NCBI GenBank assembly: GCA_010093605.1
Contig: MU004193.1
Coordinates: forward strand, 124,001 to 188,000
Length of the DNA stretch: 64,000 nt
Direction: 5' to 3'
Source of the DNA: Lophium mytilinum
Taxonomy: Eukaryota; Ascomycota; Dothideomycetes; Mytilinidiales; Mytilinidiaceae
Made by a program: the position numbers and the translations under genes. The notes beneath the pieces were generated by a model. The model was not told where the DNA came from. It worked only from the letters and a program-made list of their open reading frames with translations, and ran no database searches. This document shows positions 1 through 64,000 of the stretch, in pieces; positions within the stretch are counted from its first letter, which is position 1; every line of letters starts with the position of its first letter.

Positions 1-264
1 GAGTTGAGGCCTAGTCGTAGCGCGAGGGGTGAGATGCAGTCTGCATGATGCACATAGGTGGTTTGAGTTGGAGATGCTGTCGTCGCGTATACCAAGGCGA
101 TACCGAAAACTAGGGATTCCAAAATGCGATACCCATAGAAAGATGATGAGGCAATAATTTTATTGAATGATGTTCGAATACAGTTGGCGTTGAAGCACGT
201 GAGAATCCACTCACAGCAATCCCCGCATCATCGAAGCAGGCAGTCTGCTTGCCTGCCTCCAGCT
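1..264. other. Window edge, no gene seen
   Basis: This is the 3' flank of the Yaf9 gene on the minus strand. I see no convincing coding or RNA feature. The open frame that covers the start of the next gene on the plus strand is an antisense shadow. Confidence 0.5.
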
Positions 265-1247
265 CTACCTCCTCCTCACCCGATCCCCACTCGCCTCCTT
301 AGTCGCCTGCGCCGCAGCTTCAGGCCCGAGATCCAACCTCAACTTCCTCAACCTCTCCGTAATAGCCGCCTTCTTCACCATCTCCTCATCATACATCTTA
401 TCCAGCTCCGCAGCCCTCTTGAGCATCTGCTGGCGCAGCCCTTCCTCTTGATCCTGCGTCGCGAGCGACTCGCCACTACTACTGACAGGCAATTGAGCGC
501 TGCCTTCGCTCGGCGAGATCGCCTTCTTCTTGCCTTTGACAATGTGCGCCCCCCACTGCGCAGCGCACTGCTTGGCGTCCTTTAGGTAGTCGAATTGCTG
601 CTCGGAGGTGAGAACTTGGTAGAAAGCTTCCAGGGGCTCGTTGAACTCGACCACCTCGAGTAACTCGGAGCGCACGAAGCCTTCTCTCTTTTGCTTCTCC
701 TTGGCAGCCTCGTCGCCGTAGGGCTCGAGCTGGAGGAAGTGGTTGCGGTATTGCGGCTTCTCGTTGCTGACGGGTTGGAAGAAGAGGCGGATGTCAACTT
801 GGAAGCCGCCCCAGCCGGTTTCGGTGATCTCGTATGGCGGGTTCTCGTAGGCTGGATGTGACATTAGGCAAGGTTCAAGTCTTGTGGTGTGGGGGGAGGG
901 TACCTCGTAGAGAGGGGCTGTAATCAGGATGGATCTTGAACGTGACCTTGTTCAGCCAGGTGCGCATGTCCGGCTGCCCTTCGGGGTGGCGTATGTATAT
1001 TGACCATCGCTTGGTGTGCTGCTCGGGGATTGAGGGGTCGCGCTTCGGGTCGCCTACGGGGGGGAGATCCGTGGCCTCTGAACCGATGACTGCGAGACTT
1101 GTTAGATGGGACTCGAGATGGAGGGAGACTGAAGACGTACTGATGTTGCGACTGACGCGCCTTTCCTGGAATGAAGATTAGTTCCGTTTAGCATGACCAA
1201 GTAGCAAAGTGACGTACCTTGACACGCTTGTTAGTAACAGGTGGCAT
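265..1247 (-). CDS. YAF9: Yaf9-like YEATS-domain protein (NuA4/SWR1 subunit)
   Basis: YEATS-domain histone acyl-lysine reader. In the family it is a shared nuclear subunit of the NuA4 acetyltransferase and the SWR1 H2A.Z-exchange complex. Four exons are read on the minus strand: 1218-1247, 1141-1165, 904-1089 and 265-851, giving about 275 residues, close to the family length. Exon 1 encodes MPPVTNKRVK, matching the short basic start of fungal Yaf9. The YEATS fold covers roughly residues 10-140, with a HTKRWSIYIRHPEG stretch, the conserved ETGWGGF loop and a following IRLFF strand. The C-terminal third is charged and helical (residues about 215-275), as expected for the coiled coil that contacts Swc4. 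All introns have GT/AG ends and keep frame. An open frame runs in phase upstream of the chosen start, so a longer N-terminus is possible. Confidence 0.9.
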
Positions 1248-1959
1248 ATTGACGGTTTCCTTGAGAGTTTCTTTTCGCACAGGCTGTTTAAGAGCTGTCT
1301 TCGGAGCAGCCTTGGGAGCTGCCTTGGATATCGCAGGAGGCTTCGTAGCTGGGCGAGGCTGAGGGGTGGGCGTCACACGTGCGCGAGGGCGAGCAGCGGG
1401 GGGAGCTTTGGCGGGCAGAGGCGATGGGTGCTTGTCGGCCGGTGTCGCTGGCTGAGAAGATGAGCCGTTCGTCTCCTGCCCTCCGGACTTCCTGCGACGT
1501 CCCAGTGGCTCAATGTAGCGGGAGGTAAATGTGCTCTCTAGCTCTCTGTCGAGGCGGCTTTGCTTGGGACGCGATGCAGCATCACTATGGGGAGCTGGCT
1601 GCGTCGGCGCGGCTGGGGCTGGTCCGGGCAACGTGGCGGTGGGGAGAGCGTTCGACTGGCTCGTCCTGGGGTTCAAGGTGAGTATTAGCAGTTCTAGAGC
1701 CCCCCAAGAGCCGTGGGCGATGCGAGGGAATGATGGGTATGGGTTGGATGGATTGGCTCGGAAGGGTGGATGGAGCTGTGCGGTGCCGTGGTAAGGTGGA
1801 TTGTGTGTGTCCAAGAATCCGGATTATAACGTACGTGGTCTCTGTAGCTGGGCGTGTATCATGACTGTCGTTCCCCGAGGCTTCTGTGATGTTGGAGTAC
1901 GATGGAGGTGGTCGAGCATCGGAATGCCTTTTCGAGTCGCGCTGGTCGTCGGATGCCAT
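1248..1959 (-). CDS. Possible Pro/Ala-rich protein or 5' extension of the Yaf9 gene
   Basis: I do not recognise a family. Minus-strand ATG at 1959 opens MASDDQRDSKRHSD followed by a PPPSYSN motif. After a possible intron (about 1772-1826; donor uncertain), a frame rich in Pro, Ala, Lys and Arg runs without a stop directly into MPPVTNKRVK, the start of Yaf9. It contains a folded-looking patch (HGSWGALELLILTLNP) and a basic RYIEPLGRRRKSGG stretch, then low-complexity PA/PK sequence. It could be a long N-terminal extension of Yaf9, a separate gene whose stop I have missed, or a chance open frame in GC-rich leader DNA. The plus strand is also open here, which weakens the case. RNA evidence would settle it. 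Confidence 0.35.
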
Positions 1960-2080
1960 TTTTGACGCCACAGCGCGGCCCGACTTTTCGGCTGGTCTGT
2001 TCCTGGTCGGATCGGCCCGATGTTCTTTGGTGTGGTGATGTCAAGATCCCAACTCACACAATGCCTCAAGAAACTCAACA
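1960..2080. promoter_or_regulatory. Compact divergent promoter with overlapping uORF
   Basis: Only about 120 bp separate the minus-strand ATG at 1959 from the COQ11-like ATG at 2081. An upstream ATG at 2061 starts an 11-codon frame ending with TGA at 2094-2096. It therefore overlaps the main start codon out of frame. If the transcript starts before 2061, ribosomes would have to bypass this ATG. Confidence 0.4.
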
Positions 2081-3152
2081 ATGGCTCAAGCGGTGAAGAG
2101 GAAGCTGGTTGTCTGTGGAGGGAATGGCTTCTTAGGTCAGTACCAATGCACTTGTCATGCAGAGTTTGCCGTTTCCATCTCAATTGCTTGCTGATGCTTG
2201 ACCCTCAGGAAGCCGCATCTGCAAAGCTGCCACTGCCCGGGGCTGGCAAGTCACTTCCATCAGGTGAGGATCACTCAATTGCACACTGCTTGAAGATACC
2301 ATAGCTAATGATGCTGTATAGTCGTTCTGGCGAACCCACCTGGTCCTCCGTAACCTCCTCGCCCGACCCCCCTCCGTGGTCGCAATCCGTCTCGTGGCAG
2401 AAGGGCGACATACTCAACCCCACCTCCTATACCTCTCACCTGGAAGGCGCCGATGCCGTAGTGCATTCGATGGGGATTCTGCTAGAAGCTGACTACAAAG
2501 GTGTGCTGCAAGGGAAAGAGTCCATCGTGAGCGGGCTACAACGCGCTTTCAGCAGCACAAAAGGCGGCAGCCAGAACCCGCTCGACAGGAAAGAGGGAGA
2601 GCCGTTGAAGCCGCAGGAAAAGGATGGCCAGTTGACGTATGAGCTGATGAATCGTGATTCGGGTATGAAGCCTGATGCGCACCCCAAAAATTTGAAGACG
2701 GCGGAGGCTGATTGGAGTTATGTCTAGCTATTGGCCTCGCCAAAGAAGCCTCGGCGCATAAGGTCCCTTCGTTTCTCTACATCTCAGCTGCGGGCGGCGC
2801 CCCAATCCTCCCAGGCCGCTACATCACCTCGAAACGCGAGGCCGAAGCAACCATCACCGCCGCGTTCCCTTCGATGCGGAGCATATTCATCCGTTCCCCG
2901 TTCTTGTATGACTCGTCGCGAGGGTTCACGGTCCCCATGGCTGCCATTACGGGTATGGGCGCGATGGCGAATTCGCTGGTCGGAGGAAAATTGACATGGT
3001 TGATGGGTGCTGGAGGCATAAAACCGTTGAAGGCGGACACGGTGAGCGAAGCCTGTGTCGAAGCGCTAGAAGACAGCGCCGTCAAAGGGCCAGTGGAGGT
3101 GCCGGAGATTGAAGCATTGGGGACGAAGGCGTGGAGAAAAGGTATGCTGTAA
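2081..3152 (+). CDS. COQ11: COQ11-like atypical SDR (NDUFA9 family), mitochondrial
   Basis: NAD(P)-binding atypical short-chain dehydrogenase related to yeast Coq11 (YLR290C) and the complex I 39-kDa subunit. Coq11 associates with the coenzyme Q synthome in mitochondria. Four exons: 2081-2135, then exons starting near 2210, 2322 and 2730. The first begins MAQAVKRKLVVCGGNGFLG and supplies the Rossmann GGNGFLGS loop. Later segments include SISRSGEP, GADAVVHSMG, the long variable loop, FLYISAAGG and GRYITSKREAE, where YxxxK is the usual SDR pair. The C-terminus contains VSEACVEAL and ends AWRKGML. Exon 3 joins exon 4 as NRDS-AIGLAKEA across an intron with GT/AG ends and normal size. The start was chosen because it opens the Rossmann strand; the earlier ATG at 2061 is out of frame. 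No strong mitochondrial presequence is visible. The orthology is confident, the exact function less so. Confidence 0.85.
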
Positions 3153-3713
3153 GATCACGCCTCTGACACTTTGTGTAGACGTTGTACTTCACTCCTGTAA
3201 TCATAGGTTTAGCTCCTCCACGCATAGAATTGGGAGGCTTCCACCCGACTTAATCAATATAGACCTTGGCTATCCCAAATTCTCGTCTCACGACTGCTCT
3301 TCAAGCCGATGAACTTGGCATGTTGAAATGGATTGCCGTGCTAGGTCTGTACTGAAATGGTCACTTTCGTGATATACGTAGGTATACAACTTCCAACGTC
3401 ATTGGTCACTTACGCCTGCTGCAATAGCACCTTTGGTAGTCGTTAGAGTAGCATAAATGTTCCTCATCAACTTCGCGCACCACGTTCGGTCATCTAAGGT
3501 GTCCGCCGAGAAAGTACAACCAGGACTCAAGTAATGCCAACCCGTTTGCGTTCAAGCAAAACAAAACGAAAATGGAACATCCCGTTGGATAACAACAATC
3601 ACCTGCGGGAATCAATACCGGTAGCAACTCAGAGCTCTCGTATCCATAACATTCAGATGCAGCGTCCTACCCATTCAACACACAATTCAATCACCCACTC
3701 TTCCACAACCCCT
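3153..3713. other. Intergenic, converging 3' flanks
   Basis: This lies between two gene 3' ends (COQ11-like on plus, EthD on minus). I see no motif or RNA gene. The plus-strand open frame at 3534-4100 is antisense to the EthD exon and is not supported. Confidence 0.5.
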
Positions 3714-4503
3714 TCACTTCTTCAAACTCTCCAACAACTCCTGACTCTCCTTCGACTCGGCCATCAAATCCCGCCCCGGCTTCCCAAACCTCCGCGCATG
3801 CTCCTCCACCTTCTCCCCGCTCTTAATAACCTCGTAATTATACCCAATCGTCATCTGCAGCGTCTCAACATCGATAAACGCCAGCTCATCCGGGCGGATC
3901 TTCTCCAGATACTCCGGGTCCTTGAACGCGTCCTCGAAGGTCGCGAAATCGCGAACGTAGGCGTCGGTGAAGCCGTCCCAGGGCTGCATGTCGCGGCCGG
4001 CGGCTTTGGCCATGGCGGCGCCGAGGGCTTTGGTTTCGTCGGTTGTGTGGGCCTGACGACGTTAGGAAACTGGAGGGGGGAAGTGGCACGCTGGGTATGA
4101 AAAACGTGGCACACTCATCAAGATCTGTGGTTTGCGGTCGTGTGTACAACTGTCTGCCACTGCTTGGAGCGCTTCGACAAGTTTCCAGATAGCCCAAAGC
4201 TGAGAGCTTCTACCGGTTTTACATTTCTGGAAGTGTATTGAAGACCTACAACTAGCGGCAGACATGTGTATAAGGCAGAATGAGCGTTGAGTGTGCCACC
4301 TTTTGCATGCCCCGCGTGAGTGGGTAGGGATGGGCGGGGAGAAGGGGAAGTACTTGAACGTATTCAACGACGCCGTGCCGCATCATGAAGTCTGTGCAGA
4401 GCGGGCCGTGGACTTGGGTCCAGTATTGGTAGAATTCTTCTTTTGAGACGCCGGGTTTGCGGCGGATGAAGGAGGAGATGCGGATGAGGTTTTCGGAGGC
4501 CAT
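3714..4503 (-). CDS. EthD-domain protein
   Basis: Small ferredoxin-like (dimeric alpha-beta barrel) EthD-family protein of about 162 residues. Fungal members include decarboxylases and cyclases acting on aromatic polyketides, but many are of unknown function. Two exons: 4354-4503 and 3714-4052. Exon 1 carries the typical EthD start, with IRISSFIRRKPGVS and the EFYQYWTQVHGPL motif. Exon 2 carries GFTDAYVRDFATFEDAF, then a PEYLEKIRPDE stretch and the FIDVETLQMTIGYNYEV strand. The intron is 301 nt, five times the usual length here. A 232-bp foldback element fills its middle (see 4087-4318), and without that element it would be 69 nt. The start at 4503 fits family length. No clustered biosynthetic partner is adjacent, so the substrate cannot be inferred. 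Confidence 0.85.
4087..4318. mobile_element. Foldback MITE-like element, copy 1 (intronic)
   Basis: A 232-bp element lies inside the EthD intron. Its ends are inverted repeats (CACGCTGGGTATGAAAA at the left, the complement of GCATGCCCCGCGTG at the right). Nearly the whole sequence folds back: the arm with CTGTCTGCCACTGCTTGG pairs imperfectly with the arm containing GCGGCAGACATG. The 5-mer AGTGG flanks it on both sides (4082-4086 and 4319-4323), consistent with a target duplication. It has no coding capacity. It is homologous along its length to the element at 26720-26965. Confidence 0.8.
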
Positions 4504-6180
4504 ATTTACTAATTGATATAGGCTAGTCTGATATTACGATCTACACGGGGTATCAAGATATTGAAAGAGTCGACCAGAAAAGTGGATGGCAGGGCGGGAT
4601 GTCGTCTCTTATATCAATAGTCTAATCCGGAAAAAGCTACCCGATTTCGGGGTTCTATTCTTCCTTACTGCAATGGAGTTGATATCCCCGCGAATGCAGT
4701 GCCAAGACACGGTCTTTGAAGACCGGATTGCCCTTCCTGCCTACGATTGGCTGCGTGTCTTGACGCGTTTCTTAATGTACCTGCTTTTGGCACGATGGCT
4801 CAGCTCACGTGAGCATCACGTGCTCTGCTTCTGCCGAACTATAAATACCTCGGGCCTTGCAGCGATGCTTCTTGGAAGGCTGCAGAAGTGTGAAGTGTTC
4901 TTACTGATCAAAATGCAGTCCAATATCTCCCAATGGAAGTGGAAAGAAATCTGCGGGTAGCATATCAGATCAAACACTGCAGATCAAACACTGCGATGGT
5001 TGGTGGTGGGAGATCGGGCCGTGCGGATCGATAAAGAGTGAGGGTTACGAGGGCGATTTCTGCATGATGAGAATGTCTCTGTCTTGGTAGGTACAATCAC
5101 TCAGTCAGTGTTGCTCAGCGTCTTTCCACGATCCTTCTGGAGGAAATTAATGGTATTCAATTTATATTATCAGCATCGTCGTATGCTGGTGGGTAGCAGC
5201 ATGCGCAATTAGTTCCCAAAGGCCCCATGTGTCGATGAAACGGGAGTGTTTTACTCAACCCTCCAGTCCCAAACCCCAATTCTCCATCAAGCCTTTGCCA
5301 TCAATTTTTCAACGACCGCACATGTGGTGGTGGTGGTGGTAATGTTGAAGTCCCAAATGCCAATCTGCCTGCCTATGAAAGTTCTAGAGTCTAGGCGAGC
5401 TTTTATATCCATAAAGATGAAGTCTCGGAGGTGGAGTTAATCCTTCCGAGTTCCCGTGACTTCACGTGACTCATCCAAAGTCGGATCGTAGCCACTGTGC
5501 CACTTACTTCAGTGATAGAAACAAAGGGAATAGCGGGTTTGCATTGCTGCCTGGAACCTTCTTAATGACGTATGAAAGTTGCTCGAATTTCCGACCTTGC
5601 ATCTGGTTCTCGGGATTCGGCTCTCTTTTCGTTTTCTCCGGCAGGACGACACCTGGTTACAAAGCAACCCTGGAGTAGCAAATCCCCGGTACAGTTACGA
5701 TCAACATCCTCTTAAACATCAGGCATACCCACCTGGGCAAACGCTCCTATATCATATGTCCCTGAGAAAATTGTGATGTCAGCAATAACCTCTTTGGGAC
5801 AAGCTGACCTAACCAAAGTCCATTTCCGTTTCCGCTTTCGATCCTGAGCGCTTTTAAAACCGAGCAGTGACTAAGTATTCTAGCCCAAGCTTGTGGCTAT
5901 GCAAGCCCGAGCAATCCTGGGCAAGCCAGCCTTACTAGTCGCCCGAATCTGGAATATGCCTAAAACCACCCCTTCATCAGCGAAACGTCCGCATCCACGT
6001 GACTTAGCTGGTGCGTTGTAGGCAGCAGCCACAAAGTGGGGTGTCAGCCGCATGATAATTCAACCGACTACATATAAAAAGAAAACAAACCGCCTCGCTA
6101 TTGAATACACATTTGCCTCCAACACTCTCAACTATTCCACCATTCTCTTTGGAAAGACACACCTGCCCCCCATACTCAAA
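4504..6180. other. Long intergenic region with CACGTG pair and short repeats
   Basis: This is the divergent upstream region of the EthD gene (minus) and the small gene at 6181 (plus). Two CACGTG boxes lie 5 bp apart at 4806-4811 and 4817-4822, the first inside a CTCACGTGAG palindrome. Further CACGTG sites occur near 5464 and 5997. A 14-bp unit is exactly duplicated at 4967-4980 and 4981-4994. A short GTG-repeat run occurs near 5322-5340. Open frames here lack features of real proteins. No RNA gene recognised. Confidence 0.5.
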
Positions 6181-6675
6181 ATGGTCGACCCTACACCTAA
6201 CGACTACGCCAACTCCGCCGAGTTCAAACGCATCGCCCACTGGTCCGAATTCGGCCAAAGAGGAGAACCCCCAACCGAACGCGTGACAAACTCAGAATGG
6301 AAGCAAACGCATCCCTTCGAGAAGCCTGTCACCTCCAAATGGAACCAACCGATCCCACGCGCCATGCTGCCTAAACTGCTCAACGGGTTTCAGCCGTCTG
6401 CGATGGAGGATAAGTGGTTCGTGTACGCCGACGGGCCAGATGCGGAGGGCAATGCTGTGTTGCACATGCATCGAAGTTGGACAGGCTTTAAGATAGTGGA
6501 GGCGAAGTTTGTTATTCAGTTGGACGAGGATGGGGGGTTGAAGGAGGAGGATGCCTGTTTTACGGAGATTGTGTGGGAGTCGGATAGTGAGCGGATTAGG
6601 GGGCATACGGATGAGAAGGCGAAGGAGACGGTGAAGGGGGTTTGTAATTGGTGTATGGGGGTTCAACTTCCGTGA
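6181..6675 (+). CDS. Conserved-looking protein of unknown function, 164 aa
   Basis: I do not recognise a named family. A single exon encodes a soluble protein of 164 residues. The start at 6181 has a good fungal context (CAAAATGG). A longer in-frame ATG exists upstream, but that segment reads as leader sequence. The core around residues 78-110 (DKWFVYADGPD, then HMHRSWTGFKIVEAKFVI) has the look of a compact beta-rich domain seen in small uncharacterised proteins of bacteria and fungi. Acidic stretches follow (DEDGGLKEEDACF). There is no signal peptide, membrane segment or obvious catalytic motif. Codons are mainly C-ending in the first half and G-ending in the last third, as in several other genes here. 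Confidence 0.65.
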   Translation: MVDPTPNDYANSAEFKRIAHWSEFGQRGEPPTERVTNSEWKQTHPFEKPVTSKWNQPIPRAMLPKLLNGFQPSAMEDKWFVYADGPDAEGNAVLHMHRSWTGFKIVEAKFVIQLDEDGGLKEEDACFTEIVWESDSERIRGHTDEKAKETVKGVCNWCMGVQLP

Positions 6676-7591
6676 GGGACGTGTGCTTGGCTGGAGAGAC
6701 TGTTGAGGGATATGCTTCTAGCGACCGAGACTTGTACCTCCCAAGTACGGGGAAATAAGGAAGGCTAGAATAGTTGGCTGTGGTGAAGAGAAAACCTCCG
6801 AGGATGGTGCACGCATGCACCGTTCCGAGGTTTTGTGACTGAGTAAAACCCTTTTCTGGTGATGCAAGCTTACGTTTCTTGTGTTTGTCGTCGCGAAGTT
6901 TGAAATCATTCTTGATAGATGCGTCTTTTCACGACGAAATGCTACCGAATGATATGGCAGGCATAGGTCTGCTTCGAGATAAGCCAAGATCTGCCATTGA
7001 GGGATGTATTTCTGCAATGTTGGATGAAAAAGCACGCCCCGTTTAAGATTAGGGGGACCGGAAAATAAGCGATATCATAATATGGAGCTCCAACATGCAA
7101 CGATACTACACACCCCAAAGACGATGAAAGTAGATATCTTCGCTCGCCGTGAACGTGCCTCTGCTGAAGTTCTTAGGGTGAAACTGTGGCGGTGCAGACG
7201 GACCTGCGCGCGAGCTGAACCTTCCAACGATACGGTGCTAATCGAATGGGGAGTTATTATACGCACTAGTGTCTTAGGCCCAAAGTTCCAGCTTATTCTG
7301 ACGACCAGGTTTATTAATAGGTCGGAGAACCTCAACTCCACCATTTCCTATCATCACCGCGAAAGGATTTCGGATCTGACTCGCAATTCTCATCCGTTGG
7401 ACACAGGAATTTGAAATCAAGGCTCAAATCGAAGGATCCCACCGGACCAATCTCAACGCATCAGGAATCGGAACGGAAATAAAAGGAACTCATTTCCCAC
7501 ATCTCAAGTTCATCTCTTTATACACACTTCATCAAAACCACAAACCCATCCTTCTCTCCGCCCCCAAACCCCCCAAAAGAACCCTTCCACA
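6676..7591. other. Intergenic, GAL80-like promoter side
   Basis: This holds the 3' flank of the 164-residue gene and the upstream region of the GAL80-like gene. Apart from the 44-bp inverted repeat at 6791-6834, I see nothing coding. A pyrimidine-rich leader (about 7540-7590) directly precedes the next ATG, as is common for fungal transcription starts. Confidence 0.5.
6791..6834. repeat. 44-bp imperfect inverted repeat (hairpin)
   Basis: AAAACCTC...TGGTGCA is mirrored by TGCACCG...GAGGTTTT around a four-base centre, with a small internal mismatch. It lies about 115 bp after the stop of the upstream gene. It may be a 3'-end structure, a small palindromic element remnant, or chance. Confidence 0.5.
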
Positions 7592-8740
7592 ATGCCCCCC
7601 ACCCGCATCGGCCTCGTCGGCCTCTCCCCCAACGCCATCTCCGCCTACGCCTCCACCGCCCACCTCCCCTACCTCACCCACTCCCCCCACTACACCATCA
7701 CCGCCCTGTGCAACTCCACGCTCCCCTCCGCCCGCACCGCCATCGCCGCCTACCACCTCCCCGCGAGCACCGCCGCCTACGACTCCGTTGCCGCCCTCGC
7801 CGCCGACCCAAACGTCGACCTCGTCGTCGTCTCCGTCAAAGTCGGCCTCCACGCCGCCCTCGCCGCCCCGGCTCTCCGCGCGTGGAAACCCGTCCTCTGC
7901 GAATGGCCCCTCGGCATCAACAGCACCGAAGCCGCGCAACTCGCCGCGCTGGCCGCTGAGAACGGGGTCAAGACGTATGTTGGCGCGCAGACCCGCTTCT
8001 CGCCCCCGGTCGCGGCGTTGCGCAAGCTGCTAGCCTCCGGCGCGATCGGGGAAGTGTTGTCGACAGATGTAACGGCGACGTTTGGCCCGCCGATCGAGAT
8101 CTGGATGAAGAGCGCGGACTTCTACCTCGATTTGAAGAGCGGGGGCAATCCGTTGGCAATCCGGTTCGCGCATTTTGTGGATGCGTTTTGCCATACGCTG
8201 GGGGAGTTTGAGGGGTATGATTCTGTGTTGAAGACGAATGGGAAGAGCGTGAAGGTGTATGATATCACGATGGGGGAGATGGCGACGGTCGCGAAGGAGC
8301 CGGAGAGTAAGCCGTATGAGACGATGACGAGGACGAGTCCAGATGAGATCCTGCTGCACGGCACGCTCGCCGGGGGCGCGGTGGCGGGGTTGCATTTCCG
8401 TACCGGCGAGAAAGAGATTGATGGTAGTTCGTTTAAGTGGACGATTACGGGGACGGGGGGGATTGTGCAGGTGAGGCAGAGTGAGACGATTAACTATATG
8501 CAGGATGGGAGTGTGCGGATTCAGATGCGGAAGACGGGGGGCGAGGTCGAGGAGGTGGAGGTGGAGTGGGAGGATGATGTCGCGGGGATTTATGGGGCGG
8601 TGTCGAATCAGGCGAATACGGGGAGGTTGTATAAGGCGATTGCGGAGGGGAGGGGGGAGGAGGTGATGAGCTTTGAGGGGGCGGTGGCGAGGCAGGGGTT
8701 GATTGATGGGATGATTGCGCAGGCGGAGGAGAAGGCTTGA
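7592..8740 (+). CDS. GAL80-like Gfo/Idh/MocA-family protein
   Basis: Intronless 382-residue member of the Gfo/Idh/MocA NAD(P)-dependent oxidoreductase superfamily, closest in layout to Gal80-type proteins. Residues 5-14 (IGLVGLSPNA) form the Rossmann dinucleotide loop. DLVVVSVKVGLH follows, and EWPLGINS replaces the catalytic EKP motif with EWP, as in Gal80 homologues. This hints at sensing rather than catalysis. The C-terminal alpha/beta domain runs from about residue 135 to 375. Yeast Gal80 is the galactose-pathway repressor, but filamentous fungi lack the classical Gal4 circuit, so a regulatory role is unproven. Codon third positions are almost all C up to about 7950 and largely G after about 8150. 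The two possible roles are enzyme and NAD(P)-responsive regulator. Confidence 0.85.
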   Translation: MPPTRIGLVGLSPNAISAYASTAHLPYLTHSPHYTITALCNSTLPSARTAIAAYHLPASTAAYDSVAALAADPNVDLVVVSVKVGLHAALAAPALRAWKPVLCEWPLGINSTEAAQLAALAAENGVKTYVGAQTRFSPPVAALRKLLASGAIGEVLSTDVTATFGPPIEIWMKSADFYLDLKSGGNPLAIRFAHFVDAFCHTLGEFEGYDSVLKTNGKSVKVYDITMGEMATVAKEPESKPYETMTRTSPDEILLHGTLAGGAVAGLHFRTGEKEIDGSSFKWTITGTGGIVQVRQSETINYMQDGSVRIQMRKTGGEVEEVEVEWEDDVAGIYGAVSNQANTGRLYKAIAEGRGEEVMSFEGAVARQGLIDGMIAQAEEKA

Positions 8741-9233
8741 AGGAAGGCTTGAAGGGGTGGGTTTGGGTTGGTAGTGCGCAATATCGCTACCTATTTGTAG
8801 CTTTTATATGATTTGGATAGACAACATATGGTCACTGCTCTCAAGCTCCTCAAATTCTCACATCTCATCTAGATCTATAGGAGTCCACTTAAATCAGCGG
8901 CAAGAATACAGAATGGCCATCAGTGTAAGTAAGAAGTGGTGGGCTTGGTTCTGGTCCTTCGTCATTATCACAGATGCTTCAATGCACCGTTAAAAACATA
9001 AATTGAACTGAATCTTGTTGGTTTGGATTGAATTTCATCAAATCCAACCATCTACAGAAGCCGCTGCGCGACCACAGACTGCACTACGTCCCGTATTAGA
9101 GAGGCCTTCAGCAACTACGACTCGAAGATGAAGTAGCACACGGAGATTCCTATTAGTTGATTGTGCACATCATCTCCTCCGACGATAGGGCCCCAATGGT
9201 AGGAGGTCGACGGTCCGAATTCCTTCCACTCTC
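8741..9233. other. Intergenic, converging 3' flanks
   Basis: This lies between the stops of the GAL80-like gene (plus) and the RING gene (minus). No motif, RNA gene or repeat was recognised. Confidence 0.5.
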
Positions 9234-11258
9234 TCACATGAACTCCCTGAGAACCCTCACCAGAAAGCCCGGTTCGTCTTGCTCCACAGGTGGCTCTGCA
9301 TCGTCTGGTCCTGGCGCAGCTTCGGGTGCGGGTGCTTGTGCAGGCTGCTGATCGATGACTAGCGCAACTAAATTTCGAAGTGCCACTACGAAAGGGGGGT
9401 CTAAGCTAATCCAGTCATAGAATTCCCCAATCCGCATGTGCGCTACGTCCTGTGCTTGTATTCCGGCGGCAACAGCAGCGGCCACAGCAGCATCACGAAA
9501 GGTGGCCATCGCTCGGTCAAGCGCATGCGGATCCCCAGCATGTAGCTCTGCGAACGGCGGCTCTAGAGCTGGTCCTAGGTTTTCCAATGGTAGGTGTGCA
9601 GCTGGCGCTTCGAGCTCAAGGCGATTCGCAACAGCTTCGACGACTTCTGCAATCTCTCGCGCATCTGGGGGAGGTATTGCTGGCGCGAGTGCCTGGAAAT
9701 ACCGACGAACAATCTCGGAGCCATCGTTGCGAAGGTTCGCACCGCGCACGCCGCGGTTGAGGCCGTCCATGAGAGTTCGTTCCACAACGTGCTCGAGGTC
9801 GTGGTCTTCATCGGCGGGCTGCGGAACTTGTTCGAAGGCTCTGGCAGGCTGGTTGGGTTGGAGTACTCTGAGGAATGCAGCTCTATGGATCACGGGCATC
9901 GGATGTTCTACTGCAGCGGGCAATACAGGTCCGAGGTCTGGCATGTTGTCGTCCGGGAAGTCGTCTACAAGCTCTGGGGGCTCTTGGGGGTCTTCTGGCT
10001 CGGCGGCTTGCGCAGGAGGATCATCAAGTTGGGCTGGAGGTTGCACAACAGCGGCGGGGTGGAGTTGTGGAATGATATCAGGTTCCTCGCCGGGGACTGG
10101 AATGATAATTCGCTGAGCAAAGTTGAGGGGCCCCCGTGGGGGTGGGCCAGGCGGATGAGCCTGTTCAGCTAGGTCTAGCCTCTCCCTGAAGACTCTAATC
10201 GCGCCCTCTGATTCCAGAATCCGCTGCCGTAAGTCTTCTCTCATGGCGTCGTCTTGCTCAATAGCCAGTTGATGCACCCACCCGGCTCGTTGTTGTTCCT
10301 CCCACTGGATTTCTCGCCGTAGAAACTCTATACCATTCTGGGCCGGATCGCCAGGCAGCAAAGCACCCATAATCTGGTGCAGAGCCGCCGCGGGGATGAA
10401 CGGCAGATGAGGCTGGTGGTCGTTAGGATGAGGAGGCAAAGCTGGCAGGGGAATCTCTTGTTGCCAGACTCCCATGAACTCGTCTTGATCTAGCATGGCG
10501 GCCTGATTAGGGTCATCCCGAAAGAACTTCGTCGAACAATATGGGCAGCAGTTTCGTGGACGGACACTGCCGGCCGGGATGTCGCAAAACCATCGCTTGA
10601 GGCACATATGGCCAGCCGCGTGCCCACACGGGAGCAGAATGGCAAGTTCGGGGGTCTCTCCTTCATTTTCGATGACGCCAAAGACGTTCTTGCAGATGAA
10701 GCAGTCTGTAGGGGGCTCGCCTAGAGTGTAGGTTGCCAAGTTGAGATAGTGTCTCGTGCCGACTGAGAGGTAGTCGCCGAAGAATGTGTCGCGGTCAGGC
10801 AGATCCGAGTCTTGGTCGTTGGCTGCGTCAAGTGGTGCAACAATTTGTGGCATCAGAACGGCCTCGGCGGCTCCCCCAGGTATGTTCGCCATATGTCCAG
10901 CGGCATCGAGATGTCCTGGTAGACCAGCGCGTCCCAGGTGGAAGACGATTGGCGGATTCAACCACCGGATACCTGGAAAGTCCTGCGGAACCTGCCATTG
11001 CCTGCCATCCGCCCCCTCGGCATCGAGCGCTTGCTGGGGCCTCGCGAGTGGAGGCTGTGGATCGAGTGGTGGACCAAGGGGTGGTAGTTCGTCCTCGTCC
11101 TCCGGACGCGCCTGAGGATCACCGTCTTCCACAGTCGGACGCCGTGGATCAAGTGGCGGACCAAGTGGTGGCGGTTCGTCTTCGTCTTCCTGCTGCGCGT
11201 GTGGATCTTCATCCTCCACAGTCGGACGCGGTGGCATGCGTGGTAGGTTGTCAGCCAT
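9234..11258 (-). CDS. RING-type zinc-finger protein with N-terminal tandem repeat
   Basis: Single-exon protein of 674 residues, probably an E3 ubiquitin ligase or other RING protein specific to this lineage. Residues about 11-66 are two near-identical copies of a 28-residue acidic/proline unit (RPTVEDEDPHAQ and RPTVEDGDPQAR, both ending LGPPLDP). The RING-like domain lies at about residues 185-245. It starts CFIC, continues to LLPCGHAAGHMCLKRWF and closes with CCPYC. This gives a C-x2-C, C-x-H, H-x2-C, C-x2-C pattern compatible with two zinc sites. The rest is proline/acid-rich and probably disordered, with a helical, charged stretch around residues 300-370. No transmembrane segment is visible. 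Fungal genomes often carry expanded families of such RING proteins of unknown substrate. The ATG at 11258 is the first in frame and is followed directly by the repeat. Confidence 0.75.
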   Translation of the reverse strand: MADNLPRMPPRPTVEDEDPHAQQEDEDEPPPLGPPLDPRRPTVEDGDPQARPEDEDELPPLGPPLDPQPPLARPQQALDAEGADGRQWQVPQDFPGIRWLNPPIVFHLGRAGLPGHLDAAGHMANIPGGAAEAVLMPQIVAPLDAANDQDSDLPDRDTFFGDYLSVGTRHYLNLATYTLGEPPTDCFICKNVFGVIENEGETPELAILLPCGHAAGHMCLKRWFCDIPAGSVRPRNCCPYCSTKFFRDDPNQAAMLDQDEFMGVWQQEIPLPALPPHPNDHQPHLPFIPAAALHQIMGALLPGDPAQNGIEFLRREIQWEEQQRAGWVHQLAIEQDDAMREDLRQRILESEGAIRVFRERLDLAEQAHPPGPPPRGPLNFAQRIIIPVPGEEPDIIPQLHPAAVVQPPAQLDDPPAQAAEPEDPQEPPELVDDFPDDNMPDLGPVLPAAVEHPMPVIHRAAFLRVLQPNQPARAFEQVPQPADEDHDLEHVVERTLMDGLNRGVRGANLRNDGSEIVRRYFQALAPAIPPPDAREIAEVVEAVANRLELEAPAAHLPLENLGPALEPPFAELHAGDPHALDRAMATFRDAAVAAAVAAGIQAQDVAHMRIGEFYDWISLDPPFVVALRNLVALVIDQQPAQAPAPEAAPGPDDAEPPVEQDEPGFLVRVLREFM

Positions 11259-12806
11259 TGCAACGAAGTTGCTGGTGTAGCACTAGTTACTGATAGCGAG
11301 AGTCGTGTGATGATGTGAGATGGCGGAGGAAAAAAGGACGGCGGTGGAAGGAGAGGTTGCGACCTTGAGGTTGAGTGCAAGTGCCAAGCCGAGCCGACGG
11401 TGGTGAATGCGCGGGATCACAATGTGTGCTGGGCAGGAGCAAGGCGGCACCCTGCAGCAGTTCAACACTGTCTGAGGTGGCCTAGGAAGCTGTCAGGTTT
11501 GCCAAAGCTGGTATTTCAGTAACAGCAATAGCCTACTGGAGGGCCTCGAGCGCTCCTAAACTAGGGTACGCAAGAATAGCGGGTGTACCTCACGGATTTT
11601 GGTGCGTCCCTCACTTTTGCCGATCGAAAGAGGATGCACGTTCGACGTTTCCAAGACTAGGGAAGTCGTGGAGCACCTTAGGCAGCAGTGAACGGGAATA
11701 TGCATATAAGAAGACTTAGATGTCGTCGTCTGATGACGCACCACGTCAGGTGAAATAACGCGAAGTTCTACCTACAATTGCACTCTCGAGGCAAACTTAC
11801 AAACAATGTTGCTCCAAGATTTCGTAGCAATCGGTTGATTTCTATATGCTGTATGCAACTGATTCCCCCCATCGGGATTTTTCTAAATGCTGTTCGTAAG
11901 TCTGGCCAATCAGCGCTCAGCTCCATAGAATGCCCGTGTTGACGATGAAAATGCCAGCGCGCAATCTCTGATTGGTCATGCTTTTCCTGAATGCTGCTGG
12001 CAAAGACTGGTGTCGGTTCATTGCGAGTGCCAGCGCGCAAGCTCTGTTGGTTGATGTGAACCAATTGCATCCACCCGAACGAGCCTATAGCCATCTCCTC
12101 CTTCCCGGGACTGACTGGAACTCCTCCGTTATGGGTAGGCAATATTGCACTAATCTACTCTTCTTTCAGCCTGCTCCGGGTTCAGCCACTTCTCTTCATC
12201 TATCTTAAAATTGATGATATTCTTATCCTTCTTTATAGCCTGTTAAATTAGCTTGTTTCTAAGAGGTTACCGACTACGGGGCTTAAGAGTTGTGACTATT
12301 AAAAGCTCTACTTTGGCAGCTTCAGCGACAATCTGCCAGGCGCTCCTTTACCCTCTCTGGGTACTTCTTCATGATCTAGATATACAGCAATACTCTCAGT
12401 ATCCTTCCGCGTGAGGTCTCTATTTCTGCCTCGAGTTTCAATAGTATTGTGCGTGGTTTAGTATTGTGTTAATGCGACAATCCGCTGCTAAGAGCGCTCG
12501 GCGATGATGGTTGCTTTTTGTATAGTAGCTGGAGGAATAGCCCTGCCTATTAATTGGCCAAAGACGTTGGCGTAGAGAACGCCGGTGCCAGCATCGTGGT
12601 GCTATTCAGGAGGTGGAGAGAAGTGTTTTGCCCGCAACTTTCGGGATACAGGCTTCTTGATAACTCGGGCCATCGTTGGCAGTTGGAAAGGGGTGAAGTT
12701 GGGTACGAATTGGTGGAGTTGTGAGTGTTGCTTTGATCCAGGGGCATTGTTTTGATGGGGTGCGCACGGTGCCTGATATCGACACCTTTTTCGGCGCCGA
12801 AGGCAC
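11259..12806. other. Intergenic with a 25-bp direct repeat and decayed AT-rich patch
   Basis: No convincing gene. The sequence TGCCAGCGCGCAA followed by a CTCTG/TTGGT motif occurs at about 11951 and again about 80 bp later near 12029. From about 12200 to 12500 base composition becomes AT-rich with stop-laden frames, suggesting decayed repetitive DNA. Minus-strand fragments at 12550-12823 (for example KKPVSRKLRAKHFSPPPE) read like remains of a protein but have no intact frame. Confidence 0.4.
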
Positions 12807-14336
12807 CTACAGATTCCAGTCAATGGTCATAGGAGGGCCGTAAATGGTCTCGATTACAGCTTCTCGCCAGATTCCCCATTTCATATCGAAAAATTCCAAG
12901 TCGAAATTGTCACGGTTTTTATAATCTTGCCGCCGTCCTTGATACGGATCCGATGGCCTACCATCATCATAATCAAGATCAGTGCCATCCATCATAATCT
13001 CGTGAATTTCCCGATACTTGGTTGAAAGAACCGAAACCCGTGAAAACTTAGGGCTTGCTAGGGCCGCACAGAATGTGGGTAATGGCTGGCTCCATATAAA
13101 TGCATATGTGAAAATGATCTTGATATGCAAGTCGAAGCGGCCATGATTTTGAATGTTTGAGATGAGGAGCAGCCATTGTCCATAATCAGCTTCTTCAGGA
13201 GAATCGTAGCCGTCTATAAGGAGAAACCGCATATGGCATAGGTGATGCGGTGGAATCTTAGTAAAAGCTTCCCATATACGTTTCACGGATCGGGCGCTGA
13301 TGTAAAATTTATAGCGGCTGTGAAACGTTTCGACAGCGAGGTCGGATATATGACGACTGATGGTGAACAGTGCAGCCGCGTTGCGGTTGCAAACACAAGT
13401 ACTTGAATACTGCACAAGTTTCCCTCTATTGCAGATACATTTGCAGCACGGCATGGATGTGTTGCACGCCCAACAGCATCCATTTGGCATGGCTTCAGTC
13501 ATACCGAAGCCAGCCAGTCGTATGCCGCGGGCGTCTGTGCTGATATTATGGAATTTCTCGACGCCGTTTGTGAATACTAGGCCGGTGTGCGATAGAACCC
13601 TCAGTTGGACCTCTACTGGCAACTTCAAGAAAGGAAAACTGGCGTCGGAAACCCGTTTGTTCGTGTGTATTGTAGGAGAGGTTCTTGTCAGATTTTCCAC
13701 GGTGGATTTCAAGAGCCTCCACATTTCTTCTTTGGAGCTCTCCGGAAAATTGCGATGGTTTCCAAGTTTCAGCCGTAAATTACGGACCCTTTGTAACCGC
13801 TGAAGGGAAGCTGATACGACCTTGGCGGTACGCAAATCTTTAACGTAGCACTCGACGCCGAGGTCGAGTTGGAAAGGCGTGCAACGCATGCTCAACAACG
13901 CGCATGCATCTTGCCACATTCTCTCACACCGACGAAAGTAGTCGCAGTGTTTCCCAGATATACTCGAGATAGCCACTCTTGAATGCATGACAAAAACGTG
14001 CAGGAATCTGATGGCAGCAAGGGTTCGATGGCTGAGTTGCGAGAAATGCCGCAAGCCCCACGGGTCGTGTGAAGCCAAAGCGAAGGTGTTCTCGCCACAG
14101 AGTATATCCGTGTCCTCATCGTGGAATTTGCGACAGCTGTGAAGGATGGATACTGGCAAATGTCCATGCCGGCATCCATAAGGCATAGTTTTGTCGCCGC
14201 TCCGAAGGACTTTCGAAATCTCAGAGCCGCCCCAGCCCTTTTTAAAAGTCCCATCCCATTTCTTTTCAATCCGGTTACGCTCCGCATGGAATAACTCGTT
14301 AGCATTCCACCTCAAACAACTATCATGGAGAACCAT
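12807..14336 (-). CDS. F-box-like / 2EXR-type protein, possibly N-terminally incomplete
   Basis: Uncharacterised fungal F-box-like protein, 509 residues in one exon. The N-terminal part lacks the expected LPxELRxxIY helix but retains the following family signature at residues about 62-85 (ILHSCRKFHDEDTDILCGENTF). A second, degenerate module starts near residue 241 (FPFLKLPVEVQLRVLSH). A cysteine cluster CCWACNTSMPCCKCICN lies near residue 287, perhaps a metal site. The frame remains open upstream of the ATG at 14336 for some 30 codons (ending TLLARP), so an upstream exon carrying the F-box helix may be missing from this model. The gene ends about 300 bp from a decayed transposon. Such families expand quickly in fungi and functions are mostly unknown. 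Confidence 0.6.
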   Translation of the reverse strand: MVLHDSCLRWNANELFHAERNRIEKKWDGTFKKGWGGSEISKVLRSGDKTMPYGCRHGHLPVSILHSCRKFHDEDTDILCGENTFALASHDPWGLRHFSQLSHRTLAAIRFLHVFVMHSRVAISSISGKHCDYFRRCERMWQDACALLSMRCTPFQLDLGVECYVKDLRTAKVVSASLQRLQRVRNLRLKLGNHRNFPESSKEEMWRLLKSTVENLTRTSPTIHTNKRVSDASFPFLKLPVEVQLRVLSHTGLVFTNGVEKFHNISTDARGIRLAGFGMTEAMPNGCCWACNTSMPCCKCICNRGKLVQYSSTCVCNRNAAALFTISRHISDLAVETFHSRYKFYISARSVKRIWEAFTKIPPHHLCHMRFLLIDGYDSPEEADYGQWLLLISNIQNHGRFDLHIKIIFTYAFIWSQPLPTFCAALASPKFSRVSVLSTKYREIHEIMMDGTDLDYDDGRPSDPYQGRRQDYKNRDNFDLEFFDMKWGIWREAVIETIYGPPMTIDWNL

Positions 14337-14630
14337 GGGTCTCGCGAGAAGGGTGCGGATGATCTCTTTTTCCCAACTACTACTAGTTCTACGGCTCTGT
14401 TCGTGCGTAAAACTAATCAGCTACAACCGCACTAGCCCAGCTTCCCGAAAGATCTTGCTCGAAGCTGAGGCGGAAGTCCATACAAGGAGGCTGGTCGTTC
14501 GTGTAGAGTCTCGTGGTTCATCGTGGGAGCCATCTTTCTACTGCTGGAGTAGATGAGCGTCCAGAAGGACAGAGGGTCGTGATAAATGCTGGCAAGAGCG
14601 CCAGCCTCCGACCAAGGTGGTGGTGTAAGG
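14337..14630. other. Short spacer between F-box-like gene and transposon
   Basis: This is the upstream flank of the minus-strand F-box-like gene. Part may be an unmodelled first exon. Normal base composition ends at the transposon border at 14631. Confidence 0.4.
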
Positions 14631-14632
14631 TA

Positions 14633-14678
14633 GAAGTGGCCACGGGCTCGTGCACGCTACCACCTCGTGCACGGTTCT
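14633..14678 (+). repeat. Left terminal inverted repeat of the transposon
   Basis: Begins GAAGTGGCCACGGGCTCG and continues to CACGGTTCT. It matches the reverse complement of 16743-16788 at 44 of 46 positions by eye. Confidence 0.85.
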
Positions 14679-16742
14679 CTTACCCCTCACCGCCCTTTCT
14701 CTTAAGCTTTAAACCTCTATAACTTTATTAATTTTAATCTAAATAGCTTTAAAAGAGGCTGTAATATAAGCTGCATTTATAGAGCTTAATTTATACCCGG
14801 AAAGAAAGTTTATAGATATTGCGGCGCATTATAGAATCTACTATAGTACTCTCTCTAAACGCTATAGAGAGAAGACTAGAAGTAAGGCTAAGGAATATAA
14901 TTCTTAAAAGCTACTAACTTCTAGCTTAACTATAGCTCTTATTATATATATTAATAACCTCTTAGAAAAGGGGCCTACCTTTTATATATTAAATACTTTA
15001 AAATCTAGCCTAGAAAGTAGCTAGAAAAATACTAGGAATTAACTAGACTTTATATTTTATTAATTAGAATTCTAAGTAGCTTAAATTAAAATACCTTCTT
15101 TCTATTAATAAATTATAAAAAAGGGCTAATTCTACCCTCTACTATAGCCTCTACTTTAAGCTATTAGGCCGGAAGATAAAGTAATATAATATTAAGCTAG
15201 AATATAGCTATAATATAGATAAAAAGGGATTTCTTATTAGGTAGATAAAAAAAGCTTAAAGAATCTTTAGTAAGCTAGTATTACTTAAAGAATCTTTAGT
15301 AAGCTAGTATTTAAGTTAGAAAGAATATAGAATATTATATAGAATAGAAATAGAGAGTAGATTACTATAGTAGTAGCTATTTATACTAATAAAATAGTAC
15401 TTTCTCTAATACTAATTTATTAAGCTATAATAAATAATATTTAAGATATATAGCTTTAAGATTTTAAGCCTAATAAATAGTACTATTTCTTTACCTCTAT
15501 ACTAAGCGGCTAGACTAATAATAAGCTAGGCCTTATTTAGTTAAAGCTCTTTAATTACTAGATAAAAGAGAAGGCTAGAAGAAATTAAAGGCTATTAATA
15601 ATTAATAGCTATAGTTTATATATTAATATAAAGTTTATTAACTTTTATAATAAGAATAAAATTCTTCTAGTAATATACCCCCTCTATTTAACTTACTAGC
15701 TTTAGCCTTTAGATATCTCTTTCTTCTTCTCTCTTACTATTTACTATAGTAATAAATTAGCTTAATTTATAATAAATTATAAAGGTTTCTTATACTTTAT
15801 AAAGTATAACTTCTTTAGAACCTTTTAGGTAGTATAGAAGAAGACTATAATACTAAAGAATATTACTAGTAGATAAAAGAGAACTAGTATATATCTATAG
15901 AAGCTAGCTATAGTATTAGATTAATTTTAAGTAAAAAAAAATAAAGATAAAGATAGGCTATTATCTAGTAACTTAACTTAGTTAGCCCTTTTAGTAGGTA
16001 ATTAGAAGTTAATTAAAATATACCTAAAATAGGTAGTAAACGCTATATTTAAATTCTTAGCTAGAAGAAAAGTAAGAGCTCTTACTAAAGATATTTACTA
16101 GCTTATAGCTACTAATATTCTTCTTTAAAGCTATATTAGGGGCTATTAAGAAGCCTTTAAAATAAAATAAAGAAAGAGAATATAGTAGAAGAACCTCTTT
16201 TAAATCTTAGTATCTAATAATAGAGGAAGAGCTATAGTCTATTTACCTAATAAGATATAGTAGGCATATAAGCTTTACTAAGAAAAGAAGGACTCTAAGG
16301 CTTATAATATAGCTACTAAGATAGAGAATAAGAGTATAGCTTAATTAAAGCGCTCTACTAAAATTACTAGGTAAAAGATTACTAAGAATACTAAGAATTT
16401 TAATATATACTAGATATAGAAAGATAAGAATTAATATAGAGCGGCTAAGTAGCTTAAAGATAATAATAAAGTAATAAAGAAAAAGAAGAAGATAAAGTAG
16501 ATTATATTTACTATTTCTAAGAAGCCTATAGTTAAGGAGAATATTAAGGTAGAAGAGGGGGTATTAAAATTATTATCTAGCCGGCCTTAAAGAATTTAAT
16601 ACCCGCCTAAAAGATATAAGAACTCTATAATTATTATAGAATAAAAGAGTAACCTTAAAAGGTTCTTCTTTTTAATTCCTAATTAGTTCCTGTAAAAATT
16701 TAGTAAATGTATAATATTTTAAAGTTTATAATGCGTGCTCGA

Positions 16743-16788
16743 AGAACCGTGCACAAGCTGGTAGCGTGCACGAGCCCGTGGCCACTTC
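16743..16788 (-). repeat. Right terminal inverted repeat of the transposon
   Basis: Reverse complement of the left repeat, ending CGAGCCCGTGGCCACTTC, followed by TA. There are two differences, one of them a C/T transition. Confidence 0.85.
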
Positions 16789-16790
16789 TA

Positions 16791-18619
16791 GGTGAACAGC
16801 AGGAAGAAGCGAAGCTACTCTCCCGCCTTAGGTTGTGGCGGTCTCTAGCGTAAGATTGTGGCGGGAAGCTGCTTAGTAGGTAGGTTATTGCGGTGTAGTG
16901 CCAGGTGTGCGGTGTTGTGGTATTGCGGCATCTCATAGGTAGGCACGTAGGTAAGTTAAAGCTCCTAAGGTGGCCAAAGCTAGAAGGCTTGGCAGGCTTA
17001 AATAAATTAGTGCGTACCACCCGCTCCTGAGCCAATCTGACATCTCCGCTAGAAGTCCGATAGAATCCACCCTCCAACGCTCTTGAGTCTAGGGGATCGA
17101 CTAGCGTGCCAAAAGCGTGGCTCCTCAGTCTACAGAAAGAACACGGACATATATTCTAACGTAGCTCATCTAGAAGCGAGAAGCGAGCATTAGTATGTGG
17201 ACGGTTATAAATTGCGAATCTCCACGATACAGTTGGACTCATGAGCTCGTGCTTGTTTCTAGAGTTCTCCCAAGCGACCGGCGCCTGCCCCTGTGGAATT
17301 CTCGATATCTGGTTGATTTTCGGATGACCTGCACGTGATCTACAGATTCACCGAAGAAACGATTCTCTACATAGATCTAGTGCATATAAGGCCTGCACGG
17401 GCCACTCGTACGTCTATATAGGCTACCTAGATTCCTACATAGTATCGACATTTATTGTTCTCAAAATCTCTTACATCACGTGATCGAAACGTCCCGCCCG
17501 TATTTAGGCCGCTGTCATGCCCGTTCTACTAGCCACCAACATAGCCATGAGATATAGATTGTGTCCTTGGTTATTGCACAATTAGAACTTGGGTATTTGA
17601 GATAGTAAGCAGCATTTCAAATGCATCGTAGTCCTCAGGCTAACACCATCCATCGAAGCCCCCTTTGGATCTTGAAACGCACTCATGCAAAAAATACTAT
17701 TGAGGACTGGGCTCTTAGCATACCTCGCAAACTCCACCCCGCTGCGTTTGAGAAGAGGCATAATGCAACTTTGAAGAGTGCCACATGTTGAGAAATGGAG
17801 ATCCACAGACATGTGCGAAGAACGCCAGATTGCGGGATTCCAACGCGATCAAGGTGAGGCTGCTCATCCTCAATATCGAGTGCCAAAAGCGGGGACCCGA
17901 GATCTTGGCTGGGCCGTGATCCAAGATACGGCCCAACTTCCCCTCGCCATACGATCAAGAAAGCAGCGTGCTGCAATGGAAAAAAATCGAGGGTAGTGCG
18001 GGGCCTTTTGCATATCTCAAGCCAATTGATGAGAGTAGGTTCATGCATGGCTGTCTCAAAGATCTCAGCCTGATGAACGAGGGCTTAGTCCGACCGAATA
18101 GAGTTCAGCCTCGCGGCTCTGAAAAGGCCAGACCCTGCAAATACATCCAATAAAATCGAGAGACGTTCATCAGCCTAAATTTCTTTTTTCAATCGTCGAT
18201 AAGCTGAAGCCAGAATCTGCAACAGTGTCGGGGAGCCTTGCATGTTTGGAGTCAGATGCGCGCGGGAAGACCTCAGCCTCGTGGATCTGAACGCAGCCTC
18301 GCCCGTACCCGGTTAGAACGAATGCAAATATTGAGACATGGAACACCTTCTGCAGCTCGCAACCGATGTTATCGACCTGCAGTCCTGCAGAGCTTCTGCG
18401 CATTCGCTTCTTCTGAGTCCCAACCCTGCCCTCACAGATGATATCATCATTGAACCTACACAGAAGCTAGCCAGTCTAGACGGGCCACCCCAGAGCCGCA
18501 AAAGCTCGACTTGATTACTAGAAACGATGAGTCTTCAGAATGTCAGATTCCATTCAGTCCTCGCTAGTAGCCATCATTACGCTTCAATTGCTTTACGGTC
18601 CGGCGCCGTTTACATTTAG
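16791..18619. other. Intergenic upstream of the kinase-HET gene
   Basis: About 1.8 kb without a supported gene. A 58-codon plus-strand frame at about 18339-18515 (starting MEHLLQLATDVIDLQS) reads like a protein fragment but lacks support. A CACGTG site lies near 17331 and a TCACGTGA palindrome near 17476. The region next to the transposon (16800-17000) has purine/TGG-rich low complexity. No RNA gene recognised. Confidence 0.4.
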
Positions 18620-21600
18620 ATGACTACAATGGCTGGCTTAGACGATCCATTCGTCGATGATCAAAGCCATGTAGCACACCTTCCCTTGGAAAAGCACACG
18701 GACAAGGGATCCCGAGCCGAAGGTTTCGAACCGCGTGAAAATGGAAGAGCTTTGCCAAATAACGACCATGAAAGCCGCCTCAACGCTTCCCACTGCCTCC
18801 GCGAAAAACTCTCGAAAATCCTAGAGGCTCATCCAATTGGGTTAAATCCAGAAGGTGTCTACCTCCCAGAGGATGAAATTGACAAACTTTTCAACGAAGA
18901 CGCGATCCAGAGTGTGCATGACGGCGGGCTGGACTCCCGACTGGCCGAATATATGGCGGACCATGCGAAGAGGACATTTGCAACATTGTTGCAGGTCTTT
19001 CCCGACTGTAAAGCTCGTCAGCAAGCTATGGAAGCTCTCAAAGCAAACAACTTCACCGATAACGAGTTGCCGTCTCTTGAACTTACGTTGTGTTATTGTT
19101 ATTGCCGCCCACGCCGTGATCGCACTTGCAAACACTATTTTCCAAGCGACAAACCTTGGGATACTGACTACTTGAAGGACTTCAAACTCAAACGATGGCG
19201 TTTCCTTGTGCCCAAGTTTGAAACCAACATTTTTCTTTACGAGTTCGACAAAAATCGACTGCTACCTTTCACAGAAAAGGTGCCCGGTGGAGAGATATCT
19301 AGCGGCCATTTTAGCGACGTCGCGATTGTAGAGATGTTGGCTAGCAAGCAAGACAAAGACAACATTTCAGAAAAGACAATCAAGGTGGTGTTGAAAACCC
19401 TCAAAAGAATCGGCGACCCCGGATACATTATCGAGACAGAATGGCGGCGCGAGGCAAAAGCGCACAAGCAAATGAACGGAAGCAGCGACAACATCATCCA
19501 AGCATATGCCGCAATCCGACAAATTGCATCACAACCGCAGAACGATGCATTCCATCTTGTGCTGGAGTGGGCCGATGGCGGAAACCTTCATGATTTTTGG
19601 TCCGAAAATCCCCTTGCTCAACTCGATCACCTGCATGTCGAGGAAAGCCGCCAACGCGTCAAGGAAGTACTGGAACAGCTTTGGGGATTATCACAAGCTC
19701 TGGAGCGAATGCATACTACCAGCGTTCAACGAACGCCTGGGAATAGCAGACGCGGCTCGGCAACATCTTCTCCAGTACGCTCGCCGGAGAGAGATGAACG
19801 TAGGAGAGGAGACAGTCTTGACGCTAGCGTAGCGTATTCAGATCATTTTTCCCTGCCTACATTCAACCTAGAAGCCACAGATGACGTAAGGCCGGATGAA
19901 GCAGTGCTTAAAGTTTCGGTTTCTGCTCCCGACTCGGCAAGCCCGGAGGTAGCTAGTTCTTCAACATTGACGCGAAGACGGACCGGTTTCACTGCAGAGA
20001 ATTGGCGTCACGGCGATATCAAACCAGAAAATATATTGCGTTTCAAAAATGGCAATTATCTAGGTGTTTTGAAGATCGCCGATTTAGGAAGAGCGCAGCA
20101 GCATTTGTTTGTGACGAAGATGAGGGAGACTAAGGAGAAGGAGTTGTGGACCACAAAATGGTATGAACCACCAGATCTCGAGGAGAAAAATCACAAGCAG
20201 GCTCAAGAGAAAATTTCACGCTTGTTCGACATCTGGTCTATGGGTTGCGTTATCTTCGAAGCTGCACTGTGGATGCTGTATGGCTATGAATCTTTCGGCG
20301 CTTTCGTGCGGGCGAACAAACTGTCTGCAGGAGAGCTAGGTGCGACACCATACTGGAAAAAAGGACAGCGAGGCGACTACGAACTAAGCGGTGCGGCCAC
20401 CAAGTGGATGAACTATATTTTGGAGCACGATCCTGAACGCAATGGCGCTATCGGTCACCTCGTCAAGTTAGTGAGAGACAGACTGCTCCAGATCCGCCTG
20501 CCTCTAGACTCGGATACCTACACGCCGGGGTTCCGTACAAATGCAAAAGACCTGAGGGAGCAGCTTCGTATGATCATCGTAGAGACCGAGAAAAGCGAAG
20601 AGTACTGTTTCAGCGGTGCTGATCGAACAAATGTGTCTCATCCGGACCCAGATGAGCTAAGCACAAACACATCGGCACAATCTGCAGGTCGTTCATCTTT
20701 GTCGCCTAACGATGCAGGGAAGAGGAGCGCGCCCGTGAGCCAAGGGCGAGGAACCGCAATAGCCATGCAGCGCGATTACTCTAACCGCATGGAAGATAAA
20801 TGGAAGACCCCCGCCGATAATGACTTCGTGGAGGCAAACTTAGCCAGCCGGCATTTCGTCGCTAGCGAGCCTGGTTTGTGTGAAATGTGCAAAAAAATCA
20901 ACATTTTGTCACCGCGTATCTCTTTTGATACGAGTGAGTTGGAGAAAAACTCAGATAATGAAGATTGTGATCTATGCGAGTTGGTCTGGAGCGCATCCAA
21001 GGATCTAGACCTCACGAGCCATAGCCGCATTTTATTGATACGATTAGCAAGCGATTTTGTCTTCGAAGGCACCAAAACAAAGAAAGTCTTACGGCTATGC
21101 CGTATGACAAGCGGTAAGCATGGAGAGTGCATCATGATGCTCAATCTAACAAGAACGATAGGGACTGTGCAGGACGCAACAATCCCGATAAGTGCACCAA
21201 GTATAGGATCTCCAAGAACTACTTTTGACATCGAATTGCCAAAAGCATGGCTAAAAGAGTGTGACCTCAAGCACGGCGGTACTTGCGCTCCTAGGCAAAG
21301 TAATCAGGTGCTACCTAGAAGGCTCATCAATGTCGAAAACCGGAAGAAGCCAAAGATCATAGATACAGCAGAGCTAGCATTAGTTCCAGAGAAGACCGAA
21401 TATGTTGCACTCTCCCACAAGTGGGGCCACATGCCTGAGAAGGCCGTAACAACGACAAAGAACATTGTTCAACGCAAGGAAAAGATCCTAATAAAAGAGC
21501 TCCCAGCTAGCTTTCTAGATGCGATTGAATTCACGTATGCCCTCAATTGCACCTATCTTTGGATCGATTCTCTCTGCATCTTACAAGGCCCGGATGGCGA

Positions 21601-22743
21601 TTTCAGTGAGCAAGCAGACACGATGCAAACGACCTTCAGCAATGCGTACTGCGTTTTAGCCGCTTGCAGTGCTGAGAGTGCCACGGATGGCTTTCTGAAA
21701 GATCGCGAGCCACGATGCGTCAAATTTGGCGATGTCTTCGTTTCTGCAGTCACTGATGATTTTGAGCGGGACGTCCTCCACAGTCCTCTCAACAGCCGCG
21801 GGTGGGTCTTACAGGAGCGAGCACTCGCGCGTCGAACCATCTTCTTCACAAAAACCCAAATGTATTGGGAATGCAGTGACGGCATCCGCTGCGAAACCCT
21901 GACAAAACTCAAGAAGTAAGAGACGAAATCTTTTAACAATGCGAGCATAACTAACACCCATTGCGTAGCGATAAAGCTGCGTTCCTCGGTGATTCAAACT
22001 TCCCCGATTACACGATTGGACCGCAGAGTTCCGTAGGGGAGCAGATCGCTCTTATCATCGACTTGTTCCAGCGATACACTAGACTAGAGTTTTCGCATCC
22101 GGAAGACCGACCTATCGCCATCGATGGACTCATGGACAGGCTCAATGTCGCATTCAAGACGAAAAGTCTCGCAGGGCTTTTCGAGACATTCTGGGGTCGC
22201 TGTCTACTCTGGCGGAAGGCTGACGGCGCAGTACCGATGAAGAAGATTCTGGGTGGAACACACACTCGTAAAATTCCCCCGACCTGGTCGTGGATGGCCT
22301 TTGAGGGCGAAATCTCTTTCATCGAGCCTGGAGGCGGGAAAATCGATTGGAACCGCGCTGATATCATCCTGCCTGATATCATCCTGCCATCCACCACTCG
22401 CGCCCCAGTTTCGTGGCTCAGAACGAGTCATCGAGGTGATGTTGTGGCGATCCGGGCCAAGGCGTTTAAGTTTGAAGACGCCGGAGACACTGTAGATGCT
22501 ACCGATCGCCAGGAGTTCTACGATGGCGGCAAGGAACTTCCGAGAGCCTTGACGAAATGTGTGGTCATCGGCAGCGAGAAGCCGCATGTCAGCAACACTG
22601 ACAGGAGAATGCACTATGTAATGATTGTTAGGGCGATCTCAAATGCTCCTAACGCGGCGTCTTACGAGCGTGTTGGTGTTGGATATATGTTGGGGAAGTT
22701 CATTGGCCTAAGTCGTTCCCCTCTTGATGTGACGATTGAGTAG
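18620..22743 (+). CDS. Protein kinase-HET domain fusion protein
   Basis: Two exons (18620-21915 and 21969-22743) joined by a 53-nt intron with GTAAGA donor and CTAAC branch site give about 1,356 residues. The N-terminal part is a protein kinase: VVLKTLKR lysine near residue 256, EWRREAKAH for helix C, LVLEWADGGNL hinge, HGDIKPENIL catalytic loop near 463 and an ADLG metal motif near 487. The catalytic residues are kept. A low-complexity insert of about 100 residues precedes the catalytic loop. After a linker and a Cys-rich patch (LCEMCKK and DCDLCELVW, about 750-800), a HET domain follows, with YVALSHKWG near 927, YLWIDSLCIL near 978 and GWVLQERALARRTIFF near 1060. HET domains trigger cell death in fungal heterokaryon incompatibility. 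Fusion to a kinase suggests signal-coupled control, but this is inference. The gene stands alone, with an RIP-affected transposon upstream. Confidence 0.88.
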
Positions 22744-23243
22744 TTTTAGGGTGATGGCGGTATGTAGTTCAATGGCACCTGTCAGAGTTTCCCCGCCTAT
22801 CTGCTATCTGCATGCGCTAGAATACTCAGGTCATTCTACAACTACCACTCTCCACAGTTTCGAAGAGCGGCGCGCAATACCCAAGCGTCATCCTACACGC
22901 CGATGCTCGGTGTCGCTATGGCTGAAGACTAGCAAGATGTGCACAGCTTAGTACTCAGACGCGCCGAACGTGCAACACCAGAGCTAGGAAGAGCTGCTGG
23001 CAATATTGAGGTACGAGATCCAAAGATGAGTTCTAATGTAAGAACCAAAAATATATTCTTATGTTACAGAATGGTCGGCATGTTTGCCCGAATACTTAAG
23101 ATGTGTTTCCAACCACGCGACTCTATAATGTTTCTAACTCAAGATATCGATCTGCAAGGAAATTCGTAAAAGTCCGCGCTTGAACGTACGGGATGTCTAA
23201 ATTAGAGCAACAGAAGATATTAGGATAACACTCGCAACGATCA
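22744..23243. other. Intergenic, converging 3' flanks
   Basis: This lies between the stops of the kinase-HET gene (plus) and the MFS gene (minus). Nothing recognised. Confidence 0.5.
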
Positions 23244-25023
23244 TCAATCTTCGTCCGTGTACGGCACCGATGCTGCACCACCCTGATCTCCGCGACCAAC
23301 ATCCGGCACGGCGGAAAGATCACGCAACGAGATGCAATACGTGATAGCCAAGACGGGTACAAACAAGACCGCCGAAAGCAGGAATGGCATCCCCAACCAC
23401 GCATTCCCGAGCTTCATTCCCCATCTAAAGAACTGCGCGATGAGTGGACCGGAGATCAGCATGCCGCAATTCTCTAGGATAGCGACGACGGCGAAGAGGC
23501 GGCCGATGTCTTTGCTCGCCTGGCCGCCGACCATGAAGACGGCGATGGAGCGCATGGCCATGCTGAAGCCGGTGCCGAAGGTGTAGAAGATTAATCCTGG
23601 GGAGGTTAGAGAGGATAAGATAATGGTGGGGGAGAGACTTGCCCCAAATAAGGATGGCGGGAGTGAAGGAGAAGCCCATGATTAGGAAGGAGAGGACTGT
23701 GAATGCAACGCTGCCACGCGATATCCAGAGGTCGCCTCGCTGGGGCGCTAGCTTCATCCATTTGAGGAGCAGCATGCTGATTCCGGGAAGGATGACGATT
23801 AAGGTCAGTAGGTTGAATCCCGCACGGAGCGAGTTTAGCAACGAAGCCTGTTCAGATATTAGATGGCGAGGAGCGGATGATGGAAGGAGTTCGACGAACC
23901 TGTCGTATAGTCCACCCATACCGCTTTGAAGCATATCGAATGACAAGATCTTGGGATTGTCGTGCTAAGCGGTTGACGAGGAAGGTGAAGACGACTAACG
24001 TAAGACTTAGATCCCTCTTTAAAAAGTGCAAGGCTTCTCTAAGGCGATGGATCTGGTCCTTAAAACCATGACCATGGCCTTTACCCGAGGACATGGAAGC
24101 TCTCTCGGTCAGATCATCCGCTTCATCCTCCAGTCTGTCATCGCGACGCTCTGGTTGGTCCCGGCTGTGTAAAGTCTCTGGAAGAAAGCAGGCGAGAACG
24201 GTCGCAAGTGCTGATACGGCGGCGCCTATACAGAAAGGCAGCCAATTCCCATACTGCATGAGTGCGAAACCTATAGCTGGAGCAATTACTTCAGCTAGCA
24301 GTAGTGTGGCTGCAACGTAGAAGAAGATTGTGGTCCTGCAAGCATCAGATTTGAAGTCATGTGCAGATGGAGTTCGCATACCGTCTTTCCGGGGGAACCA
24401 CATCGGTTAACATGGTGAAGACGGTTGCAACGGCTACTTGAGATCCTCCACCAATCATCATGAAGATAGATGAGAACCATGTGAGCTTCAATGGAAGCTC
24501 TAGGTAGCCTAGTGACGGATGAGCTCCTGAACCAAGTGACGTGAGCGCGGTACTCACAAATGAGCATTATCCACAACACGGACAGCTCCAATCCCAGAAA
24601 CCCCAGAACAAGTATCCATTTCCTGCCATATTTATCCGCCAATGCACCATACGGGACCGCAAGAAGTATGCCAGGTATTGCGTCGAACAGATCCTGCCAC
24701 CCAAAAACCATGGCCACGGTGTCCTGCACCTCGTTTATCTTGCACAATTGCTCCGGCACAGTTCCATTCCTAATTTGACTCGGGTCGGTATCTTGGTAGA
24801 ATCGAAGACAGATAGAGGACTCATAGAGGCGGGTTCGAGCGGGATAAAACATGAAGTTTCCGAGGTCCACGATGAAGATGGCGAGGGCGCCAATTACGGC
24901 GACCAGTATCCATGGCTTCCGGTGCTTTTGAGCAGAGGTAGAGGTTGAGGTGGGTGTACGCGGGAGAAGTGGGGTGGTGGAGGAGTCGCCGTCGAAGCTG
25001 TCTTGGTCGCGCGGTGAAGCCAT
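23244..25023 (-). CDS. MFS transporter, substrate unknown
   Basis: Major facilitator superfamily permease of the plasma or an internal membrane. About five exons on the minus strand: 24558-25023, 24382 to about 24530, about 23990-24336, then two more ending at 23244. The start MASPRDQDSFDGD is followed by a Thr/Ser-rich N-tail. TM1 is at WILVAVIGALAIFIVDLG, the loop 2-3 motif is GALADKYGRKWILVLG (canonical MFS A-motif), and further spans include GSQVAVATVFTML and TTIFFYVAATLLLAEVIAPA. A central charged loop (PERRDDRLEDEADDLTER) separates the two halves. The second half has GFNLLTLIVILPGISML, VAFTVLSFLIMGFSF, GRLFAVVAILENCGMLISG and LSAVLFVPVLAITYC. Twelve spans are likely. Exon borders are by eye; the second intron acceptor choice avoids an in-frame stop. 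Substrate cannot be told from sequence. Confidence 0.8.
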
Positions 25024-25658
25024 GGTGGACAGGATGGATTGCGCTGGAGGGGTCCCACGACGATATCTATTCACAAAAGAAAGAGGCGTCGTGGCAGACG
25101 ACGTGGACTCGGTGACATGCTGGCAACGTTCTGCTGCACGTAGTCGCACGCCCTATGTTTTGGGGGCTGGGGCCGTGAAGGAGTTCGGCATAGCCCTGCG
25201 GAGTTCCAGCATTCAAGCCGAGACCCCTGCCAAGCATCCCAGCGGCCCAACGTCATGCCTGGTGTTGAGCTCTATCTCAACCTTCATCATTTCATCAACT
25301 TTCTCTTCAAAATGTCGCATTACACTGCAGTAACAGTATCACTCTAGAGAGCTCTTTGTCTAGAGCAACTGTATGCTCCGTTCATCATCTTCTACTTTCT
25401 CGCTCTCACCACCTCCCTATCGCGGCTAGGCTTCCCGAATTTTATCCTCCAATCTCCACAACACTTCTTTAATCCTCTCGCGTCAGCATGTCTTGGTACC
25501 GCTTTTGGCCTATCATATTTCTCGTGTACTTGAAGCTTACGAATCTCTTGATTCCGTTGCATATTGAAAGTGTTCAAGTTAGTTGTCCACATCCAATCCC
25601 ATCAGGCAGCAGCGAAACGCCCTGTCTACACACGCAAGCTCGATACGCGGTCAACTGC
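25024..25658. other. Intergenic between two minus-strand transporters
   Basis: Promoter region of the MFS gene and 3' flank of the UNC93-like gene. No motif or RNA gene recognised; open frames here look accidental. Confidence 0.45.
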
Positions 25659-27466
25659 TCATGCCTCCAAGACGGGCCCAGTGACAACCTGAGAACCTTT
25701 CTCGAGCCTATGGCTATCCAACCCCTCGCTTTGGCTACCGGACTCGTCAACGACGTCCGAACTATAGCTGGTCTCCCGCACTTGTGTGAATGCAACCCAA
25801 GCTAGAGACGGAATGGAAGCGAAGAAAAGTCCGGTATTAATCGCACACGCCGCATCATAATTAATATCCAAAGCCGATACAACGAACCCAAACGTCGACC
25901 CTACGCAGCCGACTGTGTTGATGACGGCCGCCAAAAACGATGTCTCATTCAGATCATTAGTCAGAGTACCCGAGAGCCAGTATTGATACGTCGTGATTCT
26001 GTGCGATATAAGCAACATGTCATCATTGGAACGCATCGAAATAAACGGCGTGCAACTTACAGAGGATCCGAAGCGCCCCACAGAGTGAACAGAAACGCAC
26101 CGAGACCGTACCCATCATTAGCCCAATCCAGCGTCGGCATGGTCTTGGTGTAATGCGCCTGGAGAGCCTGCCCGAGAATCCACGATGTCCCCGACGTGAC
26201 CAATATGATGCCAAATCCCACCCTCGCGCGTGTCTTGCGCGAAAACCGTCTCCAATCGAGGATCTGGCCCATCAGCAAGGCAGACAGTAGACCAACGAGA
26301 TAGAAGACAGTCGAGTTGAGAGCGCGCGCTCGCACAGTGAAGTAAGCGAAATTAAATTGCCACTGATATGACAAAAACCACTGCGAGTAAAGGTAGAGTG
26401 GGAAGAGCGATAGCAGAGCCGGACGCTTGAGTATCTTCTTTAACACGCTGAACTCCTTACGGATCGACGGTTGCTTCTTCAAGACGACTTTGCGGCCGTC
26501 GGTGCGCTGGACACGCGAGGCCGAGGGGAGAAGAAGCGCAAAGGGGAAGCCAATGGTCATTATGGTCATCAGGACGATGTAGGTTGCATTGTTGACAGAG
26601 CCGCGCCAGGACTTTTCGAGATTGAGGGCTAGGCTTATGATGCCGCCAATCGAGGCTCCGAGGGCTTGCAGGCCAAATTTGACGGACACTGATCAGAATT
26701 AGCATGTTGAATTGAGCGGCCCGCTGGGCATGAAAAGATTGGCACAGTAAGCAAGCACTCTGTTGTGTACGGTTGTGCGTACACCTGTCTGCTACTGCTT
26801 AGAGTGCTTCAACAATTTTCCATGTAGCCAAGCTCGAAGGCCCATCTGTTTTACATTTCGGGAAATGCATTGAAGCACCACAAGCAGTGGCAGACAGGTG
26901 TACACACACGGGACCGCACGAGACAGAACACTTGCTGAGTGTGCCACCTTTTCGTGCCCAGCGTGATAGTGTTAATGGAGCTCTTACTTGCTACTCCTTT
27001 CCGGTTTTCTTCAGAGTATCCTAGCAGGATGGCGCCGCTCGAAACCCACAGAAATGCGGCTGAGATACCAAGCAGCGCTGCTCCGAAAAGAAGCAGCCAA
27101 TTGGTCCCGAAGCGATCATTGCAGTACAGCCCGGCTGCATAGGGTGTATATCCAAGAGTTCCAATCTAAATTTCTCCAGTCAACTTCTCAACTTTCCCAA
27201 AGCTACGTGAATAAACTTACTAGCAGGGCATACCTCGGCGTGATGCGGTTAGCCACCGCTCCTACGATTGGACTGGCGACGGCGAGTACTCCAAACACGA
27301 TTGCGTTGGCAGCATTCGAGATGTCCGGGCTTGCGCCTCCTCCTGCTCCCATGCCATTGAGGGCGCCGAAGATCCCGGGACAGGTGAAGGCGGTGGCTGC
27401 AACGCAGAAAGTCGCGAATATGGTGGATTTGTGCCACTGCACTGGGAACTTTTCGTTAACAACCAT
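25659..27466 (-). CDS. UNC93-like (DUF895) MFS membrane protein
   Basis: UNC93-like member of the MFS, a fungal family of unknown transport role. Four exons: 27221-27466, 26988-27165, an exon from 26688 to about 26065, and a last exon to 25659. Exon 1 gives KSTIFATFCVAATAFTCPG and a GGASPDISNAANAIVFG segment. Exon 2 carries LGYTPYAAGLYCNDRFG and LLLFGAALLGISAAF, typical of the family. Exon 3 has GASIGGIISLALNLEKS, SQWFLSYQWQFNFAYF and LLMGQILDWRRFSRKTRA. The last exon has TSFLAAVINTVGCVGSTFGF and a hydrophilic tail. Exon 2 joins exon 3 as GVAMSVKFG. Intron 2 is 299 nt and contains a foldback element (26720-26965); without it the intron would be 53 nt. Ten to twelve spans are likely. Confidence 0.8.
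26720..26965. mobile_element. Foldback MITE-like element, copy 2 (intronic)
   Basis: A 246-bp element inside intron 2 of the UNC93-like gene, in the same orientation relative to transcription as copy 1. The terminal repeats (CCGCTGGGCATGAAAAG left, CTTTTCGTGCCCAGCG right) continue into long imperfect arms. GTACACCTGTCTGCTACTGC on one side pairs with GCAGTGGCAGACAGGTGTAC on the other. Almost the entire element can form one hairpin. No target duplication is obvious. Confidence 0.85.
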
Positions 27467-28342
27467 GTTGAAGATGCAAACAAAGAGACGTCAAGAGCGG
27501 AAATCCAATGCTATCTCAACCATGCCATTTGGTCCGTGGTGAGAACCTACTCCCGTCGTCTTTATGAAGGTGAGCATGCGGTCCAGACTCGCCTTACTCG
27601 CCGTCGTAAAGACGTATAAACGCACCCACTTCTCGTCATTCCCTAGCATCTAGGATAACGTACTAGACTATACACCCGTCCGTTGTCCGTAGGAGCGGCA
27701 CTTCTCCATACAGCTTGTATGATTGGTTACGAATCATGCCAGTGGAGCCGAGAGAAGGCTGCAAACTGCCGAGCCCTGCGGAAGCTTAATGGGACCTCGT
27801 GCAACTCCATCTTCCAAACGACCAAGACGTCCTCTAACACACGAGAAATGGCGCTAGATTGATAGGCGATTAAGAATGATTCGCTGCTTGAGACATAAAC
27901 TCCCCTGCCCTGATTCGTCACTGTGGGGTTTGATCGCGTGCCTGACCGACACCTTCGCATACGCGAGGTTCAACCGCAGAAAACGTACATAGTAGAAGTA
28001 GACACAACATGCACAGCAGCGATTGGCGTATTCGATATGCCGGCGCGAGCTGAAGAATCTAGTGGGAACCATACTAACGCGACATTCTTACGGGGGCTTT
28101 CAAGACGTGCTTTTTCGTGCTCTTTCGTCTACAAACCCACATTAAAGACCCTGATATTCGGCTTCAGCGCTAATTCCTTGAAACGTCTATCTTCGATACT
28201 TCCCGGACAAAGGGCCCTAACGAGTCAAGAAAACCCAAGAGTGGTGGTTTGGCTGTACTCGCCTGACTTTTGTCGAGCACCCTAAGGATGCCATAAAACC
28301 ACCTTTGAACACCACGCAACGGCGCCAACCCCATCCACAACC
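27467..28342. other. Divergent promoter region
   Basis: Upstream of the UNC93-like gene (minus) and an FAD monooxygenase gene (plus). No coding or RNA feature was recognised, and no repeat of the foldback family is present. Confidence 0.45.
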
Positions 28343-29923
28343 ATGACAATCTCCAACCTCCCCTCCGCCGACCTAAAAATCGCCATCATAGGCGCCGGTC
28401 CCGCCGGCCTCGGCGCCCTAATCACCCTCTCCACCCTCCCCTTCGCAAGCGCAACCATCTACGAAAAAAAACCCTCCGTCTCAGAAATCGGCGCCGGCAT
28501 CAGCATCCAGCCAAACACATGGCGGATGCTCGAGCGCATGGGCGCCGCGGAAACCCTACGAAGCTCGCCGTTCCATCGGGCAGAGGATGGGCATTACACC
28601 CAGCACCGGTGCGTCAAACACCCCAAAGAACCTTACCAAACCAGACTGGATTAAGGTTCTGACTATTCCATTCCCTACTGCAGCAACGGGAGAACCGGGA
28701 AGCTGGTAAGCGCCCAATTCGACTCCGCCGGCACGCCTGCTGCGCACCAGCACGCGCGCTGCCATCGCGGCGTCCTCCAGTCTGCTTTGCTCAAACGTGT
28801 CGACCCTGCGCGCGTAAAAACGGCGCATAGACTCACCCACATCACGCACCTCCCAAGCGGCCGCATCCACCTCGCCTTCGACAACGGCGCTACGGATGAA
28901 GTGGATCTCCTGATCGGCGCGGACGGCATCCGCTCTGTCGTGCGCAGCGTTGCGTTTCCGGAGCATCGCATCGCTTACACAGGTCGGACGTCGTACCGGA
29001 CACTTGTCCGCGCGGGGGATGTGGCGAAGATCGAAGGAATGGAAAAGGAGAAAGAGGTAGTGGCGTTCTGGCATGCGCCGGGGGGCAGGTGGGCGTATAC
29101 GTGTAACCTCGGGGACGGCGTGTTTGAGATCACGACGATGGTGAGGGAAGGAGGGGAGGGGGTAGAGAGGGTGAGCTGGGGGAAGGATGTTGCGGCTGAG
29201 AAGATGATTGAGCATTTTGCGGTATGTATACTTCTGTTTTCGAACGGCGAGATAGTGTGTAAAAATTCGTGGACTGACTCGCGATGGCTGACTCGACCAG
29301 GACTTTCATGAGCCGGTGAAGGGGGTGTTGAGGCTTGCGGAGAAGGTGCAGCAGTATGCGCTCTTCGCGGGCACGAGATTACCTAAGGTACACATCGGGG
29401 CTATCGCGCTGATGGGCGATGCGTCGCACCCACTCTCGGGCGCTTTCGGAAACGGCGCCGGGTTCGCGCTTGAGGATGCGTACGTTGTTTCGCAGTCTCT
29501 CTTGTGGGCGCACGAGCGGAACAAGTCGATACAAGAAGCTTTGCAGCTCTTTGATAAGGTTAGGTCGCCGCATTATGAGAGGCTTTATGCTGTTTTGGAT
29601 GGGTATGCGGCGACAGCGAAACAACTTGAGAATCCAAATCTGCATTTGAGCTTCGATGAGGAGGTCGCGGTCTTAGTGACGAGCAATTGGTCGGGGGTGA
29701 ATAATTGGATGCACTACTATGATGTGAGTTTGATCTGGGTTTTCGTGGAAGGGGTCTGCTAATTGGAAGTTAGGTTGCGAAAGCGTTCAGTGAGATGATT
29801 GAGGATTTAGATAGGAAGGATGCTGAAAAAAGCGCTGGAAATCGAGATGTGATTGAGAGGAGAGCGAAGAGTTTATTAGATGGGAATCTAGAAAATTTGG
29901 TCGTCGAGAAAGCGAGATTATAG
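28343..29923 (+). CDS. FAD-dependent monooxygenase, salicylate hydroxylase-like
   Basis: Group A flavoprotein monooxygenase, the type that hydroxylates aromatic or polyketide substrates with NAD(P)H and O2. Four exons start at 28343; the introns are near 28610-28681, 29222-29301 and 29724-29773, and the stop is TAG at 29921-29923. The N-terminal GxGxxG is IAIIGAGPAGLGALITL with the acidic YEKKP at the end of strand 2. The second motif DLLIGADGIRSVVR (DG) is in exon 2. The GD motif is ALMGDASHPLSGAFGNGAG in exon 3. The last exon is a charged C-terminal helix (AFSEMIEDLDRKDAEK). Total length is about 450 residues, normal for the family. The divergent Zn2Cys6 gene nearby could be its regulator, but no shared site is evident. 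The substrate is unknown. Confidence 0.85.
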
Positions 29924-30073
29924 GGCACCACAACAAGGCTTACTGGTCCTGACCAAATCGATACTAGAATCCAAGATCGGTCGTTTAGATGCATACAGAA
30001 CCAGACCTTCGGGCACGTCTAATATGCTCGCTTATTCATATCTGGTTTCTGTTTACTCGTCACGTCCTCCGGA

Positions 30074-32766
30074 CTACGGACGCATCACGTTAGAGTCGGC
30101 AATCCACGCGTCCCATTGCGCCCAGTTGATCGCCTGGGTAGCACTGCCATCCACACCGTGCCCTTGGGCTACTAAGAAATCCAGGTCCATGTCCATCACA
30201 GCGTCCGAACCGCCCACGCCGCCGTCATCAAGCCCGTTGATGAACCAAAATGGATCCTCTCCAGAGGCGCCGTTGGTTTGAGTCAGATCCGGGTAGTGTG
30301 GGGTTGTGCTTTGCTGAAGATACGTCGAGTCCAGAGTATCGCTCAGATTGATGATTCCAGCATCCAGCCTCGGGCCCATGGTGTGAGCGTTTGCCTGGTT
30401 GTGGCTCTCTGGAGCTCCAGATCGAATGGCCTTTGCATCTCGCGCTTGTCTTTTGGCCTTTGCGACCTCGCGTAGCTGGCGTAGTTGTAGTATGAATCTC
30501 GGTGTTGGCGGAGATGCGTTTGCGGTTTGCAGTGCAGCTTCGCGATCACTGAATGCTTTGAGACAGAGATTGCCTATAGCAATGTTAATAGGCTTCTTTG
30601 TGTCGAGCACCATATCTGGGGTGTTTCCGTAAATGTTGGCAATGAGTTGCCATGCCTTCTCGGCGTCTACCATGAGTGGCTCGACTCGGAGGGTATCGAG
30701 GACGTGGATGATGGCGTGCCATTGCTGGAAATATGGCGCGTGCCATGAAAACTTCTTGAGCTGGGGATTGGACTGCAACATATTGTGCTGCTCGAGAAGC
30801 TTCATGGCGATTTCCCAACCCCATTGACGCTCGGAGAGGGGTGTTTCTTCTATGCTGGCCCATCTTCGGGGGTGGTGTGTCAGGAAGCGAATAACGTTCA
30901 AGGCAAATCGGGCCACAAGCATGGACACGAGATGCAGCGGCTGTGACGGGTCGCAGTATCGGAGGTATTTCGTTTCGAGCATTTCCTCGAGCTCTCTGAT
31001 AGTGGCATCCATGTCTATGCTTTCGTTCCCTAGTGTATGGACGCCCCAGTCACTCAAAGTCTTTCCTTGCTCCCGGAACTTGGCGACACGGACGGCCGCG
31101 AAGTCGGTAAATTCGTATCTCAAGACAACAAAGACGAGATCTGTCAACTTGCCGGACTCGGATACTAGTGAAGGCACGCCTGGGTAGAGCTGGTCATCGT
31201 TGACGTTGGTCGGCCACCTCGTGCTTTCGGCACCAATATCTAGATCTCGAAACTTGGCGAGGCCACATAGTTCAGCGGTGCGGAAGTCGTGCGTCTTCAG
31301 CTGCCACCAGATGCGTCGCCGCATCTCACTTTCGAACGGAGGCAGACCGAGATATGATCCGTCGCGCTCAAGGCCCATACCTTGTGCGATCCGTACAGCC
31401 ACGCCAGTCAAGGACCAAACAGCACGTGGTTCATAGACATCTCGCACCGAGAGGATATGAAGAACTAACGCTTGAAGGACAACGAGGTTGGTGGTTCCCA
31501 TAAACTTGGCTCGCGACAATGCAACTTTCGTGGCCGAGTTGTACCGTGATAGTAGGATCTTGCGAGGCTCGCCGAGTCTTTCTTCGCACTCTTCATCCTT
31601 CAGCGACATGACGGCCACGCTGTAGATAGCAAAAACGAGTGCTTCGAAGCTCCGTGGTATGGTCCCGATACTGCTTGCAGCTTTTTGGATCGCCGGTCGT
31701 AACGTAGGGACGTGCACGATCTTCGTAAGAGGATCGATGTTCTCCACGAAAATTTGCCATAGTTGAAGTATCCGTTCGGGCGGCGGATGGCGGGACCTAG
31801 CGTTTGACTTTTGTTGACTACTGAGCAGAAATCTGAAGTCGTCATCGGATGCTTCTAGGTCGCTCGAATCATTTGAATAGTCCTCAAGAGTATCCTGGGG
31901 ATCGTTCGACTAATGGTGCTATTAGCGCTCATTTCAGATTAATACTCCATATCCCTTGGCCACTCGCATTTGATTCTGCGGTTTCGATAAAGATGCAACC
32001 AATAGGAAACTTTGAGTAATAAAAACTGCAGCGAAACTTTTGATCAACACACGCCCCGTAGGCTTATCGTAAACAAGCTTAGTACCGTTTGAGTTTTTGT
32101 AGTACAATATAAAAGACGGGAAAAGGGCAATGTTAAAAAGGCTAAAAGGTTTGCAAGCCACCCCAAATGGTGTCAGACTGCCGCTCTATGTTTAAGGGAA
32201 AGTCCGGGCGTTGTGGCACGACGGGCTAAGGGATATGTAAGAAATCTACTAAAGCTACTCACCTCGTCTACCACTCTCGTCCACAGATTACTAGGTAGAT
32301 CTTAGCGAATGGTCATAGACAAATAGTGCTAAGGAACCCACGTTTCGACAAACTTAAAGTTCTCGGGGCTTTGTACTGCCTGCGTCATGTGGTTCGATCG
32401 GCTCGACTCGATCTCAATACAAAAAGGGCTCTGCAATTGCAATTCTTTGGTAGTCGCTTCCGCTGGGTGACTCGATCCGCTCCGAGGCGCAGAGTCGGGA
32501 GTGTCTGGGAGCTTGTTTAGGTCAATGCCCTGCGCCTGAAGTAATGCTTCGTAATGCTTAAGTCGGTCGGTCAAGATCTGGTCGTTGATACGCCTCCGTC
32601 GTTTTCGAGGTGGCTGGGAGTGGTTGTAAACGCAATCAACTTTATGCTTGACACACGCGCTGCATGGGATTTGCCGGTCGCATTTGACTTTTCGGTCGGC
32701 GCATCGGATGCAAGAGAAGGTAGGCCTACTAGGGGCGGTCGAGGAAACGGAAGCTAGAGTCTCCAT
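30074..32766 (-). CDS. Zn2Cys6 fungal-specific transcription factor
   Basis: Binuclear zinc-cluster regulator of 762 residues. Exons: 32342-32766, a 28-nt micro-exon at 32263-32290, and 30074-31909. Residues about 19-45 fit C-x2-C-x6-C-x5-C-x2-C-x6-C exactly. They are followed by a basic linker (PPRKRRRRIND) and a coiled dimerisation segment (DRLKHYEALLQAQGIDL). The micro-exon restores the usual ETNLWTRVVDE motif seen in this class. The fungal_trans middle domain spans roughly residues 210-480 (FEALVFAIYSVAVMSL, ALVLHILSVRDVYEPRAVW, ESEMRRRIWWQL). The tail is acidic and aromatic (SGEDPFWFINGLDDGG), fitting an activation region. The second intron is 353 nt, unusually long here. Possible targets are the flanking monooxygenases or transporters, inferred only from proximity. 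Confidence 0.85.
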
Positions 32767-33140
32767 GATATATTATTGGAGCATTGAAGCTCGCGATGAT
32801 GAAGACGGGAGTCGACAAAGAGTCGAGAATAGTTGCAGAATGGTTATGTCATCGAGGTCACCACTTTATGCGCGCTACCAGGCCTACCCATGTCCACGAC
32901 GCCCTTGAAGGCAGCATAACTTCTATCCCGCCCTCTATGAAACTTATACAGAAAGTGGTTGGGTGTACTCAAAGGGCGGTGTAGGATAGTATTAGCGAAC
33001 TATCTCAAAAAACGTTGGAAAAGAAGCCTTCGCGAAAGAGACTGTTTCGCCCGTCCTAGCGTTCTTCGGCCTTTTATGACCAGCGGCAAGGACTTTTCAA
33101 ATGCAACTCTATAGCACTCCCAATTCGGTATGACTAACTT
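32767..33140. other. Upstream region of the Zn2Cys6 gene
   Basis: Divergent promoter region between the regulator (minus) and an FAD monooxygenase (plus). No clear CGG-type inverted or direct repeats for a zinc-cluster factor were found by eye. Confidence 0.4.
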
Positions 33141-33240
33141 TGGAATATCTGGAAACTTGTTGGAGCACTCCAAGCAGTAGCAGATAGGTGTACACGCAAC
33201 CGCAAAAACATCTCTTGATGATGTGCCTACGTGGCTTTTG
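33141..33240. mobile_element. Half copy of the foldback element (copy 3)
   Basis: About 100 bp match one arm and inner part of the elements at 4087-4318 and 26720-26965, in inverse orientation on the plus strand. Segments such as TCTGGAAACTTGTTGGAGC and CTCCAAGCAGTAGCAGATAG align to copy 1 read on the minus strand. The other arm and both clear ends are missing. It is intergenic, not intronic. Confidence 0.65.
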
Positions 33241-33485
33241 ATTGGTCGCTCGGGTTCGGGCCTCGGACGCCCGAGCATTTAGAGAACCCTCCCCCAACTG
33301 AGAACTCTCAACCCACATCGTTTTATTCATACTGCTCCGAAGCCGACCCTTCTTTTCTCCGACTGAAGCTCAGCTAGAAGCTATTTAACTATGGCAGTAC
33401 TCAAATCAAAGTTAGAACATCTACCTTCTCAATTCCTCAAGGGTTTTATCATTTTTTCTCCTTTTCTATCGCATTCAAGCTCGTG

Positions 33486-34742
33486 ATGCACGTTTTGATC
33501 AGCGGAGCGGGCATCGCTGGGCCCACGCTGGCATGGTTCCTAGCAAAGACCGGAACGCGCGTTACCCTGGTCGAGAAAAGCCCCTCCCTCCTCCCCAATG
33601 GGCAGAACGTCGACATCCAAGGCAGCGCACTCACAATCATCCAGAAGATGGGACTGTGGGAACAAGTTCGGCGTTTCAACACGACTGAAAAGGGTACCAA
33701 GTTCATCAATCCAACGGGACAGCCATTTGCATCCTTTCCGATCACGGAGGGCCCAGGAAAGAGTGTCAGCCTCACTTCGGACTGCGAGATTCTTCGTGCA
33801 GACTTGGCAGCGATCCTCCACGATGCGACGAAAGATCATCCGAATGTGAAGTACCTGTTTGGTACCACAATCAAGGATGTCGTTTCGAATGGCGATGACT
33901 CTGTCAGGGTCGAATTGAGCAATGGGGCAGTACAGGAGTTCGACCTCTTGGTCGCAGCAGACGGCCAGTGGTCAAAGGTGCGAAAGCAATGCTTCCCTCC
34001 GGAGAGTGTCAAAGTCCTCCACAAAGGCAATTACGTCGCCTACTGGACCGTTCCCCGCCTACCCAAGGACAACGACTGGTGGAACGTCTACCTAGCTCTT
34101 CCATCACGATTCATCAGCATCAGACCCGACCCACACGGTACTATCCGGGCTCTGTTTTCTCTAATGCCCTGTAATAGCGGCCAAGAAAAGATATGGATGG
34201 AGGCATCCAAGGGTGACCGACAAATGCAGGAAGCGCTCCTCAGAAGGGAGTTCGGAAACGCAGGATGGCAAGCGAAGAGGCTCTTGAACGCCATGGATCA
34301 GGCGCCCGACTTCTACTTCCACGAAATCGCACAGGTCAAGATGTCCAAATGGTTCTCCTCTCGCGTCGTTTGCCTAGGAGATGCCGCCTATGCTCCGACG
34401 CCGCTTACAGGAATGGGCACTACGCTGGCCATAATCGGGGCCTACGTCCTTGCCGGCGAACTGAGCAAGCTCGGCGACGGCGAACACCCGTCAAGGGCGC
34501 TCGAGGGTTACGAAAGCGTCTTTCGCCCATTGGTTGACGAGATGCAGCAGATACCTTTCTTCTTCCCGGCTATTGCCCATCCCGAGACGGCATGGAAAAG
34601 ATGGCTGATCCAGGCCTTGGTTTGGGCGTTCTCCAAGGTCCTGGCATTTCCATGGCTGGCGACAAAACTCGGCAACGAGGGTAATAGGGAGAACTTTTCC
34701 TTGCCAGAGTACTCAAGTTCTGATTCAAAGGGTACGAAGTGA
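33486..34742 (+). CDS. FAD-dependent monooxygenase, TetX/PHBH-like, 418 aa
   Basis: Intronless flavin-dependent monooxygenase. The frame is open from a GTG at 33483, but the first ATG is at 33486, giving MHVLISGAGIAGPTLAWFL with the FAD-binding GxGxxG at the very start. Residue 31-32 region VEKSP is the acidic end of strand 2. The middle motif is DLLVAADGQWSKVRKQ (DG) near residue 158, and the GD motif is VVCLGDAAYAPTPLTGMGTT near 297. The C-terminus (IQALVWAFSKVLAFPWLAT) is hydrophobic and could touch a membrane. Length is standard for TetX-like fungal enzymes. These act on aromatic or polycyclic compounds; no substrate can be named. It lies about 4 kb before the P450 cluster, so membership is possible but unproven. 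Confidence 0.85.
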   Translation: MHVLISGAGIAGPTLAWFLAKTGTRVTLVEKSPSLLPNGQNVDIQGSALTIIQKMGLWEQVRRFNTTEKGTKFINPTGQPFASFPITEGPGKSVSLTSDCEILRADLAAILHDATKDHPNVKYLFGTTIKDVVSNGDDSVRVELSNGAVQEFDLLVAADGQWSKVRKQCFPPESVKVLHKGNYVAYWTVPRLPKDNDWWNVYLALPSRFISIRPDPHGTIRALFSLMPCNSGQEKIWMEASKGDRQMQEALLRREFGNAGWQAKRLLNAMDQAPDFYFHEIAQVKMSKWFSSRVVCLGDAAYAPTPLTGMGTTLAIIGAYVLAGELSKLGDGEHPSRALEGYESVFRPLVDEMQQIPFFFPAIAHPETAWKRWLIQALVWAFSKVLAFPWLATKLGNEGNRENFSLPEYSSSDSKGTK

Positions 34743-36017
34743 AGGATGAAAGTGTAATCGGCGCCGAGGGGCCACCACCGTAATCTTTGTAATAGTATGT
34801 GATTCTACACATGTTTTATTCTGCACGTGATAATGCATGCCCTCAGCAGTACAAATAGGACGTTGGCAACTGGCTTTTCCTCAAACTCTGACGAGACGCG
34901 CAAGATCCTCTGGGATCGAAAGCAGATGCTGCAGAGAAAAATGGAGTGCGGAAGGAGAGATCGTGCAAAAGTATTGCAATCTTCTTCTATGGTGGGGGCG
35001 GGAGTTGTGGCTCTGCAGCGCAATGTACTGATGATGCTCCTCCCCACTAGCCATTGCTATTGGAGGCCATTATCTTCTGCGTTGGAAACAGATCACTATC
35101 TTCCACGAATCATACCTCGAATAGCCCCTTCGAACGCTCACAATCATCATCACAGCTGTTCAAATGCACCGCAACTCCTCCACCATCACAACCTTCCATT
35201 CTCAGTTTTGTTACCAACCGGTCGACACCACATGTGGTCGAAAGCAGGGCGTTGCTGATCCGGTCGTTAAACCATTTTGCTATCCATTTTTGATAGAACC
35301 CCCCAAACAATACTGTAAAGAAGATTCTGGCATTTGAGAGAGCTTTTATACTTGAAGGAATGAAAGGAATTGAGGCCGGGGCGTCAGCACGTGAGAATAA
35401 CCTTAGAGCTATTCAGGTACGCATCGGAATTCGTATTCCAAATATCGAATCCTCAAGTTCCAGATTATTGCGCCTATATGACGGGAAGCTTGCTATGTTC
35501 TTTGATGGTTCATAGCGGAGAAGCCGCGGAGAGGAAATATGGGCGGTTCACTGCTTTCGCAAAACGAGCCTAGAATGCCTAGGATCTCGCCGATATATCC
35601 CTTACCAAGCTATGAACCGCCCGTCTCAAATGATCTCCAAGAGACCTTTCGCGCATACTCGATCGATTCGCAGAGTCCGGAAGTTCCCAGGCGGAAGACG
35701 TCGTTCGTTGCCTACGACGAAGCCTAGAACGGTGAGAAACAATAGCTGAGACCCCACCCAGATGCTCACCGACTCAGTCTGGCCTGCCGCCCAGTTTTGC
35801 TCACGATTCCTATCATTAGCACACTCTCGATTATAGATTTGAAGATTTGATAAGTTTGTCTTGGCTTCACCATATCGGTTACTAGTCCCCAGCACTGCGC
35901 AGAAGTGCAAACTCGAGCGGGGTAGCAGCTGACTCTCTAGTGAGATATCAGTGGGCTCGACAAGATATCGAGCCCGCTGCCGTAAGACTGATATTGCTAT
36001 CAGCCTTCGATTTTTCA
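34743..36017. other. Intergenic region, no gene recognised
   Basis: About 1.3 kb of unique-looking sequence. Open frames on both strands are short and lack domain features. A minisatellite begins at its right end. Confidence 0.45.
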
Positions 36018-36360
36018 GCAATCGGCAATGTCGCCTCTTGCAAAACCGGGATCAAGTGGCAATGATGCCGCTTGTCAGTTGGGAAAGCAACCGGCTGTCG
36101 CCTTATGCAAACTGGGAAAGCAACCGGCTGTCGCCTTACGGCTGTCGCCTTATGCAAATTGGGAAAGCAATAGGCTGTCGCCTTATGCAAATTGGGGAAG
36201 CAACCGGCTGTCGCCTTACGGCTGTCGCCTTATGCAAATTGGGAAAGCAATAGGCTGTCGCCTTTTACAACTTGAGAAAACAATGGACTATCGCCACTTG
36301 CAACAACAGGAAAACAATTGAAAAGCAATCGGCAAAATCGCCTCTTACAAAAGCAGAAAA
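36018..36360. repeat. 33-bp minisatellite with 80-bp higher-order period
   Basis: The decamer GGCTGTCGCC occurs at 36093, 36126, 36140, 36173, 36206, 36220 and 36253. The spacings are 33, 14, 33, 33, 14 and 33. The basic unit reads about GGGAAAGCAACCGGCTGTCG then CCTTATGCAAATT. A 14-bp partial unit recurs every 80 bp, so an 80-bp block has been duplicated. Both edges (36018-36090 and 36286-36360) carry older, diverged units. Confidence 0.85.
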
Positions 36361-36381
36361 ACAATCAGCATCGAAGACAAC

Positions 36382-37320
36382 CTACTGCTCCTCGGCGGCT
36401 TGCTCTCGCGCCTTGTACTCAGCCTTCGCCTTGGCCTTAGCCTTGGACTGCGAGATTGGCTTTTCAGCCAGTTCGGTCAAGCGGTAGAGACGAAGATCGG
36501 TATCGCTCTGCGATTCCAGACGACCGTCGGTGAACAACGTGCGCTTTCCCACTTCTTCGTACTCCTCAAGCTCGCGTTTCTCCGGCTCTTCAGCTTCACG
36601 TTGTCTGCGCTCGGCTTCCAGCCTGTCGCGCTCCTTGTTATGCCGCTCGCACTGTTTCTACAAAGCCCGCTCGAACGCTCGCTCGTTCGCCATGCGAGCC
36701 GCATTCTCCCTGAATTGCGATTGGCGTCTTTTGGCTCGCTCGATCGCATCTTCGTCGTACCGACTCTTGATGATCCGCACCTCGCTCGGGGTCAGCGCGC
36801 TCAAATCATGACGAAGGCGACACTTTTCGGGATTGCGATCGTCCAGAAACTGAGCGGTGCAGCCGCACGCGGTTGGTGTGAGGAAAGCTGTCAGAAATTC
36901 GTTGGCACAGAGACCGTGAACGTCGAGCGCCTGGATCGCGCCGGGTATGAACGTCGTGCCTACGTCCTGTGGCTCAGGCGTGACCGGGGTAGCTCGCTCC
37001 TGTGGCGAGGCGGTGTTCGTAACGGCAGAGGTGGATGACTCTGCTGCGGACTGGTCTTTCATCACGACGTCTCCGCGACCTGAGGTCGAGGACTCTCCCG
37101 TCGTAGCAACGAGCGCGGCCCGCTCCTCAGCCTCTCGAGCCAGCCGTGCGACCCTCCTGGCGTTGTTGGCCGCATTTCTCTCGTTCCGCGCCAGGATGGC
37201 GGCGCGGATTTCTCTGCGAGCCGTTTCAGTCACCATCTTCCTGAGGGTGGAGATTCCGATGGGAATATCGACAACACTTGACGAGATCGTAGGCGCTACG
37301 TGAAGTAGGATGTCGTGCAA
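36382..37320 (-). pseudogene. Charged coiled-coil protein gene interrupted by one in-frame TAG
   Basis: I do not recognise a family. The frame from 37320 encodes 220 residues to a TAG at 36658-36660, then stays open in the same frame for another 91 codons to a second TAG at 36382-36384. Both parts share the same character: charged, Ala/Glu/Arg-rich helices (RRVARLAREAEERAA before the stop; RDRLEAERRQREAEEPEKR and KAKAKAKAEYKAREQAAEE after it). The middle holds a cysteine-containing segment (TACGCTAQFLDD) and a SALTPSEVRIIKSRYDEDAI motif. The interrupting TAG could come from CAG by one C-to-T change. No intron removes it cleanly. Either the gene is broken, or the shorter 220-residue protein is real, or there is readthrough. 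An alternative start is the Met in RKMVTETARREI. Confidence 0.5.
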
Positions 37321-38811
37321 TCAAGAGTGCGGTGGGGGAAGATGAGTTGCTGGAAGAGCCCGACGCAGACGGACCAGTTAGATTACCTAAGTCTTGGTGG
37401 GCGCCAAGCCTTCAACGTCACGTGATACGCCTACTAGAATCTGTGCATCTATCATCGGCATTGTACGCTAAACGAGCCAAGAAGATATCTACCATGTTTA
37501 GATGCTTAGACACCAATCTTATTTCTTCTATCCGGACATATCTTCAAGTCTCTACCCAAGACCTCCATCCATTTTCATCAACATCAAAACTCCCAATATG
37601 CAAACCCCAATCCGCTTCTCGTCAAACTAAACAAACATTGATCCCTGCCGATTTTTCCGCATCCCAGATGCGTCCATCACTTCCAGCCAATTTGTTCACT
37701 GTCTTAAGGATGTTGGGGCTCCTTGGGGCTGGTGCGGCGAGGCTGGATGTGCTCAGGGGACCGCCAGAACATTCGGATTGCCGGAGATGTTATGAAGCTT
37801 ACCTAGATGCACCCGCAACGCGCTTCATTAGACTCTAGGATGTCGTCAGCCAACTTCCATGGGACGGAGACCACCCTGCGGAGCCTACCTCTACCCCCTT
37901 CCTGGACTTCTTCGCCAACAGCAAAGCCGAACCTAGAGAAGTAAGCGATAGATGTTGAGGATGAAAGCCATGACTTGCAATATCATGGGTAGTCATCCCC
38001 TAGAACCACGCAGAGGGAAAAGTACACTAAGGTACTCTAAGTTCACTTAGGGCGTTAGCCGTTTTCCAGCGCCAATAGCCTGATAGTGGAAAGCCTCAAA
38101 GCGAATGACTTAACTTTAAGTGGCGTTCGAGCTCTGACGCGAATAGTTCGACGTCAAAGGGAATCAAAGCGAATGACTCGACATTGAATGGTGGCTTTCA
38201 AAGAATTTCATCAGACTATTGCGTATTCCTAGACTCATAGAGCGGCATATTTTGACTTGGAGTTTGCTTCGTCAGAGTACAGTGACAGGCCATAAGTCTG
38301 GGCACACTGGTTCACTACCGCTGAGGGTCCCCCACCAAGTTTCCAAGATCCAGGGGTGATTCCGAGGTTTAAGCAGTGCAGATTAGGAAATCTCTTGACT
38401 AAGTGCTGGTTCAGCAACTAGGCTACCCCCAACAGTGGTGTCGAGTGGGCAATTTGGAGCCAAGCAGAATGAGTTGATATACCCAGACTTATGGCCTATC
38501 ATTGTACTTTCAAAGCGTGTATACTCTTATGCTAACTACCTCAGTTTTGTGGTTCCTGTTTGCTTACACTCTCAGTCACGGAGACCCTTCTACTTACTCA
38601 ACCGCATTACTGTCAGATTAAATCACTCCTCGAAGGATTCGACTGTCTTCATCGCTGTCCCGCCCGAAGTTCGACTTGATCCCAAAACTTCCACTACGCT
38701 CATCATTCTACTTTCGCAGGAGGGAGAAAGTGAAGTAGAACATTGCAAGCATTCGTGAATTCGTATCTACAAATACGTCTATATAAACACGAGGTAATGC
38801 CATGACGGACC
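37321..38811. other. Intergenic, weak open frames and a degenerate repeat
   Basis: A 168-codon plus-strand frame at 37332-37838 and a 60-codon minus frame at 38235-38417 lack domain features; I do not call them genes. Between about 38093 and 38215 the phrase TCAAAGCGAATGACT occurs twice about 70 bp apart, with a related GACGCGAATAGTTCGAC between them, suggesting a decayed tandem repeat of about 33-35 bp. Confidence 0.4.
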
Positions 38812-40610
38812 TCACTCATACTTGGCCAAGAGCTCCTTCGCCTCAGCCCACTCACGGCGAATCGTGGCGGCATGCGCCGCGCTCCGGGGCTCTATATGAA
38901 CATTGAAAGGCAACGGCGATTGAGCGAGACCCGACTTGTATGCATGAACGTCGATGTCGATTTCCTCTCCAGTAACAGGATCCCGCGCTTTCGAGATTTT
39001 GAAAGCCCAGAGGATCTTAGCAATGGATCGCCACTGGTTGCGTTCCGCGAGATGGATACCAGGGCAGATTCGTCGGCCTGCGCCGTAGGTGTAGTGATCT
39101 AAAATCAGTCAGCCCAGTTTTCAAAGTGAAAAGAAAGGGGTGAATGTAGAGTCCTTACCTCGTCCTTCGTAGTCTCCACTGCCAGAGTAGGAGTCAGCCA
39201 GCCTTGAGAAGCCATCATATCGCTCTGGCCAGTATTCTTCGGCGTCCTTGAACTGAGCCGAATCATGGTTCAATGCCCTATCATCGATTAACGAGACGAC
39301 CACTTGTACATAGCCACAGGATACATACCAAACGGGAACAAAGACAGTTGACCCTTTGGGAATGAACATGCCTTCGTAAGTGTCATCTGCTTTGTGTTAG
39401 TCTCTTCTACCGTGAAGGTGTACTCGGTAGCCTTTACCTTCTCGAACCTTATGGGGAAATCCGACACTAGTGACAGGTCTCCAGCGTAATCCCTCCTTCA
39501 CCATGGCGTTGATATACGGGAGACTGTCGAAATCCTTCCAGGTAGGCGACCTATCCGACCCAATTTTCTCGTCAATCAAGGCTTGCGCTTTTGCTTGGAC
39601 ACGCGGGTAGCATGCCATAGCCACTATAAACGTCGAGAGCTGCGCCGTTGTCGTGTCTGCACCACCCTCAATCATCTCGCCGAGAAGGTTTTGGATGGAA
39701 TGCTCAGAAAGAATGTAATTGGGGTTCTTCTCGACCTCTACTAATAGAGAATCGGCCATGCACTCGCGCTTGTCGCCAACTGCGCGTCGTTTCCGCACAT
39801 CGTTTAGGGTTCCGCTCCATGCTACGTCCATCTTCTTGTTGACGCGGTAAGCTCGTTGCTTCCATGGAGCAAAGCGGGTTGGCCAGAGCTTGAAAATGGG
39901 GAAAACGTCTACAGGGGGGTTGGCTCCAGGTCCCATGGCTTCAGTCCACTCCTGCATAATGTCGAACACATTCGTCGCGTACGGATGGTCGATGGTAGGG
40001 GCTCGCTGGCCATAAGTAATGATGCCAGCGATCGAGGCAGTGGTCCGTTTGATATGCTCAATGAAATGTTCAGGGTCTTCGAGGAAGCCGAGCAGCAAGC
40101 ATTTCGCCTCTGCCTCTTGGATCGGAGAATGTTGCTCGTCGCATCTTCTGGGAGATAGTACTTGGGCCATTTGCTTGCGCTTTTCGCGCCATTCCGCGGT
40201 GTAGTCGTCGATAAGTGTGTGGTCCCCGCCTGTGAGTAGCCCTCCGACGTAGTCCGCAGGTCTGTCAGAGTAGATTGCTGACTTCTTATCGATCAAGTCC
40301 CGGACGGCTTTCCGATCGCATAAGACGATGATGTTTGTGGGACCGACGGTCAATGAGTAGATTTTGCCATATGTCTCAGCCCATTCCTTTAACCTGGTCG
40401 TATATTAGAATCGCGTCAAGAACACTATCGCGTCTGGGCATACTTCTTGTAAAACCCCTCGCGAGGGATCATCAAGGCATTCCCGAGAAACGGGAGCGTG
40501 GGAGGTCCTGGAGGCATATTAGGAAGCCGTTTCCCCATTTGACTCAGACGGTAGATGAGGACCACCACGCCGAGGCATAGCACCGCCGTCGTAGGTAGAG
40601 AAATCGACAT
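38812..40610 (-). CDS. Cytochrome P450 (E-class, microsomal), cluster P450-1
   Basis: Haem-thiolate monooxygenase anchored in the ER. Exon 1 (from 40610) gives the N-terminal membrane anchor TTAVLCLGVVVLIYRL and the proline hinge NMPPGPPTLPFLGNA. The long second exon (about 39440-40395) contains the helix I motif GEMIEGGADTTTAQLSTFIV and the helix K ExxR (VKEGLRWRPVTSVGFPH). Short exons follow: DDTYEGMFIPKGSTVFV, then a PERYDGF (PERF-like) motif. The last exon has YGAGRRICPGIHLAERN with the haem-ligand cysteine, and ends ELLAKYE with the stop at 38812-38814. Length is about 520 residues. It is clearly paralogous to the P450 at 46395-48298 and points away from the MFS gene across a shared promoter. 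Substrate unknown. Confidence 0.9.
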
Positions 40611-41421
40611 GTTGAGGTGTTGGAGACGATCAAGGAATGCTCCTGCAGGCTATCGCTGGATGGATTAGCGCGACTTTAGAAAGGAGAGAAGATGTGTGTC
40701 GTTTCATTAAGCGCTAAAGCAGTCTTTGAAGGCTTTCTGCACCAAAGTCACTGGTTCACGGAAAATGAGGGGGAATTCGCCCGACATAGCGATGTTCCCC
40801 CGTTCTCCCGATCCCCTCCCCCTCATTTCTTAGCCTGGATAGGAATGAGTAGCCAGACCCAAACAAGCGAAATGTCGAATCACCTCATAGAAAAAAGAAC
40901 TCAGTTGAGCTGACGTCTTCAACGCCAGGGCAAGAGCCATTCAGCATTGAACTCGGTGGAGCCCTCAGGGAGCAGATTCAGTCACGCTTCGGAGATTTTA
41001 TACCAGCAGTTCGCCCCGCTAACATCCCCGCCATTCTCAATGCCATGTGATCCTCAAATGGCAGTGATCAAACCACAGCATCTAGATATGTGTCTTATAT
41101 CTAAGCATCTTGATCATGTGGCCTGTCCTGCCTGCAGGCCTTACCCATTAGAGTTAAAGAACTTCGCTTATCTGACTCGACGAGGCCTGTGCTCCCAGCC
41201 TCCCCCCCATTCCCCTGTTTCCCCATTGCCCCGGTTTTTCCCCGGACTCAGGAATCTGGGGTCCCAGGGGGTTATTACGCCGAGCCTCGCATGCATAAAG
41301 CGCACCCAGGGACCTGGTATCGGATCTCGGGACTCCATCATTCTTGTTGCATCTGAGCGCTAGCAGGCCTTTTCCTTGAGAACATCGACACACTAGAAGG
41401 CTTCTTACGTGAAACACCACT
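40611..41421. promoter_or_regulatory. Divergent P450/MFS promoter with inverted CCCCCTCATTT pair
   Basis: AAATGAGGGGG at 40763-40773 and its exact reverse complement CCCCCTCATTT at 40818-40828 lie 44 bp apart between the P450-1 and MFS genes. Additional C-tracts follow near 41203-41240. The same 11-mer, with G or C for the variable A, recurs in other promoters of this cluster, so it is a candidate binding site for a pathway regulator. STRE-like CCCCT cores are contained within it. Confidence 0.55.
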
Positions 41422-43116
41422 ATGGCCGCCTCTGAGACCAAGGCGGAAGGCCACATGGCCGAGTTTATCCATGACGATGAAGCTCCGGAGATCCCAAAGC
41501 AGTCAAGGTTCCCGTCGCTCCTGAATTTCATGGTAGGTGTTCGAAATCCGCAAGGTTCGAAATGGTCTAATCGGCCCGTCAGATCATCATCGTGGCAGCA
41601 TCGTCAAGCTTCATTTTCGGCTATGGAAACAATGCAGCGGCAGGTTGTTTTGCTCAAGAGACGTTCATTGTCAAGTTCCTGAGTGGATCCAATGCCAATA
41701 CGATCATCGATGCGATCAACGCAATGTAAGCTGAAGGACTCCTTCACCATGGGCGTACAAGTCTCTGACATGAAACAGATTCTTCGGCGGAGGCTTCGTT
41801 GGGACGATTATCCAAGGCTACATTTCCGATGGCTGGGGCCGTCGTATCTGTGCACTCATGGCAGCCGTCCTCATGGCATTTTCCGGTGTCCTGGCCGCCG
41901 CGAGCGCGAACCCGGCCATGTTCATTGCTTCCCGTGCTATCACTGGCATTGCTGGCGGTATGATCATGGGGAACACGCCAGTGTACATGAGCGAAATCGC
42001 GCCCGCTCATACTCGTGGCCTCCTCGTCGGGATGCACGCCACCTGCCTGATCGTGGGATACATCGTCTGTGGAGTCGCCGCGCTGGGCTTCAACTTCGTC
42101 ACTCAGCCCATACAATGGCGTCTCCAGTTCATCCTGCTCACGTTCTTCTCTCTCGTCTGCGCCATCTCAGTTCTCCTCATCCCCGAGTCTCCCAGATGGT
42201 ACGTTGAGCAAGACAGGATCGAAGAAGCCTCGGCAATCCTGGAAAGACTCCATCGTACCAAAGCAGACCCATCTGCGATAATGGCTCGGGCGGAGATGGT
42301 ACAGATTGTGGCACAAGTCCACGCCGAAAAGGGCCTTCCTCACAGCTATTGGTATATCCTCAGCAACGCTCACCTCCGGAAACGAGCTTGGTGCTCAGTT
42401 GTACTCTTCGCTATGGTACAGTCTAGCGGCTTGTTAGTCATGTTCAACCTCATGCCTATACTATTTGCCGCGCTTGGATTCGATGCCCCTATGCAGCTTG
42501 GGCTCTCTATTGTCTGGACGACTGTTGCCCTGATTGGCGGCTCCGTGAACGCCCTGATCGTGGATCGCGTAGGACGAGTCAAGCTTCTCTGCATCGGCGG
42601 GTGCCTTTTGGTCATTGCAACGTCGATTCAATGCGCATTGCAAAAGACATACCTCCACTCGACCTACAAACCTGGTATCAATGCCAGCGTGGCCTTTTTC
42701 TTCATATTCATCATCTTCTACAGTTTCTCGGTCGACACAGTCGTCTACGTTTACAACGCAGAGATCTGGCCGACCCATTTACGGAGCAAGGGTGTGACCT
42801 TTGGCCTGGGATCCTATTTTATCTTCGGTGTCGTCTACAACAGCCCGGCCGCACAAGCGTTCGGCACGATCGGATGGAAGTACTATATCGTCTTTATCTG
42901 CATGACGGCGTTCTGCACGACTCTCATCTTGCTGACGTTCCCCGAGACCAAGGGGTTGACCCTCGAAGGTAAGCAGAATCAATTTCAGAGTCCCTCTTCT
43001 CCAAACCATCAGCTAATTGGGTGATAACAGAGGTGAATATCAAGTTTGGTGACAGCGTCGAGGTGTCCTTGAACGACATTCGACTGGATGACATCAAAGG
43101 CAAGCCAGAGGCTTGA
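41422..43116 (+). CDS. MFS sugar-porter family transporter
   Basis: Sugar-transporter branch of the MFS, about 500 residues and 12 spans. Four exons: 41422 to about 41531, about 41582-41728, about 41780-42968, and the last to 43116. Exon 1 is the cytoplasmic N-tail ending SLLNFM. Exon 2 resumes IIIVAASSSFIFGYGNNA (TM1). Exon 3 has GYISDGWGRRICALMAA (loop 2-3 motif), the PESPRWYVEQDR motif after TM6, VDRVGRVKLL between TM8 and 9 and PETKGLTLE after TM12. The final exon encodes the hydrophilic tail EVNIKFGDSVEVSLND. These motifs are diagnostic of the hexose/lactose/quinate porter family. Its place between P450-1 and two SDR genes suggests it may import the compound the cluster uses or export a product; this is inference. 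Confidence 0.88.
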
Positions 43117-43601
43117 GAATCATACAAGTATACATTAAGACGAAACCTGGCAGCGAGGCTCGGTTGGATGCTTGTTACTGCCGCTGATGATTGACTTTCT
43201 ACATAAATGCGAAAAAGCTCACGCAATGTTATAATTTATTCAGCAACTATCAAAGATCATCAATTTGAAATAGAGAATGCTTTCTGCATAGGGTGTTGCG
43301 CATTTTCATTGTGTCCCGGCTTTCAACGGGTGATCGTTACTAAAGCCACAACATCAGTGAAGGGAAAGGCGGCGAACGCGACAGGATGTCATCACGCAAA
43401 GTCTCAGGAGGCGTCACGAGGTAACCCACGAACAAAAGCCGCTTCTTACGCCACGGGAGGGCTATCGTTGGCGGGAGACGGACAAGATCTCTCCCCAATT
43501 TGAGCTCTTCGAACCTTTTAGATCAATTATGAAACGTTGCAATGCATGCTAGCTGACTTGCGTCTGATTTGTATGCAATTTCGCACTTGCTAACGGTGTG
43601 C
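43117..43601. other. Intergenic, converging 3' flanks
   Basis: This lies between the MFS stop (plus) and the SDR stop (minus). Nothing recognised. Confidence 0.5.
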
Positions 43602-44489
43602 CTACGAAGCGATACCGAGAGTGAACCCGCCATCTACAGGAAGAAGTTGACCGGTAATCCACTGACTACAAGGAAGACAGAAGAACATGACCGCGTCCGC
43701 GATATCTTGGGCCTTACCAAGGCGTGGCCAGGGGTTGATCTTCTTCCATGTATTGATGATGTTCTCATCCTCGAAGTTCACTCGCGAGATGCCAGTAGCA
43801 GTGATTCCAGGAGCCACGCAGTTGATGTTGATGTGATCTTTAGCGTGATCGATAGCTCCTGCCCTCGTGATGTGATTGAGAGCAGCCTTGCTTGCCGAGT
43901 ACGCGACCTCTCCCTTAATAGCCACATGTCCAGCACATGACGAGATGTTGACGATTCTACCTCTGCTACCCCATGTCTCATCCAGGTCATTCTTCTTGTA
44001 CAAGCTGATTGCGAGGCGACATGCCTTAGCCACACCGAGGGTGTTGACGTCGAAAGTCTTTTGCCACAGCTCATCCGTTTCGTCCACGAAGTCCCTGAAA
44101 GGCGAGGCCCAGTAACCGGCGCAGTTGATTAAGATATCTAGGCGGCCGAATTTCTGACTGCTTAGACCCAGAACCATGTTTTGAGGGGACGAGTCTTTGC
44201 AACTTACATCAATCGTTTCTTTGAATGCCTTCTCCACTTGCTTCAAGTCGCCCATATCCACCGCAACGAAAACAGCCTTTCCACCTAGTCCGATGATCAC
44301 ATCTGGTGTCGTGATATGCAGATCTGGCTCAAAGCCTTGCGGGTTCGCTTCTGCGCGCAGATCGCAACAAACGACGCTTGCGCCTTGCTTCGCCAGAGAA
44401 AGCGCACACGCCCTGCCGATGCCCGAGGACGCGCCCGTGACAAGGGCCACCTTCCCGACCAATTGCTTGTCCGACATTGAAAAGTACAA
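43602..44489 (-). CDS. Short-chain dehydrogenase/reductase (SDR), cluster SDR-1
   Basis: Classical SDR. The uninterrupted frame gives 295 residues, but positions 44154-44207 look like a 54-nt intron (GTAAGT donor, CAG acceptor) whose length is divisible by three and has no stop. Removing it yields 277 residues and the normal ETIDKFGRLDILINCAG junction. Motifs: TGASSGIG cofactor loop near residue 19, CCDLRAEA at the end of strand 2, NCAG, a catalytic Ser in NISSCAG, and YSASK as the active-site YxxxK. It ends VDGGFTLGIAS. The acidic residue after strand 2 favours NAD(H). The start MYFSMSDKQLVGK has a second Met four residues in. Likely role: oxidation or reduction of an alcohol or ketone made by a cluster P450 (inference). 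Confidence 0.9.
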   Translation of the reverse strand: MYFSMSDKQLVGKVALVTGASSGIGRACALSLAKQGASVVCCDLRAEANPQGFEPDLHITTPDVIIGLGGKAVFVAVDMGDLKQVEKAFKETIDVSCKDSSPQNMVLGLSSQKFGRLDILINCAGYWASPFRDFVDETDELWQKTFDVNTLGVAKACRLAISLYKKNDLDETWGSRGRIVNISSCAGHVAIKGEVAYSASKAALNHITRAGAIDHAKDHININCVAPGITATGISRVNFEDENIINTWKKINPWPRLGKAQDIADAVMFFCLPCSQWITGQLLPVDGGFTLGIAS

Positions 44490-44906
44490 GCGTCTGAGAG
44501 AGTTGAGAAAGTTGTAAAAGCTCGATGTTCATCGGTTTGAAGAGGAGGTGCGGGGTAAAAACTGTAACCTGTAAACACCAAAGACCCTCCCCCTCCTTTT
44601 TATTAAACTTCCACGCGCGTGAAAGCTAGTCTAGCTCGAAGCATGTGGCCCAGATCAGCCGACTTTGATCCGAGATCTACCCCCCCACCGGAGACGTGCC
44701 GACATGCTGGGTCCCCCCTCACCCTATCTTGGCTTAGCCTGTGGGGTGGGACTCAGGTCCACTATTTTCCCCAGTCAATGCTCAATTTTCCCCCGAATCC
44801 ACTTTAAGCATTTGAAACTGATCCGAATCGTCACCGTCCTTAGTTCTCACGTATGACATTCTTGCAATTCTTAAAAAGTTTCTGAATAGCCCCTTTTCTA
44901 TCAATC
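44490..44906. promoter_or_regulatory. Divergent SDR-1/SDR-2 promoter with CCCCCTCCTTT
   Basis: CCCCCTCCTTT at 44589-44599 is one base from the motif in the other cluster promoters. Further C-tracts occur near 44680-44790, including TCCCCCCTCACCC around 44712. No other feature is evident. Confidence 0.4.
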
Positions 44907-45905
44907 ATGGAAGGTAGAGTATACGCTGTTACCGGTGGAGCATCTGGCATAGGGCAAGCTGTCGTTGTCCGACTGGCCGAGTTAGGTGCTCGCGGAATTG
45001 CCATCAGCGACGTGAATCTCGCTGGTCTTGAAAACACGAAAAAGCTGTGTACGGTTCCACCGCTCCCACTCAATATCGAACTCTTCATCTAGTGCTGACG
45101 ATCAAAGGCGAGGCTTCCGCGACCGAGATAACGTGCACAAAGGTGGATGTGAGCAAACCAGACCAGGTGGAAACATGGATCGAAGACACGGTCCGCGTGT
45201 TTGGACGTCTGGACGGCGCAGCTAATGTTGCCGGCATCGCTGCGGGTAAAGGAGACACCACATGTCAGAACATCGTGAGTCGAATCCCTTGGAATGGAGC
45301 GATGGATTGGTGACTCGTAATGGGAATAGAAACAAAAGGAGTGGGACACAATGCTGAGCATCAACCTGAACGGCGTTATGCACTGCATGCGCGCCCAACT
45401 GCCTCATCTTCCACGCCCAGGCGGCGCTATTGTAAACGTTTCCAGCACGTCGGGTCTGCGTGGCTTTCCCCATAATGCGGCATACTCAACGAGCAAGTTT
45501 GGTATCATTGGGTTGACCGAGTCGGCCGCTGGCGAGTTTGGGAAAGAGGGTATTCGAATCAATGCGCTTCTCCCGTGAGTTCATACCATGGAATTCAGAG
45601 CTAGCGGAGATAGTTACTGACAATTTTTGTGGCCTAGGGGACCAATTGACACCCCTCTACTTCGAGACCGTGCGGTTGAAGGAGGATTCGATGTAGAGGC
45701 GACAAGCGGTGCTACGTGCCTAGGTCGCACTGGTCGCCCGCATGAGGTTGCGAAAGTATTATGTTTCTTGCTAAGTGATGATGCTTCTTATGTCACCGGA
45801 GGTACGTTCTCCGCATACGCAAGATTGAAATCTTGATTCGATGTATAAGGATCTAACTCCAGCGAAGCACACTGGACGGTTGATGGTGGATACAGCGCCT
45901 GTTAA
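44907..45905 (+). CDS. Short-chain dehydrogenase/reductase (SDR), cluster SDR-2
   Basis: Classical SDR of about 255 residues, split by four short introns. Exon 1 starts MEGRVYAVTGGASGIGQAVV (TGxxxGIG loop) and reaches ISDVNLAGLEN, whose Asp favours NAD(H). Exon 2 holds TKVDVSKPDQVETWIED and GRLDGAANVAGIA (NxAG). Exon 3 holds the catalytic Ser in VNVSSTSGLRG and YSTSKFGIIGL (YxxxK). Exon 4 holds GPIDTPLLRDRA and YVTGG. The last short exon gives AHWTVDGGYSAC, the usual SDR C-terminus, with TAA at 45903-45905. The last acceptor was chosen because it restores this signature. It differs clearly from SDR-1, so the two are not a recent duplication. It is transcribed divergently from SDR-1 and in the same direction as P450-2. 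Confidence 0.88.
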
Positions 45906-46394
45906 AGACTCCGTCAATTGATTCATATTGCAATTGGGGCTTTCCTTTAAGTACCATGTGCATGAGATAGTCTAGTGGAAGGTCACGACTCCATGCAGGG
46001 CTACTACTTTTAGGGGACGTTTCGAGTAGCATGGGGATCGCGTTTGTAGCTACTTGAGGGTCACATTTTGCATCATAAAATTGGAAAATAGCAATTCTAG
46101 AATGTCCAGTTTTGCGATCTTGAATGCCTCTCTTCCTTAGCTTTTCGCCAAACGCGATAATAGTAGTTTTGTAATACCTCGTGCGCGATTCGTGTTGATT
46201 TTCCAAATCGTACGAGCGTAGCAAGAACCTCACCACTCAAAGCGGGCAACGGTCAAAGCCACCACAACGACAGCCCCGAAAACAGTCCGTCCGATGATCA
46301 TCATTGAGGGGTGCGTTTGAATACCGCGGGGAAGCTTATTTAAGAGCTTGTCGTTCCCCGGATTTCGGGAATCCATGTGCATCGACGTGACAAG
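45906..46394. other. P450-2 upstream region
   Basis: Intergenic. TGAGGGGTG near 46305 resembles a weak, inverted half of the cluster motif (core CCCCTCA). No gene or RNA seen. Confidence 0.35.
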
Positions 46395-48298
46395 ATGTAT
46401 TTCCTCACTGGTGTCGTGTTATTGCTATCTTACGGCCTCTACCGAGTGCTGAGCATTGGAAGACGGCACCCTCGAATGCCCCCAGGGCCCCCAACTATTC
46501 CACTTCTCGGCAATGCGCACCAGATTCCAAAGACGGGATTAGGAAAGCAGTAAGGAAACATAATTAGAGGGCTTCATGCCATACGTACATCTAACTTCTT
46601 CGTTAGATTCCGAACCTGGGCCGACAAGTATGGGCCGATATTCTCGCTCAAAATTGGCCCTAGAAATCTCGTGGTGGTCTGTGACCGGAAAGCCGCAAAC
46701 GCCCTACTAGATAAGAAAGGCAGCATCTACTCCGACCGACCGTTTGTCTACGTCACGAACTACATCACACATGGCGACCGTTTGACTATGGAGAACGCGA
46801 CTCCAGCATGGAGGGAGCAGCGTGCCATAGTCTCACGCAACTTGAGCCCGAAGCTGTTGGATGAGAAACATTTCCGAGTCCAGGAGGCTGAGTAGGCAAC
46901 CCCTGCGCCCTTTTCCTGAGCGAGCTGACTGATGGCCAAATTCAGAGCCGTAATATTCATGAACAACATCCTGAAGCAGCCGGAACGCATGTTTGATTAT
47001 GCTCGACTCTACACAGCATCAGTCGCAAGCACGCTGATATGGGGCCAGAGAACCCCAGATCTCGAATCTTTCTGGTACAAGGACTTCTACGAGCTCATGG
47101 ACTTGGTTTGTTACCGGCGATCTGTACTATCGAAACATTTAGCTGATAACCAACGTAGTGGGTGCAAATAGAAGAGCTTGGGGCGAATCCTCCCATCGAC
47201 GAGTTCCCTTTCCTGAAATACCTACCTGGGAACTGGAAGACACGAGCGGACAAGTGCCAGAAGTTGCAGACTGCTATGTGGACCAAAGCGAGAGCAATCA
47301 TCGATAAGAGAAGATCTGAGGGCGATAAGAGGGACTGTTTCATTGATACCAAACTTGACGACTACGAGGCCAAGGGGTTCCCCATGTCCCAACACGCGTT
47401 CAACTATCTCTTTGGGGTGTTGCTTGAGGCTGGAGCAGATACGACGGCCAACCAGATCTTGACAATCATCTTAGCCCTTGCCAAATATCCAGAGGTCGCG
47501 AAGCGCGCAAGGAAAGAGATTGATGCCGTGTGCGGAAAAGACAGAGCTCCACTGTTCTCGGACTTCAATGCGCTGCCCTACATCAACTGTATCGTCAAGG
47601 AAGGGATGAGGTGGCGGCCAACGTATGTTCTGTCTTACAAATACCTTCTTGTCATGTATTTAAAGCGCCGATACTAACATTCAAAAGTGCCTCCGCAGGC
47701 TTGCCCCATTTGTGCACTCAAGGTTCGTTTCCTCCCCCTTTCATGCTCCAACTCTTCAAAGCTAAAGACTGTTTGATCCAGATGACGAATACGAGGGCAT
47801 GCTCATTCCTAAGGGCACCACGGTTTTCCTCGGGGTCTGGGCTATGCATTATGACGAGAAACAATACCCCAATCCCAACGACTTCAATCCAGACCGCTAC
47901 CTAGGCTACCCGAAACTTGCGCATGACTATTCCGTTGGAGACTATAGCAAACGAGATACGTATGCCCCTTCAAAGCTTGGCATTCAAAACTGACGAGAAT
48001 GCAGTAATTACATCACTACGGCTACGGCGGCGGTCGTCGCATCTGTCCAGGCATGCATCTCGCAGAGCGGAATATGTGGCGTATTACGGCAAAGCTTCTA
48101 TGGGCATTTGATATCTCTGAGCCGGTGGACCCAGTTACGGGGAAGGTGACTTCATTGGATGTGGACGCATACAACTCAGCAGTGCTACTGTGCCCATTGC
48201 CCTTCAAGGTGAAAGTGGTGCCGAGGAGCAAGGAGCATCTCGCGGTTATTGAGCGAGAACTGGACGACGCTACGAAGTTCATGTCGCAATGGAACTAG
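46395..48298 (+). CDS. Cytochrome P450, cluster P450-2
   Basis: Second microsomal P450 of the cluster, about 510 residues in about eight exons. Exon 1 (ATG at 46395) encodes the anchor MYFLTGVVLLLSYGLYRVL and the hinge RMPPGPPTIPLLGNAHQIP. Later exons hold FRTWADKYGPIFSLKIGP, DKKGSIYSDRPF and a WREQRAIVSRNL stretch (helix C region). Helix I is GVLLEAGADTTANQI and ExxR is VKEGMRWRPT. Then come EGMLIPKGTTVFLGVWA and NPDRYLGY (PERF-like). The haem site is YGYGGGRRICPGMHLAERN. It ends KFMSQWN with TAG at 48296-48298. Exon arrangement and motifs are parallel to P450-1, including the identical RRICPG and HLAERN segments, so the pair arose by duplication. The two may act in sequence on one compound (inference). 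Confidence 0.88.
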
Positions 48299-49292
48299 AG
48301 AACATGCCAACCAGTTGGGCATGGGAGCAGTTAGGACTAGTGTTCAATATCGATAGCTCTTGCTGCGATCTTCTTCCGTGTGGAGTCAGTCTATAGGATA
48401 CCAACTCACCATCAATGTTCTTTCTACTTGTGGTTGCCGAGACGCGCATCGAACCCCAGACGAACCCAAATGAGAACGTGGTAACTATGCGCGGTATCGG
48501 ACTGCCTCGTAAGCTGAGGAGCGTCCTAGTCTTCGGCATTCGGTGGACTCGATTTAGAGTTTAGACCCTGGACTACCCCGCCCCCCCGTTCTGCCCCCCT
48601 GCCCCCCTCGTTTCTCCCCCTGTCCCGCCCCCACACCCGAGATCCGAGAACATACATAAACGCAGGGTTCCCACGAACCTTGCTAAGATCCCCCTCCCCC
48701 CCCAACTACAGCCGCGGCTTCAGATGACAACCGACCACAGACCAACTCAACCATGATCGAGTCTTCCCGCGATGTTTCCGAAGTAAATTTGAGCCCAACT
48801 CTGCGAATTTGCCTGGATACCGCAGTTGTACCGTCCGAAGCATTACCTAACACCATCTTCTTTTCGACGACAAGTGGCACTCATGGGGAATCGATCATCA
48901 TGCAAGAAATCCCCCACGATCTCGCTTCCGAATCTAGGACGTCGCTTGCAACCCACTGCCGGTGCTAGGCAATAGTCGAGTGTCCATACGAGTTTTCCGG
49001 CGAAAGAAGGCTAGCATACACACCACAGCGAGCTAACGGACCGAATCCATAGTACCAGAGCGAGGTAGAAAATCTTCCCACCGCAGATACACATCTGTTA
49101 TAGCATGCTCAGACTGGTTTATCGGACTGACTCCCGGACGGACAACGCACAAGGACATGACAGGGGTTCCCCAGATTCGAGTATAAGCTGCAGGAGGCGC
49201 AGCGAGAAGATGGGAGAATACATCCTGAACTTCACTTTCCAATTCCTCGTACCCTTCTCAGACCACCTCCCGACCCACGCACCACCGACATC
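48299..49292. promoter_or_regulatory. Intergenic with dense C-tract and CCCCCTCGTTT
   Basis: A strongly C-rich stretch lies at about 48576-48640, with CCCCCTCGTTT at 48603-48613, followed by another C-run near 48690. This is about 690 bp upstream of the six-span membrane protein gene. No coding frame is convincing. The C-tract could form i-motif/G-quadruplex structures, but that is only a possibility. Confidence 0.45.
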
Positions 49293-50099
49293 ATGGGTTT
49301 TCACCGTCCAGCGTCAGTAACGCGCATGTGGGACCGTCTGGCTGAGTCGCGCTGGATGACGCCTCATGCCTTCCAATACTACTGCGCCGTCAGCGGTATC
49401 CTGTCTTCTGTCCTCTTCGGGCTGGGCTTCATCGTCGCGGACTTCATGCCCCCCATCAAACCATGGTGGACGGCCGAGCAAACCGCTCGCCACTACCAGA
49501 TCCACACCAACCGTGTCCGCGTCGGCGCCTCGTTGATCGTGCTCTCCGGCCTCTTCTACATGCCCTTCTGCGCCGCCATCTCGAGCCAGATGCGTCGCGT
49601 CCCGAACCTGCACTACGTCGTCCAACAGCTCCAATTGAGCGCCGCCGCCGCCGGTCTCTGGACCTTCATCCTGCCCGGCATCCTCCTGGCGACCACCTCC
49701 TACCGCCCTGAGCGCAACGTGGAAATCACACAAGCCTTGAACGACCTCTTCTGGATCTGCACACTGATGCCGTGGCCGACGTTCATGGTGCAGAACTTCT
49801 GCTTCTCCTACGCCATCATTATCGACCAGCGCAAGAAGCCTCTGTTCCCGAAGGAGCTTGCGATCTATAACATGATCGTGCCGTTCTTCTGGTCGGGCTC
49901 CACGGGTATCCACTTCAGCAAGTATGGCGCTGGTGCTTATAACGGGGGGATCAGCTTCTGGATGCTCGGTGTCAGCTTCTGCTTGCAGCTCATCATCGAC
50001 GCGATCTTCTTGATTCGTGCGATTCGGTCGGAGCCGGAGGGCGGCGAGCAGATTGTGGATATGTTCCCGAACAAGATTCAGAAGGATATTTCTGAGTAA
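49293..50099 (+). CDS. Six-span integral membrane protein, unknown function
   Basis: Intronless protein of 268 residues; I recognise no named family. About six transmembrane segments are visible: VSGILSSVLFGLGFIVADF, VGASLIVLSGLFYMPFCAA, SAAAAGLWTFILPGILLAT, a segment near NDLFWICTLMPWPTFMV, one near LAIYNMIVPFFWSGSTG, and SFWMLGVSFCLQLIIDAIFL. Short loops contain conserved-looking charged and aromatic residues (PPIKPWWTAEQTARHYQIH). The C-terminal tail is acidic and cytosolic. There is no signal peptide or transporter signature. It lies between two cluster enzyme genes and has the cluster motif upstream, so it may be part of the pathway, for example as a membrane-bound enzyme or partner of the P450s (inference). 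Confidence 0.75.
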   Translation: MGFHRPASVTRMWDRLAESRWMTPHAFQYYCAVSGILSSVLFGLGFIVADFMPPIKPWWTAEQTARHYQIHTNRVRVGASLIVLSGLFYMPFCAAISSQMRRVPNLHYVVQQLQLSAAAAGLWTFILPGILLATTSYRPERNVEITQALNDLFWICTLMPWPTFMVQNFCFSYAIIIDQRKKPLFPKELAIYNMIVPFFWSGSTGIHFSKYGAGAYNGGISFWMLGVSFCLQLIIDAIFLIRAIRSEPEGGEQIVDMFPNKIQKDISE

Positions 50100-50945
50100 T
50101 TGGTACGGAATAAGGTACTCGCATGGCTTTGTTTATATCGGCACGGATGATGGATCGTGGACAGATGGCTAGCTATTGCTGGTTAACTGAGTCACTGATA
50201 CTCAACTAAAATGGATGAAGGAGGGGTGGTATGAAGGACGGGATGGGACGGAAGAAAGTATGAAGGAAGAGCAGCGTGGATCAAGAGTCGCATGAAGGAT
50301 GGAAATGGTGTTTAGAAACACGGTCGCTACTAGATAGTTTCGTTCTTCGTAATTATTTCCACGCACCTATTCCAATCGAGCATATAGTAGTAATCTGAGC
50401 TTTTGTTGACCTACCACCCCGTGTTCTACTCTCGCACTCTGAGTCTCGCTATGAGTTTGCCCCCGACCCTGTTGCGCTATGTTTCTTGAGAAGCTGGCGA
50501 CCCCGTGAAAGTTCGTTCGTTGAAGAGGCAAGTCGCGTAAGTTCCTGGCGGCGAGAGCGACATGAGAGCACACTACTGAATGCTGAAACAAGTACTGTCT
50601 CTACCGCTTGCGAGTGTCTTTGAGATTTATCTAGAGCCAAAGAAAGCTGATTGTGGTCAGGTTGCATTCACGTTCGCGGCACCCTTCACCTCCTTTTGTG
50701 ACTCTTGGGCGCCCTTACTTGTCAACATAAAACTGGTTCATATCAAATCAAGTTGACGAGCTACGCACTGTGTTCAAGGCCAAGTTCCTTGTATACCACA
50801 TATGGAGCGTCCTGCAAAATATATACAAGTTCTCAGATTTTCTATTTTACTTGTATTTGACATTCTTGCTACAAAAGCGTCATGTAGAAGCATAAAAAAA
50901 ATGTTATGTTCAAGCGTCAAAGAAAGCTATGACGGCGACGCTTTT
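50100..50945. other. Intergenic, converging 3' flanks
   Basis: Between the six-span protein and the ABM-like gene. Nothing recognised beyond short open frames. Confidence 0.45.
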
Positions 50946-51815
50946 CATTGCGCAGGTTTGAGTTCTAGGTGCCCATTGAACGCTTGTGATTCAAGCACCT
51001 GTGACTTGGCCGTGATCTTCTTGACATCCTCAAGGAACTTCGTAAAGGTGGCGGAGGCCTTGAAGTCGTTGTACGCACCCGTGTTCTTCGTTCTAACGGC
51101 GAATTTGAGTCAGCTTTATCAACGGCAAGCATTTTAAGTCTAATTCCAACACGAGGAACACGTACCGTAGCCAGAACGTAGCCATAGTGGGATGTCTGAT
51201 TTCTTTGAGAACTACAGCGCTCTGCACAGGCCCACTAGGGCCCTGAGTCCCCTTCAGGCCATCAGCGAATTCGACCAATTTCTTCAACAGCTCGGGGCGC
51301 TGTGCTTCCTCCGCAGTCCAAAAATGGTAGACCGAAACATGGCTGGTTTTCGAATCTCTATCAGGGTCGTCGGCGCGCTTGAGGAAACCGCCTTCAAGGT
51401 CATAGTGATGCAAATCGTAGTCGGGACTATCCAATCCCTGCTGGGTCTTGAGGAGTTCGTCGCCGTCTATCAGTTTTGTTTGGGCCTTGAACACATCCGT
51501 TTCGAAATGGCCCATGAAAAAGCCCACGGGATGTGTGTATCCCTCCAAGCCGATTATCGTATCGGTGTCTGGACCGAGGGAGTGGCCCCAATAGTAGGAG
51601 TCTCCCAAGCGTTCGTTAGCGGAGACGTCCACTAGTGACGTGATCCGGTCTCGCCACTGTCAGCACATTAGCGATGCCCTAGCCGTAACCTGACGTCCTT
51701 GGTGGAGTGATTATCTCGCGTCGAGGGTAGAAAACGAAACAGAAATCCTACGCACAATTGGAAGCGCCCCCTCCCTCGACTCGACGCGTGCTACTACATA
51801 AAATTTGGGGGCCAT
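50946..51815 (-). CDS. ABM/dimeric alpha-beta-barrel-like protein, two-domain
   Basis: Predicted small oxygenase or isomerase of the dimeric alpha-beta barrel group, resembling antibiotic-biosynthesis monooxygenase (ABM) proteins. The assignment is moderate. Exon 1 (ATG at 51815) encodes MAPKFYVVARVESREGALPI, a typical first strand. After an intron with GTGCGT donor, the frame continues WRDRITSLVDVSANERLGDS, YYWGHSLGPDTDTI, then VGFFMGHFETDVFKAQ. A second repeat-like half has SHVSVYHFWTAEEAQRPEL, then TMATFWLR. The last exon holds NTGAYNDFKASATFTKFLED and ends ELKPAQ with the stop at 50946-50948. Length is about 240 residues. Three copies of CCCCCTCGTTTG lie about 350 bp upstream of its start, tying it to the P450/SDR cluster. 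Confidence 0.7.
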
Positions 51816-53024
51816 GCTAGCTGAAATATCGATATTGTGGTGGTAGGAGCAGAAGATGAAAGAAGCTAAATAGCGATTCGTACTAAAACCGCGACTCCAC
51901 CTGGCTGATGGTATTAGATAAATAGCTGATCGGACTAACTTCGTTGGCAGAACCCATCGAGGCTGTGTTACCCGTAGACACCTTTCCCCGCACATGACGC
52001 GAGTATATCGCCTGCTGAGGGTGGGGTTTAGACAACGAGAGCATCCAGGTGATACGCTACGAGCGAATCGGCATAATAATATTGCAAGGGCTTCGGACCG
52101 GAAGAATTTCGGTGCCTGCATCATGCAGTGCATTGTGAATCAGGTATCACGTGATATCGCTCCCCCTCGTTTGCCCCCTCGTTTGACCCCCTCGTTTGAG
52201 CTCACTGGTGCTACACATACCTTTGTACGTCGCAGGGGGCAAGTGGAACAACATAGCCCAGGTAGCTATCCAGTCCTCCAGGGCGAAGAGCTGTAGCTTA
52301 TTTCCTAATCCTATCAGTCGCGTCACGATGTATCGCAGATTGAGGCTTCGAACTACTTCAGCTTCATGAGTATCCTGTACACGCACTGCAAGGCCAATAC
52401 TATGACCTAATTTTACGAGATTACTTAATTATTAGATACTAAGTTCTCTTTCTATCTCCGCGATGGGTAGGATCACGTGACCAAACCTCTACAACCTTCC
52501 TCCCAGATGCTCTACAGCTTCAAATGAACTCTACTGCGAGTGTTTCTAAATCGGTTTATCGATTATCCAAGCGCTCGGAAAAGCTGCTTCAGTTTATCCA
52601 GCTTCAACAACCTCCATCCTTATGCAGTCACCGAAAAAATGATAGGTAAAATCGAAGAGTGCGCATTCGCCAACGCACCTAGGGACACGGTATTCAGAGG
52701 TTCTATACCTCGATTAGATTGGTCCTCAACGCTCGGGTCAGTCCGCTGAGCAAAGAAAGCTAAGCTGAGAGTTTTGTTTGCAAAGACACCTCTGATATAT
52801 CAACTCCCTTTCCTCCAAACGTCTCATTCTCCGCTACATGCTCCTCCTCCTCATCATCATCATTATCATCATGATCAAATGCAAAATGTCTAGCGCTTCC
52901 TCCTACCCGGCACGTAAAGCATAAGCTAGCAATCACTTGAGAGCAAACCGCCCCTTGGCAAACTCGCACGACCGTTATCTATCTATAGGGTTCCATCAGC
53001 TTTCCAATGCTCACTTACTCCGCC
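51816..53024. other. Divergent upstream region of ABM-like and 2EXR genes
   Basis: Contains the triple C-rich direct repeat at 52162-52198 and a TCACGTGA site at about 52147. A GAT/CAT microsatellite-like stretch lies near 52840-52880. No gene supported. Confidence 0.4.
52162..52198 (+). promoter_or_regulatory. Three tandem CCCCCTCGTTTG motifs
   Basis: Exact copies of CCCCCTCGTTTG begin at 52162, 52174 and 52187, so successive copies lie 12 and 13 bp apart, a little over one helical turn. They lie in the promoter of the ABM-like gene (start 51815, minus). The core matches the motif in the 40.8-kb and 48.6-kb promoters. Confidence 0.6.
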
Positions 53025-53893
53025 ATGGCGCCAGCAACACGCTCGGCGACAAAAGCCGGCCGGTGTAACCAACCAGAAGAGTCTACACAAATCAAGGTAC
53101 CAAAATCTCCTCAGCCTACCACCGCATTAGCATATAAAACACTCATACAAGAACGCACAAGGTTCAGCCGCCCCTCCTCGCTCTCCCCCGCGAGCTCAGA
53201 GACATGATATGGCGATACACCATATCCACCAGCGCCGGCCGTATCCTAATAGACAGCTGGGCCTTTCCCCACTCTCCTATTTCCACTCTCTCGCCTACCT
53301 TCATCCCCCCCATCTGCCGCGTGAACCGCCAGCTCAAAGAAGAAGTCCTCCAAGCCCTCCTCACGCTCTCCAAGTTCCGCGTAACGAGTTGCGGCCGCAT
53401 CCCGTTCATGAAATGGCTCGCAACTTTCCCGAACAACGACGGCTTTGCGGCTGTGCGCCACCTCGACTTCAGCGACGTCTTCAGCGGCTACTGGAAATCG
53501 CAGCTGAGTCTCACGCTGCAATGCGTGGGGTTGCGGACGGTGGAGATGACGTTCCCGCTGCAGCGGTGCGTGGTGCCACCTGGAATGGCTACAGGGCGGT
53601 TCCCGATGCAACGGCCGGTCGAGGAGGGAGTGGAGGAGATTGTTGAGGAGAGGCAGTTGGGGGAGCTTTTGAGGTGCGAGAAGCTGGAGTGGGTGGTTTT
53701 GGAGTTTTGTACAAGCGAATTCCTCCGTTTACTGACGCTGGATGAGAGAGAGAGACTGGATGACAATATAACAGCGGTGGCGGAGTGGCTGGAGGAGGGC
53801 TTTTGGAAGCGGGGAATGAACACGTTTGTTCTCAAAAGACTTACTGGGGAGATGTATTATGGGACGTATTACACTGTCGATGGAGGTTCTTGA
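53025..53893 (+). CDS. 2EXR/F-box-like protein A
   Basis: Member of the fungal 2EXR/F-box-like family (function unknown; some F-box-like relatives act as ubiquitin-ligase adaptors). Exon 1 (53025 to about 53096) encodes MAPATRSATKAGRCNQPEES. After an intron with a GTACCA donor and acceptor near 53160, exon 2 opens VQPPLLALPRELRDMIWRYT, the family LPRELRDMI helix. It continues ICRVNRQLKEEVLQALL (the NRQLxxE motif), FMKWLATFPNNDGFAAVRHL and a helical tail with DNITAVAEWLEEGFWKRGMN. Total is about 270 residues. Codons shift from C-ending to G-ending along the gene. It is the first of a run of related genes reaching 62 kb. Confidence 0.75.
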
Positions 53894-54613
53894 AGCGGGG
53901 AAGGCATCTGTCGATCGAGGAATGGAGAAGTCTGGAGGGAAGTGAGAGAGGCGTTATTTAGTCTCTTCAACACGTAGCACCATTCACATTAATCTCTACT
54001 AACTCTTCTTGATCTTATCCAAGCAATGATAAGGTGCTAGTTTCGCCAGCGGGCGGCGCGAGTTTCGGTTTCATGCGTATAGAGAGTAAGATGATGCCAC
54101 AACCAGCTTTATTACTGACTATGACAATAGTGAAGCTAATGGGTTTAAATAAGGATGGCAGTTTCTAAGGGCCGTATCATCCAATGCCTAATTCATTAAG
54201 TCCAATTCGCCTTCTTCCGCGAATGTTTGAGTTTAGCAAAAGGAAGAGAGGACCAGCAAAAGAGTCTGTGATCGTTGAATAAACCTCGAATTTCGAATGC
54301 AGTCGCTTGCCAAACCGGCTTCCCCTCCCAGTGCACGACAAGGTTTCTCTAAGCCGCTCTTAGCAGTCGCTTTACCAGATTGAGCTAAGAGTCAGATCGG
54401 CTGCTTAAACCCGTATCCACCGACCCACAGGTGCATGAACCGAAGCCAATCATATTGCCGATAAATGGTATACCTCCCAAATCAACCGCCTGGTGTAATA
54501 AAGCAGAGATCACTCTAGCCCTTCTCAACTTCTTCCGTCCTTATCCCCTTGTCTGTGATTTTCGCTGAAAGACGTGAGACACGTTTGCAGAAGTCACACA
54601 AACACAGAGTACT
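53894..54613. other. Intergenic region
   Basis: No gene supported. A minus-strand segment near 54330-54400 has a tRNA-like D-arm (TAGCTCAATCTGG) but no matching T-arm or acceptor stem, so it is not called. Confidence 0.4.
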
Positions 54614-55081
54614 ATGCGTTTTCTCTGCTTCCTTCTCCGCTGCTTTCTCTGCCTCATTCGACCATGGCTGAACTGTCACCTTTTGATAGCGGAATGTGGG
54701 GTCATGTTCTTCATCTTCTTTATGACTATATGTATCTTCTTACGTGCTATTTTTTTCCCGTTCCAACTTCTGTTCTGCTTCTTGGTAGAATTTCTATATT
54801 CGGCTATTAAGAGTTGCGTCCTTTTCGGTCTCGGCCTTCTCTTCTTCTGTGCATGCCTTCTTGGCCTCTGTGCATATTTTTTCATTGCTGCGGGATGCAT
54901 CTGGCTTGTAAGGAAAGCCCTGTATCTTGAAGATGGGATCTTGGTCCCGACGGCAAGGTGGTGGGCGGAGTTTTTGATAATTAATTGGGACGTGTATAGA
55001 GATAACGGAACATATACCGGTAAGATAGCCATATCAGTCGTTCTCGTTGTCAGGCCGTTAACGCGACGCCAGATTGTTTGA
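54614..55081 (+). CDS. Possible small hydrophobic protein, doubtful
   Basis: A frame of 155 codons begins MRFLCFLLRCFLCLIRPWL and is dominated by Phe, Leu, Cys and Ile, with four to five predicted spans and a hydrophilic end (RWWAEFLIINWDVYRDNGTY). No family is recognised. The plus strand is pyrimidine-rich here, which by itself produces Phe/Leu/Cys-rich frames, so the reading may be accidental. It ends just before the C2H2 gene and shares no frame with it. Confidence 0.25.
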   Translation: MRFLCFLLRCFLCLIRPWLNCHLLIAECGVMFFIFFMTICIFLRAIFFPFQLLFCFLVEFLYSAIKSCVLFGLGLLFFCACLLGLCAYFFIAAGCIWLVRKALYLEDGILVPTARWWAEFLIINWDVYRDNGTYTGKIAISVVLVVRPLTRRQIV

Positions 55082-55101
55082 GCGAAGCTGATAGACTACG
55101 A

Positions 55102-55835
55102 ATGGAAAGACCCTGGATCAAAGTGCCAATGATGGGCTGGACTCCTCCGGATTCCAGGGCGTCTGATGATGAGTATATGAGGCATCACCAGTCGACAGTC
55201 AATCCAAGAGACGTCGAGTACGAACCTAATCCAGTCATCCACGCTCATCTCCGCGGAAGGAATCTCCCAGGACCTCAATACAGGGACATTGGATTGGAAG
55301 AGCGACTAGAATCTCCGCCATTTCCTGAGGAGGAGGGTTGGTTTGGCCTAGGGGATGATAACTATCCGGGGGATGAAGAAACTTTACCCAATCTTATTGC
55401 CGATGTCTTGAATATGCCAGCTTCCACCAGCCTTCCACAAAATGGATTCACATCAAACATAACCACTACCAATGGGCCCGCAATGGCAATAGTTGAGTCT
55501 CCTCGTTTCCGTGCTCCTAATGCCCTATGACTTTCAGAAAGGCATATGAAAGAAAGCATGTTCTTCCCCGGTTAGCTAATTATTCATGACTGACACCCAA
55601 TAGCAAACACATCAATAGAAAGCATCTCCGACGCTATCAGTGCTCCCACAGTGATTGCGATAAGGCATTTAGTCTGAATGCGAATCTAGAGCGTCACATG
55701 AAGAGTTCCCACGGAGAGATAGTTGGTGCCGGAGGACTAACGTGTCCAAACCCATGGTGCAGATCCCCACAGAAGTTATTTGCACGAAGGGACAATCTAG
55801 AAAGACATGTTAGGAGGTGTCAGGTGGCAAGGTGA
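55102..55835 (+). pseudogene. C2H2 zinc-finger protein gene, probably damaged
   Basis: The frame from ATG 55102 gives an acidic, proline-rich N-terminal region (MERPWIKVPMMGW; EEEGWFGLGDDNYPGDEE) ending at TGA 55528-55530. In another frame, CPMTFRKAYERKHVLPR follows. A 50-nt intron (GTTAGC to CAATAG) then leads to an exon with KHINRKHLRRYQCSHSDC, where a C-x4-C finger with H-x4-H follows. A second finger starts LTCPNPWCRSPQKLF and closes with an H-x3-C pair. Joining these parts needs a frame change near 55505 and passes a TAA in the first finger, so finger 1 appears broken, while fingers 2 and 3 are intact. A missed splice form is possible. Similar three-finger proteins are common in Pezizomycotina and probably act as nuclear DNA-binding factors. 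Confidence 0.55.
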
Positions 55836-56407
55836 ACAAGAAGAGACAGTTTAGAGTCAATTGTCAAATATAAGAGAGTAGGGGTTGACTGTGGGAGGGT
55901 AGACCTTATTAGTGCTCTACTGTAAGAATGTGTTTTCAGGCTTAGCTTTTTTATATTCGATTAGGCACGGTAGAGGCTATTAATGCTTTTGCCGGATAGT
56001 CTTTCATTGTGCTATATGAAATACAGTGCACCATGCACATCGCAATAATCTGCTAGGTTACGGAACAATTTAGGCACGCTACGAAGAACGCCTTGTCCAT
56101 GTTAATTTACTGAGGTGATAGTGATAGGAAGGCAACGAGTAAAGGCATTAGGTAAGCGAGCGCGAAAAGTGGGACCGAGCCTGAGGCGACGGGCTTCTTT
56201 TTGGGTCTGTCTACGTTGAACCGCGCGCGATCTCCAAATTATTGAGATTCATTAGGCGTTATTCGAAGACAAGCTCCGAGCGACTGTACAGGTGCTCGTG
56301 AAATCGGCTTCCGATTTTTGCATTGGCGGAATGTTCCTAGCACGGACCTCCAAACGCTTGGCATAGGCTTTACCCAACTCGTTCTAGTGAGGCTGTAATT
56401 CATTACC
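55836..56407. other. Intergenic region
   Basis: Nothing recognised between the zinc-finger gene and the next 2EXR-like gene. Confidence 0.45.
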
Positions 56408-58000
56408 ATGTCAGCACCTCAAACACGGCACCGATCCCCGATTCCTCTCCTGGCCCTTACCTACATCTCTCCACTGTCGTGCCGACGCGTCTCCACTCGC
56501 GGAGGCTTCAGCTTCTCGAAATCCTCAGAATACGATCCCAAATTACTCAAAATACAGCGTACCGGCATGGTTCTATCGAGGGGTTGGATCATCCACTCGC
56601 TGGAAGCGACGCCCGCTATCCTCACCGAAGAAGACATAACAACAGCCTCACTAGAAAAGATCACCGAATTCTACCAAGGAGTCAAGATGTTAATGCTCCT
56701 AAGACTAGGGGATTTGCCTCAGGACCTACGGGATGTCCTTATCAATCGTCCGGCGCTTGACTTCTATGGTATACTCTATGCAGCAGTTGATTCAGGGATG
56801 TACACGGATATAAGCTGGGTAGAGGAGTGGTCTCATGCAGTCACTGAAGTCAGTATCCGCATGCGCGGGTATCCCAGGGAGTTACGCAAGCAGATGAGGC
56901 TAATAGCCGATGCATCACGTACACCGTCAGGTCGGCAAGCCGTTGTTGAGAAAGAGAAGAGATCAGATACGGACCGGAAGTTCCTCTTTCTCGACCTCCC
57001 AGAAAAGATCAGAGACCAAGTGTATCGGCATCTGCTTGTCAAAGAGAGTATCATCATCTGTGATTGGGCTGCTGGAAGTGATGTCCAGAGCGTCAAGAGA
57101 CGGACGGATTATGAAGTGAGGGTTGGAAAAGAGCAGAGACGCACTACATATCAAGTCCGGGCTATAGGCAAGAAGCAGGAAATTGATCTGGCGATTATGA
57201 GGGCCAACAAGCAGATTGCAGACGAGTCTGCAAAAGTGTTCTATGGCGAGAACACCTTGCGGTTTCTGGGTATGCCATTACAAGCGAAACACCTCTCAAG
57301 ACTGACATGTCTCTTCAGGCTGTATGGACTCGGCTTTGTCTTTTCTCCATGATCACGCTCGACACTTCGATACGGTACAGCGGGTTGAGATTCGATATTC
57401 ATGCGACATCGCCGCCTCATTCAAGGGATGCTACAACATGACATGTCCTATCCCACTCGTGCCATACACCTGGCCTCATTCGTTCCGAAGACTGCAAGCA
57501 ACTACTTAGTTTCGTTTGCAGCTGTTCCTTGCTAACGCATCACTAGAGTCAACTTCCTCGTCCACTGCTCCCGAGGCCTTGTTGACTTCAAACTCATCCT
57601 CGACGACACGTTCTGGAAAGCCACCCCTTCGGATCTCAGTGATCCTCGAGGCTCCGCACGCACGGTCTTCTTCACAGACAACCTCTGCGACCCACCATGG
57701 GCAAAGAATTCCTCGCCGAATAAAGCCATCCAAAATTGCAATAGCCCCAAATTCGTCGCGCGGAATTTCTTGCAGCACATCGCTCGCTTGGGTGGGGTCA
57801 ATACTACACTAGACATCGAAGGCTGGGATAAGGACGCCGAACGACAGCGCTTTGCCCGGGAGCTGATGGATGTCATTGTGGAGAATACGCTGCAGAGGCC
57901 GTATCTGGCTGATGATGCGAAACCAGAGTGTGTTTGCCGGACACGGTTGTTGAAAGAGTCATGTATCTGGGATCGAGATGGAAAGGTTAGGAGACGTTGA
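56408..58000 (+). CDS. 2EXR/F-box-like protein B, long form
   Basis: Larger relative in the 2EXR/F-box-like cluster, about 500 residues in three exons. Exon 1 (56408 to about 57270) begins MSAPQTRHRSPIPLLAL. It has an N-terminal helical region of about 190 residues not seen in its neighbours, then FLFLDLPEKIRDQVYRHLLV, the family helix, and MRANKQIADESAKVFYGENT, the second motif. An intron with GTATGC donor joins to CMDSALSFLHDHARHFDTVQ and VEIRYSCDIA. After a second intron near 57508-57550, the last exon continues VNFLVHCSRGLVDFKLILDD and ends RDGKVRRR. The exact second donor is uncertain because the frame before it reaches a stop. It differs enough from the other copies to be an old duplicate. 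Confidence 0.65.
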
Positions 58001-58589
58001 CATGGTTAGTTTTAGGTCCCCCGTTCCCGTTGAGTTTCTTTATCGTCAAGGGTCTGGCACCTATGTCTGATATTTCACAGGAGTCTGATATAATAGTGAA
58101 CTATTAGGCTAGCTACTCGAGTATACCATTACTTAGCTTCTACTCTTGTTTATTTGGCGCCACTGTGAGAAGATCTTCAGCTAGTAAATGTCGAGTCTGC
58201 GAGACGAGACCTTGGCCTCCAGCGCACCAATCTTTACGTCATGCTCGCCGCATCAAAGCCCATGAGGGGTCCCCCAAGCAATTGAAGATCGATCTGCCCA
58301 AATCTTCAGCAAGACGCTATAAAATCCATCCCATGCTACCGCAGCATCGCATCCCACCAACACCCGTCTCCATCACCATCCCCGCCCCGATCAACCTCTA
58401 GCGCTGCTTAGACTCATTAATAGTCCTCCACCGGAAGACCAATGCTTTCTCGCAACCATGTGATCAGACTTTCGTAGTTAGGGAAAGCCTCACTGTCTGC
58501 GATTGGTGAAGATACGAAAGTTCCGTCACATGAACGATTGTCATTCTACCTCGCTCTCTGAAGCCCGTCTCTAGCCATTGCTTTAATGC
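58001..58589. other. Intergenic, converging 3' flanks
   Basis: Nothing recognised. A 78-codon plus frame at 58165-58401 is not supported. Confidence 0.45.
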
Positions 58590-59357
58590 TTAAGATGTGA
58601 CCCCCTCGTTTCTCCTCAGGTACATGTGCTCTAGCTTCTCCAGATCAAACAGACGGTGCAGCTGCAACCTCTCAAGGAAGGTATCGAACGGGATCAAGGC
58701 CTTAGCGTCCTCCGCAAAAGCCAGCCCGAGGGTGCGTAAGTTAGAGCAGCGCACCGCGAGGTCAATGTTTGCTTTATGATCGGATGTTGTCACGCGGAGG
58801 TGCCGCATAGCAGCGAAGCCTTCGTTGTCGGAGAACTGTCCGAGCCAGTTGCTGAACGCGCGAGCGCCGTTGTTGACATGGAAGAACTCGAAGCGGATGT
58901 AGGGGAGAGTGGCCTCCGTATAGAGCTGGCGATTCGCAAGGCAAAGATTCGGCAAAGAGATTTCGAACCGGCCGTCGGATGGATTGATGTGAGACCAGTG
59001 ATATGATATACCGTCGGAGGCGGCGGCGTAGGCGTATATCATGTCTCTGAGTTTTCGGGGTAGGGCGAGAAGGAGGGACTTGGTCCGCTCGATGGCTTCA
59101 AGATGCTCGGTTTCGCCGGCGGCTTTGCTCGCCAGGTGATAAGAATCCTTCGATGAAGTAGCTCCACGAGAGCTGTTCTTCAGCAATTCGAGTGGGGCAT
59201 GGTCAGAAGGAGTGTCTCTAGCTCTACCAGACACAATCTCGGTTCAATGGCTAAGACGCGCCGTGCTGAGTGACGGCGACACGGAGTCGGGGGGCTGCTT
59301 GGGATCGGTGGTACTAGTATTTGCCCTGGAAAGCTTTGGTGGTGTGGGTGGTGCCAT
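58590..59357 (-). CDS. 2EXR/F-box-like protein C
   Basis: The open frame ends at 58590 and has no ATG before the family helix, so the start is probably ATG 59357 (MAPPTPPKLSRANTSTTD), joined by a short intron near 59225-59260 that I could not place exactly. The core reads LLLALPRKLRDMIYAYAAAS, then CLANRQLYTEATLPYIRFEF, FSNWLGQFSDNEGFAAMRHL and FLERLQLHRLFDLEKLEHMY. This is the same order of motifs as copies A, D and E. The C-terminal segment is short, lacking the final helix of the others. Function unknown. The Pro/Thr-rich N-terminus is typical of the group. Confidence 0.7.
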
Positions 59358-59723
59358 GTTTGAGTGTAAGGAAGAAAGTTGGTGAGCGAATCTGTTGTTT
59401 AAATAGGGGCATGCGGTGCTGCTTGACTGAGAGTCCCAGGTACATTACCTTTCACGTGTGCGAGCAATCTTCTATCACAAATTCCACCGGTAGCTCCATG
59501 TGGACAGGTCGTTTGGTATAAAACCTTGCTATATCCCTACACTAATTTACCGCTGCCTAAGGAGCCTTATAGCGTTATCAGCACCCCGAATGACAGGTAA
59601 GGACTGTGTTTTAGACAATTAGTGAACTCGCAAGGCCACCTCAAACAGCGTCAGTGTGAAAGAAACGAATGATCACATTTGACTACTGGGCTGCACCTAT
59701 CTCTGGCCCCCATCCGTCAAATC
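59358..59723. other. Intergenic between two 2EXR-like genes
   Basis: Promoter of copy C and 3' flank of copy D. A CACGTG site lies near 59454. Nothing else seen. Confidence 0.4.
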
Positions 59724-60897
59724 TTATCCAAATTCCTCCCACAGATCCAACAATATGTTGTGACTTGTGTTCTCAACGGAAACATTCATCCCACGCTCGG
59801 TAAATCCTCGCTCCAGAAGATTCTTGATACCTTCCATAACGTCGACCGCTTCCGGTGTGGGGCCTCTGCGACGCTCGGCTAGGTCCTCTGCGTAGCTTCC
59901 GCCGTCGTTGTGTTCGATAGATGTGATGATATAGCGCAGCTTCACTTGTTCTAGATTCTTGCAATCGAAAAGCACGCTGAGCCGCAAATCGCTCCAGATT
60001 CTGTCCAACTCTGAGTCCTCTAACTTCTCTCTCTTTTCAGATGACCAGCCGAAATTTCGTAGTCGATACTTGAGTTTGATGTTGCGGATATTCGGGCAAC
60101 GTGCGACCAACTCGAGATTGTCAGGTTCGTACTCGACTCCATAGGACCCAGAGTATTCCTCATAACTCAGCTCACTGGACAGTTTAAGTTTACGTACTGC
60201 AGCGTATCCTTCGTTGTCTGGAAAGGAATGAAGCCATCCGCTCATGTCTCGTGCATCGGTGCAAACGTCTAAGACATTCTTCTCAATGAAAAAGGTGGAA
60301 GCCTCAACCCACAGCTGTTTGTTCACTAGACAGATGGGAGGTAAGAGTTTGGCCATGGAAAGGTCCCAGCCCCAAATCTCGACTGGGGTGTCGTACTGAA
60401 GGCCATTGACGTAACCGTAGATCATGTCACGGAGTTCGCGAGGCAAGCTGAGGAGGTGACACTAGATGTCGGGAATTAGCAATGCTCATGAGATATGGTG
60501 CTTCTTCCCATACCTTTTCAGGCTTGGAATCATCCATCTTGTCCGTTGAGTGTGGGTCAGCATCTGGTTTCGCCGCTACCTCGTTCTGTATCTGTTGCTA
60601 TTCAGTGTCAAATTCAATGATGCATAACAGCAAGCTTTGAACTACCTCGGTGGGCTCTGCTTCCTTGGCTTTTCCCGCATTAGGCGGGTCGGCGTCCGAA
60701 AGCAAACCTGTGTCATCATAGGCCTGTGGTTCCATTGTAGTCCTTATTGAATCGATTTCGAGTTCCGCGAAGGCAGTTGCGGTATCGAGGATGTTGAACG
60801 GCGTATCACCCCTCAGTGGAGGCTTGTCCGGTTGCTTTTCAGGCTTGCTCATGGTGCCAACGCCTTCGGGTGGCTTTGCTGGCGTAGCTGCATTCAT
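59724..60897 (-). CDS. 2EXR/F-box-like protein D
   Basis: Three exons. Exon 1 (60897 to about 60646) starts MNAATPAKPPEGVGTMSKPE and is acidic and disordered. Exon 2 encodes QQIQNEVAAKPDADPHSTDK and ends in KPEK. After an intron with GTATGG donor, exon 3 continues CHLLSLPRELRDMIYGYVNG, then ICLVNKQLWVEASTFFIEKN, MSGWLHSFPDNEGYAAVRKL, a charged middle and MEGIKNLLERGFTERGMNVS. It ends LLDLWEEFG. Total length is about 350 residues. The intron falls immediately before the LPRELRD helix, as in copies A and E, supporting descent from one ancestral gene. Confidence 0.75.
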
Positions 60898-61184
60898 TTT
60901 TGGTGAGTGTAGGTGGAAGGGTTCTTGAAGGACCTCACTTGCAGATTTAAGCGGGTCGGTAGCTGCTGGTCACGTGGGGCGCTCTTTGATACTAGCTATT
61001 CACTAGCTATTTTGATCCCGGCGCGGGTAAAGACCAAGCATGCACAAAAGATGATGGAGGCTGGACTACAGATGTTAGTGTGTTAAGTCTAGCCTAGCCT
61101 CGATGTCCTCTCCAAGCTCAAGCCTCATTGCCATTCGTGCCAAAATTGACCACCCATCGAAGTGCAACAAAACACGCCATATCC
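60898..61184. other. Intergenic between two 2EXR-like genes
   Basis: Promoter of copy D and 3' flank of copy E. Contains a GTCACGTGGG site near 60970. Nothing else seen. Confidence 0.4.
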
Positions 61185-62075
61185 CTAGACATACTCAATA
61201 CATATACGTGATATCTCGACGTGAGTCTTCATCCCCTGGTTCTTGAATCCTCGCTCCAAACATCCCATCAAACCCGCCACCATGTCTTCTGCACGAAGTA
61301 TGCCTGGCGTGGTTCTCATGCCTGCCCGTTCAAGAAAAGAACCCCGGTACCGGCATATCAGATCTACGTGGTCTAGTCTCTTGCAGTCGAACATCTTGCT
61401 CAGCTGCAGTTCCTCAAAAACCTCCTCTAGCGGCATAGCTACAAGCCGAGCTTCTAGCACAAAGACCGGACTGATGGCGCGGAGATTGGGGAGACGAGCG
61501 GCGAAGTGGAGGATCTCTTGGATAGTATTGTGCTGTTTCCCGAATATGTCTCCGATATGAAGATTACGCAATGCGGCGAGACCTTCATCGCCCAAGTATT
61601 CAATCCACTTCATGAAAGGGACTGCACTTAAAACAACGAATATTCTTGAGCGGATATAGCAGGCTGCGGCCTCGGTTCGTAGTTGCTTGTTGACGTTGCA
61701 GATTTGAGGGAGGAAGCTGGGCTGGAAGGACCCGGGGGAGAAATCTTGGCTAAGGACGTAGTCGGTGTAGTCACTGACGCCAATATTTCCCGGCTCGACA
61801 ACGTAAGAGTAGATTTCTTCGCGAAGTTCGCGAGGTAGACGGAGAAGAGGAGACTAGATGCACGATCTTAGTACTCCTGATGAGACATACGACGAGGGTT
61901 CAAACACCGTCATTGGCCCGGACTTTGCTCCTTCGGGGGTGTCGTTGGAGATCGCGCCGTTTGCACCTCCGACCTTTACTCCAGTCGCGCGTGGAGTACT
62001 GTGGATTGTGGATGTACCAACTGCCGTGGTCGTGTTGATACCTAGTGAAGGATATGCTGCTGGTGGCGCTGCCAT
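61185..62075 (-). CDS. 2EXR/F-box-like protein E
   Basis: Exon 1 starts MAAPPAAYPSLGINTTTAVG at 62075. The frame runs into a TAG directly before SPLLRLPRELREEIYSYVVE. This same-frame stop is best explained by an intron ending ATCTAG, with a GTGTTT donor 54 nt upstream or a GTATGT donor 37 nt upstream; a nonsense change is the alternative. The core continues ICNVNKQLRTEAAACYIRSR, FMKWIEYLGDEGLAALRNLH, then EEVFEELQLSKMFDCKRLDH and GLMGCLERGFKNQGMKTHVE, ending RICIEYV. Length is about 280 residues. Motif order and intron position match copies A and D. Function unknown. Confidence 0.7.
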
Positions 62076-62602
62076 GATGGAGTAGATTTCGGGCATCGGC
62101 TGCTGTGAGAGGTATGGGGCTGAGAGGCGGGTGGGTGGCCGGGGTGGATCTACTTATAATCGAATAAAGAAATTAATCACGTGAGCAGAGCTTGATCTAA
62201 TGATCCACTCTTGCAATCGAAATTTCGGTTAAAATCCTGTCCTCCGGAACGCACCTCTGGGTACGGTCTTTCATAGCGATATCTCCTACTGACTGGTGTC
62301 GATCTTGCTGAGCACCGTTTAGAAAGACACAGCTCCAGTAAGTCCTACACATCAAAGCGTGAGTGTGGTGACAATGTCTCGAACATCAACTCCTTTCTGA
62401 ACATTAACTCTCGATCAACATGTCACGAGGCCCGTTGTCAAGCATTTTTCATGCTCTCACGAGTCTGGCTGTAGTTTCAAATACCATATACCATTCTGCC
62501 AACCATCTAAATGATACCATGGCTCTCAAGCGCGCCCACAGCTTCGAGCTATTAGAGCCTTTCCACTCAAAGAGCTTATTCAAGCGCAGCAATCCATCCC
62601 CC
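62076..62602. other. Intergenic region
   Basis: Upstream of copy E and downstream of the DUF4267 gene. The plus-strand frame 62420-62956 is antisense to the DUF4267 gene and is not supported. Confidence 0.45.
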
Positions 62603-63025
62603 TCAACCCAACCCAACCAACAACCCCCCCACCACGCCCACCACCGGCGCGTACCCCCAATGCCCCCACTTGCCTCCCCCAGGGTGGGAATTCCTCGCCT
62701 CAAACCCCCTCACAACCCACCCATCCACCCCCGCCACCGCGCCCGCAGCGACCAGAATCCACCCCAGCGCTTTTCCGCGCGCAGCAGCGAGGATCGCGAC
62801 GCCCATGAAAACATCACGCGCGCCATAGATAACCAAGAGCGCGTCGAGGAGGTCAAGAACCTCTTTCGAAGCAGGTGCGGCAGAAGAGGTCGGCAGCGCG
62901 GGGTCCGGGAACGGGAAGAAAGTAAGCGAGTGCCGGGGGCGCAGCATGGCGTTTAGGCCGAAGGCGATGAAGAGGGGGCCGAAGAGGAGGGAGGTTGCGC
63001 GGAGGGTGGTGCGGAGAGAGGGCAT
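62603..63025 (-). CDS. DUF4267-type small integral membrane protein
   Basis: Intronless protein of 140 residues with the layout of the fungal DUF4267 family (function unknown). Four spans are visible: LLFGPLFIAFGLNAML at the N-terminus, a central LLDALLVIYGARDVFMGVAI with the family YGARD motif, LGWILVAAGAVAGVDGW, and GYAPVVGVVGGLLVGLG at the C-terminus. Length matches the family. Codon third positions are C-rich in the first half and G-rich near the end. No linked pathway is evident. Confidence 0.8.
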   Translation of the reverse strand: MPSLRTTLRATSLLFGPLFIAFGLNAMLRPRHSLTFFPFPDPALPTSSAAPASKEVLDLLDALLVIYGARDVFMGVAILAAARGKALGWILVAAGAVAGVDGWVVRGFEARNSHPGGGKWGHWGYAPVVGVVGGLLVGLG

Positions 63026-63708
63026 TTTTGGAGGGGTGGGTTTGAGGAGTTGTGTTATGTGGGCTTTTGGAAGGCGTGAGGTTGAGTGAGGTTTGGGTGG
63101 TCTTGATTGGGTTGAGGAGGATGCTTGGGGTTGAGATGGGGTTGGGAACTGGATGGGTGTTTATGTATTGAGAGTTGATGAGATTCGGGGTCCGCGGTCG
63201 CCGGGGCTGTCCGAGCGTCGCGGGAGCTGATTGGTTCGTTGGGTTTGAGGCTGGCGGAGGATGGAGTGGCGTTTAGGCAACAAGGGGAATTTTACTGTGG
63301 TAGCTAGGTGCGGAGTGATTGTGAGTCATCGGAGGGGAGTGTCGTAGTTTGCCTGGATTCTTGAGAGGTTCTTGAGAAGGACTGCTTGGATCGGTTCAAA
63401 CTATACTCGTTTAGCTTTTTGTTCGAGGATACATTATTTCATGCATTGATAAGGGGAAGAAACGGATAGGAATAGAAATGAATAATATGACGCGTCTTTG
63501 GGTGGACGGGTGAAGAGAAACCTTTACATCATCTATGTTATTTAATCCGAACAGCTTGAATAGTTTGCAGTGCAATTTACCAAGCAGCACACCGCAAGAC
63601 TACCCACAAAGACAACTTCCAGCGAATACTCCCCTGACTTTCCGTCCATCAATTCCATGGAACCCGGTCCATGCGTTTCGTTCACAAGCTCCATCTCTCA
63701 CCTGAACC
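63026..63708. other. Intergenic region
   Basis: Upstream of the DUF4267 gene. Purine-rich G-tracts at 63030-63160 on the plus strand correspond to a pyrimidine-rich leader of the minus-strand gene. Nothing else recognised. Confidence 0.45.
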
Positions 63709-64000
63709 TCACATCAACAACCCCACCAACACCGCAACACCGAGCGCAGTAGCTCCATACCCAGCCGCCGTCCTCCCTCCGGCAGCAGCCCCTTGAAAAG
63801 CTACAGTCGTCGAATTCTGCACCTCCGGCACAACCGTAAACCAATCCGCCGCCACCGGCCCTCCCAATCCAGCCGCCGCCGCAAACCTCCCAACGTCGAA
63901 AACAGTCCGGTTACTCGCCAGCCCCTCACCCTTCCCATACCCCTCCCAGCCCTTCGGCATCGCGAAAGGCGCCGATGAGGAAGGTTGCGAAAACGCAAGA
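63709..64000 (-). CDS. C-terminal part of a probable GPI-anchored protein, cut by window edge
   Basis: The minus-strand frame is open from the window end (LAFSQPSSSAPFAMPKGWEG) to the stop at 63709. The visible part contains an NRT sequon and NSTTVAF, then a small-residue hinge GAAAGGRTAAGYG and a hydrophobic tail ATALGVAVLVGLLM. This is the pattern of a GPI-attachment signal, so the mature protein would sit on the cell surface or wall. The methionine of MPKGWEG is probably internal, because the frame continues without a break upstream. The catalytic or binding domain is outside the window, so the family cannot be named. Confidence 0.55.
   Translation of the reverse strand, partial: LAFSQPSSSAPFAMPKGWEGYGKGEGLASNRTVFDVGRFAAAAGLGGPVAADWFTVVPEVQNSTTVAFQGAAAGGRTAAGYGATALGVAVLVGLLM

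Follow-up and report, generated by a model that had tools for sequence, protein, structure and literature searches.

Copies of a MITE family, tentatively Transib-like, inside two most likely older introns of the fungus Lophium mytilinum

Introduction

MITEs are elements of 80–500 bp (PMC2874221); in general they are short, non-coding and present in many copies, and they carry terminal inverted repeats (TIRs) and a target-site duplication (TSD). The CMCT clade of DNA transposons is described as comprising EnSpm, Mirage, Chapaev, Transib, Plavaka and others (PMC12730594, PMC9435367), most of its members having CA..TG termini and TSDs of 2–5 bp (PMC12730594). Plavaka elements are reported to end in TGT..ACA or CATCA..TGATG and to leave TSDs of 2–3 bp, while the name hAT5 is given to a hAT with a 5-bp TSD (PMC12730594). 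A RAG-like transposon with a 5-bp TSD, as well as Transib-like proteins in 20 fungi, have also been reported (PMC9435367). A different kind of repeated intronic sequence is represented by the introner-like elements (ILEs) of Dothideomycetes, which are described as being themselves spliceosomal introns (PMC4457414).

Here, we examine an element family of Lophium mytilinum, starting from two copies in a stretch of 64,000 nucleotides of contig MU004193.1 (hereafter, the window). The family shares the general features of MITEs listed above and was matched to none described. Like the ILEs, it is a repeated sequence found in introns of unrelated fungal genes; unlike them, it appears to have entered introns that were older than the insertion, and most of its copies lie outside predicted genes.

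Results

Two unrelated genes of the window, one encoding an EthD-domain protein and the other an UNC93-like protein, each harbor a copy of the element within an intron (Table 1). An earlier note on this DNA had placed both introns and both elements at these coordinates, with the correct element sizes and the perfect 5-bp duplication at copy 1. The inverted-repeat ends that it described are present, although the true termini lie two bases outside those it named. Of the leftover intron lengths it gave, 53 nt is right for UNC93-like intron 2 once the element alone is removed, but the EthD intron measures 64 nt without the element and one TSD, rather than 69.

Table 1 Coordinates of the introns and elements within the window.
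Feature	Position	Strand	Description
EthD-domain gene intron	4053..4353	-	301 nt, GTACTT...CAG
TSD, left of copy 1	4082..4086	not assigned	AGTGG
MITE copy 1	4087..4318	+	232 bp, CACGC...GCGTG
TSD, right of copy 1	4319..4323	not assigned	AGTGG
UNC93-like gene intron 2	26689..26987	-	299 nt, GTAAGA...CAG
MITE copy 2	26720..26965	+	246 bp, CCCGC...GCGTG, without clean TSD
MITE fragment, incomplete	33138..33232	-	95 bp

Since neither intron length is a multiple of three, retention of either intron would shift the frame, and once the introns are spliced out, both reading frames are intact. The spliced EthD protein matches PF07110 (E 6e-21, residues 16–111) and the spliced UNC93-like protein matches UNC-93, PF05978 (E 2e-15, residues 53–249), with the junctions, at residues 50 and 141, respectively, falling inside the matches. 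In both genes, the element is surrounded by 53–64 nt of intron that supply their own donor and acceptor. For copy 1, the gene finder also returned a plus-strand intron with a slightly higher score (74 vs 69), which we discounted in view of the EthD match. The two copies are homologous beyond chance, as the earlier note had proposed (E about 5e-33; 76.7% over 189 alignment columns or 72% over 250), and the flanks of copy 2, AGCGG and ATAGT, agree at two of five bases. The window also contains a third copy, the fragment in Table 1, which the earlier note had missed. Elsewhere in the window, an imperfect tandem array (36079–36318), with copies 33 and 14 bases apart, is rich in GGCTGTCGCC.

We searched the genome (43.18 Mb, 24 contigs) with the 246-bp copy, as the earlier note had suggested, and recovered many further copies: at least 79 matched pieces with copy 2 as query (40 of 119 candidates scored) and at least 61 with copy 1 (40 of 122 scored), a single copy often being represented by several pieces. 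The terminal motif, allowing up to three mismatches, matched at 182 forward and 185 reverse places, compared with 15 and 18 for its reversed control. If two ends are kept per copy, we estimate about 167 copies for all subfamilies together. A further subfamily, about 400 bp long, has the same ends (L020:5115-5513, L022:5906-6304, L048:895-1313, and other places); its 399-bp representative has about 28 bp of end in common with the short type and yielded at least 47 matches as a query (40 of 126 candidates scored). At L020 and L048, the copies appear to combine both types in a mosaic.

To characterize the ends, we used 32 bounded copies of 215–246 bp, leaving out L032, L037–L043, and L047, which lack two clear ends, and L044, which has a TSD of 3/5 (the bounded pair L004/L044). 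The left end CACGC was found in 27/32 copies and the right end GCGTG also in 27/32, both together in 23/32, and CAC..GTG termini in 27/32. A 5-bp TSD was perfect in 24 of the 32 copies and agreed in at least four of five bases in 30; when right flanks were shuffled (2000 trials), the corresponding means were 0.86 (maximum 5) and 2.6 (maximum 8). The 32 bounded copies therefore display the two features of MITEs, TIRs and a TSD of fixed length, and the family is short, present in many copies and, judged by length, non-coding. Divergence of the copies from their consensus ranges from 5.6 to 19.8%, and the family is therefore old. RIP of the MITE was rejected, as its C to T changes are without CpA bias (52/697 CpA, 27/416 CpC, 29/443 CpT, and 10/222 CpG on one strand; 44/666, 26/314, 37/499, and 10/222 on the other).

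At one of the excluded loci (L047, C4:1162150-1164150), one MITE lies in two parts of opposite orientation, at about 935-1112 and 1795-1837, with the same pentamer GCAGG seen by eye at each end. The roughly 0.7 kb between the parts holds the start of a gene that we take, from a motif, to be PLAC8-like, its second half likely being on the opposite strand. A small inversion that had one of its breakpoints in the MITE and cut the gene would account for this arrangement, as would an error of assembly.

We then asked where the copies sit, a count likewise suggested by the earlier note, using a gene finder written for this analysis and applied after removal of the element, together with one TSD where it agreed in at least 4/5 bases. 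The 34 emptied sites of bounded copies (which, relative to the 32 above, lack L014 and include L048 and two 399-bp copies) fell in predicted introns in 10 cases, in predicted exons in two, and in neither in 22. The control, which covered the window and L009-L028 (218,644 bases), was 4.7% intron, 51.6% exon, and 43.7% neither. Exon avoidance was clear (p 1e-8), and selection has probably purged insertions that hit coding exons; both exon calls are weak, L025 being without a Pfam match and L034 being the other. In seven of the ten intron calls, a Pfam match spans the junction (the two window genes, L016, L017, L019, L028, and L036), the call at L028 depending on a predicted 4-nt exon. The remaining three are L009, an ABC transporter gene whose junction at residue 41 is crossed by no listed Pfam match, and L020 and L029, without any Pfam match; at L020 the insert lies 15 nt from the acceptor.

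This distribution bears on the possibility that the MITE truly prefers introns, or that intronic copies were kept because the foldback aids splicing or regulation. Against all control bases, the intron share is raised for all calls (10/34, p 3e-6), for the Pfam-backed set (7/34, p 0.0009), and for that set minus the two window copies (5/32, p 0.017). Against non-coding bases, of which 9.8% are intronic, 10 of 32 non-exonic copies (p 0.0007), 8/30 without the window copies (p 0.007), and 7/32 in the Pfam-backed set (p 0.03) speak for such a preference, but the Pfam-backed set without the window copies does not (5/30, p 0.17), and all these copies were chosen by similarity rather than at random. 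Mixed orientation also argues against it. The earlier note had inferred a common orientation relative to transcription from the two window copies; this does not hold over the ten intronic copies, four of which run against the gene and six with it, ruling out an orientation rule. Among the Pfam-backed seven, the two window copies run against the gene and the other five with it, and the shared orientation in the window is a coincidence.

Folding gives this possibility no further help. Taken by itself, the consensus sequence folds at -118 and -126, but intronic copies fold no better than others (p 0.19) and the RNAalifold consensus is weak (-5.64 kcal/mol, 24 pairs, three changed on both sides, that is, little covariation); on these two grounds we rejected selection on the hairpin as RNA. 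The calculated path from donor to branch point across the folded insert exceeds that of the empty intron by 0–7 in 8/10 cases, and by 22 and 36 in L036 and L020, respectively (for copy 2 and L020, using a branch point upstream of the insertion). Compared with shuffled inserts, it falls below their mean in 6/10 cases and above it in 4/10; since shuffled inserts do about equally well, we give this result little weight. Folding up of the near-palindrome may still make the insert tolerable, although the calculated folds do not point specifically to this. Overall, we regard an intron preference, or retention for a splicing or regulatory benefit, as unlikely. At L009, the element entered the intron four bases from its start, where duplication of the target preserves the donor GTAAGC. 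It is similarly doubtful that the family is an ascomycete Transib-like MITE that is nearly splice-neutral and commoner in short introns than in other non-coding DNA, and we would give no better chance to the view that such a donor-sparing 5-bp TSD and the near-palindromic body put the family between MITEs and introners.

We next considered whether the insertions themselves made the introns, as introners or introner-like elements do. The repeated sequence does lie inside introns of unrelated genes, and some algal introners are described as resembling MITEs, with TSD and TIR; the ascomycete introner families, in the same account, are without TIRs or TSDs (PMC9860276). The in-genome paralogs allowed a direct comparison. 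Besides the window gene, there are three EthD loci (contigs C5, C24, and C4), and in all three, exon 1 can stop exactly at the end of the window exon, in phase 0, with GT next and later an AG followed by an open frame; the introns read as element-free. On C5 (113 nt, with an unusual donor, GTCCGC, and an acceptor that was one choice of several) and on C24 (55 nt; the match itself is weak, E 0.078), read-through runs into a stop, which requires the removal of some sequence. The 72-nt candidate on C4 (GTAAGA...GCTAAC...CAG) keeps the frame without a stop and is called from its splice signals. The C4 and C5 paralogs both continue with IH past the junction.

For the UNC93-like gene, the C18 paralog carries an intron of 54 nt without the element (GTAAGT...TACTAAC...TAG) with an in-frame stop, at the same residue and in the same phase 1 as intron 2 of the window gene, and the residues past the junction align without gaps. 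Four further paralogs (C15, C14, and two on C3) match without a break across residue 141, judging by the listed ranges, such that one of five clean paralogs has an intron at this site; a sixth, on C10, has stops, and another match on C10 stops short of the site.

Judged from these alignments, it is far simpler to suppose that both window introns predate the inserted element, the alternative being parallel gain. Most likely, then, the element lengthened the two introns and did not create them. An introner should show similarity that reaches both splice sites, and its intron should be absent from element-free homologs. In the two window genes, the similarity stops short of this, the element being enclosed by intron sequence that has a donor and an acceptor of its own. 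Among element-free homologs, all three EthD loci read as having the intron, as does one of the five clean UNC93-like paralogs, the other four being without it. The outer splice sites of the remaining eight intronic copies give no independent test, as the element was removed before gene finding. That 22/34 copies lie outside predicted exons and introns also counts against introners. Barring parallel intron gain, we thus rejected an introner origin of the two window copies, the alternative raised by the earlier note, and consider it very improbable. Chance similarity, or an isolated foldback without a mobile family, has a negligible probability: it is refuted by the many copies with common ends and TSDs, and we found nothing in its favor.

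Discussion

The TIRs and 5-bp TSD, the mostly extragenic placement, and the element-free introns of the paralogs lead us to conclude that a MITE, presumably mobilized in trans by a transposase, very probably inserted into two already existing short introns, the reading that the earlier note had preferred. In the mechanism we propose, a transposase acting in trans would recognize the CACGCTGGGCATGAAAA ends and make a 5-bp staggered cut, in a cut-and-paste reaction, and two copies would have entered short introns already present. The insertion of copy 1 falls between donor and branch point, as does that of copy 2 if the CTAAT seen by eye near the acceptor is the branch point. Splice sites and frames were left untouched, and the insert is presumably removed with the intron.

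The family consists of old non-autonomous DNA transposons, tentatively Transib-like. Its CAC..GTG ends and 5-bp TSD point to the CMCT clade, with Transib first. We take this combination, present here with such termini in 27/32 copies, to be a mark of Transib, which itself makes 5-bp TSDs; the Transib end, CACWATG, agrees with the CACGCTG of the family only at CAC--TG. hAT5 has the TSD length in common with the family, but hAT ends (YARNG) do not fit CACGC. A RAG1 family search of the genome was blank, as were its controls, and no autonomous partner or other transposase source was found in the genome by this search. Twelve genome matches are Plavaka transposase relics with internal TAG and TAA stops (e.g., C12:227549-228485). 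None was seen by eye within 50 kb of about 100 listed TIR places (of 367), and we rejected Plavaka as a partner, its reported ends and 2–3 bp TSDs being unlike those of the family.

RIP acts above a length threshold, and short elements escape it. Mutation of the long elements by RIP, with the short ones spared, may explain the unseen transposase source. Within the window, a 2.16-kb stretch (14631-16790) has 48-bp inverted repeats (96%) at its ends and 23–27% GC inside; no ORF of 70 aa lies wholly within it, and one of 125 aa overlaps its right end. This is probably a decayed, RIP-mutated DNA transposon. Its low GC and the stop-bearing Plavaka relics contrast with the MITE and its lack of CpA bias.

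In the open-licence papers searched, mostly by means other than sequence, we found no description of the family; the terminal sequence as a text query returned nothing relevant, and papers on MITEs within fungal introns offered no match. The element is ordinary in kind, and the family is not described in the literature searched.

Our findings draw attention to a family of fungal MITEs that leaves 5-bp TSDs and for which no transposase source was found. More generally, the controls within this genome indicate that a fungus can carry repeated elements in its introns without these being introners. A simple test is to look for paralog introns at the same residue and phase, together with TSDs.
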